From: Shewanella aestuarii
GTDB taxonomy: Bacteria > Pseudomonadota > Gammaproteobacteria > Enterobacterales > Shewanellaceae
Direction of reading: 5' to 3'
Length of the DNA stretch: 64,000 nt
Assembly (NCBI RefSeq): GCF_011765625.1
Contig: NZ_CP050313.1
Location: 554,501-618,500 of the forward strand
Both the position numbers and the translations under genes were made by a program. The notes beneath the pieces are model-generated. The model had not been told where the DNA came from and searched no databases. It saw only the letters and a list, made by a program, of their open reading frames with translations. Of this stretch, positions 1 through 64,000 are shown in pieces. The stretch's first letter is position 1; each line of letters opens with the position of its first letter.

Positions 1-929
1 TTGAGCACTTTGACAGTGTGATTGCCAGTAAATCTGGTTCAGGTTTAGCCGAATTCTGGGAGCGAGCCCGTGAAGAATCTAGCTTTATTAATGATAAAGG
101 CATTCGCTTACTGGATTACCGTAAATTAGTGCCGCAACTTGAACAGTTACTGAACGTGATGGTGCCACAATCATTAATGGCGATTCGAGAGCAAGGGCGT
201 ATTTTTGGGGTTGATCTCACCGCATTTTATGATGTGTTAGCAGATATTGATCGCCGCATTGCCTCGCAAAGCGCGCGGATCACCCGTGAAGTGGGGGAAG
301 AGCTATTCCTTGATGGAGTATCAGAGTCTGCGGTCCGCATTCGTTCACGTATCAGTGAGCTCGAATTTTGGCCAGAGCTTGAAGAGTTTGTAAAAGCCTT
401 TAAAGCCTGGAAAGCTGATAACTTCAGTCGTTTACCTGACGAGCATTACACTAATAGCATGCGCCGTGCGCTAGATATTATCGGCCGTGCTGCGTTAACT
501 GGTGGTATTGCCAAACTGTTAGAGATTGAGCTACGTCTTAAAGAAGGTAACAGTGACTTAATTATTCGCACCGATCGCCAGTTGAATGAATCATCTAGCC
601 ACGGTATGGCTTACTTAATTTTGTGTAAATTCTTACTCGCCTTTACCCGTTTACTACGTGGTAAAGCAAACGTCACCATTCACTGGCCAATTGATGAACT
701 AGGTACCTTACACCACACCAACGTGAAGAAGATTTTTGATGCCTGCGAAAACAATAATATTAGCGTGTTAGGCGCATTCCCGAATCCTGAGTCTGAAGTG
801 CTCAACCTGTTTGCTAACCGTTATATCATTAATAAGCAAACTAAAAAGCTACAAGTAGTGAAGCCAAAAGCTAACCCATTGGCAGAGCGTTTAAATCAAC
901 GTAAGGCGAAATCAGAGGAGTTAGCATAA
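1..929 (+). CDS. SMC-like ATPase, C-terminal part (MksB/JetC-like), 5' end outside window
   Basis: The reading frame is open from the left edge, so this is the end of a longer protein; a GTG at 18 lies inside it. Counting from that GTG, a degenerate ABC signature region (NESSSHGMAYL, residues 190-200) is followed by a Walker B-like stretch (VTIHWPIDELG, with D226 and E227). This is the layout of the C-terminal head of SMC/MukB/MksB-type ATPases. The preceding 180 residues are helical and charged, as expected for the end of a coiled coil. The stop overlaps the start of the MksE-like gene (TAATG), indicating translational coupling. Inferred role: DNA-loop-extruding motor of a Wadjet/MksBEFG-type system that acts against plasmids. 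The Walker A half is not visible here, so the family call rests on the C-terminus and the neighbours. Confidence 0.72.
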   Translation, partial: EHFDSVIASKSGSGLAEFWERAREESSFINDKGIRLLDYRKLVPQLEQLLNVMVPQSLMAIREQGRIFGVDLTAFYDVLADIDRRIASQSARITREVGEELFLDGVSESAVRIRSRISELEFWPELEEFVKAFKAWKADNFSRLPDEHYTNSMRRALDIIGRAALTGGIAKLLEIELRLKEGNSDLIIRTDRQLNESSSHGMAYLILCKFLLAFTRLLRGKANVTIHWPIDELGTLHHTNVKKIFDACENNNISVLGAFPNPESEVLNLFANRYIINKQTKKLQVVKPKANPLAERLNQRKAKSEELA

Positions 930-1597
930 TGTCTACAGAATCCAATATCAGCAATCATGACACGGTATTAGTGGGCACAGGTGCAATTATTGAGCAGCTA
1001 TTACGCGGCGAGTTTATTTGTCGCGTGACCAATGAAGATGGTTGGCGAGCCCTTAAAAATAACAGTACTCGCGAGCGAGTAGAAAGCTATTTGAATCAAA
1101 TAAACCGTACTATTGCTAGCGCGGGTGAAGGTGAAGTGTTTTTCTGTGGCTATTTACAGTTAGGTGAAAACGAGCGCAAAGTTATTTCCAGTCAGTTCAA
1201 AGAAATTTGTGCTGCGTTAATCCCCTTAGTTGAATGGTTAGTCCTTGTTCAAGAGGCTAGCGGCCAAGATGCGCCATTAAGTGAAGGCGCGCCAATCCGC
1301 TTAACAGAACTACAAACCCGTATTGAAGACACTCCCGCGTTTCGAGAGCAGTTAACCAAACTTAGTCATTATCGATTATTTGGCTCAAGTAGTAGCAATG
1401 TTGATGGCCAAATTAAGTTGGTATTCAAGCGTTTGGTCGAGTTAGGTTACTTAACTAAACCGAATTCAGAAAAGCAAATTTACATTGCCACGGGCAAGTT
1501 AGATTATTTATATGAAGTGATCCGCTTTATTGACGAAACCGAAGGGCTTAGTCTTGAGGCGCAAGCTGAAACCGCCACTCAGCGGGAGTTATTATGA
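929..1597 (+). CDS. mksE: MksE/JetB-like condensin subunit (winged-helix KITE protein)
   Basis: A 222-residue protein of the size and position expected for the MksE/JetB (DUF4194-type) accessory subunit. The middle (about residues 120-190) reads as a winged-helix unit: two helices, then a basic helix (QIKLVFKRLVELGYL) and a beta wing (KQIYIATGKLDYLYEVIRFI). Its start codon shares one base with the stop of the SMC-like gene, and its stop overlaps the next start (ATGA), so three genes are translationally coupled. Known for the family: MksE bridges the kleisin and contacts DNA. Sequence similarity between MksE families is low, so the call depends heavily on context. Confidence 0.68.
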   Translation: MSTESNISNHDTVLVGTGAIIEQLLRGEFICRVTNEDGWRALKNNSTRERVESYLNQINRTIASAGEGEVFFCGYLQLGENERKVISSQFKEICAALIPLVEWLVLVQEASGQDAPLSEGAPIRLTELQTRIEDTPAFREQLTKLSHYRLFGSSSSNVDGQIKLVFKRLVELGYLTKPNSEKQIYIATGKLDYLYEVIRFIDETEGLSLEAQAETATQRELL

Positions 1598-2814
1598 GTA
1601 GCAACTTACATCAAGCGGGGGTAAAGCTTCTTAAACAAATTGGCCGCCATGCCGATGTGATTATGGATGCTTATTTAGCGGGCTCAGTGAGTGAATCAAG
1701 TCATGACCCTGCTGTGATTGAAAAGCTTAAAAAAAGCGGTATTTTGTGGCGTCCAGAGCCAGATCAATCGCTACGCTTGAAGCGTTCAGTGCGAGCCTTG
1801 TTAGAAGAAGGCTTAAGTGATGAGCGTAATCGTCAAATCGACTCTAATGTTGGCTCGGCGTTGGCCACGATTAAAACCTTGGCTGATCACTACAAGGAAG
1901 CGCGTCACAATGTCGATTACAGTGCTGCTGAAGCTTATTTAGCCGATTTAAGTGAGCATGTTTACAGCTTTACCGACAGCCTGCGTTATTCAATAAGGGT
2001 ACTGTGGGGCCGTATTAATAACGAGTTTGGTTATGTGGGTACCATTAATGCCAAAATACGAGAAAACGAGTTAGCGCAGTCGCAGGTCACCGAGCTACTT
2101 AATGGCTTAGAGATGTTCCAGTTTAGTGAGTTAGGAGAAATTGCCGGTGATATTCGCGAGCTGCGCCGTTTGTTAATTACCAGCTTGCAAGAAACCTTAA
2201 GTCATTGCACTCAAGAGTTAAGCGTTGTACAAGGGCGTTTGCTGGAGTTACTCGGGCGCTTTAGGCAGATTCAAGGCCGAACTCGACTGCTGAAAGGGTG
2301 GTTGTTACATACCGATTTACACCCTGATTATCAGGTAGAAAATCATGTGGCACACAATAAAGTGCCAGCTTTATTTAATTTTGCCCAGGCAATTTTAGCG
2401 CCTGCAAGTGTGGATGTGCATAACACTTCCCATGAGTTAGCGTTAATGGCCATGGTTGCCCAAATTAAATCCATTAGTCGTGATGAGCGAGTTAGCATTG
2501 AGCGTGATACCAATGTAACCTTTGAAATGGCTGAAGTGGAGGATTTTGATGTCCCAGACAACCCACTGAAAGTCGCCGTAGATGAGTATTTTTGTGCGGT
2601 AATTGACTCAGGTTTACGCCAATCCGCATTAGAGTATTTAAATGAACAACAACTTGATTGGGATAGCGAAAGCTGGATTTATCAGGTAATTGGTGGCTAT
2701 GAGGCCTTGCCTTTAGAGCACAAACAATACTTTGAGCTAGAACCAATCGGTAAGCCGCACCCTATATATACCGGCAACTTTATCGTGACCGATGTTGAGC
2801 TCTGGCTGGCATAA
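1594..2814 (+). CDS. MksF/JetA-like kleisin subunit
   Basis: A 406-residue, mostly helical and charged protein without transmembrane segments. It starts inside the stop of the MksE-like gene (ATGA overlap). A long heptad-like region (about residues 80-230) is followed by a compact, acidic C-terminal domain ending in TDVELWLA. In MukF/MksF/JetA proteins a helical dimerisation or kleisin middle joins winged-helix ends that clamp the SMC heads, and this architecture fits. Assignment is by elimination within the SMC / MksE / TOPRIM operon plus overall shape; no single diagnostic motif is claimed. The order here is SMC-E-F-nuclease, whereas described jetABCD and mksFEB operons place the kleisin first. 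Confidence 0.6.
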   Translation: MSSNLHQAGVKLLKQIGRHADVIMDAYLAGSVSESSHDPAVIEKLKKSGILWRPEPDQSLRLKRSVRALLEEGLSDERNRQIDSNVGSALATIKTLADHYKEARHNVDYSAAEAYLADLSEHVYSFTDSLRYSIRVLWGRINNEFGYVGTINAKIRENELAQSQVTELLNGLEMFQFSELGEIAGDIRELRRLLITSLQETLSHCTQELSVVQGRLLELLGRFRQIQGRTRLLKGWLLHTDLHPDYQVENHVAHNKVPALFNFAQAILAPASVDVHNTSHELALMAMVAQIKSISRDERVSIERDTNVTFEMAEVEDFDVPDNPLKVAVDEYFCAVIDSGLRQSALEYLNEQQLDWDSESWIYQVIGGYEALPLEHKQYFELEPIGKPHPIYTGNFIVTDVELWLA

Positions 2815-2833
2815 TTTATGATAAGCATGGCAG

Positions 2834-3763
2834 ATGGCAAGCCTAACTAAGCAGCAAATCATTATGATTAAAAACGTGGTGATCAAACGTTCGCCACGTG
2901 AAAAGTACAGTGCCAATTGGCAAAAAATATATCAACAATTTGCAATTGGTGAGCCTGATGGCGCTGGTAAGTATCTTAGTTTTAGTGGTAAAGACTGGGA
3001 TTTGCTGCGTGACATGGTTAAACAAGATTCTGGCTTTGATGTGTTAAATGTTGATTTTAACCAAACCAGAACTGAATTATCTTGCCAAGGTCACAAAGAG
3101 AAATTTGCCAATATAAGACCAGAAGCCAATTATGTATTGGTTAAGCTGCCCTCTGACTATCTTCCTACTAAAAGTGTTTTCGATATGGTCACTTCAAGTC
3201 GCCTTAGTATCAGGTTATCGGTTGATAACCTGCTCCACATCATTAAACAGGGCAATATCAACCAGCTTGTGGTGGTAGAAAACTTGGATATTTTTGATGA
3301 GTTTGACCATTGGCCGGTTGATAACATTTTAGCCGATACACTCGCTAAGGCAGTGATTGTTTATCGTGGTAGTGGAGCGCATTCTCCAGCCGGTTGTAAG
3401 CAGCTACTGTATCGGTTGAGCCAATTCGAACACCCTCTCCATATCAGTGCTTTTGTCGATTTAGATCCAGCAGGACTGCAAATCGCCCATTTACTCAAAG
3501 GTTGCCAGTATATTATTGTCCCTGTGCTGGCGAATTTAGCGGCGCAGCAAAACCAACGGCCAGTGCCATTATTGGGGGTGAATGACAAAGATGATTTTGC
3601 CAAACAGTGGCGTCAGCAAAAATACCTCAAGCGTGCCGATTTACAACAATGGCGCAATTTAGCTAATTGGCTGCAACAAAATTGCATCAGTATCAAACAG
3701 CAACATATATTAGCTAACCAGTTAACCTTAACACTAACGTCTCGCAGTAGTGCAGCGAGCTAG
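2834..3763 (+). CDS. JetD/MksG-like TOPRIM-domain protein of the Wadjet-like operon
   Basis: A 309-residue protein starting 19 bases after the kleisin-like gene. The C-terminal half carries a TOPRIM signature: a strand and acid (LVVVENLDIFDEF, E149), then the DxD element (ISAFVDLDPAGLQIA, D209 and D211). These match the glutamate and DxD metal ligands of topoisomerase VI A-type TOPRIM folds, as in JetD/MksG, the nuclease that cuts DNA once the condensin has sized a plasmid. The N-terminal half (residues 1-130) would be the winged-helix part. An in-frame ATG at 2864 is an alternative start; neither has a strong ribosome-binding site. The protein is shorter than typical JetD (about 380 residues), so it may be a divergent branch. 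Confidence 0.66.
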   Translation: MASLTKQQIIMIKNVVIKRSPREKYSANWQKIYQQFAIGEPDGAGKYLSFSGKDWDLLRDMVKQDSGFDVLNVDFNQTRTELSCQGHKEKFANIRPEANYVLVKLPSDYLPTKSVFDMVTSSRLSIRLSVDNLLHIIKQGNINQLVVVENLDIFDEFDHWPVDNILADTLAKAVIVYRGSGAHSPAGCKQLLYRLSQFEHPLHISAFVDLDPAGLQIAHLLKGCQYIIVPVLANLAAQQNQRPVPLLGVNDKDDFAKQWRQQKYLKRADLQQWRNLANWLQQNCISIKQQHILANQLTLTLTSRSSAAS

Positions 3764-4034
3764 TTTTTATCACTTTTAAATGCCTTTTTTACAATGAATA
3801 TGCTGTTTTAAATACGTTAATCCGTTGTTTGTTCTGCATTGTTTGAACGCTTTAAATTAAATACTTTAAAATCATTACGTTAGCCTTGCGCTGAGGTTTT
3901 GTTAGCATTTTATTGCGATTTATCTTGCTGAAATAGTTGAATTCTCTTTTTTGATAACTCAGTATCGCTGCATTAAAAATAAAATAGCAAGCAACGACCA
4001 TTGCGCAGCAAATAATAAAAAGGATGACAGTTCA

Positions 4035-5276
4035 ATGTTTAAATCGTTATCAGCGAAGATCTTTAGCGGTCTTTTTCTTGGGGTTATTTTGGGGAGCCTA
4101 GTGCAATTTGCACTAAATGATGTTGCCTTCTTTTCTGGTACCTTGGTTAATATTGCCAGTGGTGTTGGTACCATGTTTGTTAACATGATCATGATGTTGG
4201 TTGTGCCTTTGGTGTTTATCAGCATTGTGTGTGGTGTGTGTGAACTGCAAGATTTAAAAAGCTTTGGCCGCTTAGGTGGTAAAACCTTTGGCTTTTACAT
4301 TATCAATACTGTTGTCGCAATTTTTGCCGCTTTTGCTGTCGCCATGATGATAGAGCCGGGAAAAGGCGTTGATATGACCAGTGGTGATACTGCTGCGATT
4401 ACTGCTACCGAGTTGCCAAATTTGGTGACCTTGATTGTGAGTATTGTGCCTAATAATCCATTTTCAGCCTTTACTTCCGGCAACATGCTGCAAGTTATTT
4501 TTATGGCCCTTCTGCTTGGCGGAGTGATGAAGTCGATGGGCGCTGTGGTTGATGGTGCAGTAAAAGGCTTCCAAACAGCTAATAAAATCATGATGCGTTT
4601 GATTTCAGTGGTGATGAACCTTGCCCCGATTGGTGTATTTGCGCTGATGTTCAAGTTAGCCGCGACATTAGAGCCGGAAATCTTTTTCAGTGTTGTTGAA
4701 TATCTCGTTCTTATTTTGAGCTTGTTATTGCTGTGGATTTTTGTGGTATATCCGTTGGCGGTCAGCTTGTTTACTCAAGTGTCGGCAAAAACGTTTCGTG
4801 AAAAAACCCAAGAACAAATCTTGTTCTCGTTATCGACGGCATCGTCAAATGCGACCATTCCAGTCACAATGCGTACCTTGACCGACAAACTTGGTGTTAG
4901 CAAAGCTGTAGCCGGTTTTGGTGTGCCGTTGGGGGCAACCATGAACATGGGTGGCGTATCGATTTATATCACCATCGCGATTTTCTTCGTGGCGAATGCG
5001 TTTGGTATGCCAATTAGTGGCGAGCAAATTCCGGCATTGTTGTTTAGTGTGTTTTTATTATCTGTCGGTGCGGGTGGCGTCCCTGGTGGCGGCATGGTGA
5101 TGATTGGTGTGCTAATTCATCAAATGGGTTTACCGGTAGAGGCTTTTGCTATTGTGGCAGCCCTTGACCGCTTAATTGATATGGTGCTGACATCTTGTAA
5201 CGTTGTGGGAGATACTGCGGTATTAACTATTGTTGATCAAACCGAAACCCCACATAAAGTTGAACAAACCGCATAG
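4035..5276 (+). CDS. Dicarboxylate/amino acid:cation symporter (DAACS family)
   Basis: A 413-residue inner-membrane transporter of the glutamate/aspartate:sodium or proton symporter family. Visible family features are the serine-rich reentrant region (LSTASSNATIPVT), the NMGG stretch (GATMNMGGVSIY) that lines the cation and substrate site, and the second hairpin (GAGGVPGGGMVM) with the conserved aspartate/asparagine helix after it (DRLIDMVLTSCNVVGD). The start at 4035 is chosen because the family N-terminus (MFKSLSAKIFSGLFLG) begins there and an AGGA lies 10 bases upstream; a longer in-frame extension to 3951 is hydrophilic and unlikely. The substrate cannot be fixed from sequence. It ends at a terminator shared with fbp. 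Confidence 0.88.
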   Translation: MFKSLSAKIFSGLFLGVILGSLVQFALNDVAFFSGTLVNIASGVGTMFVNMIMMLVVPLVFISIVCGVCELQDLKSFGRLGGKTFGFYIINTVVAIFAAFAVAMMIEPGKGVDMTSGDTAAITATELPNLVTLIVSIVPNNPFSAFTSGNMLQVIFMALLLGGVMKSMGAVVDGAVKGFQTANKIMMRLISVVMNLAPIGVFALMFKLAATLEPEIFFSVVEYLVLILSLLLLWIFVVYPLAVSLFTQVSAKTFREKTQEQILFSLSTASSNATIPVTMRTLTDKLGVSKAVAGFGVPLGATMNMGGVSIYITIAIFFVANAFGMPISGEQIPALLFSVFLLSVGAGGVPGGGMVMIGVLIHQMGLPVEAFAIVAALDRLIDMVLTSCNVVGDTAVLTIVDQTETPHKVEQTA

Positions 5277-5292
5277 GGTAAAGTTGAATAAT

Positions 5293-5320
5293 AAAAAATC
5301 CGCTCATTGGCGGATTTTTT
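5293..5320. terminator. Bidirectional intrinsic terminator between the symporter and fbp
   Basis: An 11-bp perfect stem (arms 5293-5303 and 5310-5320) with a 6-base loop. The A-rich left arm and T-rich right arm allow it to end transcription of both converging genes. Confidence 0.85.
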
Positions 5321-5343
5321 ATTAGGTTAAATTACCTTTAACA

Positions 5344-6336
5344 TTAATCGATTGATGGCTCTTGGCTGTAATCTTCACCGTGATAGCTTAAGCACATGTC
5401 TACCTCGTTTCGACTGCCTAAGATCACCGCAACACGCTGATGGATTTCAGTGGGTTGAATATCCATGATGTCTTCATAACCCGTTGAAGCTTTGCCGCCA
5501 GCTTGTTCAACTAAAAAGGCCATCGGGTTAGCTTCATACATTAGACGTAGCTTGTAGGGCTTAGCTGGATTTTTATTGTCTGTTGGGTAGGTGAAAATGC
5601 CACCACGACACAACACGCGGTGCACATCACCAACCATAGCAGCAATCCAACGCATGTTGAAAGCTTGCTCTCGTGGGCCAATTTTGCCCAAGAGTAAATC
5701 GGCAATGTAAGTTTGCATTGGTGCTTCCCAAAAACGTTGATTTGACATGTTAATGGCAAATTCAGCGGTATCAGGCGTGATAGCAACCTTATCGTTAGTT
5801 AGTAAAAACTCACCACTATCACGGTCTAAGGTGTAAAACTGGGTGCCTTGGCCTGTGGTTAGTGCCATCATGGTTGATGGACCATAAAGTACATAACCCG
5901 CTGCCACTTGCTGGCGACCAGCTTGTAAAAAGCTTTGCTCGGTTAGTGCGCCATCAGTTGCTGGTAGCACAGAGAAAATTGTGCCCACAAGCGAGTTGAT
6001 ATCAATATTAGATGAACCATCTAAAGGGTCAAAACACACAAGGTATTCACCTTGCTTGCTGACTTCAACCACATAGTCTTCTTCTTCAGAGGCTAAACCG
6101 CGCACGTTGCCATCTGCTTTTAGCGCATCTTTAAGCATGTCATTAGTGATGACATCCAATTTCTTTTGGGTTTCACCTTGAACGTTTTCTTGCTCAGTTG
6201 CACCTAATACGCCCGCTAAAGCACCATGGCGCACTGCACCGCTAATGGCTTTTGAGGTATCAGCTAAAGTTAATAAAAGTGCAGTAAGAGAGTCATTTAC
6301 CGCTTGTGAGGTGAGAGTTTGTGCCAAAGTCTGCAT
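5344..6336 (-). CDS. fbp: Fructose-1,6-bisphosphatase class 1
   Basis: A 330-residue cytoplasmic enzyme that hydrolyses fructose 1,6-bisphosphate to fructose 6-phosphate, the committed step of gluconeogenesis. The metal-binding core [12 protein letters not shown] is intact, as is the downstream SMVGDVHR/GG-type region followed by a family-typical [14 protein letters not shown] segment. Length matches bacterial class 1 FBPase. The start has a good ribosome-binding site (AGGAATAACC directly before ATG). It is transcribed alone, convergent with the symporter. Confidence 0.96.
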
Positions 6337-6512
6337 GGTTATTCCTATGACAGTTAAGGTCGTTGAAGTTAAGTTTTTATAATTGTGTCAAATAATACCT
6401 CAGATTGTGGTCAATTTCAGTGCTAGATGAGGCATTTTCGTTTTAAATAAAATTCAGGCAAAATGAAGCCGCAAAAAGACAATGCGCTTGTTTATTAATA
6501 GGAATAACAATA

Positions 6513-8825
6513 ATGACTTCTCGATGGAAGCAACAGGTTTTCGCAGCGGTATTTGCGTTGCCATTACTACTTACCAGTCAACTTTTAATGGCCAACTCTA
6601 TGACTTCGACAACTTCATCTTCAGCACCTAAATTTACCACCACAGTCCCACTACAGGGTTTTAAAGGCGGTGTTCAGCCATTGTCTATTGAGCGTCTTCA
6701 TGCTTCACCAGCCCTTGCGGGTACTAGTCCGCGCGGCTTGAGTTTGTCGCCAGACGGTAAGCGTGTGACTTACCTTGCAGGTCGAGATGATAATCAAAGT
6801 TTTTATGATTTATGGCAAATGGAGATCAGCACAGGCAAACGCAGCCGGTTGATCGATGCTGATAAATTGGCCGGCGGCGAGTTATCGGATGAAGAAAAAG
6901 CTCGTCGCGAGCGCCAACGCATTTATGGCCAAGGGATTATGGAATACTTTTGGGCTGATGATAGCCAATCGATTTTAATTCCCGCTTCAGGGCAATTGTA
7001 TTTATACAATGTTAAAGAAGATAGCGTTAGTACATTGCCAATTGGTGATGGCTTTGCCACCGATGCGCGCTTATCACCTAAAGCTAATTTTGTTTCTTTT
7101 GTGCGAGATCAAAATCTGTATGTGCTGCATTTAGCCACGGGTAAATTGTCGGCGTTAACCCATGATGGCAAAGGGCCAATAAAAAATGCCATGGCTGAAT
7201 TTGTTGCTCAAGAAGAAATGGATCGCATGACGGGGTATTGGTGGTCGCCGGATGAATCAAACATTGCTTTTACCCGCATTGAAGAGTCAGGGGTTGAGCT
7301 TGTCACTCGTAATGAAATTTATGCTGATGGTATCAAACTGACTGAGCAGCGTTACCCTTATGCGGGTAAACCCAATGTTATCATTGAGCTTGGTGTAGTT
7401 AGCTTGGCGACCAAACAAGCCACTTGGATTGATTTAGGGGCTGATAAAGACATTTATTTACCACGGGTAAAATGGCTACCCGATAGCAAGCATTTATCTT
7501 ACCAGTGGCAAAGTCGCGATCAGCAAGCATTAGATTTACGCATTGTTGATGTAACCCAGCAAAACGTTGCAGAGACGGTTGTGAAAGAGCGCAGCGCTGC
7601 ATGGATAAATCTGCACCATGATTTGCATTTTTTAAAGCAACAAGCCGCTTTTATTTGGGCGTCCGAGCGAGATGGCTTTAAGCATCTTTATTTATATGAT
7701 TTACAAGGCAAGCTAATTAAGCAATTAACTCAAGGAGATTGGGTGGTTGACAGCTTGGAATATGTTGATGAAAAACAGGGTTGGGTCTATTTTACGGGGC
7801 GTAAAGACAGTGTGGTCGAAAGCCATATTTATCGAGTAAACCTAACCCAAGGTGTCGCCAGTATTGAGCGTATAAGTAGCCGTTCAGGGATGCATAATAG
7901 TGTGTTTGCTGACAATGAGCCCGTTTATTTAGATTATTTCAGCAGCTTACAGCAGCCGCCACAAATTAGTTTACATGATGCCACAGGTACTCACTTAGCT
8001 TGGGTTGAGCAAAATCTTGTTGATGCAAGCCACCCTTTATATGAGTTTGTTGGTCAATGGCAAATGCCAGAGTTTGGTCATTTATTGGCTGACGATGGTC
8101 AACGTTTACAGTATCGATTATTTAAACCCGTTCCGTTTGAAAGCAGTAAGAAATACCCAGTGGTGGTTCGGGTTTATGGCGGCCCCCATGCGCAATTAGT
8201 CGTTAATAGCTGGAGTGAGGCGGATTACTTTACTCAATACTTATTGCAACAAGGCTATGCGGTATTCCAATTAGATAATCGTGGCTCTGGCCATCGTGGA
8301 ACCCAATTTGAACAGGTGATTTATCAAAACATGGGTGATGCTGAAGTGCGTGATCAAAAAGCGGGTGTTGATTATTTACGAAGCCTGCCCTTCATTGATG
8401 GTGAGAATGTGGCGATTTATGGCCACAGTTACGGTGGATATATGGCGTTGATGAGCCAGTTTAAAGCACCAGATTACTTTAAGGCAGCCATATCTGGTGC
8501 TCCAGTAACTGATTGGCGTTTGTATGATAGCCATTATACCGAGCGCTATATGGGGAATCCTGACACAAATAAACAGGGTTATGATGCAGCAAGTGTTTTA
8601 CCTTATGTGACGCACTATCAGTCAGGCTTACTGATGTATCACGGCATGGCAGATGACAACGTGTTGTTTGAAAACAGCACTCGCGTCTATAAAGCGCTAC
8701 AAGATGAAGGCAAGTTGTTTCAGATGATTGATTACCCAGGGTCAAAACATTCTATGCGCGGTGAGAAAGTGCGTAATCATTTGTATAAATCGCTGGCAGC
8801 ATTTTTGGATAGTCAGTTGAAGTAA
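6513..8825 (+). CDS. Dipeptidyl peptidase IV-like serine peptidase (S9B), secreted
   Basis: A 770-residue protein with an N-terminal signal peptide (basic start, hydrophobic core around residues 11-27). The N-terminal two thirds form the beta-propeller region and contain the Glu-Glu motif of DPP IV (AEFVAQEEMDRMTGYWW), which holds the substrate amino terminus. The C-terminal alpha/beta hydrolase has the nucleophile elbow GHSYGGY (Ser639), the acid region HGMADDN and the histidine in GSKHSMRG. Known activity: release of Xaa-Pro dipeptides from peptides, here probably in the periplasm or at the cell surface. Monocistronic. The start is supported by TAGGAAT upstream. Confidence 0.92.
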   Translation: MTSRWKQQVFAAVFALPLLLTSQLLMANSMTSTTSSSAPKFTTTVPLQGFKGGVQPLSIERLHASPALAGTSPRGLSLSPDGKRVTYLAGRDDNQSFYDLWQMEISTGKRSRLIDADKLAGGELSDEEKARRERQRIYGQGIMEYFWADDSQSILIPASGQLYLYNVKEDSVSTLPIGDGFATDARLSPKANFVSFVRDQNLYVLHLATGKLSALTHDGKGPIKNAMAEFVAQEEMDRMTGYWWSPDESNIAFTRIEESGVELVTRNEIYADGIKLTEQRYPYAGKPNVIIELGVVSLATKQATWIDLGADKDIYLPRVKWLPDSKHLSYQWQSRDQQALDLRIVDVTQQNVAETVVKERSAAWINLHHDLHFLKQQAAFIWASERDGFKHLYLYDLQGKLIKQLTQGDWVVDSLEYVDEKQGWVYFTGRKDSVVESHIYRVNLTQGVASIERISSRSGMHNSVFADNEPVYLDYFSSLQQPPQISLHDATGTHLAWVEQNLVDASHPLYEFVGQWQMPEFGHLLADDGQRLQYRLFKPVPFESSKKYPVVVRVYGGPHAQLVVNSWSEADYFTQYLLQQGYAVFQLDNRGSGHRGTQFEQVIYQNMGDAEVRDQKAGVDYLRSLPFIDGENVAIYGHSYGGYMALMSQFKAPDYFKAAISGAPVTDWRLYDSHYTERYMGNPDTNKQGYDAASVLPYVTHYQSGLLMYHGMADDNVLFENSTRVYKALQDEGKLFQMIDYPGSKHSMRGEKVRNHLYKSLAAFLDSQLK

Positions 8826-8902
8826 GTTATTTAATGTAAGTCATTTGTTGTAGATGCTTTATAATGATGTAGCGCTATTAAGGGTGTCTTTTAGGAGCAA
8901 CT

Positions 8903-11742
8903 GTGCCATTAAGTAATGAACTCATTCAAATATGTAATAATTTACCGCAGGATATTGCAATTCTGTCGTTTGATAATCAGGTAGTATTTACCAATTCAAA
9001 TTGGCTTAAAAGTGCTGATAAATTTGCTGAAAAACATATATTTGCGACTAAAAATGCGGTTTGGCCAAACCCATTACTTAATGACAAGCAGTTGCTTAAC
9101 TCGTTACGCATTGCGGTTGCTAAAGCACAAACAGAGCAGCGCAGTACGTCTAACATTACCACTGACATTAGCTTATTAGGCTATCAATATCATGTAACAT
9201 TTTTTATTGGTCCGTTAGTGCTAGCAGGCACTAATGCGACCATCATATCCATTCAAATAACCATGAATTCGCTTTCAGGCGACACCAATCTCGCATTATT
9301 AGGTCGTGATGAAGCTGTGTTGCTTAATTCCTTATTAGAAGGCGTTGTTATTCAAGATGCTAATGGTGTCATTACTGCCAATAACTCTGCATCAGAAGAA
9401 ATTTTAGGCTTAACCAGTCATCAGATGCGAGGCTTAGACAATGCCGATCCTAATTGGGGAACCATTACCGAAGACGGTCAACCTTGTCCTCCAGAAGATC
9501 ATCCTTCATCGTTAGCCATAAAGCATGGTGTGCCTGTATTAGATTTTACCATGGGAGTGAATAAGGCCGATGGCGGTGTCAGTTGGTTGAAAATTAACTC
9601 TCAACCTATTTTTAAGCCGAATGAATCTCGCCCGCATATGTCGGTCACCTCTTTTGTGGATATTACTGAAGAGCGCCAACGACAAAAAAAATTAATCCAA
9701 ATAAGTAAAAGGCTGCAACTTGCTTTAGATGCAGCTGAAATCGGCATTTGGGAGTATGACATAAGCGCTGAGCGGTTAGTTTGGGATGAAGCCATGTTTA
9801 GTATTATTGATGTCAATCCCGCAGATTTTAAAGGTAAATTAAGTGACTTTTCAGATAGGCTTTACCCTGCTGACAAGTTTCGAGTACTAACCGAGTTTAG
9901 CAAAGCCTTAAATGAAAGTAATAGTTATATTTCAGAGTTTAGAATTGTAAATTCAGAAAATAAAATTAGGCATATCTATGTAGCTAGCACGGTTATTCAA
10001 GGCGCCAAAGGAGAGGGGAATACCTGTATTGGTATAAATCGTGATATTACCGATGAAAAACAAGCTAAGCAACAAATAGAGGCGAGTCGTAATAAGTTAC
10101 TGAATTTTATTGAGGATTTACCTACCGGTGTCTGTTCAATTGTTGATGGCAAGATCACTCTCAATGTGCAGGCTGAAAAGATCACCGGATACAAAAATAG
10201 TCAGTTATCTGATGTAAATGATTTTTGGCAAAAACTGTTTGTTGAGACAAGGGAGGATAAACCTGACTTCTATGCCAGCTTAACTCAGCCCACACATGTT
10301 GTTTCATCAACTACCATGAAAATTGTTCGCGGTGATGGGCTGCACAGATGGATTGAATTCAAAGGTTGCCAATTCGATGGTGGTCAAGCTTGGGTAATGA
10401 TTGATGTTACCGATCAAAAAGAGGCCGAGGCTGAGTTAAAAAAACTGGCTTACTTTGACCCGCTTACTCATCTACCCAATAGGACTGCAGTTGAACATAA
10501 CTTGATAGGCGCTATTGCCAGAGCAAAACGGCACGCTGCCAAGCTGGGGGTTTTAGTCATTGATGTCGATTCATTTAAAAACGTCAATGACACTTATGGA
10601 CATCCCGTCGGAGATCAATTACTGGTACAAGTCGCGCAAAGATTAAGAGAAAGATTACGAGATAGTGACTTTATTGGTCGTATGGGTGGCGATGAATTTA
10701 TGGTGATTATTGAAGATGTTACCGATCAGGAACATCTTACATTTTTGACTACAGAACTACTAAATTGCTTCTCGTATCCGTTAGAGTTAATTGGCCCTGT
10801 GAATCTGTTTTTAAATACTAAAATCAGCATTGGTGCGAGTATTTTTCCTGAGCATGGCGAAGATGAAGTCACCCTGTTTAAAAATGCTGACACCGCACTC
10901 TATAAAGCGAAATCACTAGGAAAAAACCGAGTACAAATTTATTTAGAAGAGTTCACCTTGGCGCTAAAATCTAAACTGACTTTAGAGCAACGTATTGAAT
11001 CCGCAATTGATAATAATGACTTTTCACTTTACTTCCAGCCTATTGTTAATTGTCAAACTAATCAGATTGAAAGCGTTGAAAGCTTAATACGCTGGTTTAA
11101 TTCAGAATTAGGCACTATTCCACCGGACCAATTTATTCCAGCAGCCGAGGTGAGTGGACAAATTATTAAGCTAGGCCGATGGGTCATTACCGTTGCTTGC
11201 GAGGCATTTGTTAGTTGGCAAAAACGTGGTATCAATTTGGATTATATCGCTGTCAACCTATCGCCTTTACAGTTTAATGATGAGGGCTTTATTGATGATA
11301 TTCGTCATATATTGAATGAAACCGGCATTAATCCTAATAAACTGGTGTTAGAAATAACCGAGGGGTGTTGGTTCATAATCATTCGCTAACCAAAGATACC
11401 TTGTTAAAACTTAAAGGGCTTGGTATTCGCTTAGCGATTGACGACTTTGGTACCGGGTATTCTTCTTTAGCCTATTTAAAATATTTTAATGTTGATTTTT
11501 TAAAGGTTGACCGTAGTTTTGTAAAAGATATTCCTGACGATCTTGCTGATGTGCAGATCACAGCGGCCATTATTTCTATGGCTAATAACCTGAATTTGAA
11601 AGTGGTGGCAGAAGGGGTTGAAACGGCTGAGCAGTTAACATTTCTGCAAGATAATCATTGCCATACATATCAAGGTTACTTTAAAAGCCCTGCGATATCG
11701 AGTGATGATTTTGTGACCTTGTTTATGGCACAAACTGAATAA
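8903..11742 (+). pseudogene. PAS-GGDEF-EAL protein, frameshifted in the EAL domain
   Basis: GTG start at 8903 with an AGGAG ten bases upstream. The first frame (828 codons) holds several PAS-like sensor segments, then a GGDEF diguanylate cyclase domain with intact RMGGDEF (about residues 592-598), then the first half of an EAL domain. At about 11362-11365 the frame breaks: the EAL continues in the next frame from 11365 to 11742 with LAIDDFGTGYSSL, LKVDRSFV and VAEGVET. Restoring one G to the G4 run gives one uninterrupted protein of about 946 residues. The EAL signature is ESL (about residue 725), so phosphodiesterase activity is uncertain. The cause may be a sequencing error or a real mutation. 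Role if intact: c-di-GMP turnover from the inner face of the membrane or cytosol. Confidence 0.85.
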
Positions 11743-11795
11743 GTCATGACGGATACTGCATGTCATCAGTTGTATTGCATGTGCTCAATTAACAA

Positions 11796-11841
11796 GCGAC
11801 TGAGCCAAAGTAAATGCGAATTGCATTTTTAGCTCAGTCGC
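11796..11841. repeat. Nested long hairpin between convergent genes
   Basis: A perfect 10-bp inverted repeat (11796-11805 and 11832-11841, GCGACTGAGC) encloses a second 6-bp inverted repeat (AAATGC/GCATTT). It lies between the EAL gene end and the ygfZ end. There is no T tract, so it may be a Rho-assisted terminator or an mRNA 3' stabiliser. Confidence 0.6.
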
Positions 11842-11874
11842 CATGGTTAAATTTAATCGCGAACGATTATTCGT

Positions 11875-12828
11875 TTAATCTACTAACGAGTAAGGCAAAG
11901 CCATAACCGATAAGCTAGATTGCTCATCTTCCGCAATGCGCAATGTGGCATCTGCTTGAGTGTCATTAGCCAAAACCGCAGTTAACAACACTTGCTCGCC
12001 TTGTTGAACAAACTCAATAATATTTCCAGCTTTGCGATAACCTTCTTCAAGGGCGATTTCAATACTGGAATTCGCTGTTAAGTTTTGATGGGTATTACCC
12101 GATAAAATATACAGTGCACGTTTGTTACCACCACGGTACTTCATACGGGCGATGGTTTCTTGTCCCATGTAGCAGCCTTTGGTAAAGCTTATTCCATTAA
12201 TAGCTTGAACGTTACACATTTGCGGCACATATTGGCCTGCATGTTGTACTTGAATATTAGGGTAACCCGCTATAATTTCTAGCGCTTGCCATGCAGTGGC
12301 ATCAAATAGTGTATGGTTTTCACATAGTGTGGTTGCTTTATCATGGGTTAGCATAGCAATGTAACGCTCGCCATCTTTAATGATTGCACCGCCATCCACC
12401 AGGGTGAGTTGAGCATCAATTGAACCAAATTGTTGCTCAACAAACGCCTTAGCATCCATACCTGCAATACCGATTAGCAGCCAGTTGGCGCTAGCATTTT
12501 CAAGCTCAGCTTTACTAAATACTGCATATTTTTTTAATTGGGCTAAATCTGATTCAATGTTGTTGGCGGGCATCAACATAAATAAGCTGTCATGAATGGC
12601 AAAGGCCCGAAAACTGGCAAGCATTTTACCTTTAGCATCACAATGTGCCCCCCAACGCCACTGGTTTGCTTCAAGAGAGGTGATGTCTGTGGTGACTTGA
12701 CCGTGGATAAAGCTTCGGCCCTGCTCTCCTGTGACTTCAATCAGTCCGAAATGGGACAAGCTGGCTAGCATTAATGAGGGCGTTTCTTGGGTTATTTTCC
12801 AATTGGGTTGGCTAACTGAAAGGCTCAT
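11875..12828 (-). CDS. ygfZ: Folate-binding tRNA-modification protein YgfZ
   Basis: A 317-residue member of the GcvT-like YgfZ family. It contains the family hallmark KGCYMGQE (with Cys in the K-G-C-Y-x-G-Q-E motif) followed by TIARMKYRGGNKR. Known role: folate-dependent support of Fe-S cluster enzymes, including MiaB-dependent tRNA modification. Convergent with the preceding GGDEF/EAL gene. AGGAAACC precedes the start. Confidence 0.93.
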   Translation of the reverse strand: MSLSVSQPNWKITQETPSLMLASLSHFGLIEVTGEQGRSFIHGQVTTDITSLEANQWRWGAHCDAKGKMLASFRAFAIHDSLFMLMPANNIESDLAQLKKYAVFSKAELENASANWLLIGIAGMDAKAFVEQQFGSIDAQLTLVDGGAIIKDGERYIAMLTHDKATTLCENHTLFDATAWQALEIIAGYPNIQVQHAGQYVPQMCNVQAINGISFTKGCYMGQETIARMKYRGGNKRALYILSGNTHQNLTANSSIEIALEEGYRKAGNIIEFVQQGEQVLLTAVLANDTQADATLRIAEDEQSSLSVMALPYSLVD

Positions 12829-12892
12829 AAGGTTTCCTGTTATACAGCAAAATATTGCAAGCAGTGTAACGGAAGCTCAGGGGAAGCGGCAA

Positions 12893-12921
12893 TAAAAAAC
12901 GGCTATCTAAATAGCCGTTTT
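12893..12921 (-). terminator. Intrinsic terminator of serA
   Basis: An 11-bp stem (12896-12906 with 12911-12921) and 4-base loop, followed on the minus strand by TTTTTTATT. It lies 24 bases after the serA stop. Confidence 0.85.
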
Positions 12922-12944
12922 ATGGACGTCAGTTAAAACATTGA

Positions 12945-14174
12945 CTAAAACAACACCCGGGCACGAATGGTGCCTTCAATTTGTTTTAGTTCATCTAAGG
13001 CTTCTTGAGCTTGATCTGAATCCACTTCCATTACCACGTAACCAATTTCTGCGGTTGTTTGTAGATATTGAGCCGCAATGTTAATGCCTTTTTCAGAAAA
13101 CGCTTGGTTAATTTTAATCAACACACCAGGACGGTTTTGGTGAATATGCAGCAGGCGTGATGCCCCCGCATGAGGCGCAAGCGACACTTCAGGGAAGTTA
13201 ACCGCTGAAAGCGTTGAACCATTGTCTGAATATTTGGCCAGTTTACCTGCCACTTCAATGCCAATGTTTTCTTGTGCTTCTGCTGTACTGCCACCAATGT
13301 GCGGTGTCAGTATGACATTGTCCAAACCACGTAATGGGCTTACAAATTCATCATCATTTGATTTAGGCTCAACAGGGAATACGTCCACTGCTGCACCAGC
13401 TATATGGCCTGATTTTATGGCTTGCGCTAATGCATCAATATCGACAACCGTGCCACGAGAGGCGTTAATGAAGAAACCGCCTTGGCGCATTTTGCTAAAT
13501 TCAGCTTCAGCAAACATGTCTTTGGTTGAAGGGGTTTCTGGCACATGCAAACTCACAACATCCGCATTTGCTAATAACTCGTTCAGTGAATGCACTTGTG
13601 ATGCGTTTCCTAACGGCAATTTATCTTCAATATCGAAAAAGATAACCCGCATACCTAAGGTTTCAGCCAAAATACCTAGCTGAGTGCCAATGTGGCCGTA
13701 ACCCACAACGCCGAGTGTTTTACCGCGCGCTTCCACACTACCATTGGCACTTTTTAACCAACCGCCACGGTGACATTGTGCATTACGTTGTGGAATACCA
13801 CGCAATAACATAATGATTTCACCAAGCACTAATTCAGCCACACTGCGAGTGTTTGAAAATGGTGCGTTAAACACCGGGATCCCTAGCTTTTCTGCTGCAG
13901 ATAGATCAACCTGGTTGGTGCCGATACAAAAACAGCCTATGGCGACCAGTTTTTCAGCATGGTTTAAAACCTGTGCCGTTAACTGTGTACGTGAACGCAA
14001 CCCAACAAAATGTGCGTCTTTAATCGACTCGAGCAATTGGTCTTCACCTAGCGAAGCTTTGTGATACTCAATGTTGCTATAGCCTGCTCTTTCAAACACA
14101 TCAACTGCACTTTGGTGGACGCCCTCCAACAGCAGGATTTTGATCTTATCCTTGTCAAGCGAGTGTTTCGCCAT
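12945..14174 (-). CDS. serA: D-3-phosphoglycerate dehydrogenase
   Basis: A 409-residue enzyme for the first step of serine synthesis (3-phosphoglycerate to 3-phosphohydroxypyruvate, NAD-dependent). The Rossmann motif GVVGYGHIGTQLG, the catalytic histidine region LTPHIGGSTAEAQ and the arginine region NASRGTVVD are intact. A C-terminal ACT domain (about residues 335-409, starting HIHQNRPGVLIKIN) gives serine feedback control in the family. Length matches the E. coli-type enzyme (410). Monocistronic. Confidence 0.96.
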   Translation of the reverse strand: MAKHSLDKDKIKILLLEGVHQSAVDVFERAGYSNIEYHKASLGEDQLLESIKDAHFVGLRSRTQLTAQVLNHAEKLVAIGCFCIGTNQVDLSAAEKLGIPVFNAPFSNTRSVAELVLGEIIMLLRGIPQRNAQCHRGGWLKSANGSVEARGKTLGVVGYGHIGTQLGILAETLGMRVIFFDIEDKLPLGNASQVHSLNELLANADVVSLHVPETPSTKDMFAEAEFSKMRQGGFFINASRGTVVDIDALAQAIKSGHIAGAAVDVFPVEPKSNDDEFVSPLRGLDNVILTPHIGGSTAEAQENIGIEVAGKLAKYSDNGSTLSAVNFPEVSLAPHAGASRLLHIHQNRPGVLIKINQAFSEKGINIAAQYLQTTAEIGYVVMEVDSDQAQEALDELKQIEGTIRARVLF

Positions 14175-14386
14175 GATATGGGTACCCTCTAATGATTATA
14201 TTGCTGATTTAGTACCTAGTTAATTTGAGTACTTATGCTTATGATATCAATGCGATTAGGATTGATATGAATTTTGCGACTTCCAACGCAGTGTCAAAGT
14301 AGCACTTTTTTTGCTGCTTGTGGAGGGCTAGATGGCTAAAGTTAATATTCTCATTCTAGAACAATATCGAATAAGAGGGATTTACA

Positions 14387-14986
14387 TTGCATAATATAGT
14401 TATATGGATAGTGTGTTTTATTGCGGTTTTAGTGTGGTCGGTTAGTGATCCTAAAGATATGTTCACCTGGTGGCTAGAAGCGCTTCCTGCTTTGATCGCG
14501 CTACCTATTTTGTTTTTTACTCGTAAACGTTTTCCACTCACAACCCTCTCTTATGTATTAATCTTGATTCATTGCATTGTGTTAATGGTTGGTGCTCGTT
14601 ACACCTATGCTGAAGTGCCATTATTTGACTGGTTAGCGCAAGTCATGGGAAGTGAGCGTAACAACTACGATAAAGTGGGCCACTTTGTACAAGGTTTTGT
14701 GCCGGTTATGTTGGCAAGAGAAGTGATGCTTCGCAATGGGGTACTGCAAATAGGCGCTTGGTGTCAATTTTTATGCGTCTGTTTTGTTCTCGCTTTTTCA
14801 GCATTTTATGAGTTAATTGAATGGTGGGTCGCTGCTGCTACGGGTGAAGATGCGGAAGCCTTTTTAGGTACTCAAGGTTACGTTTGGGATACGCAATCAG
14901 ATATGTTTTTAGCGTTAATTGGCGGGATATGTGGTTTGTTAATGTTAACGGGTTTACAGAATAGGCAAATCAGTCATCTTCAGTAA
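14387..14986 (+). CDS. DUF2238/YjdF-like inner membrane protein
   Basis: A 199-residue multi-pass membrane protein with about five or six hydrophobic segments. Family features are the conserved polar motifs DKVGHFVQGFVPVMLARE and SAFYELIEWWVA, then WDTQSDMFLALIGG, which together define the DUF2238 (YjdF) family. Function is unknown; the conserved acidic and histidine residues inside the membrane suggest metal or proton chemistry, but that is speculation. The TTG start at 14387 is supported by AAGAGGGA six bases upstream. Confidence 0.8.
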   Translation: MHNIVIWIVCFIAVLVWSVSDPKDMFTWWLEALPALIALPILFFTRKRFPLTTLSYVLILIHCIVLMVGARYTYAEVPLFDWLAQVMGSERNNYDKVGHFVQGFVPVMLAREVMLRNGVLQIGAWCQFLCVCFVLAFSAFYELIEWWVAAATGEDAEAFLGTQGYVWDTQSDMFLALIGGICGLLMLTGLQNRQISHLQ

Positions 14987-15309
14987 TAAGATGGCCTAGT
15001 TAGTCGGGAGTATGTTTATCCTCTCGAGAGATATAAAATAGTACTTTTGACTGACAGCCCGGCGATGAGATTAGTAAATTAATACTAAGCGTTTGTCTCA
15101 TTTGATTATCTTTTTGTTTATTCTAGGCTTTTGCAGTGCTTTATGGTTTAAAGTGCGACTAGAATCAACACACAATTTAAGTATAAAATGAATTTCAGGA
15201 TGATTTTCAGTGCTAGGCCAATGAGGCCTGTAATGATGTTGTTGCGAAAAATGTGCAATAACAAAAAGTAATTACTTGAACGTAATTAAACTTTTCAGGG
15301 AGAAAAGTG
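14987..15309. other. Intergenic region upstream of the LuxR-type regulator
   Basis: No gene seen. An inverted repeat with operator-like geometry (TTAGTA at 15071-15076, TACTAA at 15083-15088, 6-base spacer) lies about 220 bases before the regulator gene. The rest is AT-rich and presumably contains its promoter. Confidence 0.4.
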
Positions 15310-15978
15310 ATGAGTTCGAATATGTATGAGTTGGTGTTTTTGCACCAATTATCAGCCCCTTGTAATTTAGCTATTCTTGCTGAATCGATAGGTTTTAAAA
15401 CGCGTATCATTAAGCATGTCGAAGCGTTAGCGTTCGAAAATCAGTCGAACTGCTTTTATTTTATCGCCCCAAAAGGCGCAGCAATTGACAGCAAAGGCGT
15501 TCCGCTTTTAGCGGCACGAATGGCTAATGACGTTCCCGTTGCATTATATCAAGTAGAGCGAGGCTCGTTAGACCAAGAGGCTGCGTTGTTGTTAGGTATT
15601 CGTGGCATTCTGTTTACTGATCAGCGCATGGACTTAATGTTAACAGGCTTACGTAAGATGGTTTCAGATGAGCTTTGGTATGACAGACCGCTGATCAGCA
15701 AAATTTTTCGCCGTCTAGTACAGCATCAAGAACATCATAATCAAATTCCTGAAGACAAAGCTGCAATCATGCAAATGCTCACTGGTCGTGAGCGCACTGT
15801 GATTAAGTTGGTTTCCAGTGGCGCAAGAAATAAAGAAATTGCTCACCGCCTTTGTATTAGTGAGCATACGGTAAAGGCGCATATCTCTTCTATTTTTCGA
15901 AAAACCCAATCACGTAATCGTGTTGAGTTACTGCGTTGGGCGCAAACTTATCAACGTCATTTAGAATTAGTGAACTAA
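15310..15978 (+). CDS. LuxR/CsgD-like transcriptional regulator
   Basis: A 222-residue protein with a C-terminal LuxR-type helix-turn-helix (about residues 155-215): MLTGRERTVIKLVSSGARN, then KEIAHRLCISEHTVKAHIS. The N-terminal 140 residues resemble a degenerate receiver domain, as in CsgD, and lack a clear phospho-acceptor aspartate environment. CsgD-like proteins control biofilm matrix genes, but the targets here are unknown. The ATG at 15310 is preferred over the adjacent GTG because AGGGAG lies seven bases upstream. It ends at a strong terminator and has no operon partner. Confidence 0.78.
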   Translation: MSSNMYELVFLHQLSAPCNLAILAESIGFKTRIIKHVEALAFENQSNCFYFIAPKGAAIDSKGVPLLAARMANDVPVALYQVERGSLDQEAALLLGIRGILFTDQRMDLMLTGLRKMVSDELWYDRPLISKIFRRLVQHQEHHNQIPEDKAAIMQMLTGRERTVIKLVSSGARNKEIAHRLCISEHTVKAHISSIFRKTQSRNRVELLRWAQTYQRHLELVN

Positions 15979-15999
15979 CTAACAAAAAATATTGAAACT

Positions 16000-16028
16000 A
16001 AGAGGCGCAATTTTGCTCCTCTTTTTTT
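16000..16028 (+). terminator. Intrinsic terminator after the LuxR-type gene
   Basis: A hairpin with arms AGAGG/CCTCT and an inner GCAA/TTGC, followed by seven T. Confidence 0.8.
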
Positions 16029-16086
16029 GTTTCATCTCACTTTTAGTCAAAGTACACTAAATGAAATTTTTAACTGGATGTAATAA

Positions 16087-16524
16087 ATGAGTATTTGGTT
16101 TAAAAAGGTCAGCTTAGAAGATTGTCATCGTTTAGATGCTGGATTGCACGGTAAGGGCACCTTAATGCAAACATTAGGCATTAAAATTACTGAGATCGGT
16201 GACGATTATATGAAGGCGACCATGCCAGCAGAACCGAGTGTGCATAATCCGCTGGGTATTGTTCACGGTGGTGCCAATGTAGCTCTAGCTGAAACAGTTG
16301 CCAGTTATGCGGCTAATTTTGTGGTGGATTTCACAGAGTATTACTGTGTTGGTCAAGAAATTAATGCCAACCATTTAAAAGCGTCGCGTAATGGTTTGTT
16401 GACCGCTACGGCTAAACCCGTTCATCTGGGTAAGCGCAGTTCAGTTTGGGAAATACTAATCCATAATAGCGCTAATGATTTGTGCTGCATCTCAAGGATG
16501 ACAGCAGCGGTTGTTAAGCGATAA
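16087..16524 (+). CDS. PaaI-type hotdog-fold thioesterase
   Basis: A 145-residue protein of the hotdog thioesterase superfamily. The signature stretch HNPLGIVHGGANVALAET contains the HGG turn and the following helix with the catalytic acid (Glu of ALAET), as in PaaI/EntH/MenI-like acyl-CoA thioesterases. The C-terminal strand pattern (GLLTATAKPVHLGKRSSVWEI) is typical. Likely role: hydrolysis of an acyl-CoA in the cytosol; substrate unknown. Followed 40 bases later by the YgjV-like gene. Confidence 0.88.
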   Translation: MSIWFKKVSLEDCHRLDAGLHGKGTLMQTLGIKITEIGDDYMKATMPAEPSVHNPLGIVHGGANVALAETVASYAANFVVDFTEYYCVGQEINANHLKASRNGLLTATAKPVHLGKRSSVWEILIHNSANDLCCISRMTAAVVKR

Positions 16525-16564
16525 GCTACAATTACCCGATGACTAAATAGAAATTGGAAATGAT

Positions 16565-16858
16565 ATGGATAGTGCAACTATTTGGGAATGGGTGGGCTAT
16601 TTAGCCTCTGTGGTGGTTGCCATTTCGCTGATGATGGCAGACATTAAAAAGCTGCGCTGGTGGAACTTAATTGGCGCTGCTTTGTTTGTTGCCTACGGTT
16701 TGGCGATTGCGGCGATCCCAGTAGCCCTAGTCAATTTCTTCATTGTATTGATCGATGCTTATTATTTAGTGAAGTTATATCGAGAACCGCAAATTCCCCA
16801 TCTACAGAATAATAAGCGATTTATTAATTGTATTAAGCCAATTTTTACTTTGGCTTAA
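16565..16858 (+). CDS. YgjV-like small inner membrane protein
   Basis: A 97-residue protein with three predicted hydrophobic segments (residues about 8-25, 34-52, 54-72). The pattern WEWVGYLASVVVAISLMMADIKKLRWWNLIGAALF resembles the YgjV/MtN3-like family of small membrane proteins. Function unknown. The 3' end overlaps an inverted repeat (ATTAAGCCAA ... TTTGGCTTAAT, 16832-16859) that could act as a terminator. Weak ribosome-binding site (GGAAATGAT). Confidence 0.7.
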   Translation: MDSATIWEWVGYLASVVVAISLMMADIKKLRWWNLIGAALFVAYGLAIAAIPVALVNFFIVLIDAYYLVKLYREPQIPHLQNNKRFINCIKPIFTLA

Positions 16859-16883
16859 TACAAGATTGCTTTTTAGGCTGCTC

Positions 16884-16937
16884 TTGCTTCTTGCTTCTTG
16901 CTTCTTGCTTCTTGCTTCTTGCTTCTTGCTTCTTGCT
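16884..16937. repeat. Heptamer tandem repeat (TTGCTTC)7 plus partial copy
   Basis: Seven perfect copies of TTGCTTC and five bases of an eighth, in the 246-base gap between the YgjV-like gene and the catalase. A reading frame through it (16866-17087) would encode a low-complexity Leu/Ala/Ser/Cys repeat peptide and is not supported as a gene. Confidence 0.9.
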
Positions 16938-17104
16938 AATTGGTTTTGTCGATTATCCCTATTCACTTTAATCGCTTATATTAATTTATTTTGCAGGGTA
17001 TTATCTGTTTATCCGATTACGACCGCCAAGGTGAATATGATGGCAACCGTTTTTGACCTAATTGAACAATGGTTATTAGCAGAATAATGTAGAGGCAGAT
17101 TAAT

Positions 17105-18574
17105 ATGAACAATTCAAATTACTTAACAAGTCAAAGTGGCGCACCGATAGCAGACGATCAAAACTCATTGTCAGCTGGTGAGCGTGGCCCCTTATTACTA
17201 CAAGATTGGCATTTGATTGAGAAGCTAGCGCATTTTAATCGTGAGCGAATTCCTGAACGCATAGTGCATGCCAAAGGGACTGGCGCATATGGTACTTTTA
17301 CCCTAACAAAAGACTTAAGCGATTATACCATTGCTGATCATTTCAATGGTGTGGGCAAACAAACCGAAACCTTTGTACGCTTCTCTACCGTTGGTGGTGA
17401 AATGGGAAGTGCGGATGCTGAACGCGACCCACGCGGCTTTGCGGTTCGTTTTTATACTGCTCAAGGTAATCATGACATTGTGGGTAATAATACACCAACC
17501 TTCTTTTTACGAGACGGGATTAAGTTTCCAGACTTTATTCATACTCAAAAGCGTCATCCACAAACCAACTTAAAAGATCCACAAGCAATGTGGGACTTTT
17601 GGTCACTCAACCCAGAAGCTATGCATCAAGTCACCATTTTAATGTCAGATCGCGGTATTCCAGCTAACTATCGTCAAATGCATGGTTATGGTTCGCACAC
17701 ATTCTCATTGTGGAATGCCGAAGGAGAACGCTTTTGGGTTAAGTTTCATTTTAAGTCACAACAAGGTGTGGTGAACTTAACTAACGAGCAAGCGGATAAA
17801 TTAAAAGGGATTGATCCTGATTCGTCACAACGTGACATGGTAGTCGCCATTACCGATGGTAATTTCCCTAAATGGACCGTAAATGTCCAAATAATGCCAG
17901 AAGCTGATGCCAATACTTACCATATCAATCCGTTTGATTTAACCAAAGTCTGGCCGCACAGTGACTACCCATTAATTGAAATTGGCGAGCTAGAGCTAAA
18001 CCGTCTGCCACAAAATTATTTTGCAGAAGTTGAACAAGTTGCATTAGCGCCAAGCAATTTGGTGCCTGGCGTTGGCGCATCACCAGATAAAATGTTGCAG
18101 GCACGTTTGTTTGCTTATGCCGATGCACAGCGTTACCGCATTGGTGCTAACTATAATCAGTTACCTGTTAATTGTCCCCATGCAACCCAAGCAAATCATC
18201 ATCAACGTGGTGGTGCCATGGCGGGCACTCAATGCCCTTATCATGGTAGCCAAACCGGTGGTGATGCTAGCGTAAACTATGGACCAAGCACCGCTGAGCC
18301 TAAACTTGAAGATGCATCTAAGTTGATTGAGCCACCATTACGCATAGACGGTGAGGCAGCACGTTATAGTCGCTATGACCAAGATGATTTTACTCAAGCG
18401 GGAAATCTGTACCGTATGTTTAGCGAAGATGAGAAGCAGCGCTTAGTGGCTACGATTGCCGGTTCATTAAGTCAAACTTCTGTAGATGTGCAACAACGTA
18501 TGCTAGCGCATTTTTCTAAAGCAGATGCTGATTATGGCCAACGCATTCAATCAGCACTTGGATTAGTTGTATAG
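17105..18574 (+). CDS. katB: Monofunctional haem catalase
   Basis: A 489-residue clade-3-type catalase that dismutates hydrogen peroxide. The distal histidine region (RERIPERIVHAKGTGAYG), the distal asparagine region (IVGNNTPTFF) and the proximal haem ligand tyrosine region (RLFAYADAQRYRIG) are all intact. Length is that of small-subunit catalases. GAGG lies upstream of the ATG with good spacing. It has no operon partner and ends at a terminator. An OxyR site cannot be confirmed by eye in the upstream region. The symbol katB follows common use for this type and is less certain than the function. Confidence 0.93.
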   Translation: MNNSNYLTSQSGAPIADDQNSLSAGERGPLLLQDWHLIEKLAHFNRERIPERIVHAKGTGAYGTFTLTKDLSDYTIADHFNGVGKQTETFVRFSTVGGEMGSADAERDPRGFAVRFYTAQGNHDIVGNNTPTFFLRDGIKFPDFIHTQKRHPQTNLKDPQAMWDFWSLNPEAMHQVTILMSDRGIPANYRQMHGYGSHTFSLWNAEGERFWVKFHFKSQQGVVNLTNEQADKLKGIDPDSSQRDMVVAITDGNFPKWTVNVQIMPEADANTYHINPFDLTKVWPHSDYPLIEIGELELNRLPQNYFAEVEQVALAPSNLVPGVGASPDKMLQARLFAYADAQRYRIGANYNQLPVNCPHATQANHHQRGGAMAGTQCPYHGSQTGGDASVNYGPSTAEPKLEDASKLIEPPLRIDGEAARYSRYDQDDFTQAGNLYRMFSEDEKQRLVATIAGSLSQTSVDVQQRMLAHFSKADADYGQRIQSALGLVV

Positions 18575-18596
18575 TCATACCAATGGTTATAAGAAA

Positions 18597-18630
18597 GGGC
18601 TTGATGATTGATATCGTCAAGCCCATTTTT
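18597..18630 (+). terminator. Intrinsic terminator after the catalase
   Basis: An 8-bp stem GGGCTTGA/TCAAGCCC (18597-18604 with 18617-18624) extended by GAT/ATC, followed by ATTTTTT. Confidence 0.8.
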
Positions 18631-18641
18631 TAGATTAAGGT

Positions 18642-20156
18642 TTACCAATAAGGCTTATTTTTAACTGCTCTTTTACGAGAGTGTTCCATCGCAAAAAGCA
18701 AACTCGATTCTTTGTTATCTAACCATGAGGCTATGCCCAATGTTGACGCTTGATTTAACTCTCGCAGCAATTGATAACAATGTAAGGTGGATATCCCTAA
18801 TGCTAAATCTATCCAAGGGGCTCTAAAGTCATGTTTTTGTTGGTTAGGGTATAACTCACCATAAGCAACGCCAACCTGTAAGCTTTCATCCAAAGCAATA
18901 GCGACTTGTTGATAATCAATATTGCTCATATCCATATTAAGCGGCATTAACTGTAAAATGCGCTTCCAAGAATCTTGCTGTAAATCATTGGCTAATAAAG
19001 ATACATTTGGGTAATCAACAAGTTCGATTTGTTGTTGTTCAACCAGCATTAACATTTCAACGAGTACCAACTGTAATTGGCCGTAGTTGATATGTTCAAC
19101 TATATCATTGATGGTATTTTTTTTAAGTTGCTGAAAAATTAGTTGGCTAACTTGTTGTTGAATGAGTTGCTTGTTATTTAAGCCGCCTAGCAAGGTTGTT
19201 GGTTCATTGATGATAAGTGCCCAACTTTGAAGGTTTTTGACAAAAACTAACTGGTCTTCAAGCCATGTTAGCTGCTGGTGCAAGTCGCTACTCAGTAAGC
19301 CAAATTGATTTAAGGTCAGTTTTAATAAACGGATATTGTCCCTAAATTGCCCCCATGCTTGTACTTTATTAATGAGCTGCGTAGGGCTTAGTGCTTCTTC
19401 GCTTTTATCCTCTATGGGGGTGATCAGAACCGCTTCCAATTGCTGCCATCGTTCAAGGCAAAGGGTTAATATCTGTTTTAAGGTTGCAGATAAACTTTGC
19501 GCATCATTCAATTTTATATGCTGTAACTCCTTGATAGGCTTTGGGGTGTAAAGCTTAGCTAATTGATAACCTCGCTGCGCTTTGCTGGCTTGCCCTAATC
19601 GCACGGGGATATGTTTGGCGATCTGTTGGGCTAGAGTGGTAAGTGCCTTTTTACTGCCAGCTAATAATTCAAGCTCGACTTCACAAATCGGGGAACAATT
19701 TTTATTGGCGATGATTTCACCTTGATCAAGAGCGACTTCAATTAAGCTGTCATCAACAAAAATGCGCCATGTTATACGGGTGAAATTGGTTTCGAAAATG
19801 CATTCTAATTGTTGATTAAGTTCAGCTATATTGGTATTTTTTGGCCAAATATGTTGAGGAAATAATGCAAGGTTGGGTGTTTTTTCAGCGGTCGGGACAT
19901 TATATTCAGGGCGTGAGTGTATACCTGCCTTGACGCTACCAGCGGTTTTTATGGTTTGTTCTTGATGATTTTTTGAACCGCGAACACGTAACCCCATATC
20001 CCAGGTTAATAATTGCAACTGACTAGTATCAAAATAATGATTAAATAAATAATCAGTATTTATTGGTTTAGATTTTGGGAGTTTACTAAGGCTTTCTAAC
20101 GCTGAATCAAAATGTTGAGTGCTGATGAGTAACTTGAGTTCAATTTCTGTTTCCAT
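18642..20156 (-). CDS. ygiF: CYTH-CHAD protein, YgiF-like inorganic triphosphatase
   Basis: A 504-residue two-domain protein. The N-terminal CYTH domain begins with the diagnostic ExExK strand (METEIELKL), so the ATG at 20156 is preferred over an in-frame GTG five codons earlier; GGTGAG precedes it. The CYTH tunnel pattern continues with YFDT, RVRG and EVELELL segments. The C-terminal half (about 215-500) is a helical CHAD domain, which in other proteins binds polyphosphate. Known E. coli YgiF hydrolyses inorganic triphosphate. It lies close to the ygiM-like gene, which neighbours ygiF in E. coli, and next to a phosphate transport pair, consistent with phosphate metabolism. Confidence 0.85.
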   Translation of the reverse strand: METEIELKLLISTQHFDSALESLSKLPKSKPINTDYLFNHYFDTSQLQLLTWDMGLRVRGSKNHQEQTIKTAGSVKAGIHSRPEYNVPTAEKTPNLALFPQHIWPKNTNIAELNQQLECIFETNFTRITWRIFVDDSLIEVALDQGEIIANKNCSPICEVELELLAGSKKALTTLAQQIAKHIPVRLGQASKAQRGYQLAKLYTPKPIKELQHIKLNDAQSLSATLKQILTLCLERWQQLEAVLITPIEDKSEEALSPTQLINKVQAWGQFRDNIRLLKLTLNQFGLLSSDLHQQLTWLEDQLVFVKNLQSWALIINEPTTLLGGLNNKQLIQQQVSQLIFQQLKKNTINDIVEHINYGQLQLVLVEMLMLVEQQQIELVDYPNVSLLANDLQQDSWKRILQLMPLNMDMSNIDYQQVAIALDESLQVGVAYGELYPNQQKHDFRAPWIDLALGISTLHCYQLLRELNQASTLGIASWLDNKESSLLFAMEHSRKRAVKNKPYW

Positions 20157-20393
20157 TGACTTATTGCTCACCTTGTAATCAAATGTTCACCAATGCGTCA
20201 TATATAATTCATAATGTCACATTTCTGTAATAAAAATATTTTAGGATTGCGTCGCTCAGATAAATTATACTCTGAGTTGAAATTATAAATCACAGTAGTA
20301 CGAAATTGGAACTACACTGTTTCTTTATGTGGACGCTTGAGGTAACATGCGCCCGCTTTTCCAAATCGGAATTAATTAAATAGGTAAACGGCA

Positions 20394-21074
20394 ATGCCAG
20401 TAAACTCTATTTTAGGTGTATTTGCAAAATCACCTCTAAAGCCTTTAGAACAGCATATCGACAAAGTTAACGAATGTGCATTCCTTCTTGTACCTTTCTT
20501 TGATGCCTCAGTGGCAGGAGACTGGGATGAAGCGGTAAAAATTCGCAAACAAATTAGCATACTAGAAAAAGATGCTGATACCTTAAAGCGTGAAATTCGC
20601 TTAACCTTGCCTGGCGGCTTGTTTATGCCAGTTGAGCGTACTGACTTGCTTGAATTATTAACTCAACAAGACAAAATCGCCAACAAAACAAAAGACATTT
20701 CTGGCCGTGTTATTGGGCGCCAATTAGTTTTTCCTCCTTCAGTTCAAGAACCATTCAATGCTTACCTTAAGCGTTGTCTTGATGCTGTGTTACTTGCAAA
20801 AAAAGCAATCAATGAGCTAGATGATCTATTAGAAACAGGTTTTAGAGGTCGTGAAGTCGAGTTAGTTGCAAGAATGATCAATGAGTTAGATTCAATAGAA
20901 GAAGACACAGATGATCTTCAAATCCAAGTCCGTCGCCAACTGTATTCTGTTGAAGCAGAATTAAATCCAGTTGATGTGATGTTTCTATATAAAATTATTG
21001 AGTGGACGGGTGATTTAGCTGATATAGCTGAACGCGTAGGCTCCCGTCTAGAGCTAATGTTAGCTCGTAACTAA
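20394..21074 (+). CDS. DUF47/TIGR00153 PhoU-like protein paired with Pit
   Basis: A 226-residue helical protein of the TIGR00153 (DUF47) family, related to PhoU. The N-terminus (MPVNSILGVFAKSPLKPLEQH) and the acidic helix pairs (ELDSIEEDTDDLQIQVRRQL) are typical. It is 25 bases upstream of pitA. Known family behaviour: DUF47 proteins are encoded with Pit transporters and are thought to regulate them. Together with pitA it forms a clear two-gene operon. Confidence 0.9.
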   Translation: MPVNSILGVFAKSPLKPLEQHIDKVNECAFLLVPFFDASVAGDWDEAVKIRKQISILEKDADTLKREIRLTLPGGLFMPVERTDLLELLTQQDKIANKTKDISGRVIGRQLVFPPSVQEPFNAYLKRCLDAVLLAKKAINELDDLLETGFRGREVELVARMINELDSIEEDTDDLQIQVRRQLYSVEAELNPVDVMFLYKIIEWTGDLADIAERVGSRLELMLARN

Positions 21075-21099
21075 TCACAAGGTTATCAAGGAAACAACA

Positions 21100-22368
21100 A
21101 TGGTTGATGTATTAGTCACCAACGGCCCGATGCTTATCGGCATTGCGGCTGCATTTGGATTTTTGATGGCATGGGGTATTGGTGCAAATGATGTCGCCAA
21201 CGCTATGGGGACCTCAGTAGGTTCTAATGCCATTACGATTAAACAAGCGATCATCATTGCGATGATTTTTGAATTTGCTGGGGCCTTTTTGGCCGGTGGC
21301 GAAGTAACTAGTACCATTCGAAATGGTATTATTGATGCAGCATATTTTACTGATGTGCCTGAATACCTAGTGTTCGGTATGATTGGTTCACTGCTTGCTG
21401 CAGGTATTTGGTTAGTGGTTGCCTCTGCACTTGGCTGGCCGGTATCAACGACTCACTCTATTATTGGTGCAATTATTGGTTTTGCCGCTGTGGGTGTGAG
21501 TGCGGATTCGGTAGAATGGGGTAAGGTTGTTGGTATTGTCGGCTCTTGGGTTATCACCCCTGCAATTTCAGGTTTTATTGCATTCACTATTTTCCAAAGT
21601 GTGCAAAAACTGATTTTTAATACCGATGATCCGTTAGCTAATGCAAAACGCTATGTGCCTTTTTATATGGCACTAGCTGGCTTTGTGATGTCACTTGTGA
21701 CGGTAACAAAAGGCTTGAAGCATGTTGGTTTGCACTTCTCTACGTTAGAAGCTTATATGCTTGCAGGTGCGGTTGCCTTTTCCGTTGGTATGTTCGGGAA
21801 AGTGGCTATTGCACGCCTAAAAATGAGTGACAAAGCAGACCGCCAAACTCAGTTTGGTAACGTTGAGAAAGTATTTGCTATCTTAATGGTTGTTACTGCA
21901 TGTTGTATGGCATTTGCTCACGGTTCAAACGATGTTGCTAACGCAATTGGCCCATTAGCCGCAGTGGTTTCAGTGGTTAATAGTGGTGGTGAAATCGGGT
22001 CTAAAGCTGTGCTAGAGTGGTGGATTTTACCGCTTGGTGCTGTAGGTATTGTATTAGGCTTAGCCATTTTTGGTCAGCGTGTAATGCAAACCATTGGTAA
22101 GAATATTACTCACTTAACCCCTAGCCGTGGTTTTGCTGCTGAATTAGCGGCTGCCTCAACAGTGGTTATTGCTTCTGGTACTGGCTTACCTATCTCAACT
22201 ACGCAAACATTAGTTGGCGCTGTGCTGGGTGTTGGTATGGCGCGCGGTATTGCAGCAATTAATATTGGTGTGGTCCGTAATATTGTCGTATCGTGGGTGG
22301 TGACTTTACCTGCAGGTGCCGGTTTATCGATTGTCTTCTTCTACATGATTAAAGGTATATTTAGTTAA
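21100..22368 (+). CDS. pitA: Low-affinity inorganic phosphate transporter
   Basis: A 422-residue PiT-family membrane protein. The duplicated family signature is visible in both halves: GANDVANAMGTSVGS near the N-terminus and HGSNDVANAIGPLAAV in the second half. STTHSIIGAIIG and STTQTLVGAVLG are the matching repeats. Known function: proton-coupled uptake of metal-phosphate. It shares an operon with the DUF47 gene. AAGGA lies upstream of the ATG. Confidence 0.94.
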   Translation: MVDVLVTNGPMLIGIAAAFGFLMAWGIGANDVANAMGTSVGSNAITIKQAIIIAMIFEFAGAFLAGGEVTSTIRNGIIDAAYFTDVPEYLVFGMIGSLLAAGIWLVVASALGWPVSTTHSIIGAIIGFAAVGVSADSVEWGKVVGIVGSWVITPAISGFIAFTIFQSVQKLIFNTDDPLANAKRYVPFYMALAGFVMSLVTVTKGLKHVGLHFSTLEAYMLAGAVAFSVGMFGKVAIARLKMSDKADRQTQFGNVEKVFAILMVVTACCMAFAHGSNDVANAIGPLAAVVSVVNSGGEIGSKAVLEWWILPLGAVGIVLGLAIFGQRVMQTIGKNITHLTPSRGFAAELAAASTVVIASGTGLPISTTQTLVGAVLGVGMARGIAAINIGVVRNIVVSWVVTLPAGAGLSIVFFYMIKGIFS

Positions 22369-22390
22369 TTACTTTGATTTAATCGATTAA

Positions 22391-22416
22391 AGAAGGAAGT
22401 CTTATGACTTCCTTCT
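22391..22416 (+). terminator. Hairpin after pitA, probable terminator
   Basis: An 11-bp perfect stem (AGAAGGAAGTC with GACTTCCTTCT) and 4-base loop, but only a weak T tract follows. Confidence 0.6.
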
Positions 22417-22476
22417 TGCATTACAGGGATTAAATAAATAGCATGGCAGCTAATCAAGATCGTTAGGGAAAAAACA

Positions 22477-23055
22477 GTGTTTAAAGCTATTCAGTTGATT
22501 TTGTTATTATTGGTAACCATGACTGCCAACGCGCAGGGTGCATCTCATTATATTTCCGATGATGTGTTTACTTATATTCATGGTGGACCAGGGACTCAAT
22601 ACCGTATTTTAGGTAGTGTAGAAGCAGGGCAGCCGGTTAAGTTTTTAGATAAAACTGATGGTGATTATTCACTGATTGTGGATCATAAAGGACGTGAAGG
22701 TTGGGTTAGAAGCGATTTAGTGACAGATCAACCCAGCTTTAGAGAGCGTTTTCCAACAGTAGAGAGTGAGTTGATTAAAGTAAATGAACAGCTTAATCAA
22801 ATTACCTTAACGACCGATAATGCGACTCAAGACTTAGTACTTGCCAATCGTAGAATTGCCGCTCTTGAAGCGGCTTTATCAAAAGCGGAAAATGAGCGCG
22901 ATGTTGCTAAGTCTAAGGTGCAGGCTGCCAGTGACGCTAAGCAATTTCAAATGTGGCAACAAGGCGGCTTAATTGCAGGTCTTGGTGCACTAATTGGTAT
23001 CATTTTGGTGTATTTACCTCGCCCACAGCGCCGCAAAAAAAACCGCTGGATGTAA
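22477..23055 (+). CDS. ygiM: YgiM-like SH3-domain membrane-anchored protein
   Basis: A 192-residue protein with a GTG start and a signal peptide (residues 1-20, ending ANAQG). A bacterial SH3 domain follows (about 25-85: YISDDVFTYIHGGPGTQYRILG, VKFLDKTDGDYSLI, GREGWVRSDL). A coiled coil (about 90-155) and one C-terminal transmembrane helix (about 165-184) with a basic tail complete it. This is the TIGR04211/YgiM architecture: periplasmic SH3 domain anchored in the inner membrane. Role unknown, probably at the cell wall. Confidence 0.88.
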   Translation: MFKAIQLILLLLVTMTANAQGASHYISDDVFTYIHGGPGTQYRILGSVEAGQPVKFLDKTDGDYSLIVDHKGREGWVRSDLVTDQPSFRERFPTVESELIKVNEQLNQITLTTDNATQDLVLANRRIAALEAALSKAENERDVAKSKVQAASDAKQFQMWQQGGLIAGLGALIGIILVYLPRPQRRKKNRWM

Positions 23056-23076
23056 TTTGTATTTCATTTCAAAAGC

Positions 23077-23111
23077 AAAAAAGGCCAATGTGTTTGACAT
23101 TGGCCTTTTTT
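23077..23111 (+). terminator. Intrinsic terminator after ygiM
   Basis: A 14-bp perfect stem (23077-23090, 23098-23111) ending in a T6 run. Confidence 0.9.
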
Positions 23112-23317
23112 GTGCCTCAATTTCATACTAATTGTCAGTATTGATAAACTTGCACATTTAAAGCTTAAGTAACTATCAATACTTTAAATTATTGATATTT
23201 AGTTTCATTTTTTACTTGAGTTATTTTGGCCAGTTAAGGCATAGGAGATGTTCTGCTGTGGCTGAGATATTTCACACATTTTATCGAGGTAAGATAGTGT
23301 CCAATGTCACATTTTGC

Positions 23318-23358
23318 TTGTATACTCGGCCCCGAAAACAATCGTACATTGTATACAA
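23318..23358. promoter_or_regulatory. Two TTGTATAC motifs upstream of putA, candidate operator
   Basis: The 378-base gap before putA contains a perfect 10-bp palindrome TTGTATACAA (23349-23358) and a half-match TTGTATAC (23318-23325). Their centres are 31 bp apart, about three helical turns. The palindrome resembles sites of GntR-family regulators. This PutA lacks its own DNA-binding domain, so control by a separate regulator is plausible, but which one is unknown. Confidence 0.4.
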
Positions 23359-23433
23359 AATAAAATATTAACAAATATGCAGTAGGTAAATAGGTGTTTT
23401 ACCTTCTTTCAACTGACCATGATGGAAGCGATT

Positions 23434-26400
23434 ATGATGTTCAAAGCGAGTGAAGTACTGGGCGGTCGCTATGACAATGCCACTCTTGAAGAACTGTTTA
23501 AAGCAATTACTGATAATTATATTGTTGATGAAGAACAATATTTAGCGGAACTCATTTCGCTTGTACCTTCATCAAATGAAGAAATACAAGCGGTAACAAA
23601 GCGCGCTCATGAATTGGTGAATAAGGTTCGTCAGTTTGAAAAAAAGGGTTTAATGGTTGGTATCGATGCATTTTTGCAGCAGTACAGCTTAGAAACCCAA
23701 GAAGGCATTATTTTGATGTGTCTTGCTGAGGCATTATTACGTATTCCTGATGCCGAAACCGCTGACGCATTAATTGAAGATAAGTTATCTGGCGCTAAAT
23801 GGGATGAGCATTTAAGTAAAAGTGACTCGGTTTTAGTTAACGCATCGACTTGGGGTTTAATGCTAACCGGTAAGGTGATTAAGCTTGATCGTAAAATTGA
23901 TGGTACACCGAGCAATTTATTAAACCGCCTTGTTAATCGTGTTGGTGAACCTGTGATCCGCCAAGCAATGCTGGCTGCCATGAAGATCATGGGTAAGCAG
24001 TTTGTATTGGGGCGTGATGTAAAAGAGGCGCTTAAAAATAGCGAAGCTAAGCGTAAGCTTGGGTATACCCATAGTTATGACATGTTAGGCGAAGCTGCAT
24101 TAACGAATAAAGATGCCCAAAAATATTTTACCGACTACAGTAATGCCATTCGTGATCTCGGTGCTCAAAAATATGATGAATCAGAAGCGCCAAGACCGAC
24201 TATTTCGATTAAATTATCTGCATTGCACCCACGCTATGAGGTGGCTAATCAAGATCGTGTATTAACAGAGTTATACGATACGGTGATAAAGCTGATTGTG
24301 CAGGCGCGAGAACTCAATATTGGTATCTCCATCGATGCCGAGGAAGTTGACCGCTTAGAACTCTCTCTAATGCTATTTAAAAAGCTATACCAGTCTAATG
24401 AAGCCAAAGGTTGGGGATTGTTAGGCATTGTGGTGCAAGCTTATTCGAAGCGCTGCTTACCTGTTTTATGTTGGTTAAACCGTTTAGCCAAAGAGCAAGG
24501 TGATGAAATTCCATTACGCTTGGTTAAAGGTGCCTATTGGGACAGCGAGCTAAAATGGGCACAACAAGCCGGTGAAGGTGGTTATCCTCTTTTTACCCGC
24601 AAAGCGGGCACTGATGTTTCGTACTTAGCTTGTGCACGATTCTTACTGTCTGATGCTACTCGTGGCAACATTTACCCACAATTTGCTACTCACAATGCAC
24701 AAACTGTTGCAAGTATTGGTGCGATGGCGGGCGATCGTATTTATGAATTCCAACGTTTACACGGTATGGGGCAAGAATTATACGACACAATGTTAGCTGA
24801 AAGTGGTGCTAAATCGGTGCGTATTTATGCGCCAATCGGTGCTCACAAAGACTTACTGCCCTACTTGGTACGCCGATTATTAGAAAACGGTGCTAATACC
24901 TCTTTTGTGCATAAGTTGGTTGATCCTAAAACGCCGATTGAGTCATTAGTCGTTCATCCATTAGTGACCTTAAAAGGCTATAAAACCTTTGCAAACCACA
25001 AAATTGTCCAACCTATTGATATTTTTGGTGCTGAGCGTAAAAACTCTAAGGGATTGAATATGAATATCATTTCTGAATCAACCCCGTTTTTTGCTCGATT
25101 AGACAAATTTAGCAGTAACCAATGGCAAGCTGGTCCATTAGTTAATGGTAAAACCCTAAATGGTGAAGTGAATGAGGTTGTCAGCCCGTTTGATACCACT
25201 AAGCTTGTGGGGAAAGTGGCCTTTGCCGATACCCAAGCCATTGAATATGCAATAGCTTCTGCCGATGCAGCCTTTAGTCGCTGGACTCGTACACCGGTTG
25301 AAACCCGGGCTCAAGCACTGTATAAGCTGGCGGATTTGCTAGAGGATAATCGTGAAGAGCTCATTGCTTTATGTACACGAGAAGCAGGAAAAAGCATCCA
25401 AGATGGGATAGACGAAGTTCGTGAAGCGGTTGATTTTTGCCGTTATTACGCTGTTCAAGCTACCAAGATGATGGCTAAGCCCGAGTTGCTCCCTGGTCCA
25501 ACGGGTGAGCTAAACGAGCTATTCTTGCAGGGGCGTGGTGTTTTTGTGTGCATCAGTCCATGGAACTTCCCGTTGGCGATTTTCTTAGGTCAAGTAACGG
25601 CCGCATTAGCTGCAGGTAATACGGTTATTGCTAAACCTGCCGAGCAAACCTGTTTAGTCGGTTATCGTGCTGTACAGCTCGCTCATCAGGCGGGTATTCC
25701 TACAGATGTGCTGCAATTTTTACCGGGTACGGGGGCAACCGTTGGTGCAGCATTAACTGCTGATGAGCGTATTGGTGGTGTGTGTTTTACTGGCTCAACG
25801 GGTACCGCTAAATTAATAAACCGCACATTGGCTAATCGTGAAGGTGCAATTATTCCTTTAATTGCTGAAACCGGTGGTCAAAATGCCATGGTGGTAGACT
25901 CAACGTCACAACCTGAGCAAGTGGTTAATGATGTGGTTTCATCTTCATTTACCAGCGCAGGACAACGTTGTTCTGCATTACGAGTGTTATTTTTACAAGA
26001 AGACATCGCTGATCGGGTCCTCGATGTGATGAAAGGCGCCATGGAGCAGTTAACCATTGGTAACCCAAGCTCAGTTAAAACAGATGTTGGACCAGTGATT
26101 GATGCAACAGCTAAAGCTAACTTAAATGCGCATATTGATCATATTAAGCAAGTGGGTAAGTTGATTAATCAGCTTGAGTTACCTGCTGGCACAGAAAATG
26201 GGCATTTTGTTGCGCCAACCGCTGTTGAAATCGACTCCATTAAGGTGCTTGATAAAGAACACTTTGGGCCCATTTTGCATGTAGTGCGTTATAAAGCGGC
26301 TGATTTGGACAAGGTGATTGATGAAATCAATAGCACTGGTTTTGGTTTAACTTTAGGCATTCATAGTCGTAATGAAGGCCATGCCCTCAGCCTAGCGGAT

Positions 26401-26616
26401 AAAGTGAATGTGGGGAATGTTTACATTAACCGCAACCAGATTGGTGCTGTAGTGGGTGTGCAACCATTTGGTGGCCAAAGGTTATCTGGCACCGGTCCTA
26501 AAGCAGGTGGTCCACACTATTTAACCCGATTTGTGACTGAAAAAACGCGGACCAATAATATTACTGCGATTGGTGGTAATGCCACTTTATTATCATTAGG
26601 CGATGCCGACGAATAA
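23434..26616 (+). CDS. putA: Bifunctional proline dehydrogenase / L-glutamate gamma-semialdehyde dehydrogenase
   Basis: A protein of about 1060 residues that oxidises proline to glutamate. The PRODH barrel (about residues 180-480) includes PTISIKLSALHPRYE, IDAEEVDRLE, LVKGAYWDSE and ATHNAQT. The aldehyde dehydrogenase half (about 520-1030) has ISPWNFPLAIFLGQV, the catalytic glutamate in IAETGGQNAMVVD and the cysteine in FTSAGQRCSALR. It lacks the N-terminal ribbon-helix-helix domain of long PutA proteins, so it is an enzyme-only short type. Several ATGs are clustered; 23434 is chosen because GGAAG lies six bases upstream, though 23419 and 23437 are possible. Confidence 0.95.
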   Translation: MMFKASEVLGGRYDNATLEELFKAITDNYIVDEEQYLAELISLVPSSNEEIQAVTKRAHELVNKVRQFEKKGLMVGIDAFLQQYSLETQEGIILMCLAEALLRIPDAETADALIEDKLSGAKWDEHLSKSDSVLVNASTWGLMLTGKVIKLDRKIDGTPSNLLNRLVNRVGEPVIRQAMLAAMKIMGKQFVLGRDVKEALKNSEAKRKLGYTHSYDMLGEAALTNKDAQKYFTDYSNAIRDLGAQKYDESEAPRPTISIKLSALHPRYEVANQDRVLTELYDTVIKLIVQARELNIGISIDAEEVDRLELSLMLFKKLYQSNEAKGWGLLGIVVQAYSKRCLPVLCWLNRLAKEQGDEIPLRLVKGAYWDSELKWAQQAGEGGYPLFTRKAGTDVSYLACARFLLSDATRGNIYPQFATHNAQTVASIGAMAGDRIYEFQRLHGMGQELYDTMLAESGAKSVRIYAPIGAHKDLLPYLVRRLLENGANTSFVHKLVDPKTPIESLVVHPLVTLKGYKTFANHKIVQPIDIFGAERKNSKGLNMNIISESTPFFARLDKFSSNQWQAGPLVNGKTLNGEVNEVVSPFDTTKLVGKVAFADTQAIEYAIASADAAFSRWTRTPVETRAQALYKLADLLEDNREELIALCTREAGKSIQDGIDEVREAVDFCRYYAVQATKMMAKPELLPGPTGELNELFLQGRGVFVCISPWNFPLAIFLGQVTAALAAGNTVIAKPAEQTCLVGYRAVQLAHQAGIPTDVLQFLPGTGATVGAALTADERIGGVCFTGSTGTAKLINRTLANREGAIIPLIAETGGQNAMVVDSTSQPEQVVNDVVSSSFTSAGQRCSALRVLFLQEDIADRVLDVMKGAMEQLTIGNPSSVKTDVGPVIDATAKANLNAHIDHIKQVGKLINQLELPAGTENGHFVAPTAVEIDSIKVLDKEHFGPILHVVRYKAADLDKVIDEINSTGFGLTLGIHSRNEGHALSLADKVNVGNVYINRNQIGAVVGVQPFGGQRLSGTGPKAGGPHYLTRFVTEKTRTNNITAIGGNATLLSLGDADE

Positions 26617-26641
26617 AGTGAGTTAATCTGTGAAGCTAAAA

Positions 26642-26665
26642 TGCCCGCTATGCGGGTATTTTTTT
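26642..26665 (+). terminator. Intrinsic terminator after putA
   Basis: A hairpin TGCCCGC/GCGGGTA (one G-T pair) with 3-base loop, followed by seven T. Confidence 0.85.
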
Positions 26666-26667
26666 AT

Positions 26668-26853
26668 TTAAAATACGCCATTACGGCTTAAACCACGGTG
26701 CACATTTTTACAAAGTTTGGCAAATTTCTCTAAATCACCAAAGCTAGGCGTGTCATTGTTATTCAGTACTGCTAACTCTGGGTTATCCAGGGGAAAGGTG
26801 CTCTTTACCTGGGTAATAAGCTGCTGCATTGCATGACGTCGATCTGGTTTCAT
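26668..26853 (-). CDS. Small hypothetical protein
   Basis: A 61-residue reading frame, convergent with putA and starting immediately past its terminator. The composition is ordinary for a cytosolic helical protein (MKPDRRHAMQQLITQ at the N-terminus). I recognise no family. The ribosome-binding site is weak (GTGAG, about ten bases upstream). It could be real because the frame fits the gap exactly, but there is no independent support. Confidence 0.42.
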   Translation of the reverse strand: MKPDRRHAMQQLITQVKSTFPLDNPELAVLNNNDTPSFGDLEKFAKLCKNVHRGLSRNGVF

Positions 26854-26986
26854 TGTTGAATACTCACAAAACTGAAGTGTTGATGATATTTTGAACTAGG
26901 CTAAAGGTCAAAAACTGCAACGCAAATGGCTTAGTCGTAAATAATTTGTGGTGACTTTAGGGTGGTTGTGTGTTTTTTTATTGTTA

Positions 26987-27014
26987 TTGATGTAAAAAAA
27001 ATTCCGGATATAAA
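26987..27014 (+). promoter_or_regulatory. Probable sigma-70 promoter of metT
   Basis: TTGATG (26987-26992) and TATAAA (27009-27014) with a 16-base spacer, directly upstream of and touching the MetJ boxes. Confidence 0.5.
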
Positions 27015-27037
27015 GAAGTCTAGACGTCTAGATTGCA
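27014..27037. promoter_or_regulatory. MetJ operator (tandem met boxes)
   Basis: Tandem 8-mers against the met-box consensus AGACGTCT: AGAAGTCT (27014-27021, 7/8), AGACGTCT (27022-27029, 8/8) and AGATTGCA (27030-27037, 4/8). They form the 14-bp palindrome TCTAGACGTCTAGA at 27019-27032. MetJ with S-adenosylmethionine binds adjacent met boxes cooperatively. The position, overlapping the likely transcription start, predicts repression when methionine is plentiful. Confidence 0.78.
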
Positions 27038-27152
27038 ATTGGGAATGAGTTCTCTTATTCTTGGCGCATCAGATTAGGATGTGTTACCCATATTCATCAC
27101 TGCGAATGTAACTTTGTGTTAATTGAGCAAAACTAACAAAAGAGAGAAGACC

Positions 27153-28481
27153 TTGACGACACCAGCCAACAATTCACCTTCTGCATCGTTTATTGCGCTG
27201 CTGCCATTATTTGTATTTTTAGCATTGTATATTGGTGTGGGAATATATTTCCAAAGCCAAGGTGTTGATTATGCTTTTTATCAATTACCAAGTGTTATTG
27301 CGATTTTGCCAGCGATTATTTTGGCTTTATTGTTGTCCAAGCAAAAGCTGAATAATGCTATTGAAACCTTTATTGGTGGCATAGGCCACAGCAATATTAT
27401 TGCAATGTGTTTGATTTATCTTTTGGCTGGTGCATTTGCCTCAGTCGCAAAAGCGACCGGTGGTGTGGATGCTACTGTTGCCTTAGGTTTATCACTTATT
27501 CCTTCAGATCTGTTATTACCTGGTTTTTTTGTGATTGCTGCATTTATCGCAACTGCCATGGGCACGTCAATGGGTACGATAGCCGCAGTCGCGCCGGTTG
27601 CGCTAGGCGTTGCCGACCAAGCTCAAATTGATTATGCATTAATGGCCGGTGCGGTTTTATCTGGTGCTTTATTTGGTGATAACTTATCGATAATTTCTGA
27701 TACCACAATTGCGGCAACACGTACGCAAGGTTGTGGTATGAAAGACAAGTTTCGTGAGAACCTCATTTTTGCTATACCCGCGTCTATCATCACCTTGTTA
27801 GCTTTTGCTTTTGCTGGTCAAGGTCATGCTGATATTGCTGCTCAAGATATCGAGTTTATTAAAGTATTACCGTACTTAACTATTTTAGTGTTAGCTGTTG
27901 CGGGGTTGAACGTGTTTGTTGTGCTCACTTTCGGTATCATTTTGGCGGGTATTACTGGTTTATTGGCGACCGATTACAGCATTATTCAGTTTGGTAATGA
28001 CATTTATACCGGCTTTACCAATATGCAAGAAATCTTCATTTTATCTATGTTTGTTGGAGGTTTAGCAGCATTAATGCAACAGCAGGGTGGACTAGCGTTC
28101 GTTAACAATAAAGTAGAAGGTTTGATCCGCCGTTTTTCAAAAGCCAATGGCGAGGCTTCTCCTCGTGCCGCTGAGTTAGGCATGGCGGGTATTGTTGCTG
28201 CGACCAATACTTGTGTGGCTAATAATACCGTGTCGATTGTGGTAACAGGCGATATTGCTAAAGATCTCGCTCAAAAACATGGAGTTAGTTCTAAGCGTGC
28301 CGCTAGTGTTTTAGATATTTTTGCGTGTATTATTCAGGGACTGATCCCACACGGCGCGCAAGCATTGTTGATCGCTTCAGTGTTTACCATTAGCCCTTTA
28401 ACCGCAGTATCACACGCTTGGTATTGTATGATTTTGGCTATTGTGGCAGTTGCGATTGTGATTTTCCGAAAGCGAGCATAA
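27153..28481 (+). CDS. metT: NhaC-family transporter, probable methionine transporter MetT
   Basis: A membrane protein of about 442 residues with about 11 hydrophobic segments and NhaC-superfamily features (ATAMGTSMGTIAAVAPVALG, GALFGDNLSIISDTTIAATRTQGC, the paired helices around VAATNTCVANNTVSIVVTG). NhaC relatives are usually called sodium/proton antiporters, but a branch controlled by MetJ in gammaproteobacteria has been predicted to import methionine (MetT). The met boxes upstream put this copy in that branch. The TTG at 27153 is chosen because AGAGAGAAG lies just upstream; an in-frame TTG at 27123 would add ten residues. Confidence 0.82.
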   Translation: MTTPANNSPSASFIALLPLFVFLALYIGVGIYFQSQGVDYAFYQLPSVIAILPAIILALLLSKQKLNNAIETFIGGIGHSNIIAMCLIYLLAGAFASVAKATGGVDATVALGLSLIPSDLLLPGFFVIAAFIATAMGTSMGTIAAVAPVALGVADQAQIDYALMAGAVLSGALFGDNLSIISDTTIAATRTQGCGMKDKFRENLIFAIPASIITLLAFAFAGQGHADIAAQDIEFIKVLPYLTILVLAVAGLNVFVVLTFGIILAGITGLLATDYSIIQFGNDIYTGFTNMQEIFILSMFVGGLAALMQQQGGLAFVNNKVEGLIRRFSKANGEASPRAAELGMAGIVAATNTCVANNTVSIVVTGDIAKDLAQKHGVSSKRAASVLDIFACIIQGLIPHGAQALLIASVFTISPLTAVSHAWYCMILAIVAVAIVIFRKRA

Positions 28482-28531
28482 GCCATTATAACTAAAGACA
28501 TTGTTAGTTAAAAGATTGTCTTTTATAAAAT

Positions 28532-28560
28532 AAAGCCCTAACTCCCGTTTAGGGCTTTTA
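28532..28560 (+). terminator. Intrinsic terminator after metT
   Basis: A stem AAAGCCCTAA/TTAGGGCTTT with a short loop, followed by TTTTA. Confidence 0.8.
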
Positions 28561-28614
28561 CTTTTTAAAGGTTCGCAGTAAGCTTGTGTTACCGCTTACT
28601 TATCCTATTTTCAT

Positions 28615-29307
28615 TTGACCACCTTACCTCGAAATTACGATCTACATTTAATCATAGTTTTCATGTCTATTGCTGCAGCCTGTATCGCCAGTGTCGGCGT
28701 GCTAAGCGCCTTAATTGCGCTGCTTGATCAATTGCAAGGTAGTTTTTTATCAATCAGGCCTGATACATTAGGTGATTATATGAACTCTCCTCTAGCCGTG
28801 GTCTTTAATTTATCATTGTTGGCAGCTGGGGCATGTTTTTTCTTTTGTGCAATGGCAATTTATTACACTTTTGAAGATCCTTTTAGTCGGGCAATCGCTT
28901 TAGTTGGCGCAATGGTTGGTTTTAGTATTGCGTTGTTGGGGATTTTTCCTATCAACTATTTAGACTGGCACCGAAAGGTATCGACTATATATCTACTCTG
29001 TTCCGCTCTATTACATTTTTTGTCTATTTTGAATTATTTTAGGCCTAAAAATACGATGACCCGAGCCGAATTTGGCTTGTCTTTGTTGTCGCTAATCATG
29101 TCGTTGAGTTTGATATTTATGTTAGATTGGCGAGTACTTGATTTTCCGCCCTGTAATGAGTCGTTTGACCATTTTTGCTGGGTAGCAACCTGTATGTGGG
29201 GGCTGACTCAGGCCAATATATTATGGTGTGTTTGCTTAGGTTTTGGCATGCGTAGATATATTGTATTACAGCAGAAAGATGCTCGGCAGTTAACGCCAGC
29301 TTACTAG
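28615..29307 (+). CDS. Multi-pass membrane protein, DUF998-like
   Basis: A 230-residue protein with six or seven hydrophobic segments (about residues 10-38, 58-84, 88-110, 120-140, 152-170, 195-220). The segment around GIFPINYLDWHRKVS in the loop after TM3 resembles DUF998-type proteins. No catalytic motif was seen; function unknown. No start has a good ribosome-binding site: TTG at 28615 gives the longest form, and an ATG at 28663 would still keep the first membrane helix. It lies 20 bases before the pseudouridine synthase gene, possibly in one transcript. Confidence 0.58.
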   Translation: MTTLPRNYDLHLIIVFMSIAAACIASVGVLSALIALLDQLQGSFLSIRPDTLGDYMNSPLAVVFNLSLLAAGACFFFCAMAIYYTFEDPFSRAIALVGAMVGFSIALLGIFPINYLDWHRKVSTIYLLCSALLHFLSILNYFRPKNTMTRAEFGLSLLSLIMSLSLIFMLDWRVLDFPPCNESFDHFCWVATCMWGLTQANILWCVCLGFGMRRYIVLQQKDARQLTPAY

Positions 29308-29327
29308 CAACCTCAGTTGATTCATTA

Positions 29328-30074
29328 ATGATTAAATACCGTTTAGCGCATTACCTTGCTCAGTGCGATGTCGCATCAAGGAGGCAGTGTGCCAGAATGA
29401 TCCAAGCGCAACGAGTTTGTATTAATGGCGTATTAGCCCGTCATAATGATCACGTGTTTGTTGCTAATGAACATCAACAAGCTGTTGATCATTTGGGGCA
29501 CCTATTAAGCATAACTGTGGATGGACAAGCGCTATTACCCGTCAGTCAAAAAGTCTATTGGCTGTATCACAAGCCTGTTGGTATTGATTGTCGTTTGTTG
29601 CCTGATGACCCAAGTAGCTTGCTGCATCAGTTGCCTGTAAGCCCTCGCGTTTATCCTGCTGGGCGGTTAGACAAGGATTCGCGCGGTTTATTGTTGTTAA
29701 CCAATGATGGCGATCTAACTCAGCGTTTAATGCATCCTGATTTTCAACATACTAAAACCTATTTGGTGACGGTAAATAAACCGTTCGATAGCCAATTTAT
29801 CCTGCAAATGGCCGCTGGCGTGAGCTATCAAGTTGCCAATAAATCGATCACCACTTTACCTTGTAAGGCGCTACAAGTTGCTGAAAATAAATTTGAAATT
29901 GTGCTAACTCAAGGGCTTAATCGTCAGATTAGGCGTATGTGTCTTGCTTTAGGGTTCCGAGTAACAGATTTATTTCGTGTTGCGATTGCCGGAGTCGAGT
30001 TAGGCTTGCTTGAGCAAACAAAACGGCGACCTGTTACGGCCGCCGAATTAGCAATGTTAAACCAGTTTAATTAG
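29328..30074 (+). CDS. S4-domain pseudouridine synthase, RluF-like
   Basis: A 248-residue RsuA/RluB/E/F-family enzyme. An N-terminal S4 RNA-binding domain (residues 1-60: RLAHYLAQCDVASRRQCARMIQ) is followed by the catalytic motif YPAGRLDKDSRGLLLLTNDG with the essential aspartate in GRLD, then KTYLVTV and GLNRQIRRMCLALGF. The last element is most like RluF (23S rRNA position 2604). Known reaction: uridine to pseudouridine in rRNA. The precise target cannot be settled from sequence. Confidence 0.85.
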   Translation: MIKYRLAHYLAQCDVASRRQCARMIQAQRVCINGVLARHNDHVFVANEHQQAVDHLGHLLSITVDGQALLPVSQKVYWLYHKPVGIDCRLLPDDPSSLLHQLPVSPRVYPAGRLDKDSRGLLLLTNDGDLTQRLMHPDFQHTKTYLVTVNKPFDSQFILQMAAGVSYQVANKSITTLPCKALQVAENKFEIVLTQGLNRQIRRMCLALGFRVTDLFRVAIAGVELGLLEQTKRRPVTAAELAMLNQFN

Positions 30075-30092
30075 CGTTAGCTTGAATGGGTG

Positions 30093-32249
30093 TTATTTAA
30101 CGATTTCCATTTCTGCTAGTAGGTTGTCAGCATGGTCTAAATGCTCCATTACCCACAGCATATAACGGCTATCAACTTGAATTGAGCGGTTAGAGTTGTC
30201 ATCGTAACCCCAGTCACCAATGATGCTTTCATACACACCATCAAATAATAAACCAACTAATTCCGCACGGCCATTTAAGGTCGGTGAACCTGAATTACCC
30301 CCAGTGGTATCAAGGGTTGATAAGAAGTTTACTGGAACAGAATCAATGGCTTTGACATAGTAATCGCCATATTGTTTCTGCTTGATAAGTTCCAATTGTT
30401 TTGCTGGTGCATCAAAAGGATCGACGCCGGTGTCTTTCGCTAAAATGCCTTCTAAACGGGTAAATGGCACGGCCACTAAACCATCTTGTGGTGAGTAACC
30501 CTTTACGTTACCAAAGGTGACGCGAAGGCTTGAGTTTGCATCGGCATAAACCGGTTTACCTTGCTCATGATTAAAGGCAATGATGGCATCCATAAACTGT
30601 GGGCGCACTTTCATTAAGTCACCAGCAAGCTGTTTTTTCTCTTGCTCTAGTTTCATGCTTTCATCATAAGTATTGACTGCAAACTGAATAAATGGGTCGT
30701 TTGATTTTTTAAAATCAGCAACTGACTTTTCCATCCATGCAAGGCGAGTCGCTTGATCGCCTAGCTGGGTTTTTGCATACATTTTGTCTAAGGTTTTACT
30801 CAGCTTTTTAGCATCAAATTTATTACCAATCGCAAAAGCTTTATCTAATGCAGGTAAGCGCTGGTCTTTTGGTAATTGTGCGTAACGACTTAGCATATCT
30901 AACAATAATGCTTTATCCACACTTGGTGCATAACGACGATCGATGCGCTCCATGCTTGATTTAAAGCGGGTCATATCACGATCTTGATACCCCGGCTCAC
31001 GTTGCATATCTGGCAGGGTTTTCTCATTAGCTAAGCGATATAAGTCACTGGCAGTGGTGACCATAGTGGTATAACCTATATAGCCTAATAGAATGTCGCG
31101 AGCTTGATGTTGCTGACTTTTTGCAACTAACGCATCAAGAGCAGCTATGGTTTCACCATATTGTGCTTGGCGCTGCTTATCGGCATTGATCCAATTTGCG
31201 AGATCGCTTTCAACTTTTTTGCGATCGTTAAGCATGGTTGATTTACCATAAAACTCGATCATAGAGGTAAAGTTTTTAGCGTAGTTAGCCAGTCCAGCAA
31301 TTAAGCTTTCATATTTTATACGTTCATCACTGCCTTCTTTGGCGGTTTGCTTGATGATTTCAATCATCCGTTCACGCAGCATTTTGCCTTCAGGGTAGGC
31401 GTTTTCAAATTGATTTGCGACTTCGTTTGCGGTGCGATAACGGTTAGTGCGCCCTGGGTAGCCGGCAACCATCACAAAATCACCGTCGCTTACACCTTTA
31501 GCTGATACTTTTAAAAAGCTTTTTGGCTCGTAAGGGATGTTGTCTTCATGGAAGTCTGCAGGCTTGCCATCTTTACCGACATACGCTCGGTAGAAAGAGA
31601 AGTCACCAGTGTGACGAGGCCACATCCAGTTATCAATATCGCCACCGTATTTGCCGACACTGCCTGCTGGGTTGTAAGTTAAGCGGACATCGCGAATTTC
31701 TAATTGCTTAACTAAATAATATTCTAAGCCGCCGTGAAAGCTGTATACCTGACAGCGATAACCATCTTCTTTTTCACACTCTGCGACTAGGGCTTTTTCT
31801 TGTTGCTCAATACCTTTGTAGAAATCATGACCGGTTTTGGCCATTTGATCTTGCTTGATTTGCGCTGTGACGTCAGTAACGGCTTCGGTGACATATACCC
31901 GAGAGCCTGGTGTTGCTGGTAATTCATCTTGGTAGGTTTTAGCTAAAAAACCTTCCTTAAGGAGGTTTTTTTCTGCGGTTGAGTTGTATTGAATTGAGCC
32001 ATAAGCACAATGATGATTAGTTACCACAAGCCCTTTAGGTGATACAAATGAAGCAGTACATCCGCCGAGACTTATCACGGCATTCATTGGAAACTCAGTC
32101 AGTTTAGAAATGGACTTAGCATCAATCTCTAAGCCTTTTTGCTTTAGCATATCAGCCATAGCAGGAAGTTGATGCGGCTGCCACATACCTTCATCGGCTT
32201 GAGCTGCAAAACTTGCTGCAATTGCAGCGGTTAATAACCATGTTTTCAT
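30093..32249 (-). CDS. S46 family dipeptidyl peptidase (DPP7/DPP11 type), secreted
   Basis: A 718-residue protein. The ATG at 32249 is chosen because a clean signal peptide starts there (MKTWLLTAAIAASFAAQADEG); upstream in-frame codons are not signal-like. Trypsin-like S46 features are present: the catalytic histidine in VTNHHCAYGSIQYNS, the aspartate-region motif YGGDIDNWMWPRHTGDFSFY, and the serine in TTGGNSGSPTLNG. Known activity: removal of dipeptides from the N-terminus of oligopeptides in the periplasm. With the DPP IV-like gene at 6513, the window encodes two secreted dipeptidyl peptidases, suggesting peptide scavenging. Confidence 0.93.
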   Translation of the reverse strand: MKTWLLTAAIAASFAAQADEGMWQPHQLPAMADMLKQKGLEIDAKSISKLTEFPMNAVISLGGCTASFVSPKGLVVTNHHCAYGSIQYNSTAEKNLLKEGFLAKTYQDELPATPGSRVYVTEAVTDVTAQIKQDQMAKTGHDFYKGIEQQEKALVAECEKEDGYRCQVYSFHGGLEYYLVKQLEIRDVRLTYNPAGSVGKYGGDIDNWMWPRHTGDFSFYRAYVGKDGKPADFHEDNIPYEPKSFLKVSAKGVSDGDFVMVAGYPGRTNRYRTANEVANQFENAYPEGKMLRERMIEIIKQTAKEGSDERIKYESLIAGLANYAKNFTSMIEFYGKSTMLNDRKKVESDLANWINADKQRQAQYGETIAALDALVAKSQQHQARDILLGYIGYTTMVTTASDLYRLANEKTLPDMQREPGYQDRDMTRFKSSMERIDRRYAPSVDKALLLDMLSRYAQLPKDQRLPALDKAFAIGNKFDAKKLSKTLDKMYAKTQLGDQATRLAWMEKSVADFKKSNDPFIQFAVNTYDESMKLEQEKKQLAGDLMKVRPQFMDAIIAFNHEQGKPVYADANSSLRVTFGNVKGYSPQDGLVAVPFTRLEGILAKDTGVDPFDAPAKQLELIKQKQYGDYYVKAIDSVPVNFLSTLDTTGGNSGSPTLNGRAELVGLLFDGVYESIIGDWGYDDNSNRSIQVDSRYMLWVMEHLDHADNLLAEMEIVK

Positions 32250-32392
32250 TGTGTTAAGTCCATTTTTAGCAAAGAGGTTGGTGGGCGTAATAACAATACG
32301 TTCTGTTTTATGCCACTCAATATATGATGTTATTATCAGTTTTATTGCCATCATCTGCACTGTGACGCAGAGAGGCCGTAAGCACTAACAAA

Positions 32393-32416
32393 AAAGTCAG
32401 GCCTAGGCCTGACTTT
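32393..32416 (-). terminator. Perfect-palindrome terminator after the aromatic amino acid permease
   Basis: A fully symmetrical 24-base sequence (AAAGTCAGGCCT and its complement). On the minus strand it runs into TTTTTTG, which fits termination of the permease gene ending at 32492. Confidence 0.75.
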
Positions 32417-32491
32417 AGCAAAACTTTTAATATCTTAATAGCGCTAGAAAAAAACGCTTACAAACTCAGTTTTTCGCGATAGCTAAGTCGA

Positions 32492-33694
32492 TTAACTTAA
32501 CGCAACAATGAGTTGAGCGATAACCATAATAGCACCACAAATCCCTGCGGCTATCAAAGCGGGCGTGCCGCCTGAAACTTGGTATCCACCTAAGTTTTGT
32601 GGCCGCAGCTTAAAGGCCATGGCTATCGGTAAAAAGATAATCATTACCACTAATGGAATAGCGGCAAAACCAAGCACTTGGAAAAATCCATCTGGGTAAA
32701 ATAGCGCACATAATAGTGGCGGAATAAACGTGATTAACCAGGTTTTAGTGCGGCCGATTTTGTCATTGTTAGCACGAGTTAATTCAGCAACATAATCAAA
32801 TAAGCTCATGGTTACGCCTAAAAACGATGTGATCAGAGCTAAGTTAGCAAATAAGTCGATAAACTGACTGACAATATTTGATTGCGCTACGCCTTGTAAG
32901 GCGCTAACCAGCATAGGTAGCGAGCCTTCAAAGTTGTGAACAGTTTCTCCGCCCAATGTACCTAGAGTGACTAAAATCCACAAAATATAGCAGACCAATG
33001 GAATGGTTGAGCCAATCAGTAATACCTTACGTAATGACATGGCATTACCATCTAGGTAGCGAACTATGGTTGCAATGCAAACGTGAAAACCAAAAGAGGT
33101 GAATACCACTGGGATGGCTGCCAACCATAAGTTAGTTAACTCAGATCCTTCTGCGACTTGACTGACGGTGTTACTGAGTGTGACAGCTAAATTCACTTCC
33201 GGTAGCAAAAAGGCAACCACTAATACTAGTAACACTACCATTGCAGAGAAAAGCAATCGTGAAATTTTATCAATCCAAGTTACACCCACCGCAATAATGC
33301 CGCCAAAAATGACCGTAAATATCAGTACTGCAGCTTGATTACTTAAATCGATGCCTAAAGGAGCTAAACGGTTTTCAAGTAGCGATGAACCGCCCATTAA
33401 ATACACCATGGTGAGCGCAAACAATAAGCTTAAAAATGAAGCGCCTTGGATCAGTTGACCGGTTTTTCCTAATGTTTTACCTGTAATGGCATGGACATTG
33501 TCACCGACGCCTGTGCGTAAGTTGATTTCCAGCATGAGTAAAGAGGTGTATGCGGAGATCCCCCAAATGACCACCAATAAAATCAGTGCAGGAATCATTC
33601 CTAGCGCAGCGGTTGCCAGCGGAAGTGCCAGCATGCCTCCACCAATTGCCGTTCCGGCAACGATGGAAATAGATCCAATAGTTTTAAAATTCAC
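32492..33694 (-). CDS. tyrP: Aromatic amino acid permease (TyrP/Mtr/TnaB family)
   Basis: A 400-residue inner-membrane protein with 11 hydrophobic segments, of the hydroxy/aromatic amino acid permease family. The N-terminal motif TIGSISIVAGTAIGGGMLALPL is diagnostic. The GTG at 33694 is preferred because TGGGA lies six bases upstream and the family N-terminus (MNFKTIGS) begins there. Proton-driven uptake of tyrosine or tryptophan is expected; TyrP-like is the best guess. A 12-bp palindrome (TGTTTATAAACA, 33791-33802) lies about 100 bases upstream, but it does not have the TyrR box layout. Confidence 0.86.
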   Translation of the reverse strand: MNFKTIGSISIVAGTAIGGGMLALPLATAALGMIPALILLVVIWGISAYTSLLMLEINLRTGVGDNVHAITGKTLGKTGQLIQGASFLSLLFALTMVYLMGGSSLLENRLAPLGIDLSNQAAVLIFTVIFGGIIAVGVTWIDKISRLLFSAMVVLLVLVVAFLLPEVNLAVTLSNTVSQVAEGSELTNLWLAAIPVVFTSFGFHVCIATIVRYLDGNAMSLRKVLLIGSTIPLVCYILWILVTLGTLGGETVHNFEGSLPMLVSALQGVAQSNIVSQFIDLFANLALITSFLGVTMSLFDYVAELTRANNDKIGRTKTWLITFIPPLLCALFYPDGFFQVLGFAAIPLVVMIIFLPIAMAFKLRPQNLGGYQVSGGTPALIAAGICGAIMVIAQLIVALS

Positions 33695-34009
33695 AACATG
33701 TCCCAAGCTTTATTGTTTTAATTGCCAAAGACAGTAGCAGAAGCGCAATCATCCAAGCAAGAAACTTAGTCTTTTAAGGGCTTTTAGCGCTGTTTATAAA
33801 CAATTACATAACATGTCATACATGATTATTGAACGGCTTATTTGCAATAGTGTAATGATACGTTGTTACAACGAATTTTGCAGTCTATCATTGTTGCGTT
33901 TTGTTGTTGAGATTGAATGATTAAGAGGGGGCGTCACCTAACGCTATGTTAATCGCTGTTATGCCATTGGTTATTGCGGAACTTAAGCTGCATAGTTTAG
34001 GTGTATATG
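33695..34009. other. Intergenic region upstream of the permease
   Basis: No gene seen. It contains a perfect 12-bp palindrome TGTTTATAAACA (33791-33802) and AT-rich sequence likely to carry the permease promoter. Confidence 0.4.
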
Positions 34010-34633
34010 TTACTTAGTATCAGGATGTCGTTTTAGTAATTCACATTCCATTGATGCTTGACCAAATACTTCAAGCATCGCCTGTTGTTGGTGCGTCCAT
34101 AAGCTGATGTTTTATGCTTGATACTTAGCGCCTGAAGCCGATGGTACTATTAAACCTAAATGTGGTTGAGTTGGTGTTAATTGTGGCCCACTAACAGTAA
34201 ATACGACAGCTGCAATGGCGGTGTTGTTATAAAAGTAAGCTGTTATAAGGCGTTGATCTGCACACTGATAAAGGGTTTTCGCAGGAACCTCAACGCTCGC
34301 TGAAGCAATTTGTAGCTCTGTTAGCCTTATTTGATATTCATATTGTATGCATTGGTTTTTATCATTAGCTTTCCAGCAGTCATTTCGACCTTTTATCCAG
34401 CCGCGTTGCTTCGCTTTGAATACTTTTGCATCTTGTTCATCAAGGAGAGACAAGACTTGTCGATATAAAGGCAATAATTGCTGATCTAACTGACTTAGCT
34501 CATCAGATTGACAAATTAACTGCTCGACTTCTCCTTGTGCCTTGGCACAATCAAATGTTGGTGAAGCGGCGAAAAGGTATGGTGACAGGCTTAGCGTCAC
34601 TATGGTTAAGCTTGGAGAGAGCAGTGGCTTCAT
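34010..34633 (-). pseudogene. LprI-MliC type lysozyme inhibitor, interrupted by an in-frame stop
   Basis: A signal peptide starts at the ATG at 34633 (MKPLLSPSLTIVTLSLSPYLFA), with GGGA six bases upstream. An LprI-type domain follows (FDCAKAQGEVEQLICQSDEL), then an MliC-type domain (YQCADQRLITAYFYN ... ASGAKYQA). The frame meets TAA at 34112-34114 and then continues without shift for 33 codons (NISLWTHQQQAMLEVFGQ, then SMECELL) to a second stop at 34010. That continuation matches the expected C-terminal strands and second cysteine of MliC domains. A CAA-to-TAA change would explain it. Known role of the domains: protection of the periplasm against host c-type lysozymes. The truncated 173-residue product would lose the disulphide partner. 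Confidence 0.72.
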
Positions 34634-34707
34634 TTTATGTCCCATTACCAAGTTCGTCTATGAGGCTAGTAAGCCCCAGCTAAGCCTTCATTTTCATCGT
34701 GGAGCAG

Positions 34708-34899
34708 TTAAGCTTTAGTGTTGATGTTATGACCAGTATTACCAATTGGTTGTGCTGGTGGGGTGGCAGCTTCGATAAGTTGTAATGCCATTTGACCCTC
34801 AACTTTTTGCTGATTTTTTGCCATTACAGCAACTTTTAAACTACTTGCTGAATCAATCGAGGTTGGCATATTGCTTGGGGCATTAACTGAAATTGACAT
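34708..34899 (-). CDS. YjfB-like putative motility protein
   Basis: A 63-residue protein resembling the YjfB_motility family: short, with a helical middle (AVMAKNQQKVEGQMALQLIE) and the conserved tail pattern P-x-G-x-x-(G/x)-x-N-I-N (QPIGNTGHNINTKA). AGAGAG precedes the ATG. Members are found in motile bacteria, but the biochemical role is unknown. Confidence 0.72.
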   Translation of the reverse strand: MSISVNAPSNMPTSIDSASSLKVAVMAKNQQKVEGQMALQLIEAATPPAQPIGNTGHNINTKA

Positions 34900-35068
34900 A
34901 ATTTTCTCTCTATTTGGTGGACTGCATAAAAGCTTTCATTGTCTTATCGGCTAATAATCTGAATTCTAAAGTTAGTTGGTGTTTCAATGTGTATCAAATA
35001 AAATAGCAAAGATTGTGCGCAATTAAACTATGATATATTCGATTTAATATCGTTAAGTGAGATTTTAC

Positions 35069-35527
35069 ATGCCAACTCGTGATCCATTAGCGCTTGAAAA
35101 TCAAGTGTGTTTTTCTTTATATAGTGTAACAAATGCGATGATCCGTGCTTATCGCCCTTTGTTAGATGAGCTTTGTTTAACCTATCCACAATATTTAGCC
35201 ATGTTGGTGTTATGGGCGGAATCTGGCATCAGTGTGAAAACCCTAGGTGAAAAACTGCATTTAGACTCAGGTACATTAACCCCGTTATTAAAACGCCTCG
35301 AAGCAAAACAACTTGTTATTCGTGGCCGCAGTGACATTGATGAGCGTGTGCGTGTACTGCATTTAACCGAGCAAGGGAAAGCCTTAAGACAGCAGGCGCA
35401 GGCAATTCCAGAGATGATGCGTTGTAAAGTCGGTGGTGAACTGGAGCAACTGCAACAATTAAAGGTGCTATGTGATAACGCTTTAAAAGTATTGAACTCG
35501 GATAAGGCATCAAGCTGTGAAATGTAA
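35069..35527 (+). CDS. ohrR: MarR-family regulator, OhrR-like
   Basis: A 152-residue winged-helix regulator. The conserved redox cysteine near the N-terminus is present ([11 protein letters not shown]), as are the recognition region [25 protein letters not shown] and the wing [14 protein letters not shown], all typical of OhrR sensors of organic hydroperoxides. No ohr peroxidase gene is adjacent, so its targets are elsewhere or it has another ligand. The ATG at 35069 is preferred over GTG 35057, with GTGAG seven bases upstream. It overlaps rlmC by 11 bases. Confidence 0.85.
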
Positions 35528-36653
35528 TTTTTTTGAAGGTGGTCAATGCCGTTCTTGCCAAGATATTCAAACACCTATGGCAACACAGCTGGCGAAAAAA
35601 ATGGCAAAGTTGCAGGATTACTTTGCACCGCTAACGGTTAAACAGTGGTTACCTGCAATAGCCAGTGAGGAAAACGGTTTTAGAAATAAAGCCAAAATGG
35701 TGGTGTTAGGTGCGGCTCACCAACCTATTTTAGGTATAGTTTCGCCACAGGGAGATGCAGTTAGTTTATGTGATTGCCCTTTGTATCCATCGGATATGCA
35801 GGCTTTATTACATCGATTACAGCTGTTTGTTCAGCAAGCTGGCATTCCACCTTATCGGGTTGATAAGCAAAAAGGTGAGCTTAAATTTATTTTACTTACT
35901 CGCAGCTATGCCGCCGGTGAGTTTATGTTGCGTTTTGTGTTAAAAAGCGAACAAGCCATCGACCGAATCAAGCGTGAGCTTCCTAAGTTGCAGGCTGAAT
36001 TTCCGAAAATTAGCCTAGTGTCGGTAAATATCCAACCGGTACATATGGCGATTTTAGAAGGTGAGCAAGAAATCTTTCTAACCGAGCAAACTCGCCTTGA
36101 AGATAAATTGAATGATGTGCCGTTATATATAAGGCCAAAAAGCTTTTTTCAAACAAACCCTAAAGTGGCGGCAAATCTTTATCAAACCGCAAGAGAATGG
36201 GTTGCTGAATTTAAGCCAAACCATATTTGGGATTTATTTTGTGGTGTGGGTGGTTTTGGGCTGCATTGTGCTAATGAGTCAATCAAATTGACAGGTATTG
36301 AAATTGAAGCTGAAGCCATTGAATGCGCCAAGATGTCGGCTGATAAAATGGGCTTAACTAAGGTTAGCTTTAGCGCTTTAGATTCATCAAGTTTTGCTAA
36401 AAACGATCAAGATCCAAATAAACCTGATTTAATCATTGTTAATCCGCCACGCCGTGGGATTGGGCAGTCACTTTGTCAGTCACTAAGTGAGTTTGCACCA
36501 AAAGCGATTATTTATTCGAGCTGTAATCCTGTGTCGTTAGTCAAAGATTTACAAATGATCCAAGGCTATCACATTACCAAAGCGCAGTTGTTTGATATGT
36601 TTCCGCACACGGATCACTATGAAGTGCTAGTGATGTTAGAAAGAATGAAGTAA
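35517..36653 (+). CDS. rlmC: 23S rRNA (uracil(747)-C(5))-methyltransferase
   Basis: A 378-residue SAM-dependent RNA methyltransferase of the TrmA/RlmCD family. The N-terminal cysteines for a 4Fe-4S cluster are present ([14 protein letters not shown] plus [10 protein letters not shown]). The SAM site ([14 protein letters not shown]), a proline-rich motif ([12 protein letters not shown]) and the catalytic cysteine ([11 protein letters not shown]) are intact. It overlaps the end of ohrR. Downstream lies the severed beginning of chrA. Confidence 0.95.
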
Positions 36654-36741
36654 GTGCACATAGCATTACCAGATGTGGTGTCATTCTTTGGTCATAATTG
36701 TGTCATAAATTATCCAAGATTTAATAATATGGAAGTTCTTT

Positions 36742-36810
36742 ATGTGGCAGATATTTAGTCGATTTTTAGTCCTAGGTTTAATTAGCTTTGGCGGCCCTAG
36801 GGTAAAATGA
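36742..36810 (+). pseudogene. chrA: chrA 5' remnant cut off by element insertion
   Basis: ATG with GGAAG upstream encodes 19 residues of a chromate-transporter N-terminus (MWQIFSRF ... LISFGGP), then three element-encoded codons and a stop. The codons for SFGGP are in the same phase as those at 53856-53870, where the rest of chrA continues. This is the original start of the gene, now separated from its body by about 17 kb. Confidence 0.85.
36786..36797. other. Left attachment core (attL)
   Basis: CTTTGGCGGCCC inside the chrA remnant; chromosome lies to the left, element to the right. The exact crossover within the 12 bp is not resolvable. Confidence 0.75.
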
Positions 36811-36913
36811 TCAAACCCCTACGTCAGAAATCGCAATAGGTTATCGCATAAATACAGTTTTTTGATGTTTATATGTGTAGTTGAGTTGGGCGTGCGATTA
36901 GTTGGATATTACT

Positions 36914-37582
36914 ATGAGTAAAGCTAAAGTCTCAAACAAGGTTGATCCTCTTAAAGAGGCCCTACAATATTTTGCTTTATGGTATGGCTTCCTAAAGCTC
37001 AACAAGGACTATCAAAACTACTGTTATGAAAAGAAGGCTAACAGGGACTATGAGGTCATCGATAACTTAGAAGCGGTATATGTATTGTGGGGGGATATAT
37101 TTGATGATTGCAGTAACTTTAAGAAATGGCGTTTTAGAAATCAGCAGGCAATAGTAACATTTTCGAAAATTAAAGAATCCAGTGGTGGTATAAAGCTAGC
37201 TAAAGATTATGAAAAAATAGGCTGCATTGATGTTCAGAATATCTATGAAGTTTACTCTAGATATCGACCTTACAATAAAAAATGGAATTCACGAATAAGT
37301 AGCAGTATTCAGAAAAAGCTTTTGGTAGCTTCACTGGATGAATTTAAGCGTCTTAATGAAGATAAAGTTGATGCTTCTCATGATATCAAAGAGTTACTAG
37401 AGGAATGGATGATTAGTGCATACAGTAAGGAATTTTGCTGGTTTGGACATATGTACGGTCAAGATTTAAGTCTTATTGAGCCCGACTTCGACTTTGATGA
37501 AAGAAGCTTGAGAAGAATAAGAGCCGAGATTAACAACATAATAGCTAACACATCTTACAATGAATTCCCTAAGATTAAATAA
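36914..37582 (+). CDS. Element protein of unknown function (paralogue of 45920-46741)
   Basis: A 222-residue protein starting at the ATG at 36914 (GGA seven bases upstream), the first gene inside the left end. I recognise no family. Its N-terminal 70 residues share a pattern with the protein at 45920: W(Y/F)xxLxxNxDYxxYC, then about 20 residues later VYxxxGDIF. A later QKK-x-LVASLDEF segment also has a counterpart there. It is rich in Lys, Asp, Glu and aromatic residues, with no transmembrane segment. Function unknown. Confidence 0.65.
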   Translation: MSKAKVSNKVDPLKEALQYFALWYGFLKLNKDYQNYCYEKKANRDYEVIDNLEAVYVLWGDIFDDCSNFKKWRFRNQQAIVTFSKIKESSGGIKLAKDYEKIGCIDVQNIYEVYSRYRPYNKKWNSRISSSIQKKLLVASLDEFKRLNEDKVDASHDIKELLEEWMISAYSKEFCWFGHMYGQDLSLIEPDFDFDERSLRRIRAEINNIIANTSYNEFPKIK

Positions 37583-37652
37583 TACACTTTAACTCTAATA
37601 AATTAGGTATCATGAAGAGCCTATAACGCTCGCGAACGGGTATTTGCTTTAC

Positions 37653-37739
37653 ATGTCGAGTGAGACATTTTAATAGGCAATGCGACATAAATAGGCTTTT
37701 ATTATGCTGATTATGGCCTGCTATGTCGCCTGATAATTA
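37653..37739. repeat. Cluster of inverted repeats around an ATGTCG motif
   Basis: ATGTC (37653-37657) faces GACAT (37664-37668). GCGACATA (37682-37689) faces TATGTCGC (37732-37739) across 42 bases, with an inner ATAGGC/GCCT pairing. The cluster fills the gap between two converging genes. Confidence 0.5.
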
Positions 37740-37746
37740 TATATTT

Positions 37747-37893
37747 TTAAGGCAAATCTTTTTTAATGCCAGTTCTACATACGCTGCAAATTGTTGGGTT
37801 TGAGCAGCGTACACACTCAACAGTATAACATCGCTGACATCTTCGAATTACAGCCCAACCTTTACAAGCTGGACAACGACCTAATCTAGCCAT
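37747..37893 (-). CDS. Cys-rich miniprotein with four CxxC motifs
   Basis: A 48-residue protein not long enough for usual gene finders. Its start overlaps the stop of the preceding gene by one base (TAATG), so the two are translationally coupled. It contains four CxxC pairs: CPAC, CQRC, CVRC and CSVC. This predicts two zinc-ribbon-like sites and little else, with a basic N-terminus (MARLGRCPACKGW). Possible RNA- or DNA-binding or structural role, but unknown. Confidence 0.68.
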   Translation of the reverse strand: MARLGRCPACKGWAVIRRCQRCYTVECVRCSNPTICSVCRTGIKKDLP

Positions 37894-38318
37894 TATTTTG
37901 CTCCTACTCGTCTAATTGCAGCTAATTGTGTATCGAGCTCACCTGCTTTTACTGCGTCAATTACAACGTCTAAGACTTCGTTTAAGCGACTCTCATCACC
38001 GACTGCTATTGCGTGCTTATTTTTGGCTAATTCTAGTGGTTTTGCGCCATAACGGACTTCTAAAAAGTATTGATCTTGTATTTTGTAAAACCAAGGCTTA
38101 ACTCTGCGTGGTACTTTTTCTTTGATTGATTGACCAGTTAGCTCATCAAGCTTGCTTACTTCTCGAAATGCACTGAACACTTCATTGTTGAGTAAGCATC
38201 GGATGATTTCTTTTTGAGTAGTAAGTCTTTCGAGTAGTTTGTTTCTTCGCTGGGTTAGCTTGTCTGTTGGTTGTTGTGGCTTAGCAGTTAGCTCTAGCTT
38301 GCTTAAAAGTGAAGTCAT
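37893..38318 (-). CDS. DUF6641-like protein
   Basis: A 141-residue protein with a strong ribosome-binding site (GAGGGACAATAA before ATG). The layout resembles the DUF6641 family: an N-terminal MTSLLSKLELT, a basic helix (RRNKLLERLTTQKEI), a middle KPWFYKIQDQYFLEVRYGAKPLELAK, and a C-terminal helix around VIDAVKAGELD. Function unknown; such genes are common on mobile elements of proteobacteria. It is cotranscribed with the Cys-rich miniprotein. Confidence 0.6.
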   Translation of the reverse strand: MTSLLSKLELTAKPQQPTDKLTQRRNKLLERLTTQKEIIRCLLNNEVFSAFREVSKLDELTGQSIKEKVPRRVKPWFYKIQDQYFLEVRYGAKPLELAKNKHAIAVGDESRLNEVLDVVIDAVKAGELDTQLAAIRRVGAK

Positions 38319-38568
38319 TTATTGTCCCTCTGGTTAACTTTTAACCACAAGTTATAGCCAGATGGGTAGGAGAGCAACCTAAGGTGTATATGATTGTGGT
38401 AGTAATAATGACAATTTTGAACTAGTCGATTTATGCTCTTTATATAATTGAATTAAGCTACTTGATAAGCTTAGTTTTATCTGTTTTTTAGCTAAATCTT
38501 AGATTCTTTTGTACACAAAACCACTGTATTTTTATACAATAGTTAAAATTTAATTTTGAGATGTTTTG

Positions 38569-40127
38569 ATGAACCACATAGAATTATTTGCTGGCTGTGG
38601 TGGCCTATCGCTTGGGCTGGACTCCGCAGGTTTTGAGCTTTTACTTGCCAATGAAATTTCTCCAATGGCTGCAGAGACTTTTGCTTATAATTTCTTCAAA
38701 GAAAATCTTTTAGATAAAGCAGAAAATCAAGAAAAGCCAAAAAATGCTCTATGGATAAGTAGTCAATACGAAGATCTCAAATCTAGATTGAGAGAGAATC
38801 CGTTTGAATACCCAGATTTGGGAATAGGTATTAATGATTTCGAAAGCTCCCCCCTGAACAACTCAAAGGTAAGATTTTAGTTGGCGATATTAGACACTTG
38901 AATCAATTGTTAGATGAAAATAAAGAGCTGAAATTGTCAATTTCACGTGCTTTTAATGAAACATCGTTTGGGGTTGACTTAGTATCAGGCGGTCCTCCAT
39001 GTCAGAGTTTTAGTATGGCAGGTATGCGTAAAAAAGATTGTGATAAGAACAGTTTACCGTGGGAGTTTGCTAGATTTGTAAAACATGTAAAACCTAAAAT
39101 TGCATTACTAGAAAATGTTACAGGTATTCTTCGACCTTTTTCTGAAGATGATGGAAAGAAATATTATGCTTGGTTTGAAGTTGCGAAAGTCTTTGCCAGT
39201 CTAAATTATGTTCCTCTTTGTTTACACATCAATGCAAAGTATGCAGGGGTTGCCCAAAACAGACCTCGATTTATCATGATATCGATTCGTAAAGATTACC
39301 TAAATCAAATTATTCCCAGTTTTACTCCTAAGGAGCAGAGTTTGTTTGCATCGGGTTTTGAGCTTTCTGATGCAATCCTAAAAGGTGAAGAGCCTGAGTT
39401 TGGTTTGTTAAAGTGTTTTGATGTAGATAAACAAGAAACTCTATATCATGATACATTTTTGCAAAGCCTAATCCAATTCAAAGGTAATGAGTTTAGTGTT
39501 AAACAAGCTATAGATGACTTATGTACAAATAATGCAAAATCATATTATGTAAATTTATTAAATGATCTTCTTGGTGAGAATGTGAACACTATTGAGAATT
39601 TCTCTCCAAAATTAAATTCAGAATCAGTGCAACGTAGATTTAGAATTTATCAAGTTTTAACCATTGTATCTAAAGCGACAGAGAAAGAAGTTAAAGAAGT
39701 TCTAAAAGGTAAAAAGGTTGAACTTACTTATTTAGCTACTCAGGAGTTACTAAATCATAAATTTCTATTTGAAAATGAAAATGAGCTTAGGTTCGCTATT
39801 AATAGTAATCAAATACTAGAATTATTGTTAACACACAAAACAAAGAAACAAACTCAAAAAGCATTGAACCCTAATACCCCAGCACCAGCTGCCTTAAGCA
39901 TACCTGACGATGCATGTCATTACGATCCATTACGAACACTTACTGTTAGAGAAATGGCCAGAGTACAATCATTTCCAGACTCGTTTGTATTTCGTTCAAA
40001 GCTTTCAACAGGAGGACTAAGTCGTCGGTTTGAGGTTCCTCAATATACTCAAGTCGGCAATGCTGTTCCGCCACTTTTAGGGCGAACATTAGGCTATATT
40101 ATAAAAGATTTGCTTAATCGAAATTAA
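38569..40127 (+). pseudogene. DNA (cytosine-5-)methyltransferase, frameshifted at a C6 tract
   Basis: All main C5-methyltransferase motifs are present: I (FAGCGGLSLGLDSAGF), IV with the catalytic cysteine (SGGPPCQSFSMAGMR), VI (ALLENV), VIII (QNRPRFIMISI), IX (REMARVQSFPDSF) and X (QVGNAVPPLLG). The frame breaks between motifs I and IV at the run of six C at 38849-38854. With seven C the protein would read on as SSPPEQLKGKILVGDIRHL and be about 520 residues. Either a phase-variable switch, a real mutation or a base-call error is possible. Its partner is the convergent endonuclease gene. ATG at 38569 is preferred over TTG 38566. Confidence 0.85.
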
Positions 40128-40158
40128 AAATAAAATATATGATATTTATATATAATAA

Positions 40159-40190
40159 AAATAAACCCCGCTTTTTAGCAGGGTTTATTT
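40159..40190. terminator. Bidirectional terminator between methyltransferase and endonuclease genes
   Basis: A 13-base stem with one mismatch (40159-40171 with 40178-40190), A-rich on the left and T-rich on the right. Confidence 0.8.
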
Positions 40191-40258
40191 TTATAAATAG
40201 AGACTAATTTTTTGGTGGGGAAGCCTTTTCTTACGTTGACTCGGTTTCCTGTTAATTT

Positions 40259-41236
40259 TTACAACCTAGATACTTGTTCTATAAAGTCTTCGAATGTTAT
40301 GCTTTTCTCATCAAGCCATTTTAATCGAGTTTCACCAAACAAAATTTTATTTCGATCTTGCTTTGATTTATTCTTTTCTGCCTCTAGTCGTTTAAGTGAT
40401 GTATTTATTGCACGTATTCTCTCTTTTTCTGTAACCACATAAAGTATATCCTCTTTAACATATTTCGCTATGATTTCATCACCAATATCATCAGTAGTTT
40501 TTGATGATGCACTACAACCGTTAAAGGATACAAAGTAGTTGCGTTGGCCGGGTACTAACTCACTAGTTGTTAGGCGGGTGCGATCATTGGAACTGATTTG
40601 TACAGCTATGTATGCCTTTACCTCTTCTGGTTTTGTTGCTTTTGGGATAACAATATCTGTATCAGAACCTTCAGAAGTAAATTGTGTACAATAATCTATA
40701 TTTTTTTTCATACCTCGAGACTGAAGTAATGCTTCTAAAACCAATTCTCCACCACTACCAGCAAAAGATTTTCGGGCTTGGCTTAAACTACCCTCAGCAT
40801 ATACACCTAAGATTAAAATAATGCGATGTTTTCGAATTTCATCACCATTTTCTAAAATATCACAAACTTTATTATAAAGTTCTAAAGCAGAATCTTTTAA
40901 TGGAAAACCTGAGTCATGCTTCCACGCTGCAAAGTTATCTACAACTCCATATAGCCTTGCATTCAAATGTTGTAATGCCAATTCATAAACGTCTTGTAAT
41001 GCATCTTCTACGAACTCACTAGCAACTTGGGCTGCTCTTTCTTGAACATAACTTTTCAATAATAAATCACGTTCTACATTGAAAGAGCCACCAGACCCAG
41101 TTTCTTGTTTTTTCCGCCAAGCCATATAACCATTACCATAGAAGATTTTCTTAAAATCATTTTTTAATGCAATATCTTCTTTTGAGTTTATTCTGTTGCC
41201 ATTGCTTATTTGTTCTAACAATTCAGATGTCTTCAT
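40259..41236 (-). CDS. Probable type II restriction endonuclease
   Basis: A 325-residue protein, convergent with a cytosine methyltransferase. A PD-(D/E)XK-like core can be read: helix glutamate in GGELVLEALL (E164), then D194 in GSDTDIVIP and E205-V-K207 in EEVKAYIAVQISSND. The rest is unlike any endonuclease I can name, so the recognition site is unknown. A good ribosome-binding site (AAAGGATTATA) precedes the ATG. If the methyltransferase frame were truly broken while this enzyme is active, the host would be at risk, which is an argument against a fixed loss. Confidence 0.7.
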   Translation of the reverse strand: MKTSELLEQISNGNRINSKEDIALKNDFKKIFYGNGYMAWRKKQETGSGGSFNVERDLLLKSYVQERAAQVASEFVEDALQDVYELALQHLNARLYGVVDNFAAWKHDSGFPLKDSALELYNKVCDILENGDEIRKHRIILILGVYAEGSLSQARKSFAGSGGELVLEALLQSRGMKKNIDYCTQFTSEGSDTDIVIPKATKPEEVKAYIAVQISSNDRTRLTTSELVPGQRNYFVSFNGCSASSKTTDDIGDEIIAKYVKEDILYVVTEKERIRAINTSLKRLEAEKNKSKQDRNKILFGETRLKWLDEKSITFEDFIEQVSRL

Positions 41237-41779
41237 TATAATCCTTTATATTTAATTTTTTTTGAGATTACCCTGTTTTAGTCATTGCGTCCAGATGTCC
41301 TACTTTTAAGCGTATGTTCTATGGAGTGCTTTTATCAGCAATTTCAAAAAACATGTTATGTATGAATGGTATGAATGGTATGAATGGTATGAATTGTATG
41401 AATGTGCATTATTTTCGCTTACTTTACGCTGTAAATTGAAACAAATTGAGCTTAACTCCTTTCATTTTCTAAGATTTATGGAGCTAAGTACATAAAACAC
41501 TCCGATAGTCGGTGGTAAAATTGGGAGAGTTAATCATTGTTAAGTGTTATTGATTGTCAGTCTGAGTAGGATGCATGAGCAAGTAGAGGCATTGTTCAAG
41601 GCTTGTTTCAATTGTGTGGTAACACTGATTTTTTAAGCTACTAATCAAATCTTCCACTTTAATTTAGATATATATGTAATAATTATCTTTAGCCTCACTC
41701 AATAGTTTGTAAAAAGGGATTATGGCATGATTCCCAATCAATAAAAAAGTAGCCCTTGTATGTTAATTAGAGATATATA
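41237..41779. other. Intergenic region with nonamer repeats
   Basis: A 543-base AT-rich gap. Apart from the TATGAATGG tandem repeat (listed separately) I see no supported gene. A 28-codon reading frame through the repeat (ATG at 41353) encodes repeated MNG units and is not considered a gene. Confidence 0.4.
41361..41405. repeat. Nonamer tandem repeat TATGAATGG, five copies
   Basis: Three perfect copies, then TATGAATTG and TATGAATGT. It lies about 125 bases upstream of the endonuclease gene start. Confidence 0.85.
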
Positions 41780-42157
41780 ATGAATGAATTTGTTCAACTG
41801 CTTAATTTAGCTGGTAAAAAAATAGAAATCGATCAAAATGGAACTTGGTCAAAAGGTAGTATCACATATTATCAAGCGATATTTGATGAGCTTAAAGAAG
41901 TAAAAAATGAGATCGATATGAACCGTAAATGTTACCTTGAAGATGAATTAGGTGACATATTATGGGTTTATATGTGCTTACTTAAAAATCTAGAAACGGA
42001 AATGTCAATTTCTGTGGAATGTGTTTTTGAGCGAGCGTTGAAAAAATACAAAGAGCGTTTAGATGGGATCAATGCAGGTGTAACGTGGAGTGAAATAAAA
42101 GAGCTTCAAAAGGAAGCATTATTAAAAGAATACCTTCTTGAAATAAGTAGTGGATAG
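41780..42157 (+). CDS. MazG-like nucleotide pyrophosphohydrolase
   Basis: A 125-residue protein with the all-alpha NTP pyrophosphohydrolase pattern: FDELKEVKNEI (E37, E40, E44) followed by LEDELGDILWVYMCLL (E54, E56, D59). This gives the ExxE ... ExxD metal site of MazG/dUTPase-like enzymes. MazG-like proteins hydrolyse (d)NTPs or alarmones and are frequent on phages and islands. The gene stands alone between long intergenic stretches. Confidence 0.78.
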   Translation: MNEFVQLLNLAGKKIEIDQNGTWSKGSITYYQAIFDELKEVKNEIDMNRKCYLEDELGDILWVYMCLLKNLETEMSISVECVFERALKKYKERLDGINAGVTWSEIKELQKEALLKEYLLEISSG

Positions 42158-42432
42158 TGAAATATAAGCTTACATTCAGTACGAGACTGTAACTTTTTCA
42201 GTCACTTATCTTACTTGCTCTTTAGGTTTTGGTGCTAGCTAGTATTCTCTGATTTTTTTATTGGGGGGTGAGGCCCCCAATTCATCAGCAAATGCAATTT
42301 TTGGACATCTAAATGATTTTATTAAACGATTTTAATTAACTTGAAATGTGCATGACAAAAGAGCTACATGTGTAGTGGAAAATAAATGTATTGCTTATAT
42401 AGTAAAGTGGTACGGCTATTAAGCTGCAATCT

Positions 42433-45400
42433 TTAGTAAAAACACCTGTCTTTAGGCTTGTTATCAACTCGTGATTTTTTGCATGTAACAATACTGCTAA
42501 ATAACTCAATGGCTAAAGTATTAGCTTTTATTTTACTCTGATGGGTTTGATTCCAGTTATCAACAACAGGTTTAATAAATAATTCTCGAATGAAAGATCG
42601 AGTGACACACATTTGCTGTAAGCCATTTTGTGTTTTGTATTCATCCATTTTTGCTTGAATGAGTTCTAGTAAAATATTGGAGTCCTTTCCCTTTTTAGGG
42701 GCTTCATCGAAAGTAAGTTGTTTAACAGTAATAATATCACTTTTTATCTTTCCTGATAGGCCTGCTGGTATAACAACAATATGTTCAGAGTTATAACAAC
42801 CACGATAGCCAGTATTTCTTCCTATACTCTGATTATATCTGTTTGACACTAATGTACTCACAGCTTCCTCTTCATCTCCGGCCTTTTTATTAGAATCATT
42901 TATCCCAATTGCTAATAAGTAACTTTGAATTTCTGCAGGGTGGGGGTAACTTATAATACTGACGAAATTCATGCATTTTTTGTCATTATGCCCCTTTACT
43001 CCTTCGTGAGTGTAAGTCGTTATATTTTTAGCATTCAAAATGTTCTTTTCCCGTTCACTTAATCCGTTAACAATTAGAGAATAGGTAGGCCATTTTCCTT
43101 TGACTTCCACAATCGTTCTCAATAAAGCTGAGGAATTATTTTTGATTTTGCTCGATGTGGATGATGTATAGGTGAGTATTAAATTATCATCAAAAAGTGG
43201 TGTAAATCGGTCAATAAAGTGATGATTAATACCTCTAGCGTTTAATGCTTTATCAATACCTCTTTCTGCGCTGAGTAGTATTAAAAAAACGCCATTTCTT
43301 TCATATAGAAAATTCATCAGCTCTACTTGTTCAGGATCTGCTTTGATAGGGTTGTTAAAGCCAACAATTTTGCCATTATTTATATGTTCATATGTCGTAA
43401 CAATACCAGATTGAGGATTTACTTTTACAGCATCCATTTCATCCATAAAAACTATAACAGGTCTGCCCAAATTAAGCTGAATATTGACTCTGTACTTAAA
43501 GGCTTCTAGAGTCTTTTTTGCTTTGGCAAGAGTTAACATCTGATGTCGCATATCAGTATCTCTTTGCAAACCTAACTCATAAAATAGCTTGTTTTTTACT
43601 CTAGTTTTTCGTTTGTTTTGCTCTACTGCATCTTCGTATCTACTTTGCTGTGTTTGTTGATTTCTGTCTTTGAACCAATGATGTAAGCTATCAAATAAAT
43701 CAAGATCATCTTGTTGATAGTGGTGGTTTACATCAATATTATAATTTTCCTTATCAATATCGAGGTGACCATATTCTATTTTCAAAAGTGACCAAAGCAT
43801 ATTAGTCAATCCTTCAATTTGTATGCAGTCATGGTTAAACTGCTCTACATAATCATTGATATTTTTGTTGGTATTAGTGATGAAAACAGATGAGTAAATT
43901 GATTTTTCTGAAATAACCTTAGCAGCAAAGCTTTTTGCATTCCCAGCGTTCCCTCCTAAATATGCAACTTTTGGAATAGAACTATCTATTTCTTGAGCAT
44001 AAATCATAGGTTCAAAATATTTATCTATGTAGTCTAAAAGTTGTAGCGAATTTTGCAGAACTCTAAATTTCACATCTTTCTTTTTATTATTAGCAACTAA
44101 GATGTCAGCAATGGATACTATTCCATTGTATGAATGAAAAAAGTTAAACCACTCGCCATCTATCAAAACAGCCTGCTTCCAATAGCAAATTAATCCAAAA
44201 TTTCGACCTTGTTTTTTCAGATATTTTTTTAGCTGAGGTAAGCCTTCTTTGATTTGTTTACGATTGATAATTTTGGGAAACTCACCAAAGCAAAAGAACC
44301 CTCCAGTCTTAAATGAAAAGAGCATGAAACCATACTTAGCATATGGGGCTAGTATGATTTTACATTTGCAGGTTTCGCCTGTGATTGGATCGGCACAATA
44401 TTTTGATTTGAGTTTGTTTAAGTTGTCAGCAATGTAAGCAGCAGACATGAGAGTGCCTTGGCAAATTATATTTGAGTCATCAGGTAGTAATTCATACTGG
44501 TATTCTTGCTCTGATTTAGCTTTCGCTTTTATTTTGATTTCTTCTAAGGTCAATGATTCTTTGTTTTGTGCGACGCGCTCACTGAGCCACTTAGAGCAAT
44601 TGATATAGACGGTATGCTTAATGTTTTCAGATTGTCTTTGTTTGGTAAATAAATGGTGGGCTTCTTCAGAAGAATTGTTAACAGGTATTTCATCAATTAT
44701 TTCACCTTGACGGTAGACATAATTTGGTTTTTGTTCTGTAAGAAAACCTGATTGGTCGTCAATTTTTCCAATGTAATCTAAGCGTTCAGGTGAAAACACA
44801 GAGCAGTCTATAATACATCGCTCATAAATGGCGCCACTCTGTGATACGAATGCATACCCGTAACCTTTACACCAAGCTGTATCACTTAAGTACTGCTTTA
44901 GTTGTGTTATTAATGAGCCCTTTATTCGGTAGTAAATGTGCCATTTTTGACCAGACATACTGTTAAGTAATTTGCCAGTTCGTGAATCAATAAGTCCGTT
45001 ACTGCTTGATGGAATTGCTAGAACTTCTTTACCCTGTAATACAGGGAATATTTGGGTTAAATCATCTAATAATCTGTTAATATTGACAAAAGTGTAGCCT
45101 GTTTTTTGTAAATCATCAATATCAAGTAAAGCTAATGTTTCTTCAGCATATTCAAAGTTCTTTTTTGCTCTTGCAATTTGTTTGAGAGCGATATTCTCTT
45201 TATTTAGCGTTGTGATTGAAAAGGGTTTGGTTCTGCACCTTAATTGCTCATTTGGTATGCCATGAACTAGAGCAATGTCCTTATTTGTGAATTTAATTAA
45301 ATCTTCCAGAGATTTAAGTTTGACTACTTGACCTATGCCACTTGAAAGCGGCTTTCCATTTGAATCAATTCTATTTTGATTGTTTAGTGAATATTTTTTA

Positions 45401-45438
45401 CATGCTTGATTGCTTTGTATTGTGGTTAGCTTGATCAT
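42433..45438 (-). CDS. Predicted primase-helicase (AEP-like primase fused to P-loop helicase)
   Basis: A protein of about 1001 residues. Counting from an upstream in-frame ATG (45450), the N-terminus has the archaeo-eukaryotic primase triad: ALLDIDD (D110, D112), QKWHIYY (H171) and RCIIDCSVF (D215). The C-terminal part has a Walker A-like GGNAGNAKS (about 499-507), a Walker B VIVFMDEMDA (D670, E671) and a motif VI-like QSIGRNTGYRG. Similar domain combinations occur in plasmid and phage-satellite replication proteins, such as the CyRepA1 type. Inferred role: replication of the excised element. ATG 45438 is preferred (GAGG six bases upstream). It overlaps the end of the small gene before it. 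Confidence 0.7.
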   Translation of the reverse strand: MIKLTTIQSNQACKKYSLNNQNRIDSNGKPLSSGIGQVVKLKSLEDLIKFTNKDIALVHGIPNEQLRCRTKPFSITTLNKENIALKQIARAKKNFEYAEETLALLDIDDLQKTGYTFVNINRLLDDLTQIFPVLQGKEVLAIPSSSNGLIDSRTGKLLNSMSGQKWHIYYRIKGSLITQLKQYLSDTAWCKGYGYAFVSQSGAIYERCIIDCSVFSPERLDYIGKIDDQSGFLTEQKPNYVYRQGEIIDEIPVNNSSEEAHHLFTKQRQSENIKHTVYINCSKWLSERVAQNKESLTLEEIKIKAKAKSEQEYQYELLPDDSNIICQGTLMSAAYIADNLNKLKSKYCADPITGETCKCKIILAPYAKYGFMLFSFKTGGFFCFGEFPKIINRKQIKEGLPQLKKYLKKQGRNFGLICYWKQAVLIDGEWFNFFHSYNGIVSIADILVANNKKKDVKFRVLQNSLQLLDYIDKYFEPMIYAQEIDSSIPKVAYLGGNAGNAKSFAAKVISEKSIYSSVFITNTNKNINDYVEQFNHDCIQIEGLTNMLWSLLKIEYGHLDIDKENYNIDVNHHYQQDDLDLFDSLHHWFKDRNQQTQQSRYEDAVEQNKRKTRVKNKLFYELGLQRDTDMRHQMLTLAKAKKTLEAFKYRVNIQLNLGRPVIVFMDEMDAVKVNPQSGIVTTYEHINNGKIVGFNNPIKADPEQVELMNFLYERNGVFLILLSAERGIDKALNARGINHHFIDRFTPLFDDNLILTYTSSTSSKIKNNSSALLRTIVEVKGKWPTYSLIVNGLSEREKNILNAKNITTYTHEGVKGHNDKKCMNFVSIISYPHPAEIQSYLLAIGINDSNKKAGDEEEAVSTLVSNRYNQSIGRNTGYRGCYNSEHIVVIPAGLSGKIKSDIITVKQLTFDEAPKKGKDSNILLELIQAKMDEYKTQNGLQQMCVTRSFIRELFIKPVVDNWNQTHQSKIKANTLAIELFSSIVTCKKSRVDNKPKDRCFY

Positions 45439-45565
45439 CCTTGACCTCATTAGTTGGGTTGTATTGTCTTATAAATAATTTAATTGCGGCTTGGTAGCTT
45501 TTTTCTGGATACTCACGTTTGAGTATAGCTAGTACATCTTGAGGAAGCTCAGTAACAAATTTCAT
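45398..45565 (-). CDS. Small 55-residue protein overlapping the primase-helicase start
   Basis: It begins MKFVTELPQDVLAILKREYP and has the strongest ribosome-binding site of the element (AGGGGGG three bases before ATG). It overlaps the first 14 codons of the primase-helicase in another frame, implying translational coupling. The helical sequence (YPEKSYQAAIKLFIRQY) suggests a small regulator or replication partner; no family recognised. Confidence 0.65.
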   Translation of the reverse strand: MKFVTELPQDVLAILKREYPEKSYQAAIKLFIRQYNPTNEVKDDQANHNTKQSSM

Positions 45566-45919
45566 TTTCCCCCCTTTTGGGATTTAATTTGTTACTTGTA
45601 TTTATCTAGTTAAAAATTTTTGTTATGTTTTTTTGGATATACCTTAATGGCATTAATAAAAAGGAAATTATCCGGTTGTTTTTATGTGTAATTTTCTTGT
45701 TTATTTTTTCGTTAGTAAATTTATCGCCTTAGAAGCGTAAGTAACCATGATTATGATATAGTAAGGTTTTGTTAATCCTGTAAAAACTTTATAAATCTAT
45801 AAATCAGTTAATTGGCGCGCAATCGAACCTCTTTTACATGCTCAACTTAACTAAGTGAAGTTGCGAAATGCAGGTTTATCCATTTTTGATGACTCAATAA
45901 CACATGAAAAGTAAATTAT
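45566..45919. other. AT-rich divergent intergenic region, candidate origin or promoter region
   Basis: A 354-base, very AT-rich region between the leftward replication genes and the rightward cargo genes. No gene seen. Position and composition fit a divergent promoter or a replication origin, but no iterons were found by eye. Confidence 0.35.
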
Positions 45920-46741
45920 ATGAGAAGTGAATTCAAAACGAGACTTAAGTGGGCTGAGCTTTGGTTTAGAGCCTTAGGTTATAACGAAGATTATTGGTAT
46001 TACTGTTGTGATATGCGTAGGTTCTCAATTAGTGAAGAGTATGAATGCCAAGATAATTATCTACATCTGAAACAGGTTTATGATTTTTTTGGTGATATAT
46101 TTGTTAATGTTCCTGAAGATGATTTGTATACAGATGCTTTAACCGAAGGGATGCTAAAAAACTGGCATAGTGCTTTTCACATATGGCTCCACGATAATGT
46201 GCATAAAGTTATACCACTTGAAATTAAAGATTGTGTAATTATTGATGACGATATTTTAAGTGATAATCAACCAGTCCTAAAACTTTTTCAGGTTGGAAGT
46301 TGGGATAGTAATAATAAACAAAAAGCTGTCGAAAAGCAGCTTGACGTTTTTCATATGTGGTATATCGAACGTTTGCAGAGTAAAGATATTTTAATCAAAG
46401 GTATGACATCAGGAAAGGAGTGTTGGGAAGATGACTTTGATAAATATCTTAAGCATATTTGTATTAAACGGGAAAATGATTATAGAGTTAGATTAAAAAA
46501 AATTACAGATAGAATTAGAAAGTTGAGGGCTTCATCTAAGTCGCAAAATCGTCTGATGACGTCTAAACAGCGAAAGTATTTTTCTAACTTATTAAGAGCA
46601 CATCGTAAAAAAGGTAAGTATAGATTTGAAGATGTGCGTGGTATTTGGGATTCACAATTTAAGGGTAAACAACACCTTTACTACTCTGTAGTCAACTCTG
46701 CTATCACTTCAAATTTCCCTTCAACTGCAATTGATTTGTAA
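45920..46741 (+). CDS. Element protein of unknown function (paralogue of 36914-37582)
   Basis: A 273-residue protein. Residues 8-60 match the pattern of the protein at the left end of the element: WAELWFRALGYNEDYWYYC, then KQVYDFFGDIF. The C-terminal third is strongly basic (residues 190-235: RIRKLRASSKSQNR, KQRKYFSNLLRAHRKKGKYR), suggesting nucleic-acid binding, and is absent from the shorter relative. No known family recognised. First gene of the rightward cargo run. Confidence 0.66.
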   Translation: MRSEFKTRLKWAELWFRALGYNEDYWYYCCDMRRFSISEEYECQDNYLHLKQVYDFFGDIFVNVPEDDLYTDALTEGMLKNWHSAFHIWLHDNVHKVIPLEIKDCVIIDDDILSDNQPVLKLFQVGSWDSNNKQKAVEKQLDVFHMWYIERLQSKDILIKGMTSGKECWEDDFDKYLKHICIKRENDYRVRLKKITDRIRKLRASSKSQNRLMTSKQRKYFSNLLRAHRKKGKYRFEDVRGIWDSQFKGKQHLYYSVVNSAITSNFPSTAIDL

Positions 46742-46790
46742 AAAATAAAAGACTCCCCTACTGAATTTAATTTTATCATAAAATATTATG

Positions 46791-46862
46791 TTACTTAGTT
46801 ACTTAGTTACTTAGTTACTTAGTTACTTAGTTACTTAGTTACTTAGTTACTTAGTTACTTAG
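46791..46862. repeat. Octamer tandem repeat (TTACTTAG)9
   Basis: Nine perfect copies with no mismatch, ending 28 bases before the ATG of the gene at 46891 and 50 bases after the previous stop. It therefore sits in the leader of the two-gene unit that includes the TGT-like enzyme. Confidence 0.95.
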
Positions 46863-46890
46863 TTAGTTGGTTATTACTGGTGCGCATAAT

Positions 46891-47592
46891 ATGTTAACAA
46901 AAAATGTTTTTACTCAGTCAACTTTTGTCGTTGAAAACAAATCAATTCAAGATATTGCGGTATTAATAGAAAGTAAGTTTAAGCAGAAGAGGGTAAGTAT
47001 TAGAAATGGAAAGCATATACTTGTTGCCCAAGGTTACATTTGGTTTCGTATAGCGTCACAGGATAAATCATATTTTGATGCTATAACAGAACAATATCCA
47101 TCTAAATATACTAATAGTGAAATAGGTACGGCTGTGAAATACTTGTGGAAGTATCATGACACCAGTCAATCTTCGGTGATTAATTATATAAGTAACTGTC
47201 TGTCGTATCTTCATACTGTATTTAGTTCTAGGGTGATCGAAGGGTATGATGAAAAGCTAATTGATGAGATAGCAATGTATATAAGGAAACAAGGTGGCAT
47301 AAAAAAATGTGATGAATTATTCAGGATTCTTAACAAGCAGGTAGATCCTATGTCTACTAAGGTTAATAAAGTTGCGGGTGATTCTTCCGCTACTTCTAGT
47401 TCAATTTTTGATGAAGACAAAGCGATTCTTTCTTTACCTTCAATGGCAGAATTCCCTAGAACAAAGGATATTACTTTTAATGATAAATTTGCTTTAGCTT
47501 ATATATATGATGATGGGAATGTAATTCATGTTAAAGCAGCTACTTCATCCAGAAAAGCCTTAAAGGCAGCAGTTCGTTTTTTTAGGATTTAA
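46891..47592 (+). CDS. Unknown protein coupled to the TGT/DpdA-like gene
   Basis: A 233-residue protein starting at ATG 46891 (an in-frame TTG at 46867 is less likely; no clear ribosome-binding site at either). It ends one base before the start of the TGT-like gene, so the two are probably translated together and work together. N-terminal 130 residues are mixed alpha/beta (RNGKHILVAQGYIWFRIAS). A Ser/Thr-rich linker follows (around residue 165), then a small C-terminal domain (FALAYIYDDGNVIHVKAAT). No family recognised. Confidence 0.66.
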   Translation: MLTKNVFTQSTFVVENKSIQDIAVLIESKFKQKRVSIRNGKHILVAQGYIWFRIASQDKSYFDAITEQYPSKYTNSEIGTAVKYLWKYHDTSQSSVINYISNCLSYLHTVFSSRVIEGYDEKLIDEIAMYIRKQGGIKKCDELFRILNKQVDPMSTKVNKVAGDSSATSSSIFDEDKAILSLPSMAEFPRTKDITFNDKFALAYIYDDGNVIHVKAATSSRKALKAAVRFFRI

Positions 47593-47593
47593 T

Positions 47594-48811
47594 ATGAATT
47601 ACTTACTTCACTCACAGTTTAATGATGCGTTATATCTACCTGCTATGCAGGTAGGTTACGCTAATTATGCAAACAAGACATATTTAGAGAAGTTGCCAAA
47701 GCCTTTAAGTGTTAGTGATTTCAATATATTTAATGAAAAAAGTAATATGGTACATCATCCATATGCTCTCTACTCTGCAGGTTTAATAAATAATTTAAGG
47801 AATCCAAAAAGCTGTCTTGTAACTAATCCTGTAAATTTCAATAGGAGCTTAATACTTGGTGATAGTGCAGGTTATCAGGTCGGTAAAGGGCTGCTAAAAA
47901 TCACAGACCAAGTAATCTCTGACATTTTTTATTTTTTGTCGAATTATTGTCATTTTGCCATGACTTTAGATGTGCCCATGTTTGCCTGTCGTGAAACTAA
48001 GTTAGTAGACTATCCGACTCCAAACTCATGTTTGAATGCTACACTTTATAATCTTGATAGGTTTTTAGAACTTCAAGAAGACAATTTTCCATTTCTTAAT
48101 ATTATTCAAGGCTGGAACAAGAGTGATTCTGACTATTGGTATCATAAAGTAAAAAAATATCCTTTTTTTGGTTATGCCATTAATTGTGAAAACCTTAAGG
48201 TGTGGGATTTGATTTGGAGGTTGTTGCTGTTAATCCGAGATGGTTACTTTGAAAAAAAAGCTTCTTGGTTTCATTTACTTGGTTTGGGAAACCTTAAGGC
48301 AGCAGCTATAGTTAATATCACTTTTCAATTGGTTAAAGGGATGGTTAGCCCTTGTGTTTTTAATATGTCGTATGATTCATCAACGCCATTTTTAATGGCT
48401 GGAAGGTATATGAGATATAATAAAAATCCCGTTATATCTAATAATAGATTAGCTTTACCTCTAAGTCGTGTTGATGAAAGTTGGTTAGGCAATAATGAAC
48501 CATTCCCAGAAGGCTACTCATATATAGGTAGGCATGTAAATAAGTCAGATGTATTTAATACAACATCTAAAAATTATCGAAATTTAAGTCACTTATTACT
48601 CGTTAATCATAATTTAGAAACTCAAGTTAAGGCTATAAGTGAAGTTAATAAGCTGATATTAAAGCCTAATACTGAAAGTGGTTTGCCTAGCTGGTTGTTA
48701 AGAGTTAAAGATGCTTTGATATATGTATTTGAGCCATTTAATGTTGAAAAATGCATTACAAGGCTCAATGAGCCTAGAGTTAAATTGGCATTAAATAAGT
48801 ATTTGAAATAA
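47594..48811 (+). CDS. tRNA-guanine transglycosylase-like (DpdA-like) base-exchange enzyme
   Basis: A 405-residue protein with a TGT-barrel motif series in the right order. These are LILGDSAGYQVG (D90, compare DSGGFQ of TGT), FAMTLDVPMF (D126), LNIIQGW (compare IVQGG), FHLLGLGNL (compare YLMGVG), and NMSYDSSTPF (D261, a candidate nucleophile aspartate resembling the DST/DSS motif of DpdA-type proteins). I see no CxCxxC zinc site of canonical bacterial TGT. Known for the family: exchange of guanine for a 7-deazaguanine (preQ0 or preQ1) in tRNA, or in DNA for DpdA. Context on a mobile element beside restriction genes favours DNA modification, but this is inference. Confidence 0.66.
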   Translation: MNYLLHSQFNDALYLPAMQVGYANYANKTYLEKLPKPLSVSDFNIFNEKSNMVHHPYALYSAGLINNLRNPKSCLVTNPVNFNRSLILGDSAGYQVGKGLLKITDQVISDIFYFLSNYCHFAMTLDVPMFACRETKLVDYPTPNSCLNATLYNLDRFLELQEDNFPFLNIIQGWNKSDSDYWYHKVKKYPFFGYAINCENLKVWDLIWRLLLLIRDGYFEKKASWFHLLGLGNLKAAAIVNITFQLVKGMVSPCVFNMSYDSSTPFLMAGRYMRYNKNPVISNNRLALPLSRVDESWLGNNEPFPEGYSYIGRHVNKSDVFNTTSKNYRNLSHLLLVNHNLETQVKAISEVNKLILKPNTESGLPSWLLRVKDALIYVFEPFNVEKCITRLNEPRVKLALNKYLK

Positions 48812-48937
48812 TCCAATGTCGTATGTTTTATTGGAGAGGTTATCGGGCATTGCTTTTAATATTTTTTCATTTTAAGCGTCAGCATAGCTAATTAATGCTA
48901 TGTTGGCGTACTCCGCTAAATTTAACTATCCCTTCAA

Positions 48938-49483
48938 TTAAGTCGATTTCAGAACGGTGTAAATGGTTTGTCGAGACACATTAAGGTTTTTGGCAATAAC
49001 AGCTTTAGCCATTCCATCAGCAAATAATCGTCTAACTTCATCATGCATTTGTTGATTGTGCTTACGACCCATATGCCGACCATCAGCTTTTGCCTTAGCT
49101 CGACCTTCATTACATCGTTGTAAAATACGTTTACGCTCCATTTCTGCAAATGCTGAAATTGTAGTGTAAATAACACGGCCAACATCAGAGTTAATGTCAC
49201 AACCGGATAAGTCGTGAAAGATTAAGCCGACCCCTTTTGCTTTTAATTTGTCAGCGATAGTTAAAGCGTCAATTGTATTACGTGCCAGTCGGTCAACTTT
49301 CATTACATGTACGGTGTCTCCATCACGCACAAAGTCGATTAGCTCATTTAATTGTTGACGGTCTGATGATTTGCCTGATTGGATGTCTTGGAAGATTTTA
49401 GTGCAGCCCTGTTGCTCTAACTGCATAACTTGCACACTTGTATTTTGTTCTAATGATGAAACACGGGCGTAGCCGATAAGCAT
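48938..49483 (-). CDS. Serine recombinase, resolvase/invertase family
   Basis: A 181-residue small serine recombinase. The catalytic domain has the active serine in IGYARVSSLEQN, plus KVDRLARNTIDAL and the E-helix FAEMERKRIL. The C-terminal helix-turn-helix (EVRRLFADGMAKAVIAKNLNVSRQTIYTVL) is intact. ATG at 49483 is chosen because it begins the domain and GGAG lies upstream; in-frame codons upstream are not family-like. Probable role: resolution of element multimers or inversion. A repeat-rich region just upstream could be its site. Confidence 0.92.
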   Translation of the reverse strand: MLIGYARVSSLEQNTSVQVMQLEQQGCTKIFQDIQSGKSSDRQQLNELIDFVRDGDTVHVMKVDRLARNTIDALTIADKLKAKGVGLIFHDLSGCDINSDVGRVIYTTISAFAEMERKRILQRCNEGRAKAKADGRHMGRKHNQQMHDEVRRLFADGMAKAVIAKNLNVSRQTIYTVLKST

Positions 49484-49807
49484 TTTAGTCTCCAGTGTAA
49501 AGTAAGTTGTATATGCTAATTTTACAGTCAAGTAATTGTCACACCTAGACTTTCTTTACATCTAAATGCAGATATTACTGGTGTAAGTTAACTTACAAGT
49601 TTCTTTACATCTGCTGGTGCTGTGTAGCTGGAAAATAATTGCATCGCTTTATATATAAGCAATGCGGTTTTTTTCCCGCTACAAACGAGCACTTATTGTC
49701 GGTATTAAATGCTTAAATGGCTGACTCGGATTGCTAGTTATTTCAGTATCTGGATTTCTAGTGATGTTATTATTACGTGTAAATTAAGCAGACAATAGCG
49801 AGCCAAA
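49484..49807. promoter_or_regulatory. Repeat-rich region upstream of the resolvase gene, candidate res site
   Basis: A 13-bp direct repeat TTTCTTTACATCT (49552-49564 and 49601-49613) flanks a 16-bp perfect palindrome TGTAAGTTAACTTACA (49583-49598). Resolvase sites normally lie just upstream of the resolvase gene and contain several such subsites. The region also separates the divergent resolvase and macro-domain genes, so it holds promoters. No gene seen. Confidence 0.45.
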
Positions 49808-50323
49808 ATGTTAGATGTAATTCATGATGATATTTTTAGTACTGAAGTTGATGCGATTGTTAACCCTGCCAATGTATCTTTGCTGCGTGGTGGTGGCCTA
49901 TGTGGTGTTATTCACAAAAGGGCAGGTATTGAGCTTGAGAATGAGTGCAAAACTATTGGACGGCAGGAGTATGGTGATGTCGTTATCACCCCTTCATTTG
50001 GCCTAAGTAATTGCAAGCACATCATTCATGCATGTGGCCCTCGTTGGCTTGATGGCAAAAGAGGTGAGGTTGAACAGCTTGAACTAGTGCATCAAAATAT
50101 CATGCATATAGCTTATGACAATGGACTTACATCAATTGCTATCCCAGCAATTTCGACTGGTATCTATCGTTTCCCTGTTGATCAAGCCGCACAGATAGCG
50201 ATCACTGCAATAGCTAGGCAGCAACAAACCAAGCCCATTCATGTATACTTTGTGCTAAATGAGCTTGATAAGTTTAATGTGTATCAGGCATATAAAAATC
50301 AGATAAGTGTTAATTGTTTGTAA
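49808..50323 (+). CDS. Macro-domain protein (ADP-ribose binding/hydrolase)
   Basis: A 171-residue single macro domain of YmdB type. The ADP-ribose site is well kept: VDAIVNPANVSLLRGGGLCGVIH near the N-terminus (Asn, and the GGG-x-x-G loop) and AIPAISTGIYRFP in the second half. Known activities: removal of ADP-ribose from proteins or nucleic acids, or hydrolysis of O-acetyl-ADP-ribose. On a mobile element it could counter ADP-ribosylating defences or toxins, but nothing else here is an ADP-ribosyltransferase that I recognise. Probably in a unit with the NERD gene 43 bases downstream. Confidence 0.9.
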   Translation: MLDVIHDDIFSTEVDAIVNPANVSLLRGGGLCGVIHKRAGIELENECKTIGRQEYGDVVITPSFGLSNCKHIIHACGPRWLDGKRGEVEQLELVHQNIMHIAYDNGLTSIAIPAISTGIYRFPVDQAAQIAITAIARQQQTKPIHVYFVLNELDKFNVYQAYKNQISVNCL

Positions 50324-50366
50324 ATCAGTTTTTATGGGAAATGCAATGTCGAGGTGTGAGTGAAAA

Positions 50367-51044
50367 ATGTTCAATTTGATTAGGGGGTGGTTAGGTGAAA
50401 AGAAAACAAGATTAAATCTTTGGGTGTCATTAAACAGCCAAATTTATAGGAAGTTTCATGATTTATATATTCCTACCTTTAGTGGCACTGCGCAAATTGA
50501 CCATCTTATAATATCTCAATATGGGCTATTCATTGTTGAAACTAAAAATATTAAAGGCTGGATTTTCGGTGATGAATCAGCTCACCAATGGACGCAATTA
50601 ATCTACGGGAATAAATATCGCTTTCAGAATCCATTGCGCCAAACATACCGACAAAAGAAAGCGCTAGCAGCTTATTTGAACATCGATGATAATTTGATTC
50701 AGCCAATAGTCTACTTTGCTGGAGATTGTCAATTCAAAACCTATATGCCAACTAATGTAATTAATGGCAGGCTGAGACATTCTATCAAGAGTTATCGTAA
50801 AGCAATACTTTCAGAACAAGAAGTATCATACCTTATAAGCAAAGTAGAAAATCATCAGATAAATAGTAAAACAACAAACCGTGAGCATGTAAAGGGACTG
50901 CGAGAGCGTTATAAATCTACAACTATTTGCCCTAAATGTGGATCACCTCTTGTTAAGCGTGTCGCAAGAACCGGTGTTAATGCTGGCAGTTATTTTTGGG
51001 GCTGTGATAGTTTCCCTAAATGTAGGTATATAAAAAATAAGTAA
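50367..51044 (+). CDS. NERD-domain protein with C-terminal topoisomerase-type zinc ribbon
   Basis: A 225-residue protein. N-terminal NERD (nuclease-related) domain: FSGTAQIDHLIISQYGLFIVETKNIKGWIFG contains the D ... ExK pattern (D in IDHL, VETKN) of the PD-(D/E)XK superfamily. A basic linker is followed by a C4 zinc ribbon of topoisomerase I type (CPKCGSPLVKR, then WGCDSFPKCRYIKNK). Such proteins are predicted DNA-cleaving or DNA-processing enzymes. It ends at a terminator. Confidence 0.87.
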   Translation: MFNLIRGWLGEKKTRLNLWVSLNSQIYRKFHDLYIPTFSGTAQIDHLIISQYGLFIVETKNIKGWIFGDESAHQWTQLIYGNKYRFQNPLRQTYRQKKALAAYLNIDDNLIQPIVYFAGDCQFKTYMPTNVINGRLRHSIKSYRKAILSEQEVSYLISKVENHQINSKTTNREHVKGLRERYKSTTICPKCGSPLVKRVARTGVNAGSYFWGCDSFPKCRYIKNK

Positions 51045-51202
51045 TACAATCAGTTTGTTAATCATGTTATTACATTAAAGGTAACTATCTATTCAAAAAC
51101 AATAAAACTATTCGGATAGCATTTTTGAAGTATTGAACTAATCTTTATTTACTGTTGGGATTCACTCCTTCACCCTTCAGTTTCTCAGCTTATCCAAACC
51201 TT

Positions 51203-51236
51203 TGCCCGTTAGCTTGTGCGTAATGGGCATTTTTTT
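51203..51236 (+). terminator. Intrinsic terminator region after the NERD gene
   Basis: A 9-bp stem TGCCCGTTA/TAATGGGCA (one G-T pair, 9-base loop) followed by seven T. Confidence 0.75.
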
Positions 51237-51397
51237 GGCTCGTAGGAAGTAAAATTGTACCGCGAGGTGCTAGATGTAGGCCAAGTGCGGTAGCGTGATG
51301 CGCTTGAAACCGCGCGGCATAATTTTTATTTGTTGGTACTAAAGGTGAAAACTTGATTAAGCAAGGAGCTCACTCGCTCCTTGTTTCCTGACAATTA
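51237..51397. other. GC-rich patch with inverted repeats near the right end
   Basis: Unlike the surrounding AT-rich element, this patch is GC-rich. TACCGC (51258-51263) faces GCGGTA (51287-51292), and ACCGC recurs at 51309-51313. CAAGGAGC/GCTCCTTG (51362-51383) forms a hairpin just after the recombinase stop. No gene seen. Confidence 0.45.
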
Positions 51398-53434
51398 CTA
51401 CTTACTGCAATACTTAGGAAATTCAACATTTTCAATGAAACAGATTTCAGGACGGTGTTTTTTGATCACGTACTCGTTTTGCGTATGCTTATACACATAA
51501 AACTGATCTTCTATTTTTTTAGGAGCTCCTTTTAGCCCATCTGCCCAATTGGCAATATACTTTGCCCTTGTTAAATCATGAGTTAAATGGGGGGGATTTT
51601 CACCTAATTCATATTGTCTCATCATTTCAACAGATACATCGCCCAATCCATTATATTGGTAATGTGTGTTGTACCCAGTATTTTCTGCAGGGGCGGAAAT
51701 GACCTTATTACGTAAGTGACGAACTGCATCATGATCAAATAACTTATCTAAGCGAGATTTATTGTAGACTGTGTTCTCTAAAGGGTCTCCAAATTCCAAC
51801 TTTTTTAAGTCTTCGGTTTTAATCTTTACAGGCTGGCGATAAAAGTCACCTAACTTAGCCCATGCTATGCCATCAAAAACTAGCGTATCGCGTGTTCTAT
51901 AAGCCCTCAATGTGATGCCATTTATAAAAGTGATTTCAAACTTGATAAAACCTTGACGAATTTGCTCACAATTAATCAACTTGATTGCTGATTTAATTCG
52001 CTCTTTGGCAGATCTTCTTAAGTCAGATTGTTCATAATCAAGTATATTGTCATCGATTTCACCCCATTCAACAGAATCTTTTAGCTCGGATTCTCTTTTT
52101 GCTTGTAGTTCCTGCAAAGACACATAGAGCTGTTCTACTTCAAATTCAAGATTAGCTATCTCACTTGGTATTGCTTTTGTCGACACTCCTGATTTTATAA
52201 GGTCAATTAAATTCCTTATATTAGCTTGCTTAGTGTTAATGTTCTCTTCGATGCCCTTAATTGCAACATCGAATTCTTTCGTTTGATTGGTAGGTCGAAA
52301 AACATGATTAGAAGCTAGACGAATAATTGTGTCGTCTAGCCACAAAGCATTAAATGACCAAGATCGACACTGGAATTTAGTATTTGCACATACATAACGA
52401 TACTTGTCGTAACGCTTAATTTCTTCCTTATTCCTGTTGTGCGTGAGATTGGTCATACGTGAACCGCAATGTGCACAATAAAGTTGCTTATTGCCTGTAA
52501 ACAAATATACCTTATTTGAGTTTGCAGGTTTAACATTACGCTGCTTTCGTAATGCTTGTATTTGATAAAATGTAGCTTCGTCAACTAAAGGGGGATAGTA
52601 GTCCTTCAAAATATAAGTTTGCCCATTAAGATTGACCTCTTTTTCACCTAGTAATGTGCGTGATCTAAAAAACTTGTTCGTTCTGTTTAGCGTCCATACA
52701 CCGACTTCTCCTCTATCTCTTTTCGATTTAGGCAAAGGAGCCGGATACTTTTCATTTAGATGTCCTGTAATAATGTGTGTACCTTTTCCATCTAAACACA
52801 TCTGAATCATTTCTTGAGCTATCGGAAAATATACTGGATGAGGCTTGACTGATTTATCACTGCAATCAACCCAAAACTTATTAGAACCAACACTGTTTAA
52901 CGCAATAGGGTAGCCATCAGGGCTACGAATGCCCGCATTGTGATTTTCAATTAATGCCTTTGCCGCTCCGTTTGTACGATTGGATTTGATAACAGACTCG
53001 TCATGTGCTCGTGCAAAATGCAATATAGATACCATTAAATCTAAGGGGTTTTTATTGATACTCTCTTTGTTGTATACCCGCCGATCCATGCCTGTAACAA
53101 TGGTGATATCTAGATTGATTAGCTCGAGAAATAATGTCTGCGCATTATAAATATTATCTCTGGAGATGCGGTCAAAGTTCTCAACAATCAGCCAACTTCC
53201 TTTAGGGATTAGCCCATTTTTTACATCTTCGATAAAGCTCGCCAGTTTTCCAGACTCACTATTCTTCCCTCTAAATGCGCTAACGCCCTTATCGCAGTAC
53301 TCTATGAGGTCCAAGCCTAAATCTTTAGCAATCTCTTTTGCTAATCGTGTCTGACGAGCTATTGAGGAACCATTTTGTTGCGCTAGGCTAGAGTAACGAC
53401 TGTAGCTATAACAATAGGGGTTATTATCTGACAT
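51398..53434 (-). CDS. Large serine recombinase (element integrase)
   Basis: A protein of about 678 residues: N-terminal resolvase-type catalytic domain (SYSRYSSLAQQNGSS with the active serine, then VENFDRISRDNIYNAQ), a recombinase domain (IRSPDGYPIALN region and GVWTLNRTNKFFRS), a zinc-ribbon region (YCAHCGSRMTNLTHN ... CANTKFQCRS) and a coiled coil (about 375-445). This is the layout of phage- and island-type large serine integrases. It lies near the right att site. ATG 53434 is chosen (GAGTGG upstream); ATG 53458 is an alternative. Expected role: integration at and excision from the chrA site. Confidence 0.92.
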   Translation of the reverse strand: MSDNNPYCYSYSRYSSLAQQNGSSIARQTRLAKEIAKDLGLDLIEYCDKGVSAFRGKNSESGKLASFIEDVKNGLIPKGSWLIVENFDRISRDNIYNAQTLFLELINLDITIVTGMDRRVYNKESINKNPLDLMVSILHFARAHDESVIKSNRTNGAAKALIENHNAGIRSPDGYPIALNSVGSNKFWVDCSDKSVKPHPVYFPIAQEMIQMCLDGKGTHIITGHLNEKYPAPLPKSKRDRGEVGVWTLNRTNKFFRSRTLLGEKEVNLNGQTYILKDYYPPLVDEATFYQIQALRKQRNVKPANSNKVYLFTGNKQLYCAHCGSRMTNLTHNRNKEEIKRYDKYRYVCANTKFQCRSWSFNALWLDDTIIRLASNHVFRPTNQTKEFDVAIKGIEENINTKQANIRNLIDLIKSGVSTKAIPSEIANLEFEVEQLYVSLQELQAKRESELKDSVEWGEIDDNILDYEQSDLRRSAKERIKSAIKLINCEQIRQGFIKFEITFINGITLRAYRTRDTLVFDGIAWAKLGDFYRQPVKIKTEDLKKLEFGDPLENTVYNKSRLDKLFDHDAVRHLRNKVISAPAENTGYNTHYQYNGLGDVSVEMMRQYELGENPPHLTHDLTRAKYIANWADGLKGAPKKIEDQFYVYKHTQNEYVIKKHRPEICFIENVEFPKYCSK

Positions 53435-53804
53435 ATTCCACTCAGTTAAATAATTCATAATTGAGTGCTCATAATATTGTGGGGCCCTTTTATGTATAAG
53501 GACACCAAGTAAGGTGTTTTCGTGTCCTTGACATTCATTTTTTTATGTTGTTATCAGTATCTATATGCTTATAAAGCATTAAATTACAGCCTGATTAGTT
53601 ATCAGAGCAACCGAATTAATAGGTTTTTTTAGAAGTATGTATTAATGAATGTGTTCTTGAGGAGGAGCCAATTTTTACATATGTTTTTGGGTTTTAGATT
53701 GGTTGCTTGTTTCTTATAATCCGATGCTTATATTCATAGATGTCATAAATCTGCTATGTTGTTTTAATAAACTCAGCCAATCTGCAAACGAAGTCTAATA
53801 GATC
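53435..53804. promoter_or_regulatory. Right-end region: recombinase promoter, inverted repeat and chrA leader
   Basis: No gene seen. A 9-bp-scale inverted repeat AAGGACAC (53498-53505) / GTGTCCTT (53522-53529), with an inner CACC/GGTG, lies about 65 bases upstream of the recombinase start and may be an operator or RNA hairpin. The right part must supply the promoter for the element-started chrA. Confidence 0.4.
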
Positions 53805-54965
53805 ATGAACAATATCATAAAAATCTTTCTTTTGTTTTTAGGTCTAGGCCTAACTTCCTTTGGCGGCCCAGCTGCCCATATTGGGTATTTTAGAAAGACC
53901 TTCGTTCAAGACCTTAACTGGCTAGATGACAAGCAATATGCCAGTTTTGTTGCCTTAAGCCAGTTTATGCCAGGGCCTGCTTCTAGCCAAGTAGGTTTTG
54001 CCATTGGCTACCATAGAGGTGGTTTAGCGGGGGCGTTGTCGGCATTTTTAGGCTTCACTTTACCCTCGTTTTTATTACTGTTCTTGTTTGCTGTGACCAG
54101 TGCCGCATGGCAAGAGTTGGGCGTGGTAGCAGGAATTATTCATGGTTTGAAATTGTTGGCTGTCGTCGTGGTTGCTGATGCGACCTTGTCAATGTTCAAG
54201 CAATTTTGTCAGCGAAAAACTGCGCAATGTTTAATGCTGATGACTGCTGTTGCAGTTTTAGTACTGCCATCATTATTCACGCAAATCCTAGTGTTAATTT
54301 TTGCTGCATTAGTTGGTGCAATGTTTATGACCCGTGGTAATGGCACTCTGCCAGAAACATCAACTATACAACTCAACTTTTGGTGGCTTGGGTTATTTAT
54401 TATCGCGCTGGTGGCATCACTATTTTTAGCTAATCAACCTGATAGCCTAGGGCAAATTTTTGGTCAATTTTATCAAGTAGGCAGTTTAGTGTTTGGTGGT
54501 GGACATGTTGTTTTACCTCTACTTGAAACCAACGTTGGTGAGCTAGTCACCCAAGACCGTTTTTTAACCGGTTATGCGTTGGCACAAGCGATACCAGGAC
54601 CTATGTTTACCTTGGCGACATTCTTGGGGGCTGATATTTGGCTTGAGTCTCCAATACAAGGTGCGCTAGTGGCCACAATTGCGATATTTATGCCCGGTTT
54701 TTTACTAATGCTAGTTGGGCTCAAAAGTTGGCGTGCTATTAGTCAACGCCCTACTATTGCTGGCTGCCTGGCTGGAGTGAATGCTGCTGTAGTGGGTTTG
54801 TTATTGGCGGCATTGTATCAGCCTGTATTTGTTAGTGCGGTAGCTGCACCTATGGATATCGCGTTGGTGATATTAGGTTTTGGTCTACTTAAAATGTTTA
54901 AACCCAGTATTGTGTTATTGGTATTTGGGTTTGCATGTTCAGGTGCCGTGATAGGCGTAATGTAG
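53805..54965 (+). CDS. chrA: Chromate transporter ChrA, with an element-supplied N-terminus
   Basis: A 386-residue CHR-family protein with the duplicated halves of long ChrA (GLGLTSFGGPAAHIGYF and VFGGGHVVLPLLE; QFMPGPASSQ and QAIPGPMFTLA). Known function: chromate efflux; natural role uncertain. Codons 1-18 lie inside the element and replace the native start left at 36742. The joined sequence remains a good ChrA N-terminus. The ribosome-binding site is weak (GAAG 12 bases upstream), so expression may be lower or element-controlled. Confidence 0.9.
   Translation: MNNIIKIFLLFLGLGLTSFGGPAAHIGYFRKTFVQDLNWLDDKQYASFVALSQFMPGPASSQVGFAIGYHRGGLAGALSAFLGFTLPSFLLLFLFAVTSAAWQELGVVAGIIHGLKLLAVVVVADATLSMFKQFCQRKTAQCLMLMTAVAVLVLPSLFTQILVLIFAALVGAMFMTRGNGTLPETSTIQLNFWWLGLFIIALVASLFLANQPDSLGQIFGQFYQVGSLVFGGGHVVLPLLETNVGELVTQDRFLTGYALAQAIPGPMFTLATFLGADIWLESPIQGALVATIAIFMPGFLLMLVGLKSWRAISQRPTIAGCLAGVNAAVVGLLLAALYQPVFVSAVAAPMDIALVILGFGLLKMFKPSIVLLVFGFACSGAVIGVM
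53858..53869. other. Right attachment core (attR)
   Basis: CTTTGGCGGCCC inside chrA codons 18-22; identical to the left core and in the same codon phase. Element lies to the left, chromosome to the right. Confidence 0.75.
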
Positions 54966-55094
54966 ATTAAAATTTGATCGGCTGCACAGCATTATTATGA
55001 CTGTGATCTTTGTTTGTTTGTTGTAATGCTTTTGTGCCATTTTTGTTGTTGCTAACTATACTTGTTCTAGTAAGTATCTAGAGGGTTAATAACA

Positions 55095-56759
55095 ATGAAA
55101 AACTTGTCTCTACGCAATAAATTATTGGCATTATCCTTGATGCCATTAACGCTTATTTTGAGCGTGGTATTGATCTTATTCTATGTGAATGAGAGTAACT
55201 CGCTAGAAAGTGATATGAATGACTTCCGCAATGAGTTTATTGAAGGACGTAAAACCCAGCTTGCTGAAGTGGTTGAGGTTGCCAAAGGCGTGGTTGAGTA
55301 TCAGCTTTCATTAGGGGATCAAGGTGATGTTAAAAAAGCATTGCGCGATTTACGCTTTGGTTCAGCTGGTTATTTCTACATTTATGACACAGATGGTATC
55401 AACATCTTTCACGCATTAAAGCCTGAACTAGAAGGCCAAAGTTTAATCGGCATGACAGATCCTAACGGTAATAAAATTATTGTTGGTTTGCTTGATGCAG
55501 CTCAAAATGGTGATGGTAACTTTACTTACTACTATCAAAAACCCAATACCCAAGGATTAACTGAAAAGCTAGGCTATGCCGTGATGATCCCCAATACCAA
55601 CTTAATGTTGGGTTCAGGGGCGTATATTGATGATATCGAACAAGTGATTGCTGACTTCAAAGAAGCGCAACAGGCGCAGATGAATCAAAATTTATTGATG
55701 TTTATACTATTAGTCAGTGCATTGGGTGTATTAAATATCTTTGGCGTGATTTTTGTAGCGCAACGCATGGTTGCTCCAATTCAAAATATGGCCGATTCCT
55801 TAAACGATATCGCTCATGGGGAAGGAGACTTAACCAAGCGCTTAATGGTTAAAGGCAAAGATGAGATTGCTCAATTGGGTCATGCCTTCAACTTATTTGT
55901 CGATAAATTACAAAACATTATTGGCGATGTTGCTGGCGCAACCAATGATGTCAAGCAAGCTGCAAAAAGTATTAACGATCAAACTGTTACTATTTCTGAT
56001 CAGTTATACAGTCATAATAATGAAGTCGATCAAATTGTTACCGCCATTACCGAAATGTCGGCAACTGCACATGATGTTGCCCAGAATACCAATCAAGTCG
56101 CTGACTCTACCCAAATGGCGTCTAACTATGTGATGAAAGCGCAAGAGTGTGTTGATATTTCACTGTCTGAAGTTTCACAATTAATGTCTGAAATTGACAA
56201 TGCGGCCAATAATATTCAATCCCTTAGCGAGCAGTCTAAACGAATTAACTCAGTGTTAAGCGTGATAGGGGGGATTGCTGAGCAAACCAATTTACTCGCG
56301 TTAAATGCTGCCATTGAGGCTGCAAGAGCAGGTGAGCAAGGGCGCGGTTTTGCGGTGGTGGCTGATGAGGTGAGAAATCTAGCAAGCCGAACTCAAGCCA
56401 GTACTGTAGAAATTAATGACATGCTCAGTGAATTACACAAGTCAGTTGCACAAGCGGTGCAAGCCATGCAAGAAAGTCAAAAGAGCGGTGTCCGCTCTGT
56501 TGAGTCGTCAAAAGCTATTTCAGAAAGTCTTGGCGCCGTGACTTCATCGGTTGCTAATATCAATGACATGAGTACTCATATTGCAACAGCAGCCACAGAG
56601 CAAAGTTCAGTAACTGAAGAGATTAATCGCAATATCACCTCTGTGCAGGAAATTGTTAATCAATTACTTGAGTCTAGTCGTCAAGCGGCTGAAGTGAGTA
56701 GTGTTGTCGCAAACTCTGGTGATCACTTAGCTAAGTTAGTCAATCAGTTTAAAATATAG
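55095..56759 (+). CDS. Methyl-accepting chemotaxis protein with single Cache sensor domain
   Basis: A 554-residue chemoreceptor. TM1 is at about residues 10-28; a periplasmic sCache_2-type domain follows (about 35-195) with [19 protein letters not shown] and [20 protein letters not shown]2 is at about 200-222, then HAMP, then a long signalling domain with the conserved hairpin tip [19 protein letters not shown], then [20 protein letters not shown]. Cache domains of this type often bind small carboxylates; the ligand is not predictable here. It ends at a strong terminator. Confidence 0.93.
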
Positions 56760-56778
56760 TAAGTAAAATATGATATCG

Positions 56779-56816
56779 AAAAAGAATCGTTTAACCGCCA
56801 GTGGCGATTCTTTTTT
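56779..56816 (+). terminator. Intrinsic terminator after the chemoreceptor gene
   Basis: An 11-bp stem (56779-56789 with 56805-56815) with T6. Confidence 0.85.
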
Positions 56817-57184
56817 ACGTCATTGTTGGCCCTTCTTCGTATTGCTTATCTGAAACTAATATTCGCTACCCGCTAACTAGTCTGTACTAGGGATATCAAC
56901 TTGTGCTGTTCATGCTCAAATATTTATCTAGAGTAAGGCATCCCCGTCAATATTCACTCAATTAGTGCGTTAGCTAATCTCTTATGGTTAGCTCAGAATA
57001 AATAATAAAAAATAACCTTAAGCGATAAAAACTTGTCTAGTATAAGAATCTTGATGTCTAAGGTTGGATTTATTAGCTCAGAGTGGATTAATTAAGCTTA
57101 TTTCGGTCTAGGTTTAGCACTCAGCTTGGGGTAAAATGCGCCGTTGCACCTTTTGTTAACCGCTATTTGTTAAGTAGAAAATTC
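56817..57184. other. Intergenic region upstream of prfB
   Basis: A 368-base AT-rich gap. No gene seen; it presumably holds the prfB-lysS promoter. Confidence 0.4.
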
Positions 57185-58283
57185 ATGTTTGAAGTAAATC
57201 CGGTAAAATTCAAAATTAAAGAGCTCGCTGATCGCACAGAACTTCTTCGGGGGTATCTTTGACTACGCTGGCAAAAGTGAGCGTTTAGAAGAAGTGAGTC
57301 GAGAGCTTGAAAGCTCAGAAGTCTGGAATGATCCTGATAATGCTCAAGCATTAGGTAAAGAGCGCAGTGCCCTTGAAGCGGTAGTGAAAACAATCGATGA
57401 TATGGACAGTGGCCTTGAAGATATTGAAGGCTTACTTGAGCTGGCTGTTGAAGAAGATGACGAAGAAACGTTTAACGATGCCAGTACAGAATTAGCAGCG
57501 TTAGAAAAACGTTTGGAAGATCTTGAATTCCGTCGCATGTTCTCAGGCCCTCATGATGCTTCAGATTGCTACTTAGATATACAATCAGGTTCTGGTGGTA
57601 CAGAGGCGCAAGACTGGGCCAATATGGTACTACGTATGTATTTACGTTGGGGTGAAGCTCATGATTACAAACCTGAGCTTATGGAAGTGACCGACGGTGA
57701 TGTAGCCGGTATAAAAGGCGCCACTATTAAGTTTACTGGCGAATACGCTTTTGGTTCGCTACGTACTGAAACTGGTGTACACCGTTTAGTGCGTAAGTCA
57801 CCTTTTGACTCGTCAGGTAAGCGCCACACGTCTTTCTGTTCAGTATTTGTGTACCCAGAAATTGACGACTCAATTGAAATTGATATTAATCCAGCGGATT
57901 TACGAATTGATACCTATCGCGCTTCAGGTGCCGGTGGTCAGCACGTCAACAAAACTGAATCAGCTATCCGTATTACTCATTTACCCACAAATACTGTGGT
58001 GCAGTGTCAAAATGATCGTTCGCAACATAAGAACCGCGATGCTGCAATGAAACAATTAAAAGCAAAACTGTATGAGCTAGAAATGCTCAAACAGAATGCC
58101 GATAAACAAGCCGCTGAAGATGCCAAATCAGATATTGGTTGGGGCAGCCAAATCCGCTCATATGTGCTTGACGACGCCCGAATTAAAGATTTACGTACAG
58201 GTGTTGAAAACCGAAATACCCAAAGCGTCCTAGATGGCGATTTGGACAAGTTTATTGAAGCTAGCCTTAAATCTGGCCTTTAA
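57185..58283 (+). CDS. prfB: Peptide chain release factor 2 (programmed +1 frameshift)
   Basis: Codons 1-25 run from ATG 57185 to CTT at 57257-57259, then an in-frame TGA (57260-57262). A +1 shift at CTTTGA continues the protein from GAC 57261 to 58283, giving 365 residues. The stop-codon recognition motif SPF ([13 protein letters not shown]) and the catalytic GGQ ([12 protein letters not shown]) are present. Known role: release of nascent peptides at UAA and UGA. The frameshift is autoregulatory: low RF2 slows reading of TGA and favours the shift. It is followed 19 bases later by lysS, the usual order. Confidence 0.97.
57249..57263 (+). promoter_or_regulatory. prfB programmed +1 frameshift site
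   Basis: A GGGGG internal Shine-Dalgarno-like element (57249-57253), three bases, then the slippery CTT TGA C. This matches the classic prfB frameshift signal at codon 26. Confidence 0.96.
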
Positions 58284-58302
58284 CGTTTAACGAGAGAAGA
58301 AG

Positions 58303-59805
58303 ATGACTGAACAAACCCAAGACGAAAACAAGTTAATTGCAGAGCGTCGTGCGAAATTAGACCACATTCGTAGCAACTGCCCAGCCAATGGTCACCCAAA
58401 TAACTTCGATCGCAAACACAAGGCCGCTGATATTCAAGCTGAATACGGCAACTACTCTAAAGAAGAGTTAGAAGGCATGAACATTCAGCGTTCGATTGCC
58501 GGCCGTATTATGGCTAAGCGTGGCCCATTCTTGGTGATCCAAGATGTATCTGGTCGTATTCAAGCTTATGCTGGTAAAGATGTTCAAAAAGATTTAAAAG
58601 AAAATCTGCACGGATTAGACATTGGTGACATCATTGGTGTTAGCGGTCAGCTTCACCTTTCAGGTAAAGGCGACTTATATGTCAACATGGACCAGTACCA
58701 ATTGCTAACCAAAGCATTGCGTCCTCTGCCTGAAAAATTCCATGGTCTATCAGATCAAGAAACTCGTTACCGTCAGCGTTACGTTGATTTAATTGTTAAC
58801 GAAGACTCACGCAAAGCATTTGTTATGCGTTCTAAAGTGGTTGCAGCTATTCGTAACTTTATGATTAAAAAAGAGTTTATGGAAGTTGAAACCCCAATGA
58901 TGCATAGCATTCCTGGTGGTGCGTCAGCACGTCCTTTTGAAACTCATCACAATGCGCTTGATATGGCGATGTACTTACGAATTGCGCCAGAGCTTTACCT
59001 TAAGCGTTTAGTGGTGGGTGGTTTTGAGCGTGTGTTTGAAATCAACCGTAACTTCCGTAATGAAGGCTTATCACCTCGTCATAACCCAGAATTCACTATG
59101 ATGGAATTCTATATGGCTTATGCAGATTTTAATGATCTGATGGATCTAACTGAAGAAATGTTAAGCTCGATTGCTACTGAGCTTTGTGGTTCTCCACTAC
59201 TTCCATATGGTGAACATACGGTTGATTTTGGTGGCCCATACGCTCGTTTAACCATGTTAGATGCAATCAAAAAGTACAATCCAGACAACCAAACAATTCA
59301 GTCGATGACTTATGAAGAAGTGAAAGACGTTGAGTTTATGCGTAATTTGGCTAAAAGCCTTGGCATGACAATTGAGAAGTTCTGGACTTGTGGTCAACTA
59401 CTTGAAGAAATCTTTGGTGAAACTGCTGAACCTAAGTTAATGCAGCCTACGTTCATTACTGGTTATCCAGCTGACATTTCACCACTTGCACGTCGTAACG
59501 ATGAAAACCATTTCATCACTGATCGTTTTGAATTTTTCATTGGCGGACGTGAAGTGGCTAATGGTTTCTCAGAGCTTAACGATGCTGAAGATCAAGATAA
59601 TCGCTTTAAGGCACAAGTTGATGCCAAAGATGCCGGTGATGATGAAGCGATGTTCTATGATGCCGATTACATTCGCGCACTAGAGTATGGTTTACCACCA
59701 ACAGCCGGTCAGGGTATTGGTATTGATCGTTTAGTGATGTTATTCACTAATACTCACACTATTCGTGACGTGATTTTATTCCCAGCGATGCGCCCTCAAG
59801 CGTAA
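58303..59805 (+). CDS. lysS: Lysine--tRNA ligase (class II)
   Basis: A 500-residue aminoacyl-tRNA synthetase. The N-terminal OB-fold anticodon-binding domain (about 60-150: [22 protein letters not shown]) is followed by the class II core. Motif 1 ([20 protein letters not shown]), motif 2 ([20 protein letters not shown]) and motif 3 ([17 protein letters not shown]) are all intact. Reaction: ATP-dependent charging of tRNA-Lys. Downstream of prfB in a two-gene operon. Confidence 0.97.
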
Positions 59806-59843
59806 TTGTTGATTAAGCTGTTGGTTTTTAACTAACAGCATTT

Positions 59844-59877
59844 AAACCAGCCAACTTGCAAAAGGGGCTGGTTTTTT
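59844..59877 (+). terminator. Intrinsic terminator after lysS
   Basis: A 9-bp stem AAACCAGCC/GGCTGGTTT and a T run. The following gap (59878-60079) shows no gene. Confidence 0.85.
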
Positions 59878-60079
59878 TGTGGTTGAATTTTGAAGTGTCT
59901 AAACCTTTGTCGTCGTTAAATAGCGACCTTGTATCTTGCTGTTATGTTTCATTGAGGTCAGTAGGTGAATAAATTCATGTGAGCCTGCTGATGTAACTAA
60001 ATGTTCGCTTTATCGATTTATGATGACACGATAATAATACAACTTGAGTTTGCCATTACTCCTATCAATCCGACGTAAA

Positions 60080-60101
60080 AAAACGGCCTATCGGCCGTTT
60101 T
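60080..60101 (-). terminator. Intrinsic terminator of tolC
   Basis: A 9-bp stem AAAACGGCC/GGCCGTTTT with 4-base loop. On the minus strand it is followed by TTTTACG. Confidence 0.8.
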
Positions 60102-60121
60102 GCTTAAGTGACATTGCAATA

Positions 60122-61429
60122 TTATTCAGCGATTAAACCACTGTTAATTGCAATAACATCATCTTCATTCAATGTACCGGCAGCTTGTTTTAAGGCCATA
60201 ATAGACTTGATATAACCATAACGCGCATCAGACAATTTACGCTTTGAATCATATAAATCACGGGTACGGTTTAGTACATCAACGATAGTACGTGTACCCA
60301 CTTCAAAGCCTGCTTGAGTTGCTTTTAATGCACTTTCAGAAGAAATCACTGATTGCTCATAAGCACGAATAGAACTGATAGATGCCGCAACGTTGTTATA
60401 GTTATTACGAACATCTTTAACTACGCTGCGATGAGTTTGTTCAAGTCTTTCGCTTGCTTCAACATATTGGTATTGAGCTTGTTTAACTTGTGAAGAGACT
60501 TTAAAGCCTTCAAAAATAGGTACCTTTAGGGTTACGCCAATATTTGAATTGTCAAAGTCTGCAGTTGGCTTTTGCTCAAAGCCTTTGGTGTAACCTGCGT
60601 TTAGCGATAAAGATGGCATGTGGCCCGCTTTATATAATTTAATGGTTTCGTTAGCGATGTCTTTGCCGATTCGCTGTGTCAATAGATCTAAACTGCTCAC
60701 TTCAGCCATTTTTAACCAGTCTGTAGATGAGGCTGGAGCAGGAGCTGTTGCCGAAAATCGGTTGGTATCTAACACATTTAATGTTTTATGATCGATTCCC
60801 GTAATTTCACGAAGTGCTTCATAGCTATTAGCGAGATCGTTTTCAGCTAAGATTTCTTGCGCTGAGGCTAAATCGTATTGTGCTTGCGCTTCATGTACAT
60901 CGGTAATTGCGGTCAAACCCACAGCAAAACGCTGCTTAGTTTGCTCTAACTGACGCTCAATGGCGGCTTTTTCAGCGCCTTGGAACTCATAGTTATCTTT
61001 AGCCGTTAATACATTGAAGTATGCTTGGGTTACACGAATAATTAGGGCTTGTAATGCTGAAGCGTAAGCAGAGTCAGCTTGAGATGCAGCTAGCTCTGCT
61101 AAATCTAAACCAACCCAAGCGCTATGATCATAAATGACTTGCTGAAGTTGAATACCGCCGGTAAAGCCTGAAGGTTTTACGGTTGCGGCATCTTCGTAAT
61201 CATTCCACGCTTTTGAATAGCCAACAGTACCACTAATTGTTGGTAATAACGGTGCGCGATTTTCTTCAATTTTCTCGTATAAAGCATTACGCTGGGCTTG
61301 CGCTTGTAATACGATTGGATCATTAGTTAGCGCTTGTTGATAAATTTGTAATAAATCATCAGCTTGAACTGTTGGTGCAACGACTGCAAACGACAGTGCT
61401 GCGTATAAAGAACCCATTTTGAATTTCAT
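60122..61429 (-). CDS. tolC: Outer membrane channel protein TolC
   Basis: A 435-residue outer membrane efflux protein. A signal peptide (residues 1-23, ending VQADD) is followed by two similar halves of the TolC fold, each with long alpha-helical stretches (LYEKIEENRAPLLPTISGTVGYSK in the first half) and beta segments (NAGYTKGFEQKP). The second half has the conserved VGTRTIVDVLNRTRDLYDSK segment. Length is shorter than E. coli TolC (493) but normal for Shewanella-like TolC. Known role: exit channel for drug efflux and type I secretion. Divergent from nudF as in enterobacteria. Confidence 0.93.
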   Translation of the reverse strand: MKFKMGSLYAALSFAVVAPTVQADDLLQIYQQALTNDPIVLQAQAQRNALYEKIEENRAPLLPTISGTVGYSKAWNDYEDAATVKPSGFTGGIQLQQVIYDHSAWVGLDLAELAASQADSAYASALQALIIRVTQAYFNVLTAKDNYEFQGAEKAAIERQLEQTKQRFAVGLTAITDVHEAQAQYDLASAQEILAENDLANSYEALREITGIDHKTLNVLDTNRFSATAPAPASSTDWLKMAEVSSLDLLTQRIGKDIANETIKLYKAGHMPSLSLNAGYTKGFEQKPTADFDNSNIGVTLKVPIFEGFKVSSQVKQAQYQYVEASERLEQTHRSVVKDVRNNYNNVAASISSIRAYEQSVISSESALKATQAGFEVGTRTIVDVLNRTRDLYDSKRKLSDARYGYIKSIMALKQAAGTLNEDDVIAINSGLIAE

Positions 61430-61850
61430 TTTCTGCCCTTTTAGACAATGCCTATATTATTAAATGTAAAGATATAATGATTTATGGCTAAAGCCTATAT
61501 CTTTAGTGTTCATATCTTGTGCTTAACTTAGCAAATGTTGGAAAATGGAGGTATTAAACCAGCGTCTTATTTGCTAAATGTTACAGTAGCTTTGAATTCA
61601 CTCACGAGCGTAATTTGGCATAAAACTATACCGTATTCATATTTACTTGCACCTTTTGCAACGCTCACTGAATTAGCCTTTGTTATTTAGAATAGTAAAA
61701 ACATCTACATTTAAGTCAAATATCAAGTGTAACAGATTTTATTTGCCCTTAAGATGAAATTAGCCACAATAAGCTGCCTAGGCTCATATTTTTCGATAAT
61801 TGTTCGCTTTATTTTGCGTTTCTAAATAGTTTCTAAATATTAGGTTTCCA
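61430..61850. other. Divergent promoter region between tolC and nudF
   Basis: A 421-base gap; no gene seen. AT-rich, presumably containing promoters for both directions. Confidence 0.4.
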
Positions 61851-62482
61851 ATGAAAGATAAAAATCCCCCCAAAGCTTCAATGCGCAAACTGACTTTGAG
61901 TTACTGTCGAAAACAGATTTATACCAAGGTTTTTTTAAACTTGAACAATATAAGTTTAAACATAAATTATTTGCTGGAGGCTGGAGCGATGTGATTACTC
62001 GTGAAGTCTTTGAGCGTGGTAATGCGGTTGTGGTTTTACCTTATGATCCGATTCAAGATCAGGTCGTATTAATTGAGCAAGTTCGCGCGCCAGCATTAGC
62101 AAGCACTAATTCAATCTGGCTTCTTGAGCTGGTGGCAGGTATGGTCGAACCTGGCGAAAGTCATGAGCAAGTTGCTAAGCGTGAATTGATGGAAGAAGCA
62201 GGCTTAGATTGTCGTGCTATGGACTATATCAATAGTTATTTAGTGAGTCCGGGTGGGACCTCTGAACGCTTCTATTTGTATGTAGGTTTAGTTGATGCCA
62301 GTAAAGCGAGTGGCTTGCATGGGCTTGACCATGAAAATGAAGACATTAAGGTACATGTAGTAAGCCGTGAACAAGCTTATCAATGGGTACAGTCTGGTGT
62401 GATTGACAATGCTTCAACTGTGTTAGGCATTCAATGGCTGATGCTTAACTATCAGCAGTATTGTTCAGAAACGTGTTCGTAG
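61851..62482 (+). pseudogene. nudF: ADP-ribose diphosphatase NudF, frameshifted near the N-terminus
   Basis: The Nudix box is intact (GMVEPGESHEQVAKRELMEE, then AGL). Homologous sequence extends upstream of the first start in that frame (GTG 61991): LYQGFFKLEQYKFKHKLF matches the NudF N-terminal strand region. That upstream part can only be joined to the ATG at 61851 if one C is added to the C6 run at 61866-61871. Without it the frame has a stop just upstream. So the gene is broken at codon 7 or the sequence lacks a base. Known role: hydrolysis of ADP-ribose. First gene of nudF-yqiB-cpdA-yqiA. Confidence 0.82.
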
Positions 62483-62516
62483 CGAATTAACTTAAATCTA
62501 AAGAGAAGATATAAGC

Positions 62517-62951
62517 GTGGCAATAGCAGGAGTGGCAAGTAAAAATAGATATCAGCCAAACGTGAGTGCATTTTTAGCACTTTGCGGACGAAACTATGCG
62601 CTAATTTTAAAGTGGCTACCTGATGAGTGTGAGCTAAATAGTCATTGGACTGTAACAGGTAAATTCGGCAGTTTGCGAGTCACATTACTTGAAAACACAC
62701 GTTATACCCAGTTAATTGAAATCTCTCGCAGTTTACCTGATAGTTTATTTCTTTCTTCTCCTAAAGCGACAGTACGTGTTTATCATGATGCGCAATTAGC
62801 AGAAGTGTTAACTAGTCAACAGATTTATCGATTACAACCAGTATATGATTACCCAAATGTGTCTATGCATCAGACTGATGAAAAGTATCAAGTAAATGCA
62901 TTTCTTGAGGAATTACTGAAAATAGGCTGCCATAGTCAGGTTTATCAATGA
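62517..62951 (+). CDS. yqiB: DUF1249 protein YqiB
   Basis: A 144-residue protein with a GTG start and AAGAGAAG upstream. The family pattern is present: RYQPNVSAFLALCGRNYALILKWLPD at the N-terminus and VRVYHDAQLAEV with a later QPVYDYPNVSMHQTDEKYQVNAFLEEW-like end (here AFLEELLK). Function unknown; it lies between nudF and cpdA as in E. coli. Confidence 0.9.
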   Translation: MAIAGVASKNRYQPNVSAFLALCGRNYALILKWLPDECELNSHWTVTGKFGSLRVTLLENTRYTQLIEISRSLPDSLFLSSPKATVRVYHDAQLAEVLTSQQIYRLQPVYDYPNVSMHQTDEKYQVNAFLEELLKIGCHSQVYQ

Positions 62952-62987
62952 ATTTGATATGTGCTTATTTATTTTGGGAATTATAAC

Positions 62988-63827
62988 TTGCTGAAATCAG
63001 CTGTTAACTATCATTTTGATAATAACCAACCAGTGCGCTTGATCCAGATTACGGATCCGCATTTGTTTGCCGATCCAGATTCAAAATTATTAGGTGTTAA
63101 CACAGCCCAAAGCCTGCAAGCCGTTATTGATAGTTTTCTAACCTCATCCTTATCAGCAGATTTATTAATCACCTCAGGTGATATCAGCCAAGATTATTCG
63201 CCAAAGTCTTACAGTAACTTTGTTGAACAAATCGCATCAATCAACTTACCTTGTCACTACTTACCTGGAAACCATGATGATCCTCGAGTGATGGCTTTGC
63301 ATATGCAAGGTGAGCATATATTTGGTCAACAGCGCATAATTGCGGGTGATTGGCAAATTTTGATGCTTGATTCAACCATCCGTAGTAAGCCTGGAGGCTT
63401 TATGGGTGATCATCAATTTACGTTAATTGATTTAGCGATTAAAGCTGAACCCAATAAGCATGTATTGCTTGTGATGCATCATAATCCGATTTTAATGAAA
63501 TGCACTTGGCTTGATCAGCATTGCATGGCAAATGGCGATGAATTTATTCAACGTATGAGCCAGTACCCTCAAGTGAAAGGTTTGTTGTGGGGGCATGTCC
63601 ATCAGCAAGTAGACACCATTCATCGCGGCCCCCATGGTAATATTGCATTGATGGCAACACCATCAACCTGTATACAATTCAAACCACTTTCGGGCCACTT
63701 TGCATTAGATGGTTTGCAACCCGGTTATCGTTTGCTGGAACTGGCTTGCGATGGTAGCATTCAATCTCAAGTTTACCGTGTTGAGGGCGATCGTTTCTCG
63801 CCAGATAACGATGCCAGCGGCTATTAG
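62988..63827 (+). CDS. cpdA: 3',5'-cyclic-AMP phosphodiesterase CpdA
   Basis: A 279-residue calcineurin-like phosphoesterase. The metal-ligand motifs are intact: ITDPHLF (DxH), LLITSGDISQD (GD), LPGNHDD (GNHD), VMHHNP and WGHVHQQVD (GHxH). Known role: hydrolysis of cAMP to AMP, lowering CRP activity. The TTG at 62988 is preferred because GGGA lies eight bases upstream; an in-frame GTG at 62961 would add nine residues. Third gene of the nudF cluster. Confidence 0.93.
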   Translation: MLKSAVNYHFDNNQPVRLIQITDPHLFADPDSKLLGVNTAQSLQAVIDSFLTSSLSADLLITSGDISQDYSPKSYSNFVEQIASINLPCHYLPGNHDDPRVMALHMQGEHIFGQQRIIAGDWQILMLDSTIRSKPGGFMGDHQFTLIDLAIKAEPNKHVLLVMHHNPILMKCTWLDQHCMANGDEFIQRMSQYPQVKGLLWGHVHQQVDTIHRGPHGNIALMATPSTCIQFKPLSGHFALDGLQPGYRLLELACDGSIQSQVYRVEGDRFSPDNDASGY

Positions 63828-63882
63828 TTTTTATCGCCTTTTTAAGCCGAGTTAATTGCAATGAACCACAGCGTGAGGACAT

Positions 63883-64000
63883 ATGCTGCTTTATATACAT
63901 GGATTTAATAGCTCTAATCAGTCAGACAAAGCGTTGCAAACCGCCAATTACATCAAACAGCATTATCCCAACCTTAGTTTCCATCAGCCGCAAGTTCCGA
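63883..64000 (+). CDS. yqiA: YqiA-like esterase, 5' part (runs off window)
   Basis: The first 39 codons of an alpha/beta hydrolase: MLLYIHGFNSSNQSDKAL, with the oxyanion-hole HGFNSS motif typical of YqiA. GAGGA lies five bases before the ATG. Its place after cpdA fits the conserved order. The protein is cut by the end of the window. Confidence 0.88.
   Translation, partial: MLLYIHGFNSSNQSDKALQTANYIKQHYPNLSFHQPQVP

Follow-up and report, generated by a model that had tools for sequence, protein, structure and literature searches.

How did chrA come to have two starts, about 17 kb apart, in the chromosome of Shewanella aestuarii? The window analysed here (64,000 nucleotides of contig NZ_CP050313.1) holds the beginning of a chrA gene behind rlmC and a complete chrA further downstream. 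An initial annotation of the sequence read the DNA between them as a 17-kb element that had split chrA. We conclude, with a probability of roughly 0.92, that the locus carries a 17,072-bp integrated mobile element, whose large serine recombinase (LSR) joined an attP on the element to an attB in chrA, and that the element re-made the 5' end of the gene.

Borders, empty site and re-made chrA

The features at and around the two borders are as follows.

35517 to 36653, plus strand: rlmC, the left chromosomal flank (TIGR02085 above cut-off; just before chrA in relatives)
36742 to 36810, plus strand: displaced native chrA 5' end, 19 codons and then an element-borne stop
36786 to 36797, plus strand: attL core CTTTGGCGGCCC, exact repeat; likely crossover at GG 36790-36791, from the alignment with rimO elements
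51398 to 53458, minus strand: LSR of 686 aa at the right end, reading away from chrA (PF00239, PF07508, PF13408)
53693 to 53720, plus strand: weak promoter-like site before the re-made gene (2 sites on both strands against 2.6 expected by chance)
53805 to 53870, plus strand: element-supplied start and 22 codons rebuilding the chrA N-terminus (from the sequence)
53805 to 54965, plus strand: chrA, complete ORF with re-made 5' end (PF02417; TIGR00937 above cut-off)
53858 to 53869, plus strand: attR core, exact repeat; likely crossover at GG 53862-53863, again from the rimO-element alignment

The 12-bp core CTTTGGCGGCCC was found at both junctions in one chrA codon phase, as first described, and a search of both strands of the whole window gave no third site. 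The two copies are 17,072 bp apart, and two matches were obtained in none of 100 dinucleotide shuffles. By itself the repeat is weak evidence, since the same flank comparison pairs a second 12-mer, GAGTTGGGCGTG, at 36883 and 54114. The case for an element rests on the codon phase and on the relatives, and not on the repeat alone. With the core included, the repeat reaches 35 bp at 80% identity (28/35 bp; 36763-36797 and 53835-53869). Left of the core, the copies agree in 26 of 45 bases, against a shuffled mean of 14.1 and with 1 of 20,000 shuffles as high, and to the right in 6 of 45, that is, homology ends directly after the core. The core leaves the exact crossover bases unfixed, and its GG is the likely position. 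The interior is AT-rich, as the initial annotation had it: full kilobase bins have 31-39% GC inside (37-53 kb) versus 36-46% outside.

At the left border an ATG at 36742 opens 19 codons, MWQIFSRFLVLGLISFGGP, that run into a stop at 36810. The flanks joined at the core were compared with P0121, a near-identical ChrA of 383 aa (strain not given), and agreed in 376 of 383 residues. P0121 thus has the form that joining of the flanks predicts, and the empty site is real. Residues 1-19 of P0121 match the displaced codons in 19/19 positions versus 12/19 for the element-supplied end, so that the native piece is the left one, and the right-hand start is element-derived. The native N-terminus reads MWQIF in P0121, and is of this type or a variant of it in near relatives.

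Among 29 loci from relatives, each covering 1.5 kb on either side of chrA, 12 have rlmC just upstream of a chrA with an unbroken N-terminus. Thirteen further loci from the genus were requested; one was left out as over-long and 12 were compared. In these, rlmC and chrA are close together in 3 and separated by 2-14.5 kb in 9, which brings the relatives with rlmC closely before a continuous chrA to 15, in addition to P0121. All 12 have a single FGGP-coding site after rlmC, within an intact N-terminus. A displaced chrA copy or a second FGGP-coding start after rlmC, which the initial annotation had named as evidence against an element, was found in none of them. The genome of S. aestuarii itself gave one chrA match, and the nearest named ChrA relatives are from Shewanella. 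It should be noted that one of the 12 loci with an unbroken N-terminus (L009, genome G035) has internal stops further inside chrA, which suggests that the gene is dispensable in that genome.

The right junction reads ...LTSFGGPAAHIGYF. The ChrA encoded across it has 386 aa and begins MNNIIKIFLLFLGLGLTSFGGPAAHIGYF, its N-terminus aligns to native ChrA without gaps, and the body of the gene is free of stops. The gene stays open because the element carries a replacement ATG and N-terminus. The insertion within chrA thus stood up to analysis, and the view that it leaves the gene split did not, since 53805-54965 is a complete ChrA ORF. The DNA likeness between the element end and the chrA start suggests that the element captured a chrA 5' end, and selection at the protein level could have contributed further. 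No convincing ribosome-binding site was seen by eye before the new ATG. The re-made ChrA is predicted to be expressed and to work.

LSRs recombine attP with attB at a short core. The LSR at the right end, located there already by the initial annotation, has the domain set of this family (Resolvase, Recombinase and Zn_ribbon_recom, each above cut-off), and serines 23 and 24 are invariant across 11 aligned LSRs; catalysis in this family depends on a serine. The enzyme is predicted to be active. In the reading that we favour, it recombined the attP of the element with an attB in native chrA codons 15-19 (SFGGP), most likely crossing over at the GG of CTTTGGCGGCCC. The native upstream DNA, with the promoter side, and 19 codons remain at the left border, and the chrA body is fused to the element-borne ATG and N-terminus at the right border. 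In this way chrA is kept translatable, now behind upstream DNA of the element, and excision would restore the native gene.

Two other readings of the locus were weighed. The element may simply have broken chrA, the right-hand start being accidental and the gene inactive as long as the element is present. The weakness of the promoter-like site and the lack, by eye, of a clear ribosome-binding site before the new ATG fit this reading, but an accidental start is hard to reconcile with a gap-free match to native ChrA (12/19 residues; 28/35 bp) in front of a stop-free body, and related elements re-make rimO in the same manner (see below); we regard it as improbable. Alternatively, the chrA pieces may be two copies, or the remnants of a duplication, with cargo added by unrelated events, as the two starts in the window and the unrelated DNA between rlmC and chrA in the 9 genus loci mentioned above might suggest. 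The abrupt end of homology after the core, the single chrA match in the genome, the single FGGP-coding start in all 12 further loci and the continuity of P0121 argue against this, and leave it barely credible. We therefore prefer insertion by the LSR with a re-made chrA. The borders, the empty site and the recombinase bear out the site-specific insertion that had been proposed, and together with the intact re-made ORF and the layout in relatives they mark, on sequence evidence, a real and well-bounded element.

The recombinase and related elements at rimO

With an alignment of LSRs as query, 7 of 129 genomes of the genus match at E <= 1e-40, that of the window with 1,108 bits and six others with at most 254 bits. 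These six are different LSRs, and the window LSR is present in 1 of the 129 genomes. A sample of the class gave 1 match in 369 genomes at E <= 1e-60, from its own genome only, and in a sample of the order 4 of 394 match the single LSR sequence, its own genome included. In the family of Litorilituus 10 of 295 match, three of them (G859, G1084 and G927) with more than 500 bits. The named relatives are from Parahaliea mediterranea, Litorilituus lipolyticus and a Colwellia MAG (43-50% identity), and an Alteromonadaceae MAG (G861) has a fragment of an LSR only. No relative was obtained from genome_contigs or viral_contigs with the single sequence as query, and an alignment of relatives had to be used to find them. 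Twelve LSR loci from viral contigs are only 30-37% identical; two of them entered the trees described below, and neither rimO nor chrA was found in any of the 12.

The LSRs of Litorilituus, Parahaliea and the Colwellia MAG are 46%, 43% and 50% identical to that of the window. In Parahaliea and Litorilituus rimO lies beside or near the LSR. A search for the codons of GFVSLGCP, with at most one mismatch, found them repeated on the contig that bears the element in 3 of 4 genomes with named LSR relatives. A displaced rimO copy that is soon stopped, together with an intact rimO start at the LSR side, was found in five genomes:

Parahaliea (locus L067)
Litorilituus (L068)
Colwellia MAG (L069/L070)
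G326 (L072)
G927 (L109)

In the first three the order is that of the window, with a displaced 5' copy, cargo, LSR and re-made 5' copy. The LSR stands at the target-side end and is divergent from the target in the window and the rimO elements alike. The three differ from the window element in the target, rimO, and in cargo, and those of Litorilituus and Parahaliea also in a longer match between the 5' copies (360 bp and 239 bp, against 35 bp for chrA). The match is 297 and 40 bp in L069/L070, and none was detected in L072 and L109. Two displaced rimO copies are present both in the Colwellia MAG and in G927, which suggests tandem stacking of elements at rimO. In each of these genomes three rimO 5' copies follow one another, at 998 and 6416 of L069 and 5608 of L070, and at 18882, 14573 and 8487 of L109.

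Aligned by codons, the borders have GG in the same position, as in GGGTGCCC, GGCTGCCT, GGTTGCCC and the like for rimO and GGCGGCCC for chrA. This agreement is partly forced, since a glycine codon of either motif begins with this GG and the search pattern for rimO requires it. The pairs of copies in L068, L069/L070 and L109 diverge in such a way that their common stretch overlaps around GGNTG, a feature that the pattern does not force and that would hold unless later mutations shifted the copy boundaries.

Other loci do not fit, or may not fit, the layout of the five. The Alteromonadaceae MAG, with its LSR fragment, has one rimO start. In G081 rimO is 1.7 kb from a divergent LSR, and in G1051 it is 9 kb from a broken one. 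We did not find rimO beside the LSR in G172, where 1.5 kb upstream was seen, or in G1084 (Thalassotalea, P0011), and tblastn found neither rimO nor chrA within the 20 kb fetched from G910, G949, G974, G995, G1027 and G1029, six further matches from the family of Litorilituus. A search for short repeats found no target for the elements of Thalassotalea (L108) and Corallincola (L119/L120).

Cargo and type of the element

The ORFs carried between the left border and the LSR are as follows.

36902 to 37582, plus strand: cargo ORF weakly related (26%) to one of the Litorilituus rimO element (sequence comparison)
37893 to 38318, minus strand: DUF6641-like small protein, 141 aa (Pfam below cut-off; PHROG 31551; tblastn in 5/7 genomes compared)
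38566 to 40127, plus strand: C-5 cytosine DNA methyltransferase in two ORFs of different frames, 38566-38880 and 38898-40127 (PF00145 in both)
40259 to 41236, minus strand: ORF beside the methyltransferase, no family match
41780 to 42157, plus strand: MazG-type pyrophosphohydrolase (PF03819)
42433 to 45450, minus strand: putative replication protein, 1005 aa, with a primase-like N-terminus (PHROG 16593, residues 6-226)
45920 to 46741, plus strand: cargo ORF, no family match
46867 to 48811, plus strand: two ORFs, 46867-47592 and 47594-48811 (tblastn relatives in Thalassotalea and Corallincola loci)
48938 to 49531, minus strand: small serine recombinase of the resolvase/invertase type (PF00239 and HTH_7)
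49808 to 51044, plus strand: macro-domain protein (49808-50323, PF01661) and NERD nuclease-domain protein (50367-51044, PF08378)

Part of the backbone is common to several elements. The DUF6641-like protein accompanies elements that otherwise differ, namely those of the window, L067, L068, L069, L108 and L120. It is 56, 38 and 51% identical to its counterparts in the rimO elements of Litorilituus, Parahaliea and the Colwellia MAG, and in the window, L067 and L068 it is encoded close to the border at the far end from the LSR. We regard it as a candidate directionality factor. The methyltransferase may be frameshifted or mis-assembled, since it is spread across two frames, and the ORF beside it is possibly its restriction partner.

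The 1005-aa protein is 49-50% identical to a protein of Corallincola, the UniRef name of which begins with 'Replication origin-binding'. The 405-aa protein of 47594-48811 has no family match and gave identities of 38.6% in Thalassotalea and 29.5% in Corallincola (tblastn); by eye it seems to us to resemble tRNA-guanine transglycosylases. About ten head-to-tail octamers, GTTACTTA, occupy 46790-46869, just before the ORF at 46867, and are a possible iteron or phase-variation tract. Sequence searches against solved structures gave no match for the LSR, the 1005-aa or the 405-aa protein.

We found no relaxase or type IV secretion genes among the 14 ORFs of the element (Pfam), and Pfam for all 14 and PHROGs for 10 ORFs gave no structural match to capsid, terminase or tail genes, except that the C-terminal part of the small resolvase touches a family of terminase small subunits (E 3e-4). 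The gene content points to a plasmid-like, replicating integrative element. Neither half of the predicted attP had an exact match in viral_contigs, and no match came from searching viral_contigs with the replication protein or plasmid records with the 56 displaced bases. The circular pTR_1_35, which carries an LSR (L097), was considered as a free form and rejected, as it is without the chrA/rimO core; compared with the other 13 ORFs of the element it gave nothing better than E 0.6.

Known systems and a probable change of target

Replacement of a gene's 5' end, like that by the window element, is known from SXT/R391 elements at prfC, which supply a new promoter and use a tyrosine integrase. These elements are conjugative, whereas the window element has no relaxase or transfer genes that we found. 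The integrases of dusA-specific genomic islands also belong to another family, the tyrosine recombinases. According to PMC4482086, these islands likewise insert at a conserved gene's 5' end and bring replacement sequence with them, but their target is dusA.

The closest described case is Burkholderia phage JC1. According to PMC9144972, JC1 uses its LSR to enter rimO at the 5' end, the overlap is 18 bp, and an ATG of the phage keeps RimO in frame. It thus resembles the window element in having an LSR acting at a conserved gene's 5' end, a short overlap, an element-borne ATG and an attP beside the LSR start. The attP in its sequence record, CCTCGGGTGCCC, has the same form as the rimO and chrA cores and lines up with CTTTGGCGGCCC at the shared GG. 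JC1 differs in its target, in being a phage with a 61-kb genome, and in its LSR, which has 31% identity across 52% of the query. The window element shares with JC1 and the rimO elements a native 5' end displaced to one border and an in-frame re-made one at the other, and departs from them in that its target is chrA (PF02417, TIGR00937).

As an integration site, rimO is given in PMC9144972, PMC10322971, PMC9658991 (a table row) and PMC4482086 (a sentence). No publication among the matches listed names chrA as an integration site of a recombinase. The words 'chrA', 'rimO' and 'chromate' are absent from the main text of the large LSR survey PMC10083194, supplements aside, and these words and 'Shewanella' from PMC12884075, again supplements aside. 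The chrA target appears to be new, given these literature matches and the presence of the LSR in 1 of 129 genus genomes. The initial annotation knew of no described element with this target, which agrees with the matches listed, but the mechanism has a published precedent at rimO in JC1, and the LSR lineage has several members that target rimO. What appears new is the chrA target and the probable switch from rimO, the kind of mechanism being known.

Was rimO the earlier target? In a tree of 27 rows the group that holds the window LSR has nine other members, including the rimO LSRs of Litorilituus and Colwellia (P0003; 99/96), and the rimO LSRs of Parahaliea and G326 fall outside this group. 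A 20-row tree agrees (100/97). This tree is a rebuild, without the very divergent row, of a 19-row analysis in which Corallincola forms a very long branch (end branch 7.9) and the nesting is lost. The window LSR is thus nested among rimO-targeting LSRs in two of three trees. It is likely that rimO is the ancestral target, and not more than likely, because many rows have no assigned target. These are P0002, P0004-P0010, L073 and L108, and they, with the loss of nesting in the 19-row tree, leave room for the opposite history, in which chrA-targeting is old in the lineage and rimO-targeting arose separately. The grouping of the window LSR with those of Litorilituus and Colwellia in the two other trees, with more rimO LSRs outside, speaks against that history, which we consider unlikely. 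The element was probably retargeted from rimO to chrA. We tentatively propose, as close to an even bet, that the lineage made this switch in nature through similar core DNA (SLGCP in RimO, SFGGP in ChrA) and captured a chrA 5' end, the host gene being rebuilt at each insertion.

If true, the switch would be a natural example, at the sequence level, of how LSRs gain sites without harm to the host. For an uncharacterised LSR, the locus provides natural candidates for attB and attP. The related recombinases with differing targets, rimO and chrA, form a matched set in which a change of specificity is directly testable, and in several gammaproteobacteria elements of this kind replace the start of the target gene rather than destroy it. 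Further from the window LSR, a relative from E. coli (37% identity) adjoins ydcR and a hicB remnant. The distant LSRs L076-L080 and L113-L115 (25-31%) have neighbours whose translations resemble, by eye, the products of rnhA, comM, ushA, endonuclease III and glyoxalase genes.
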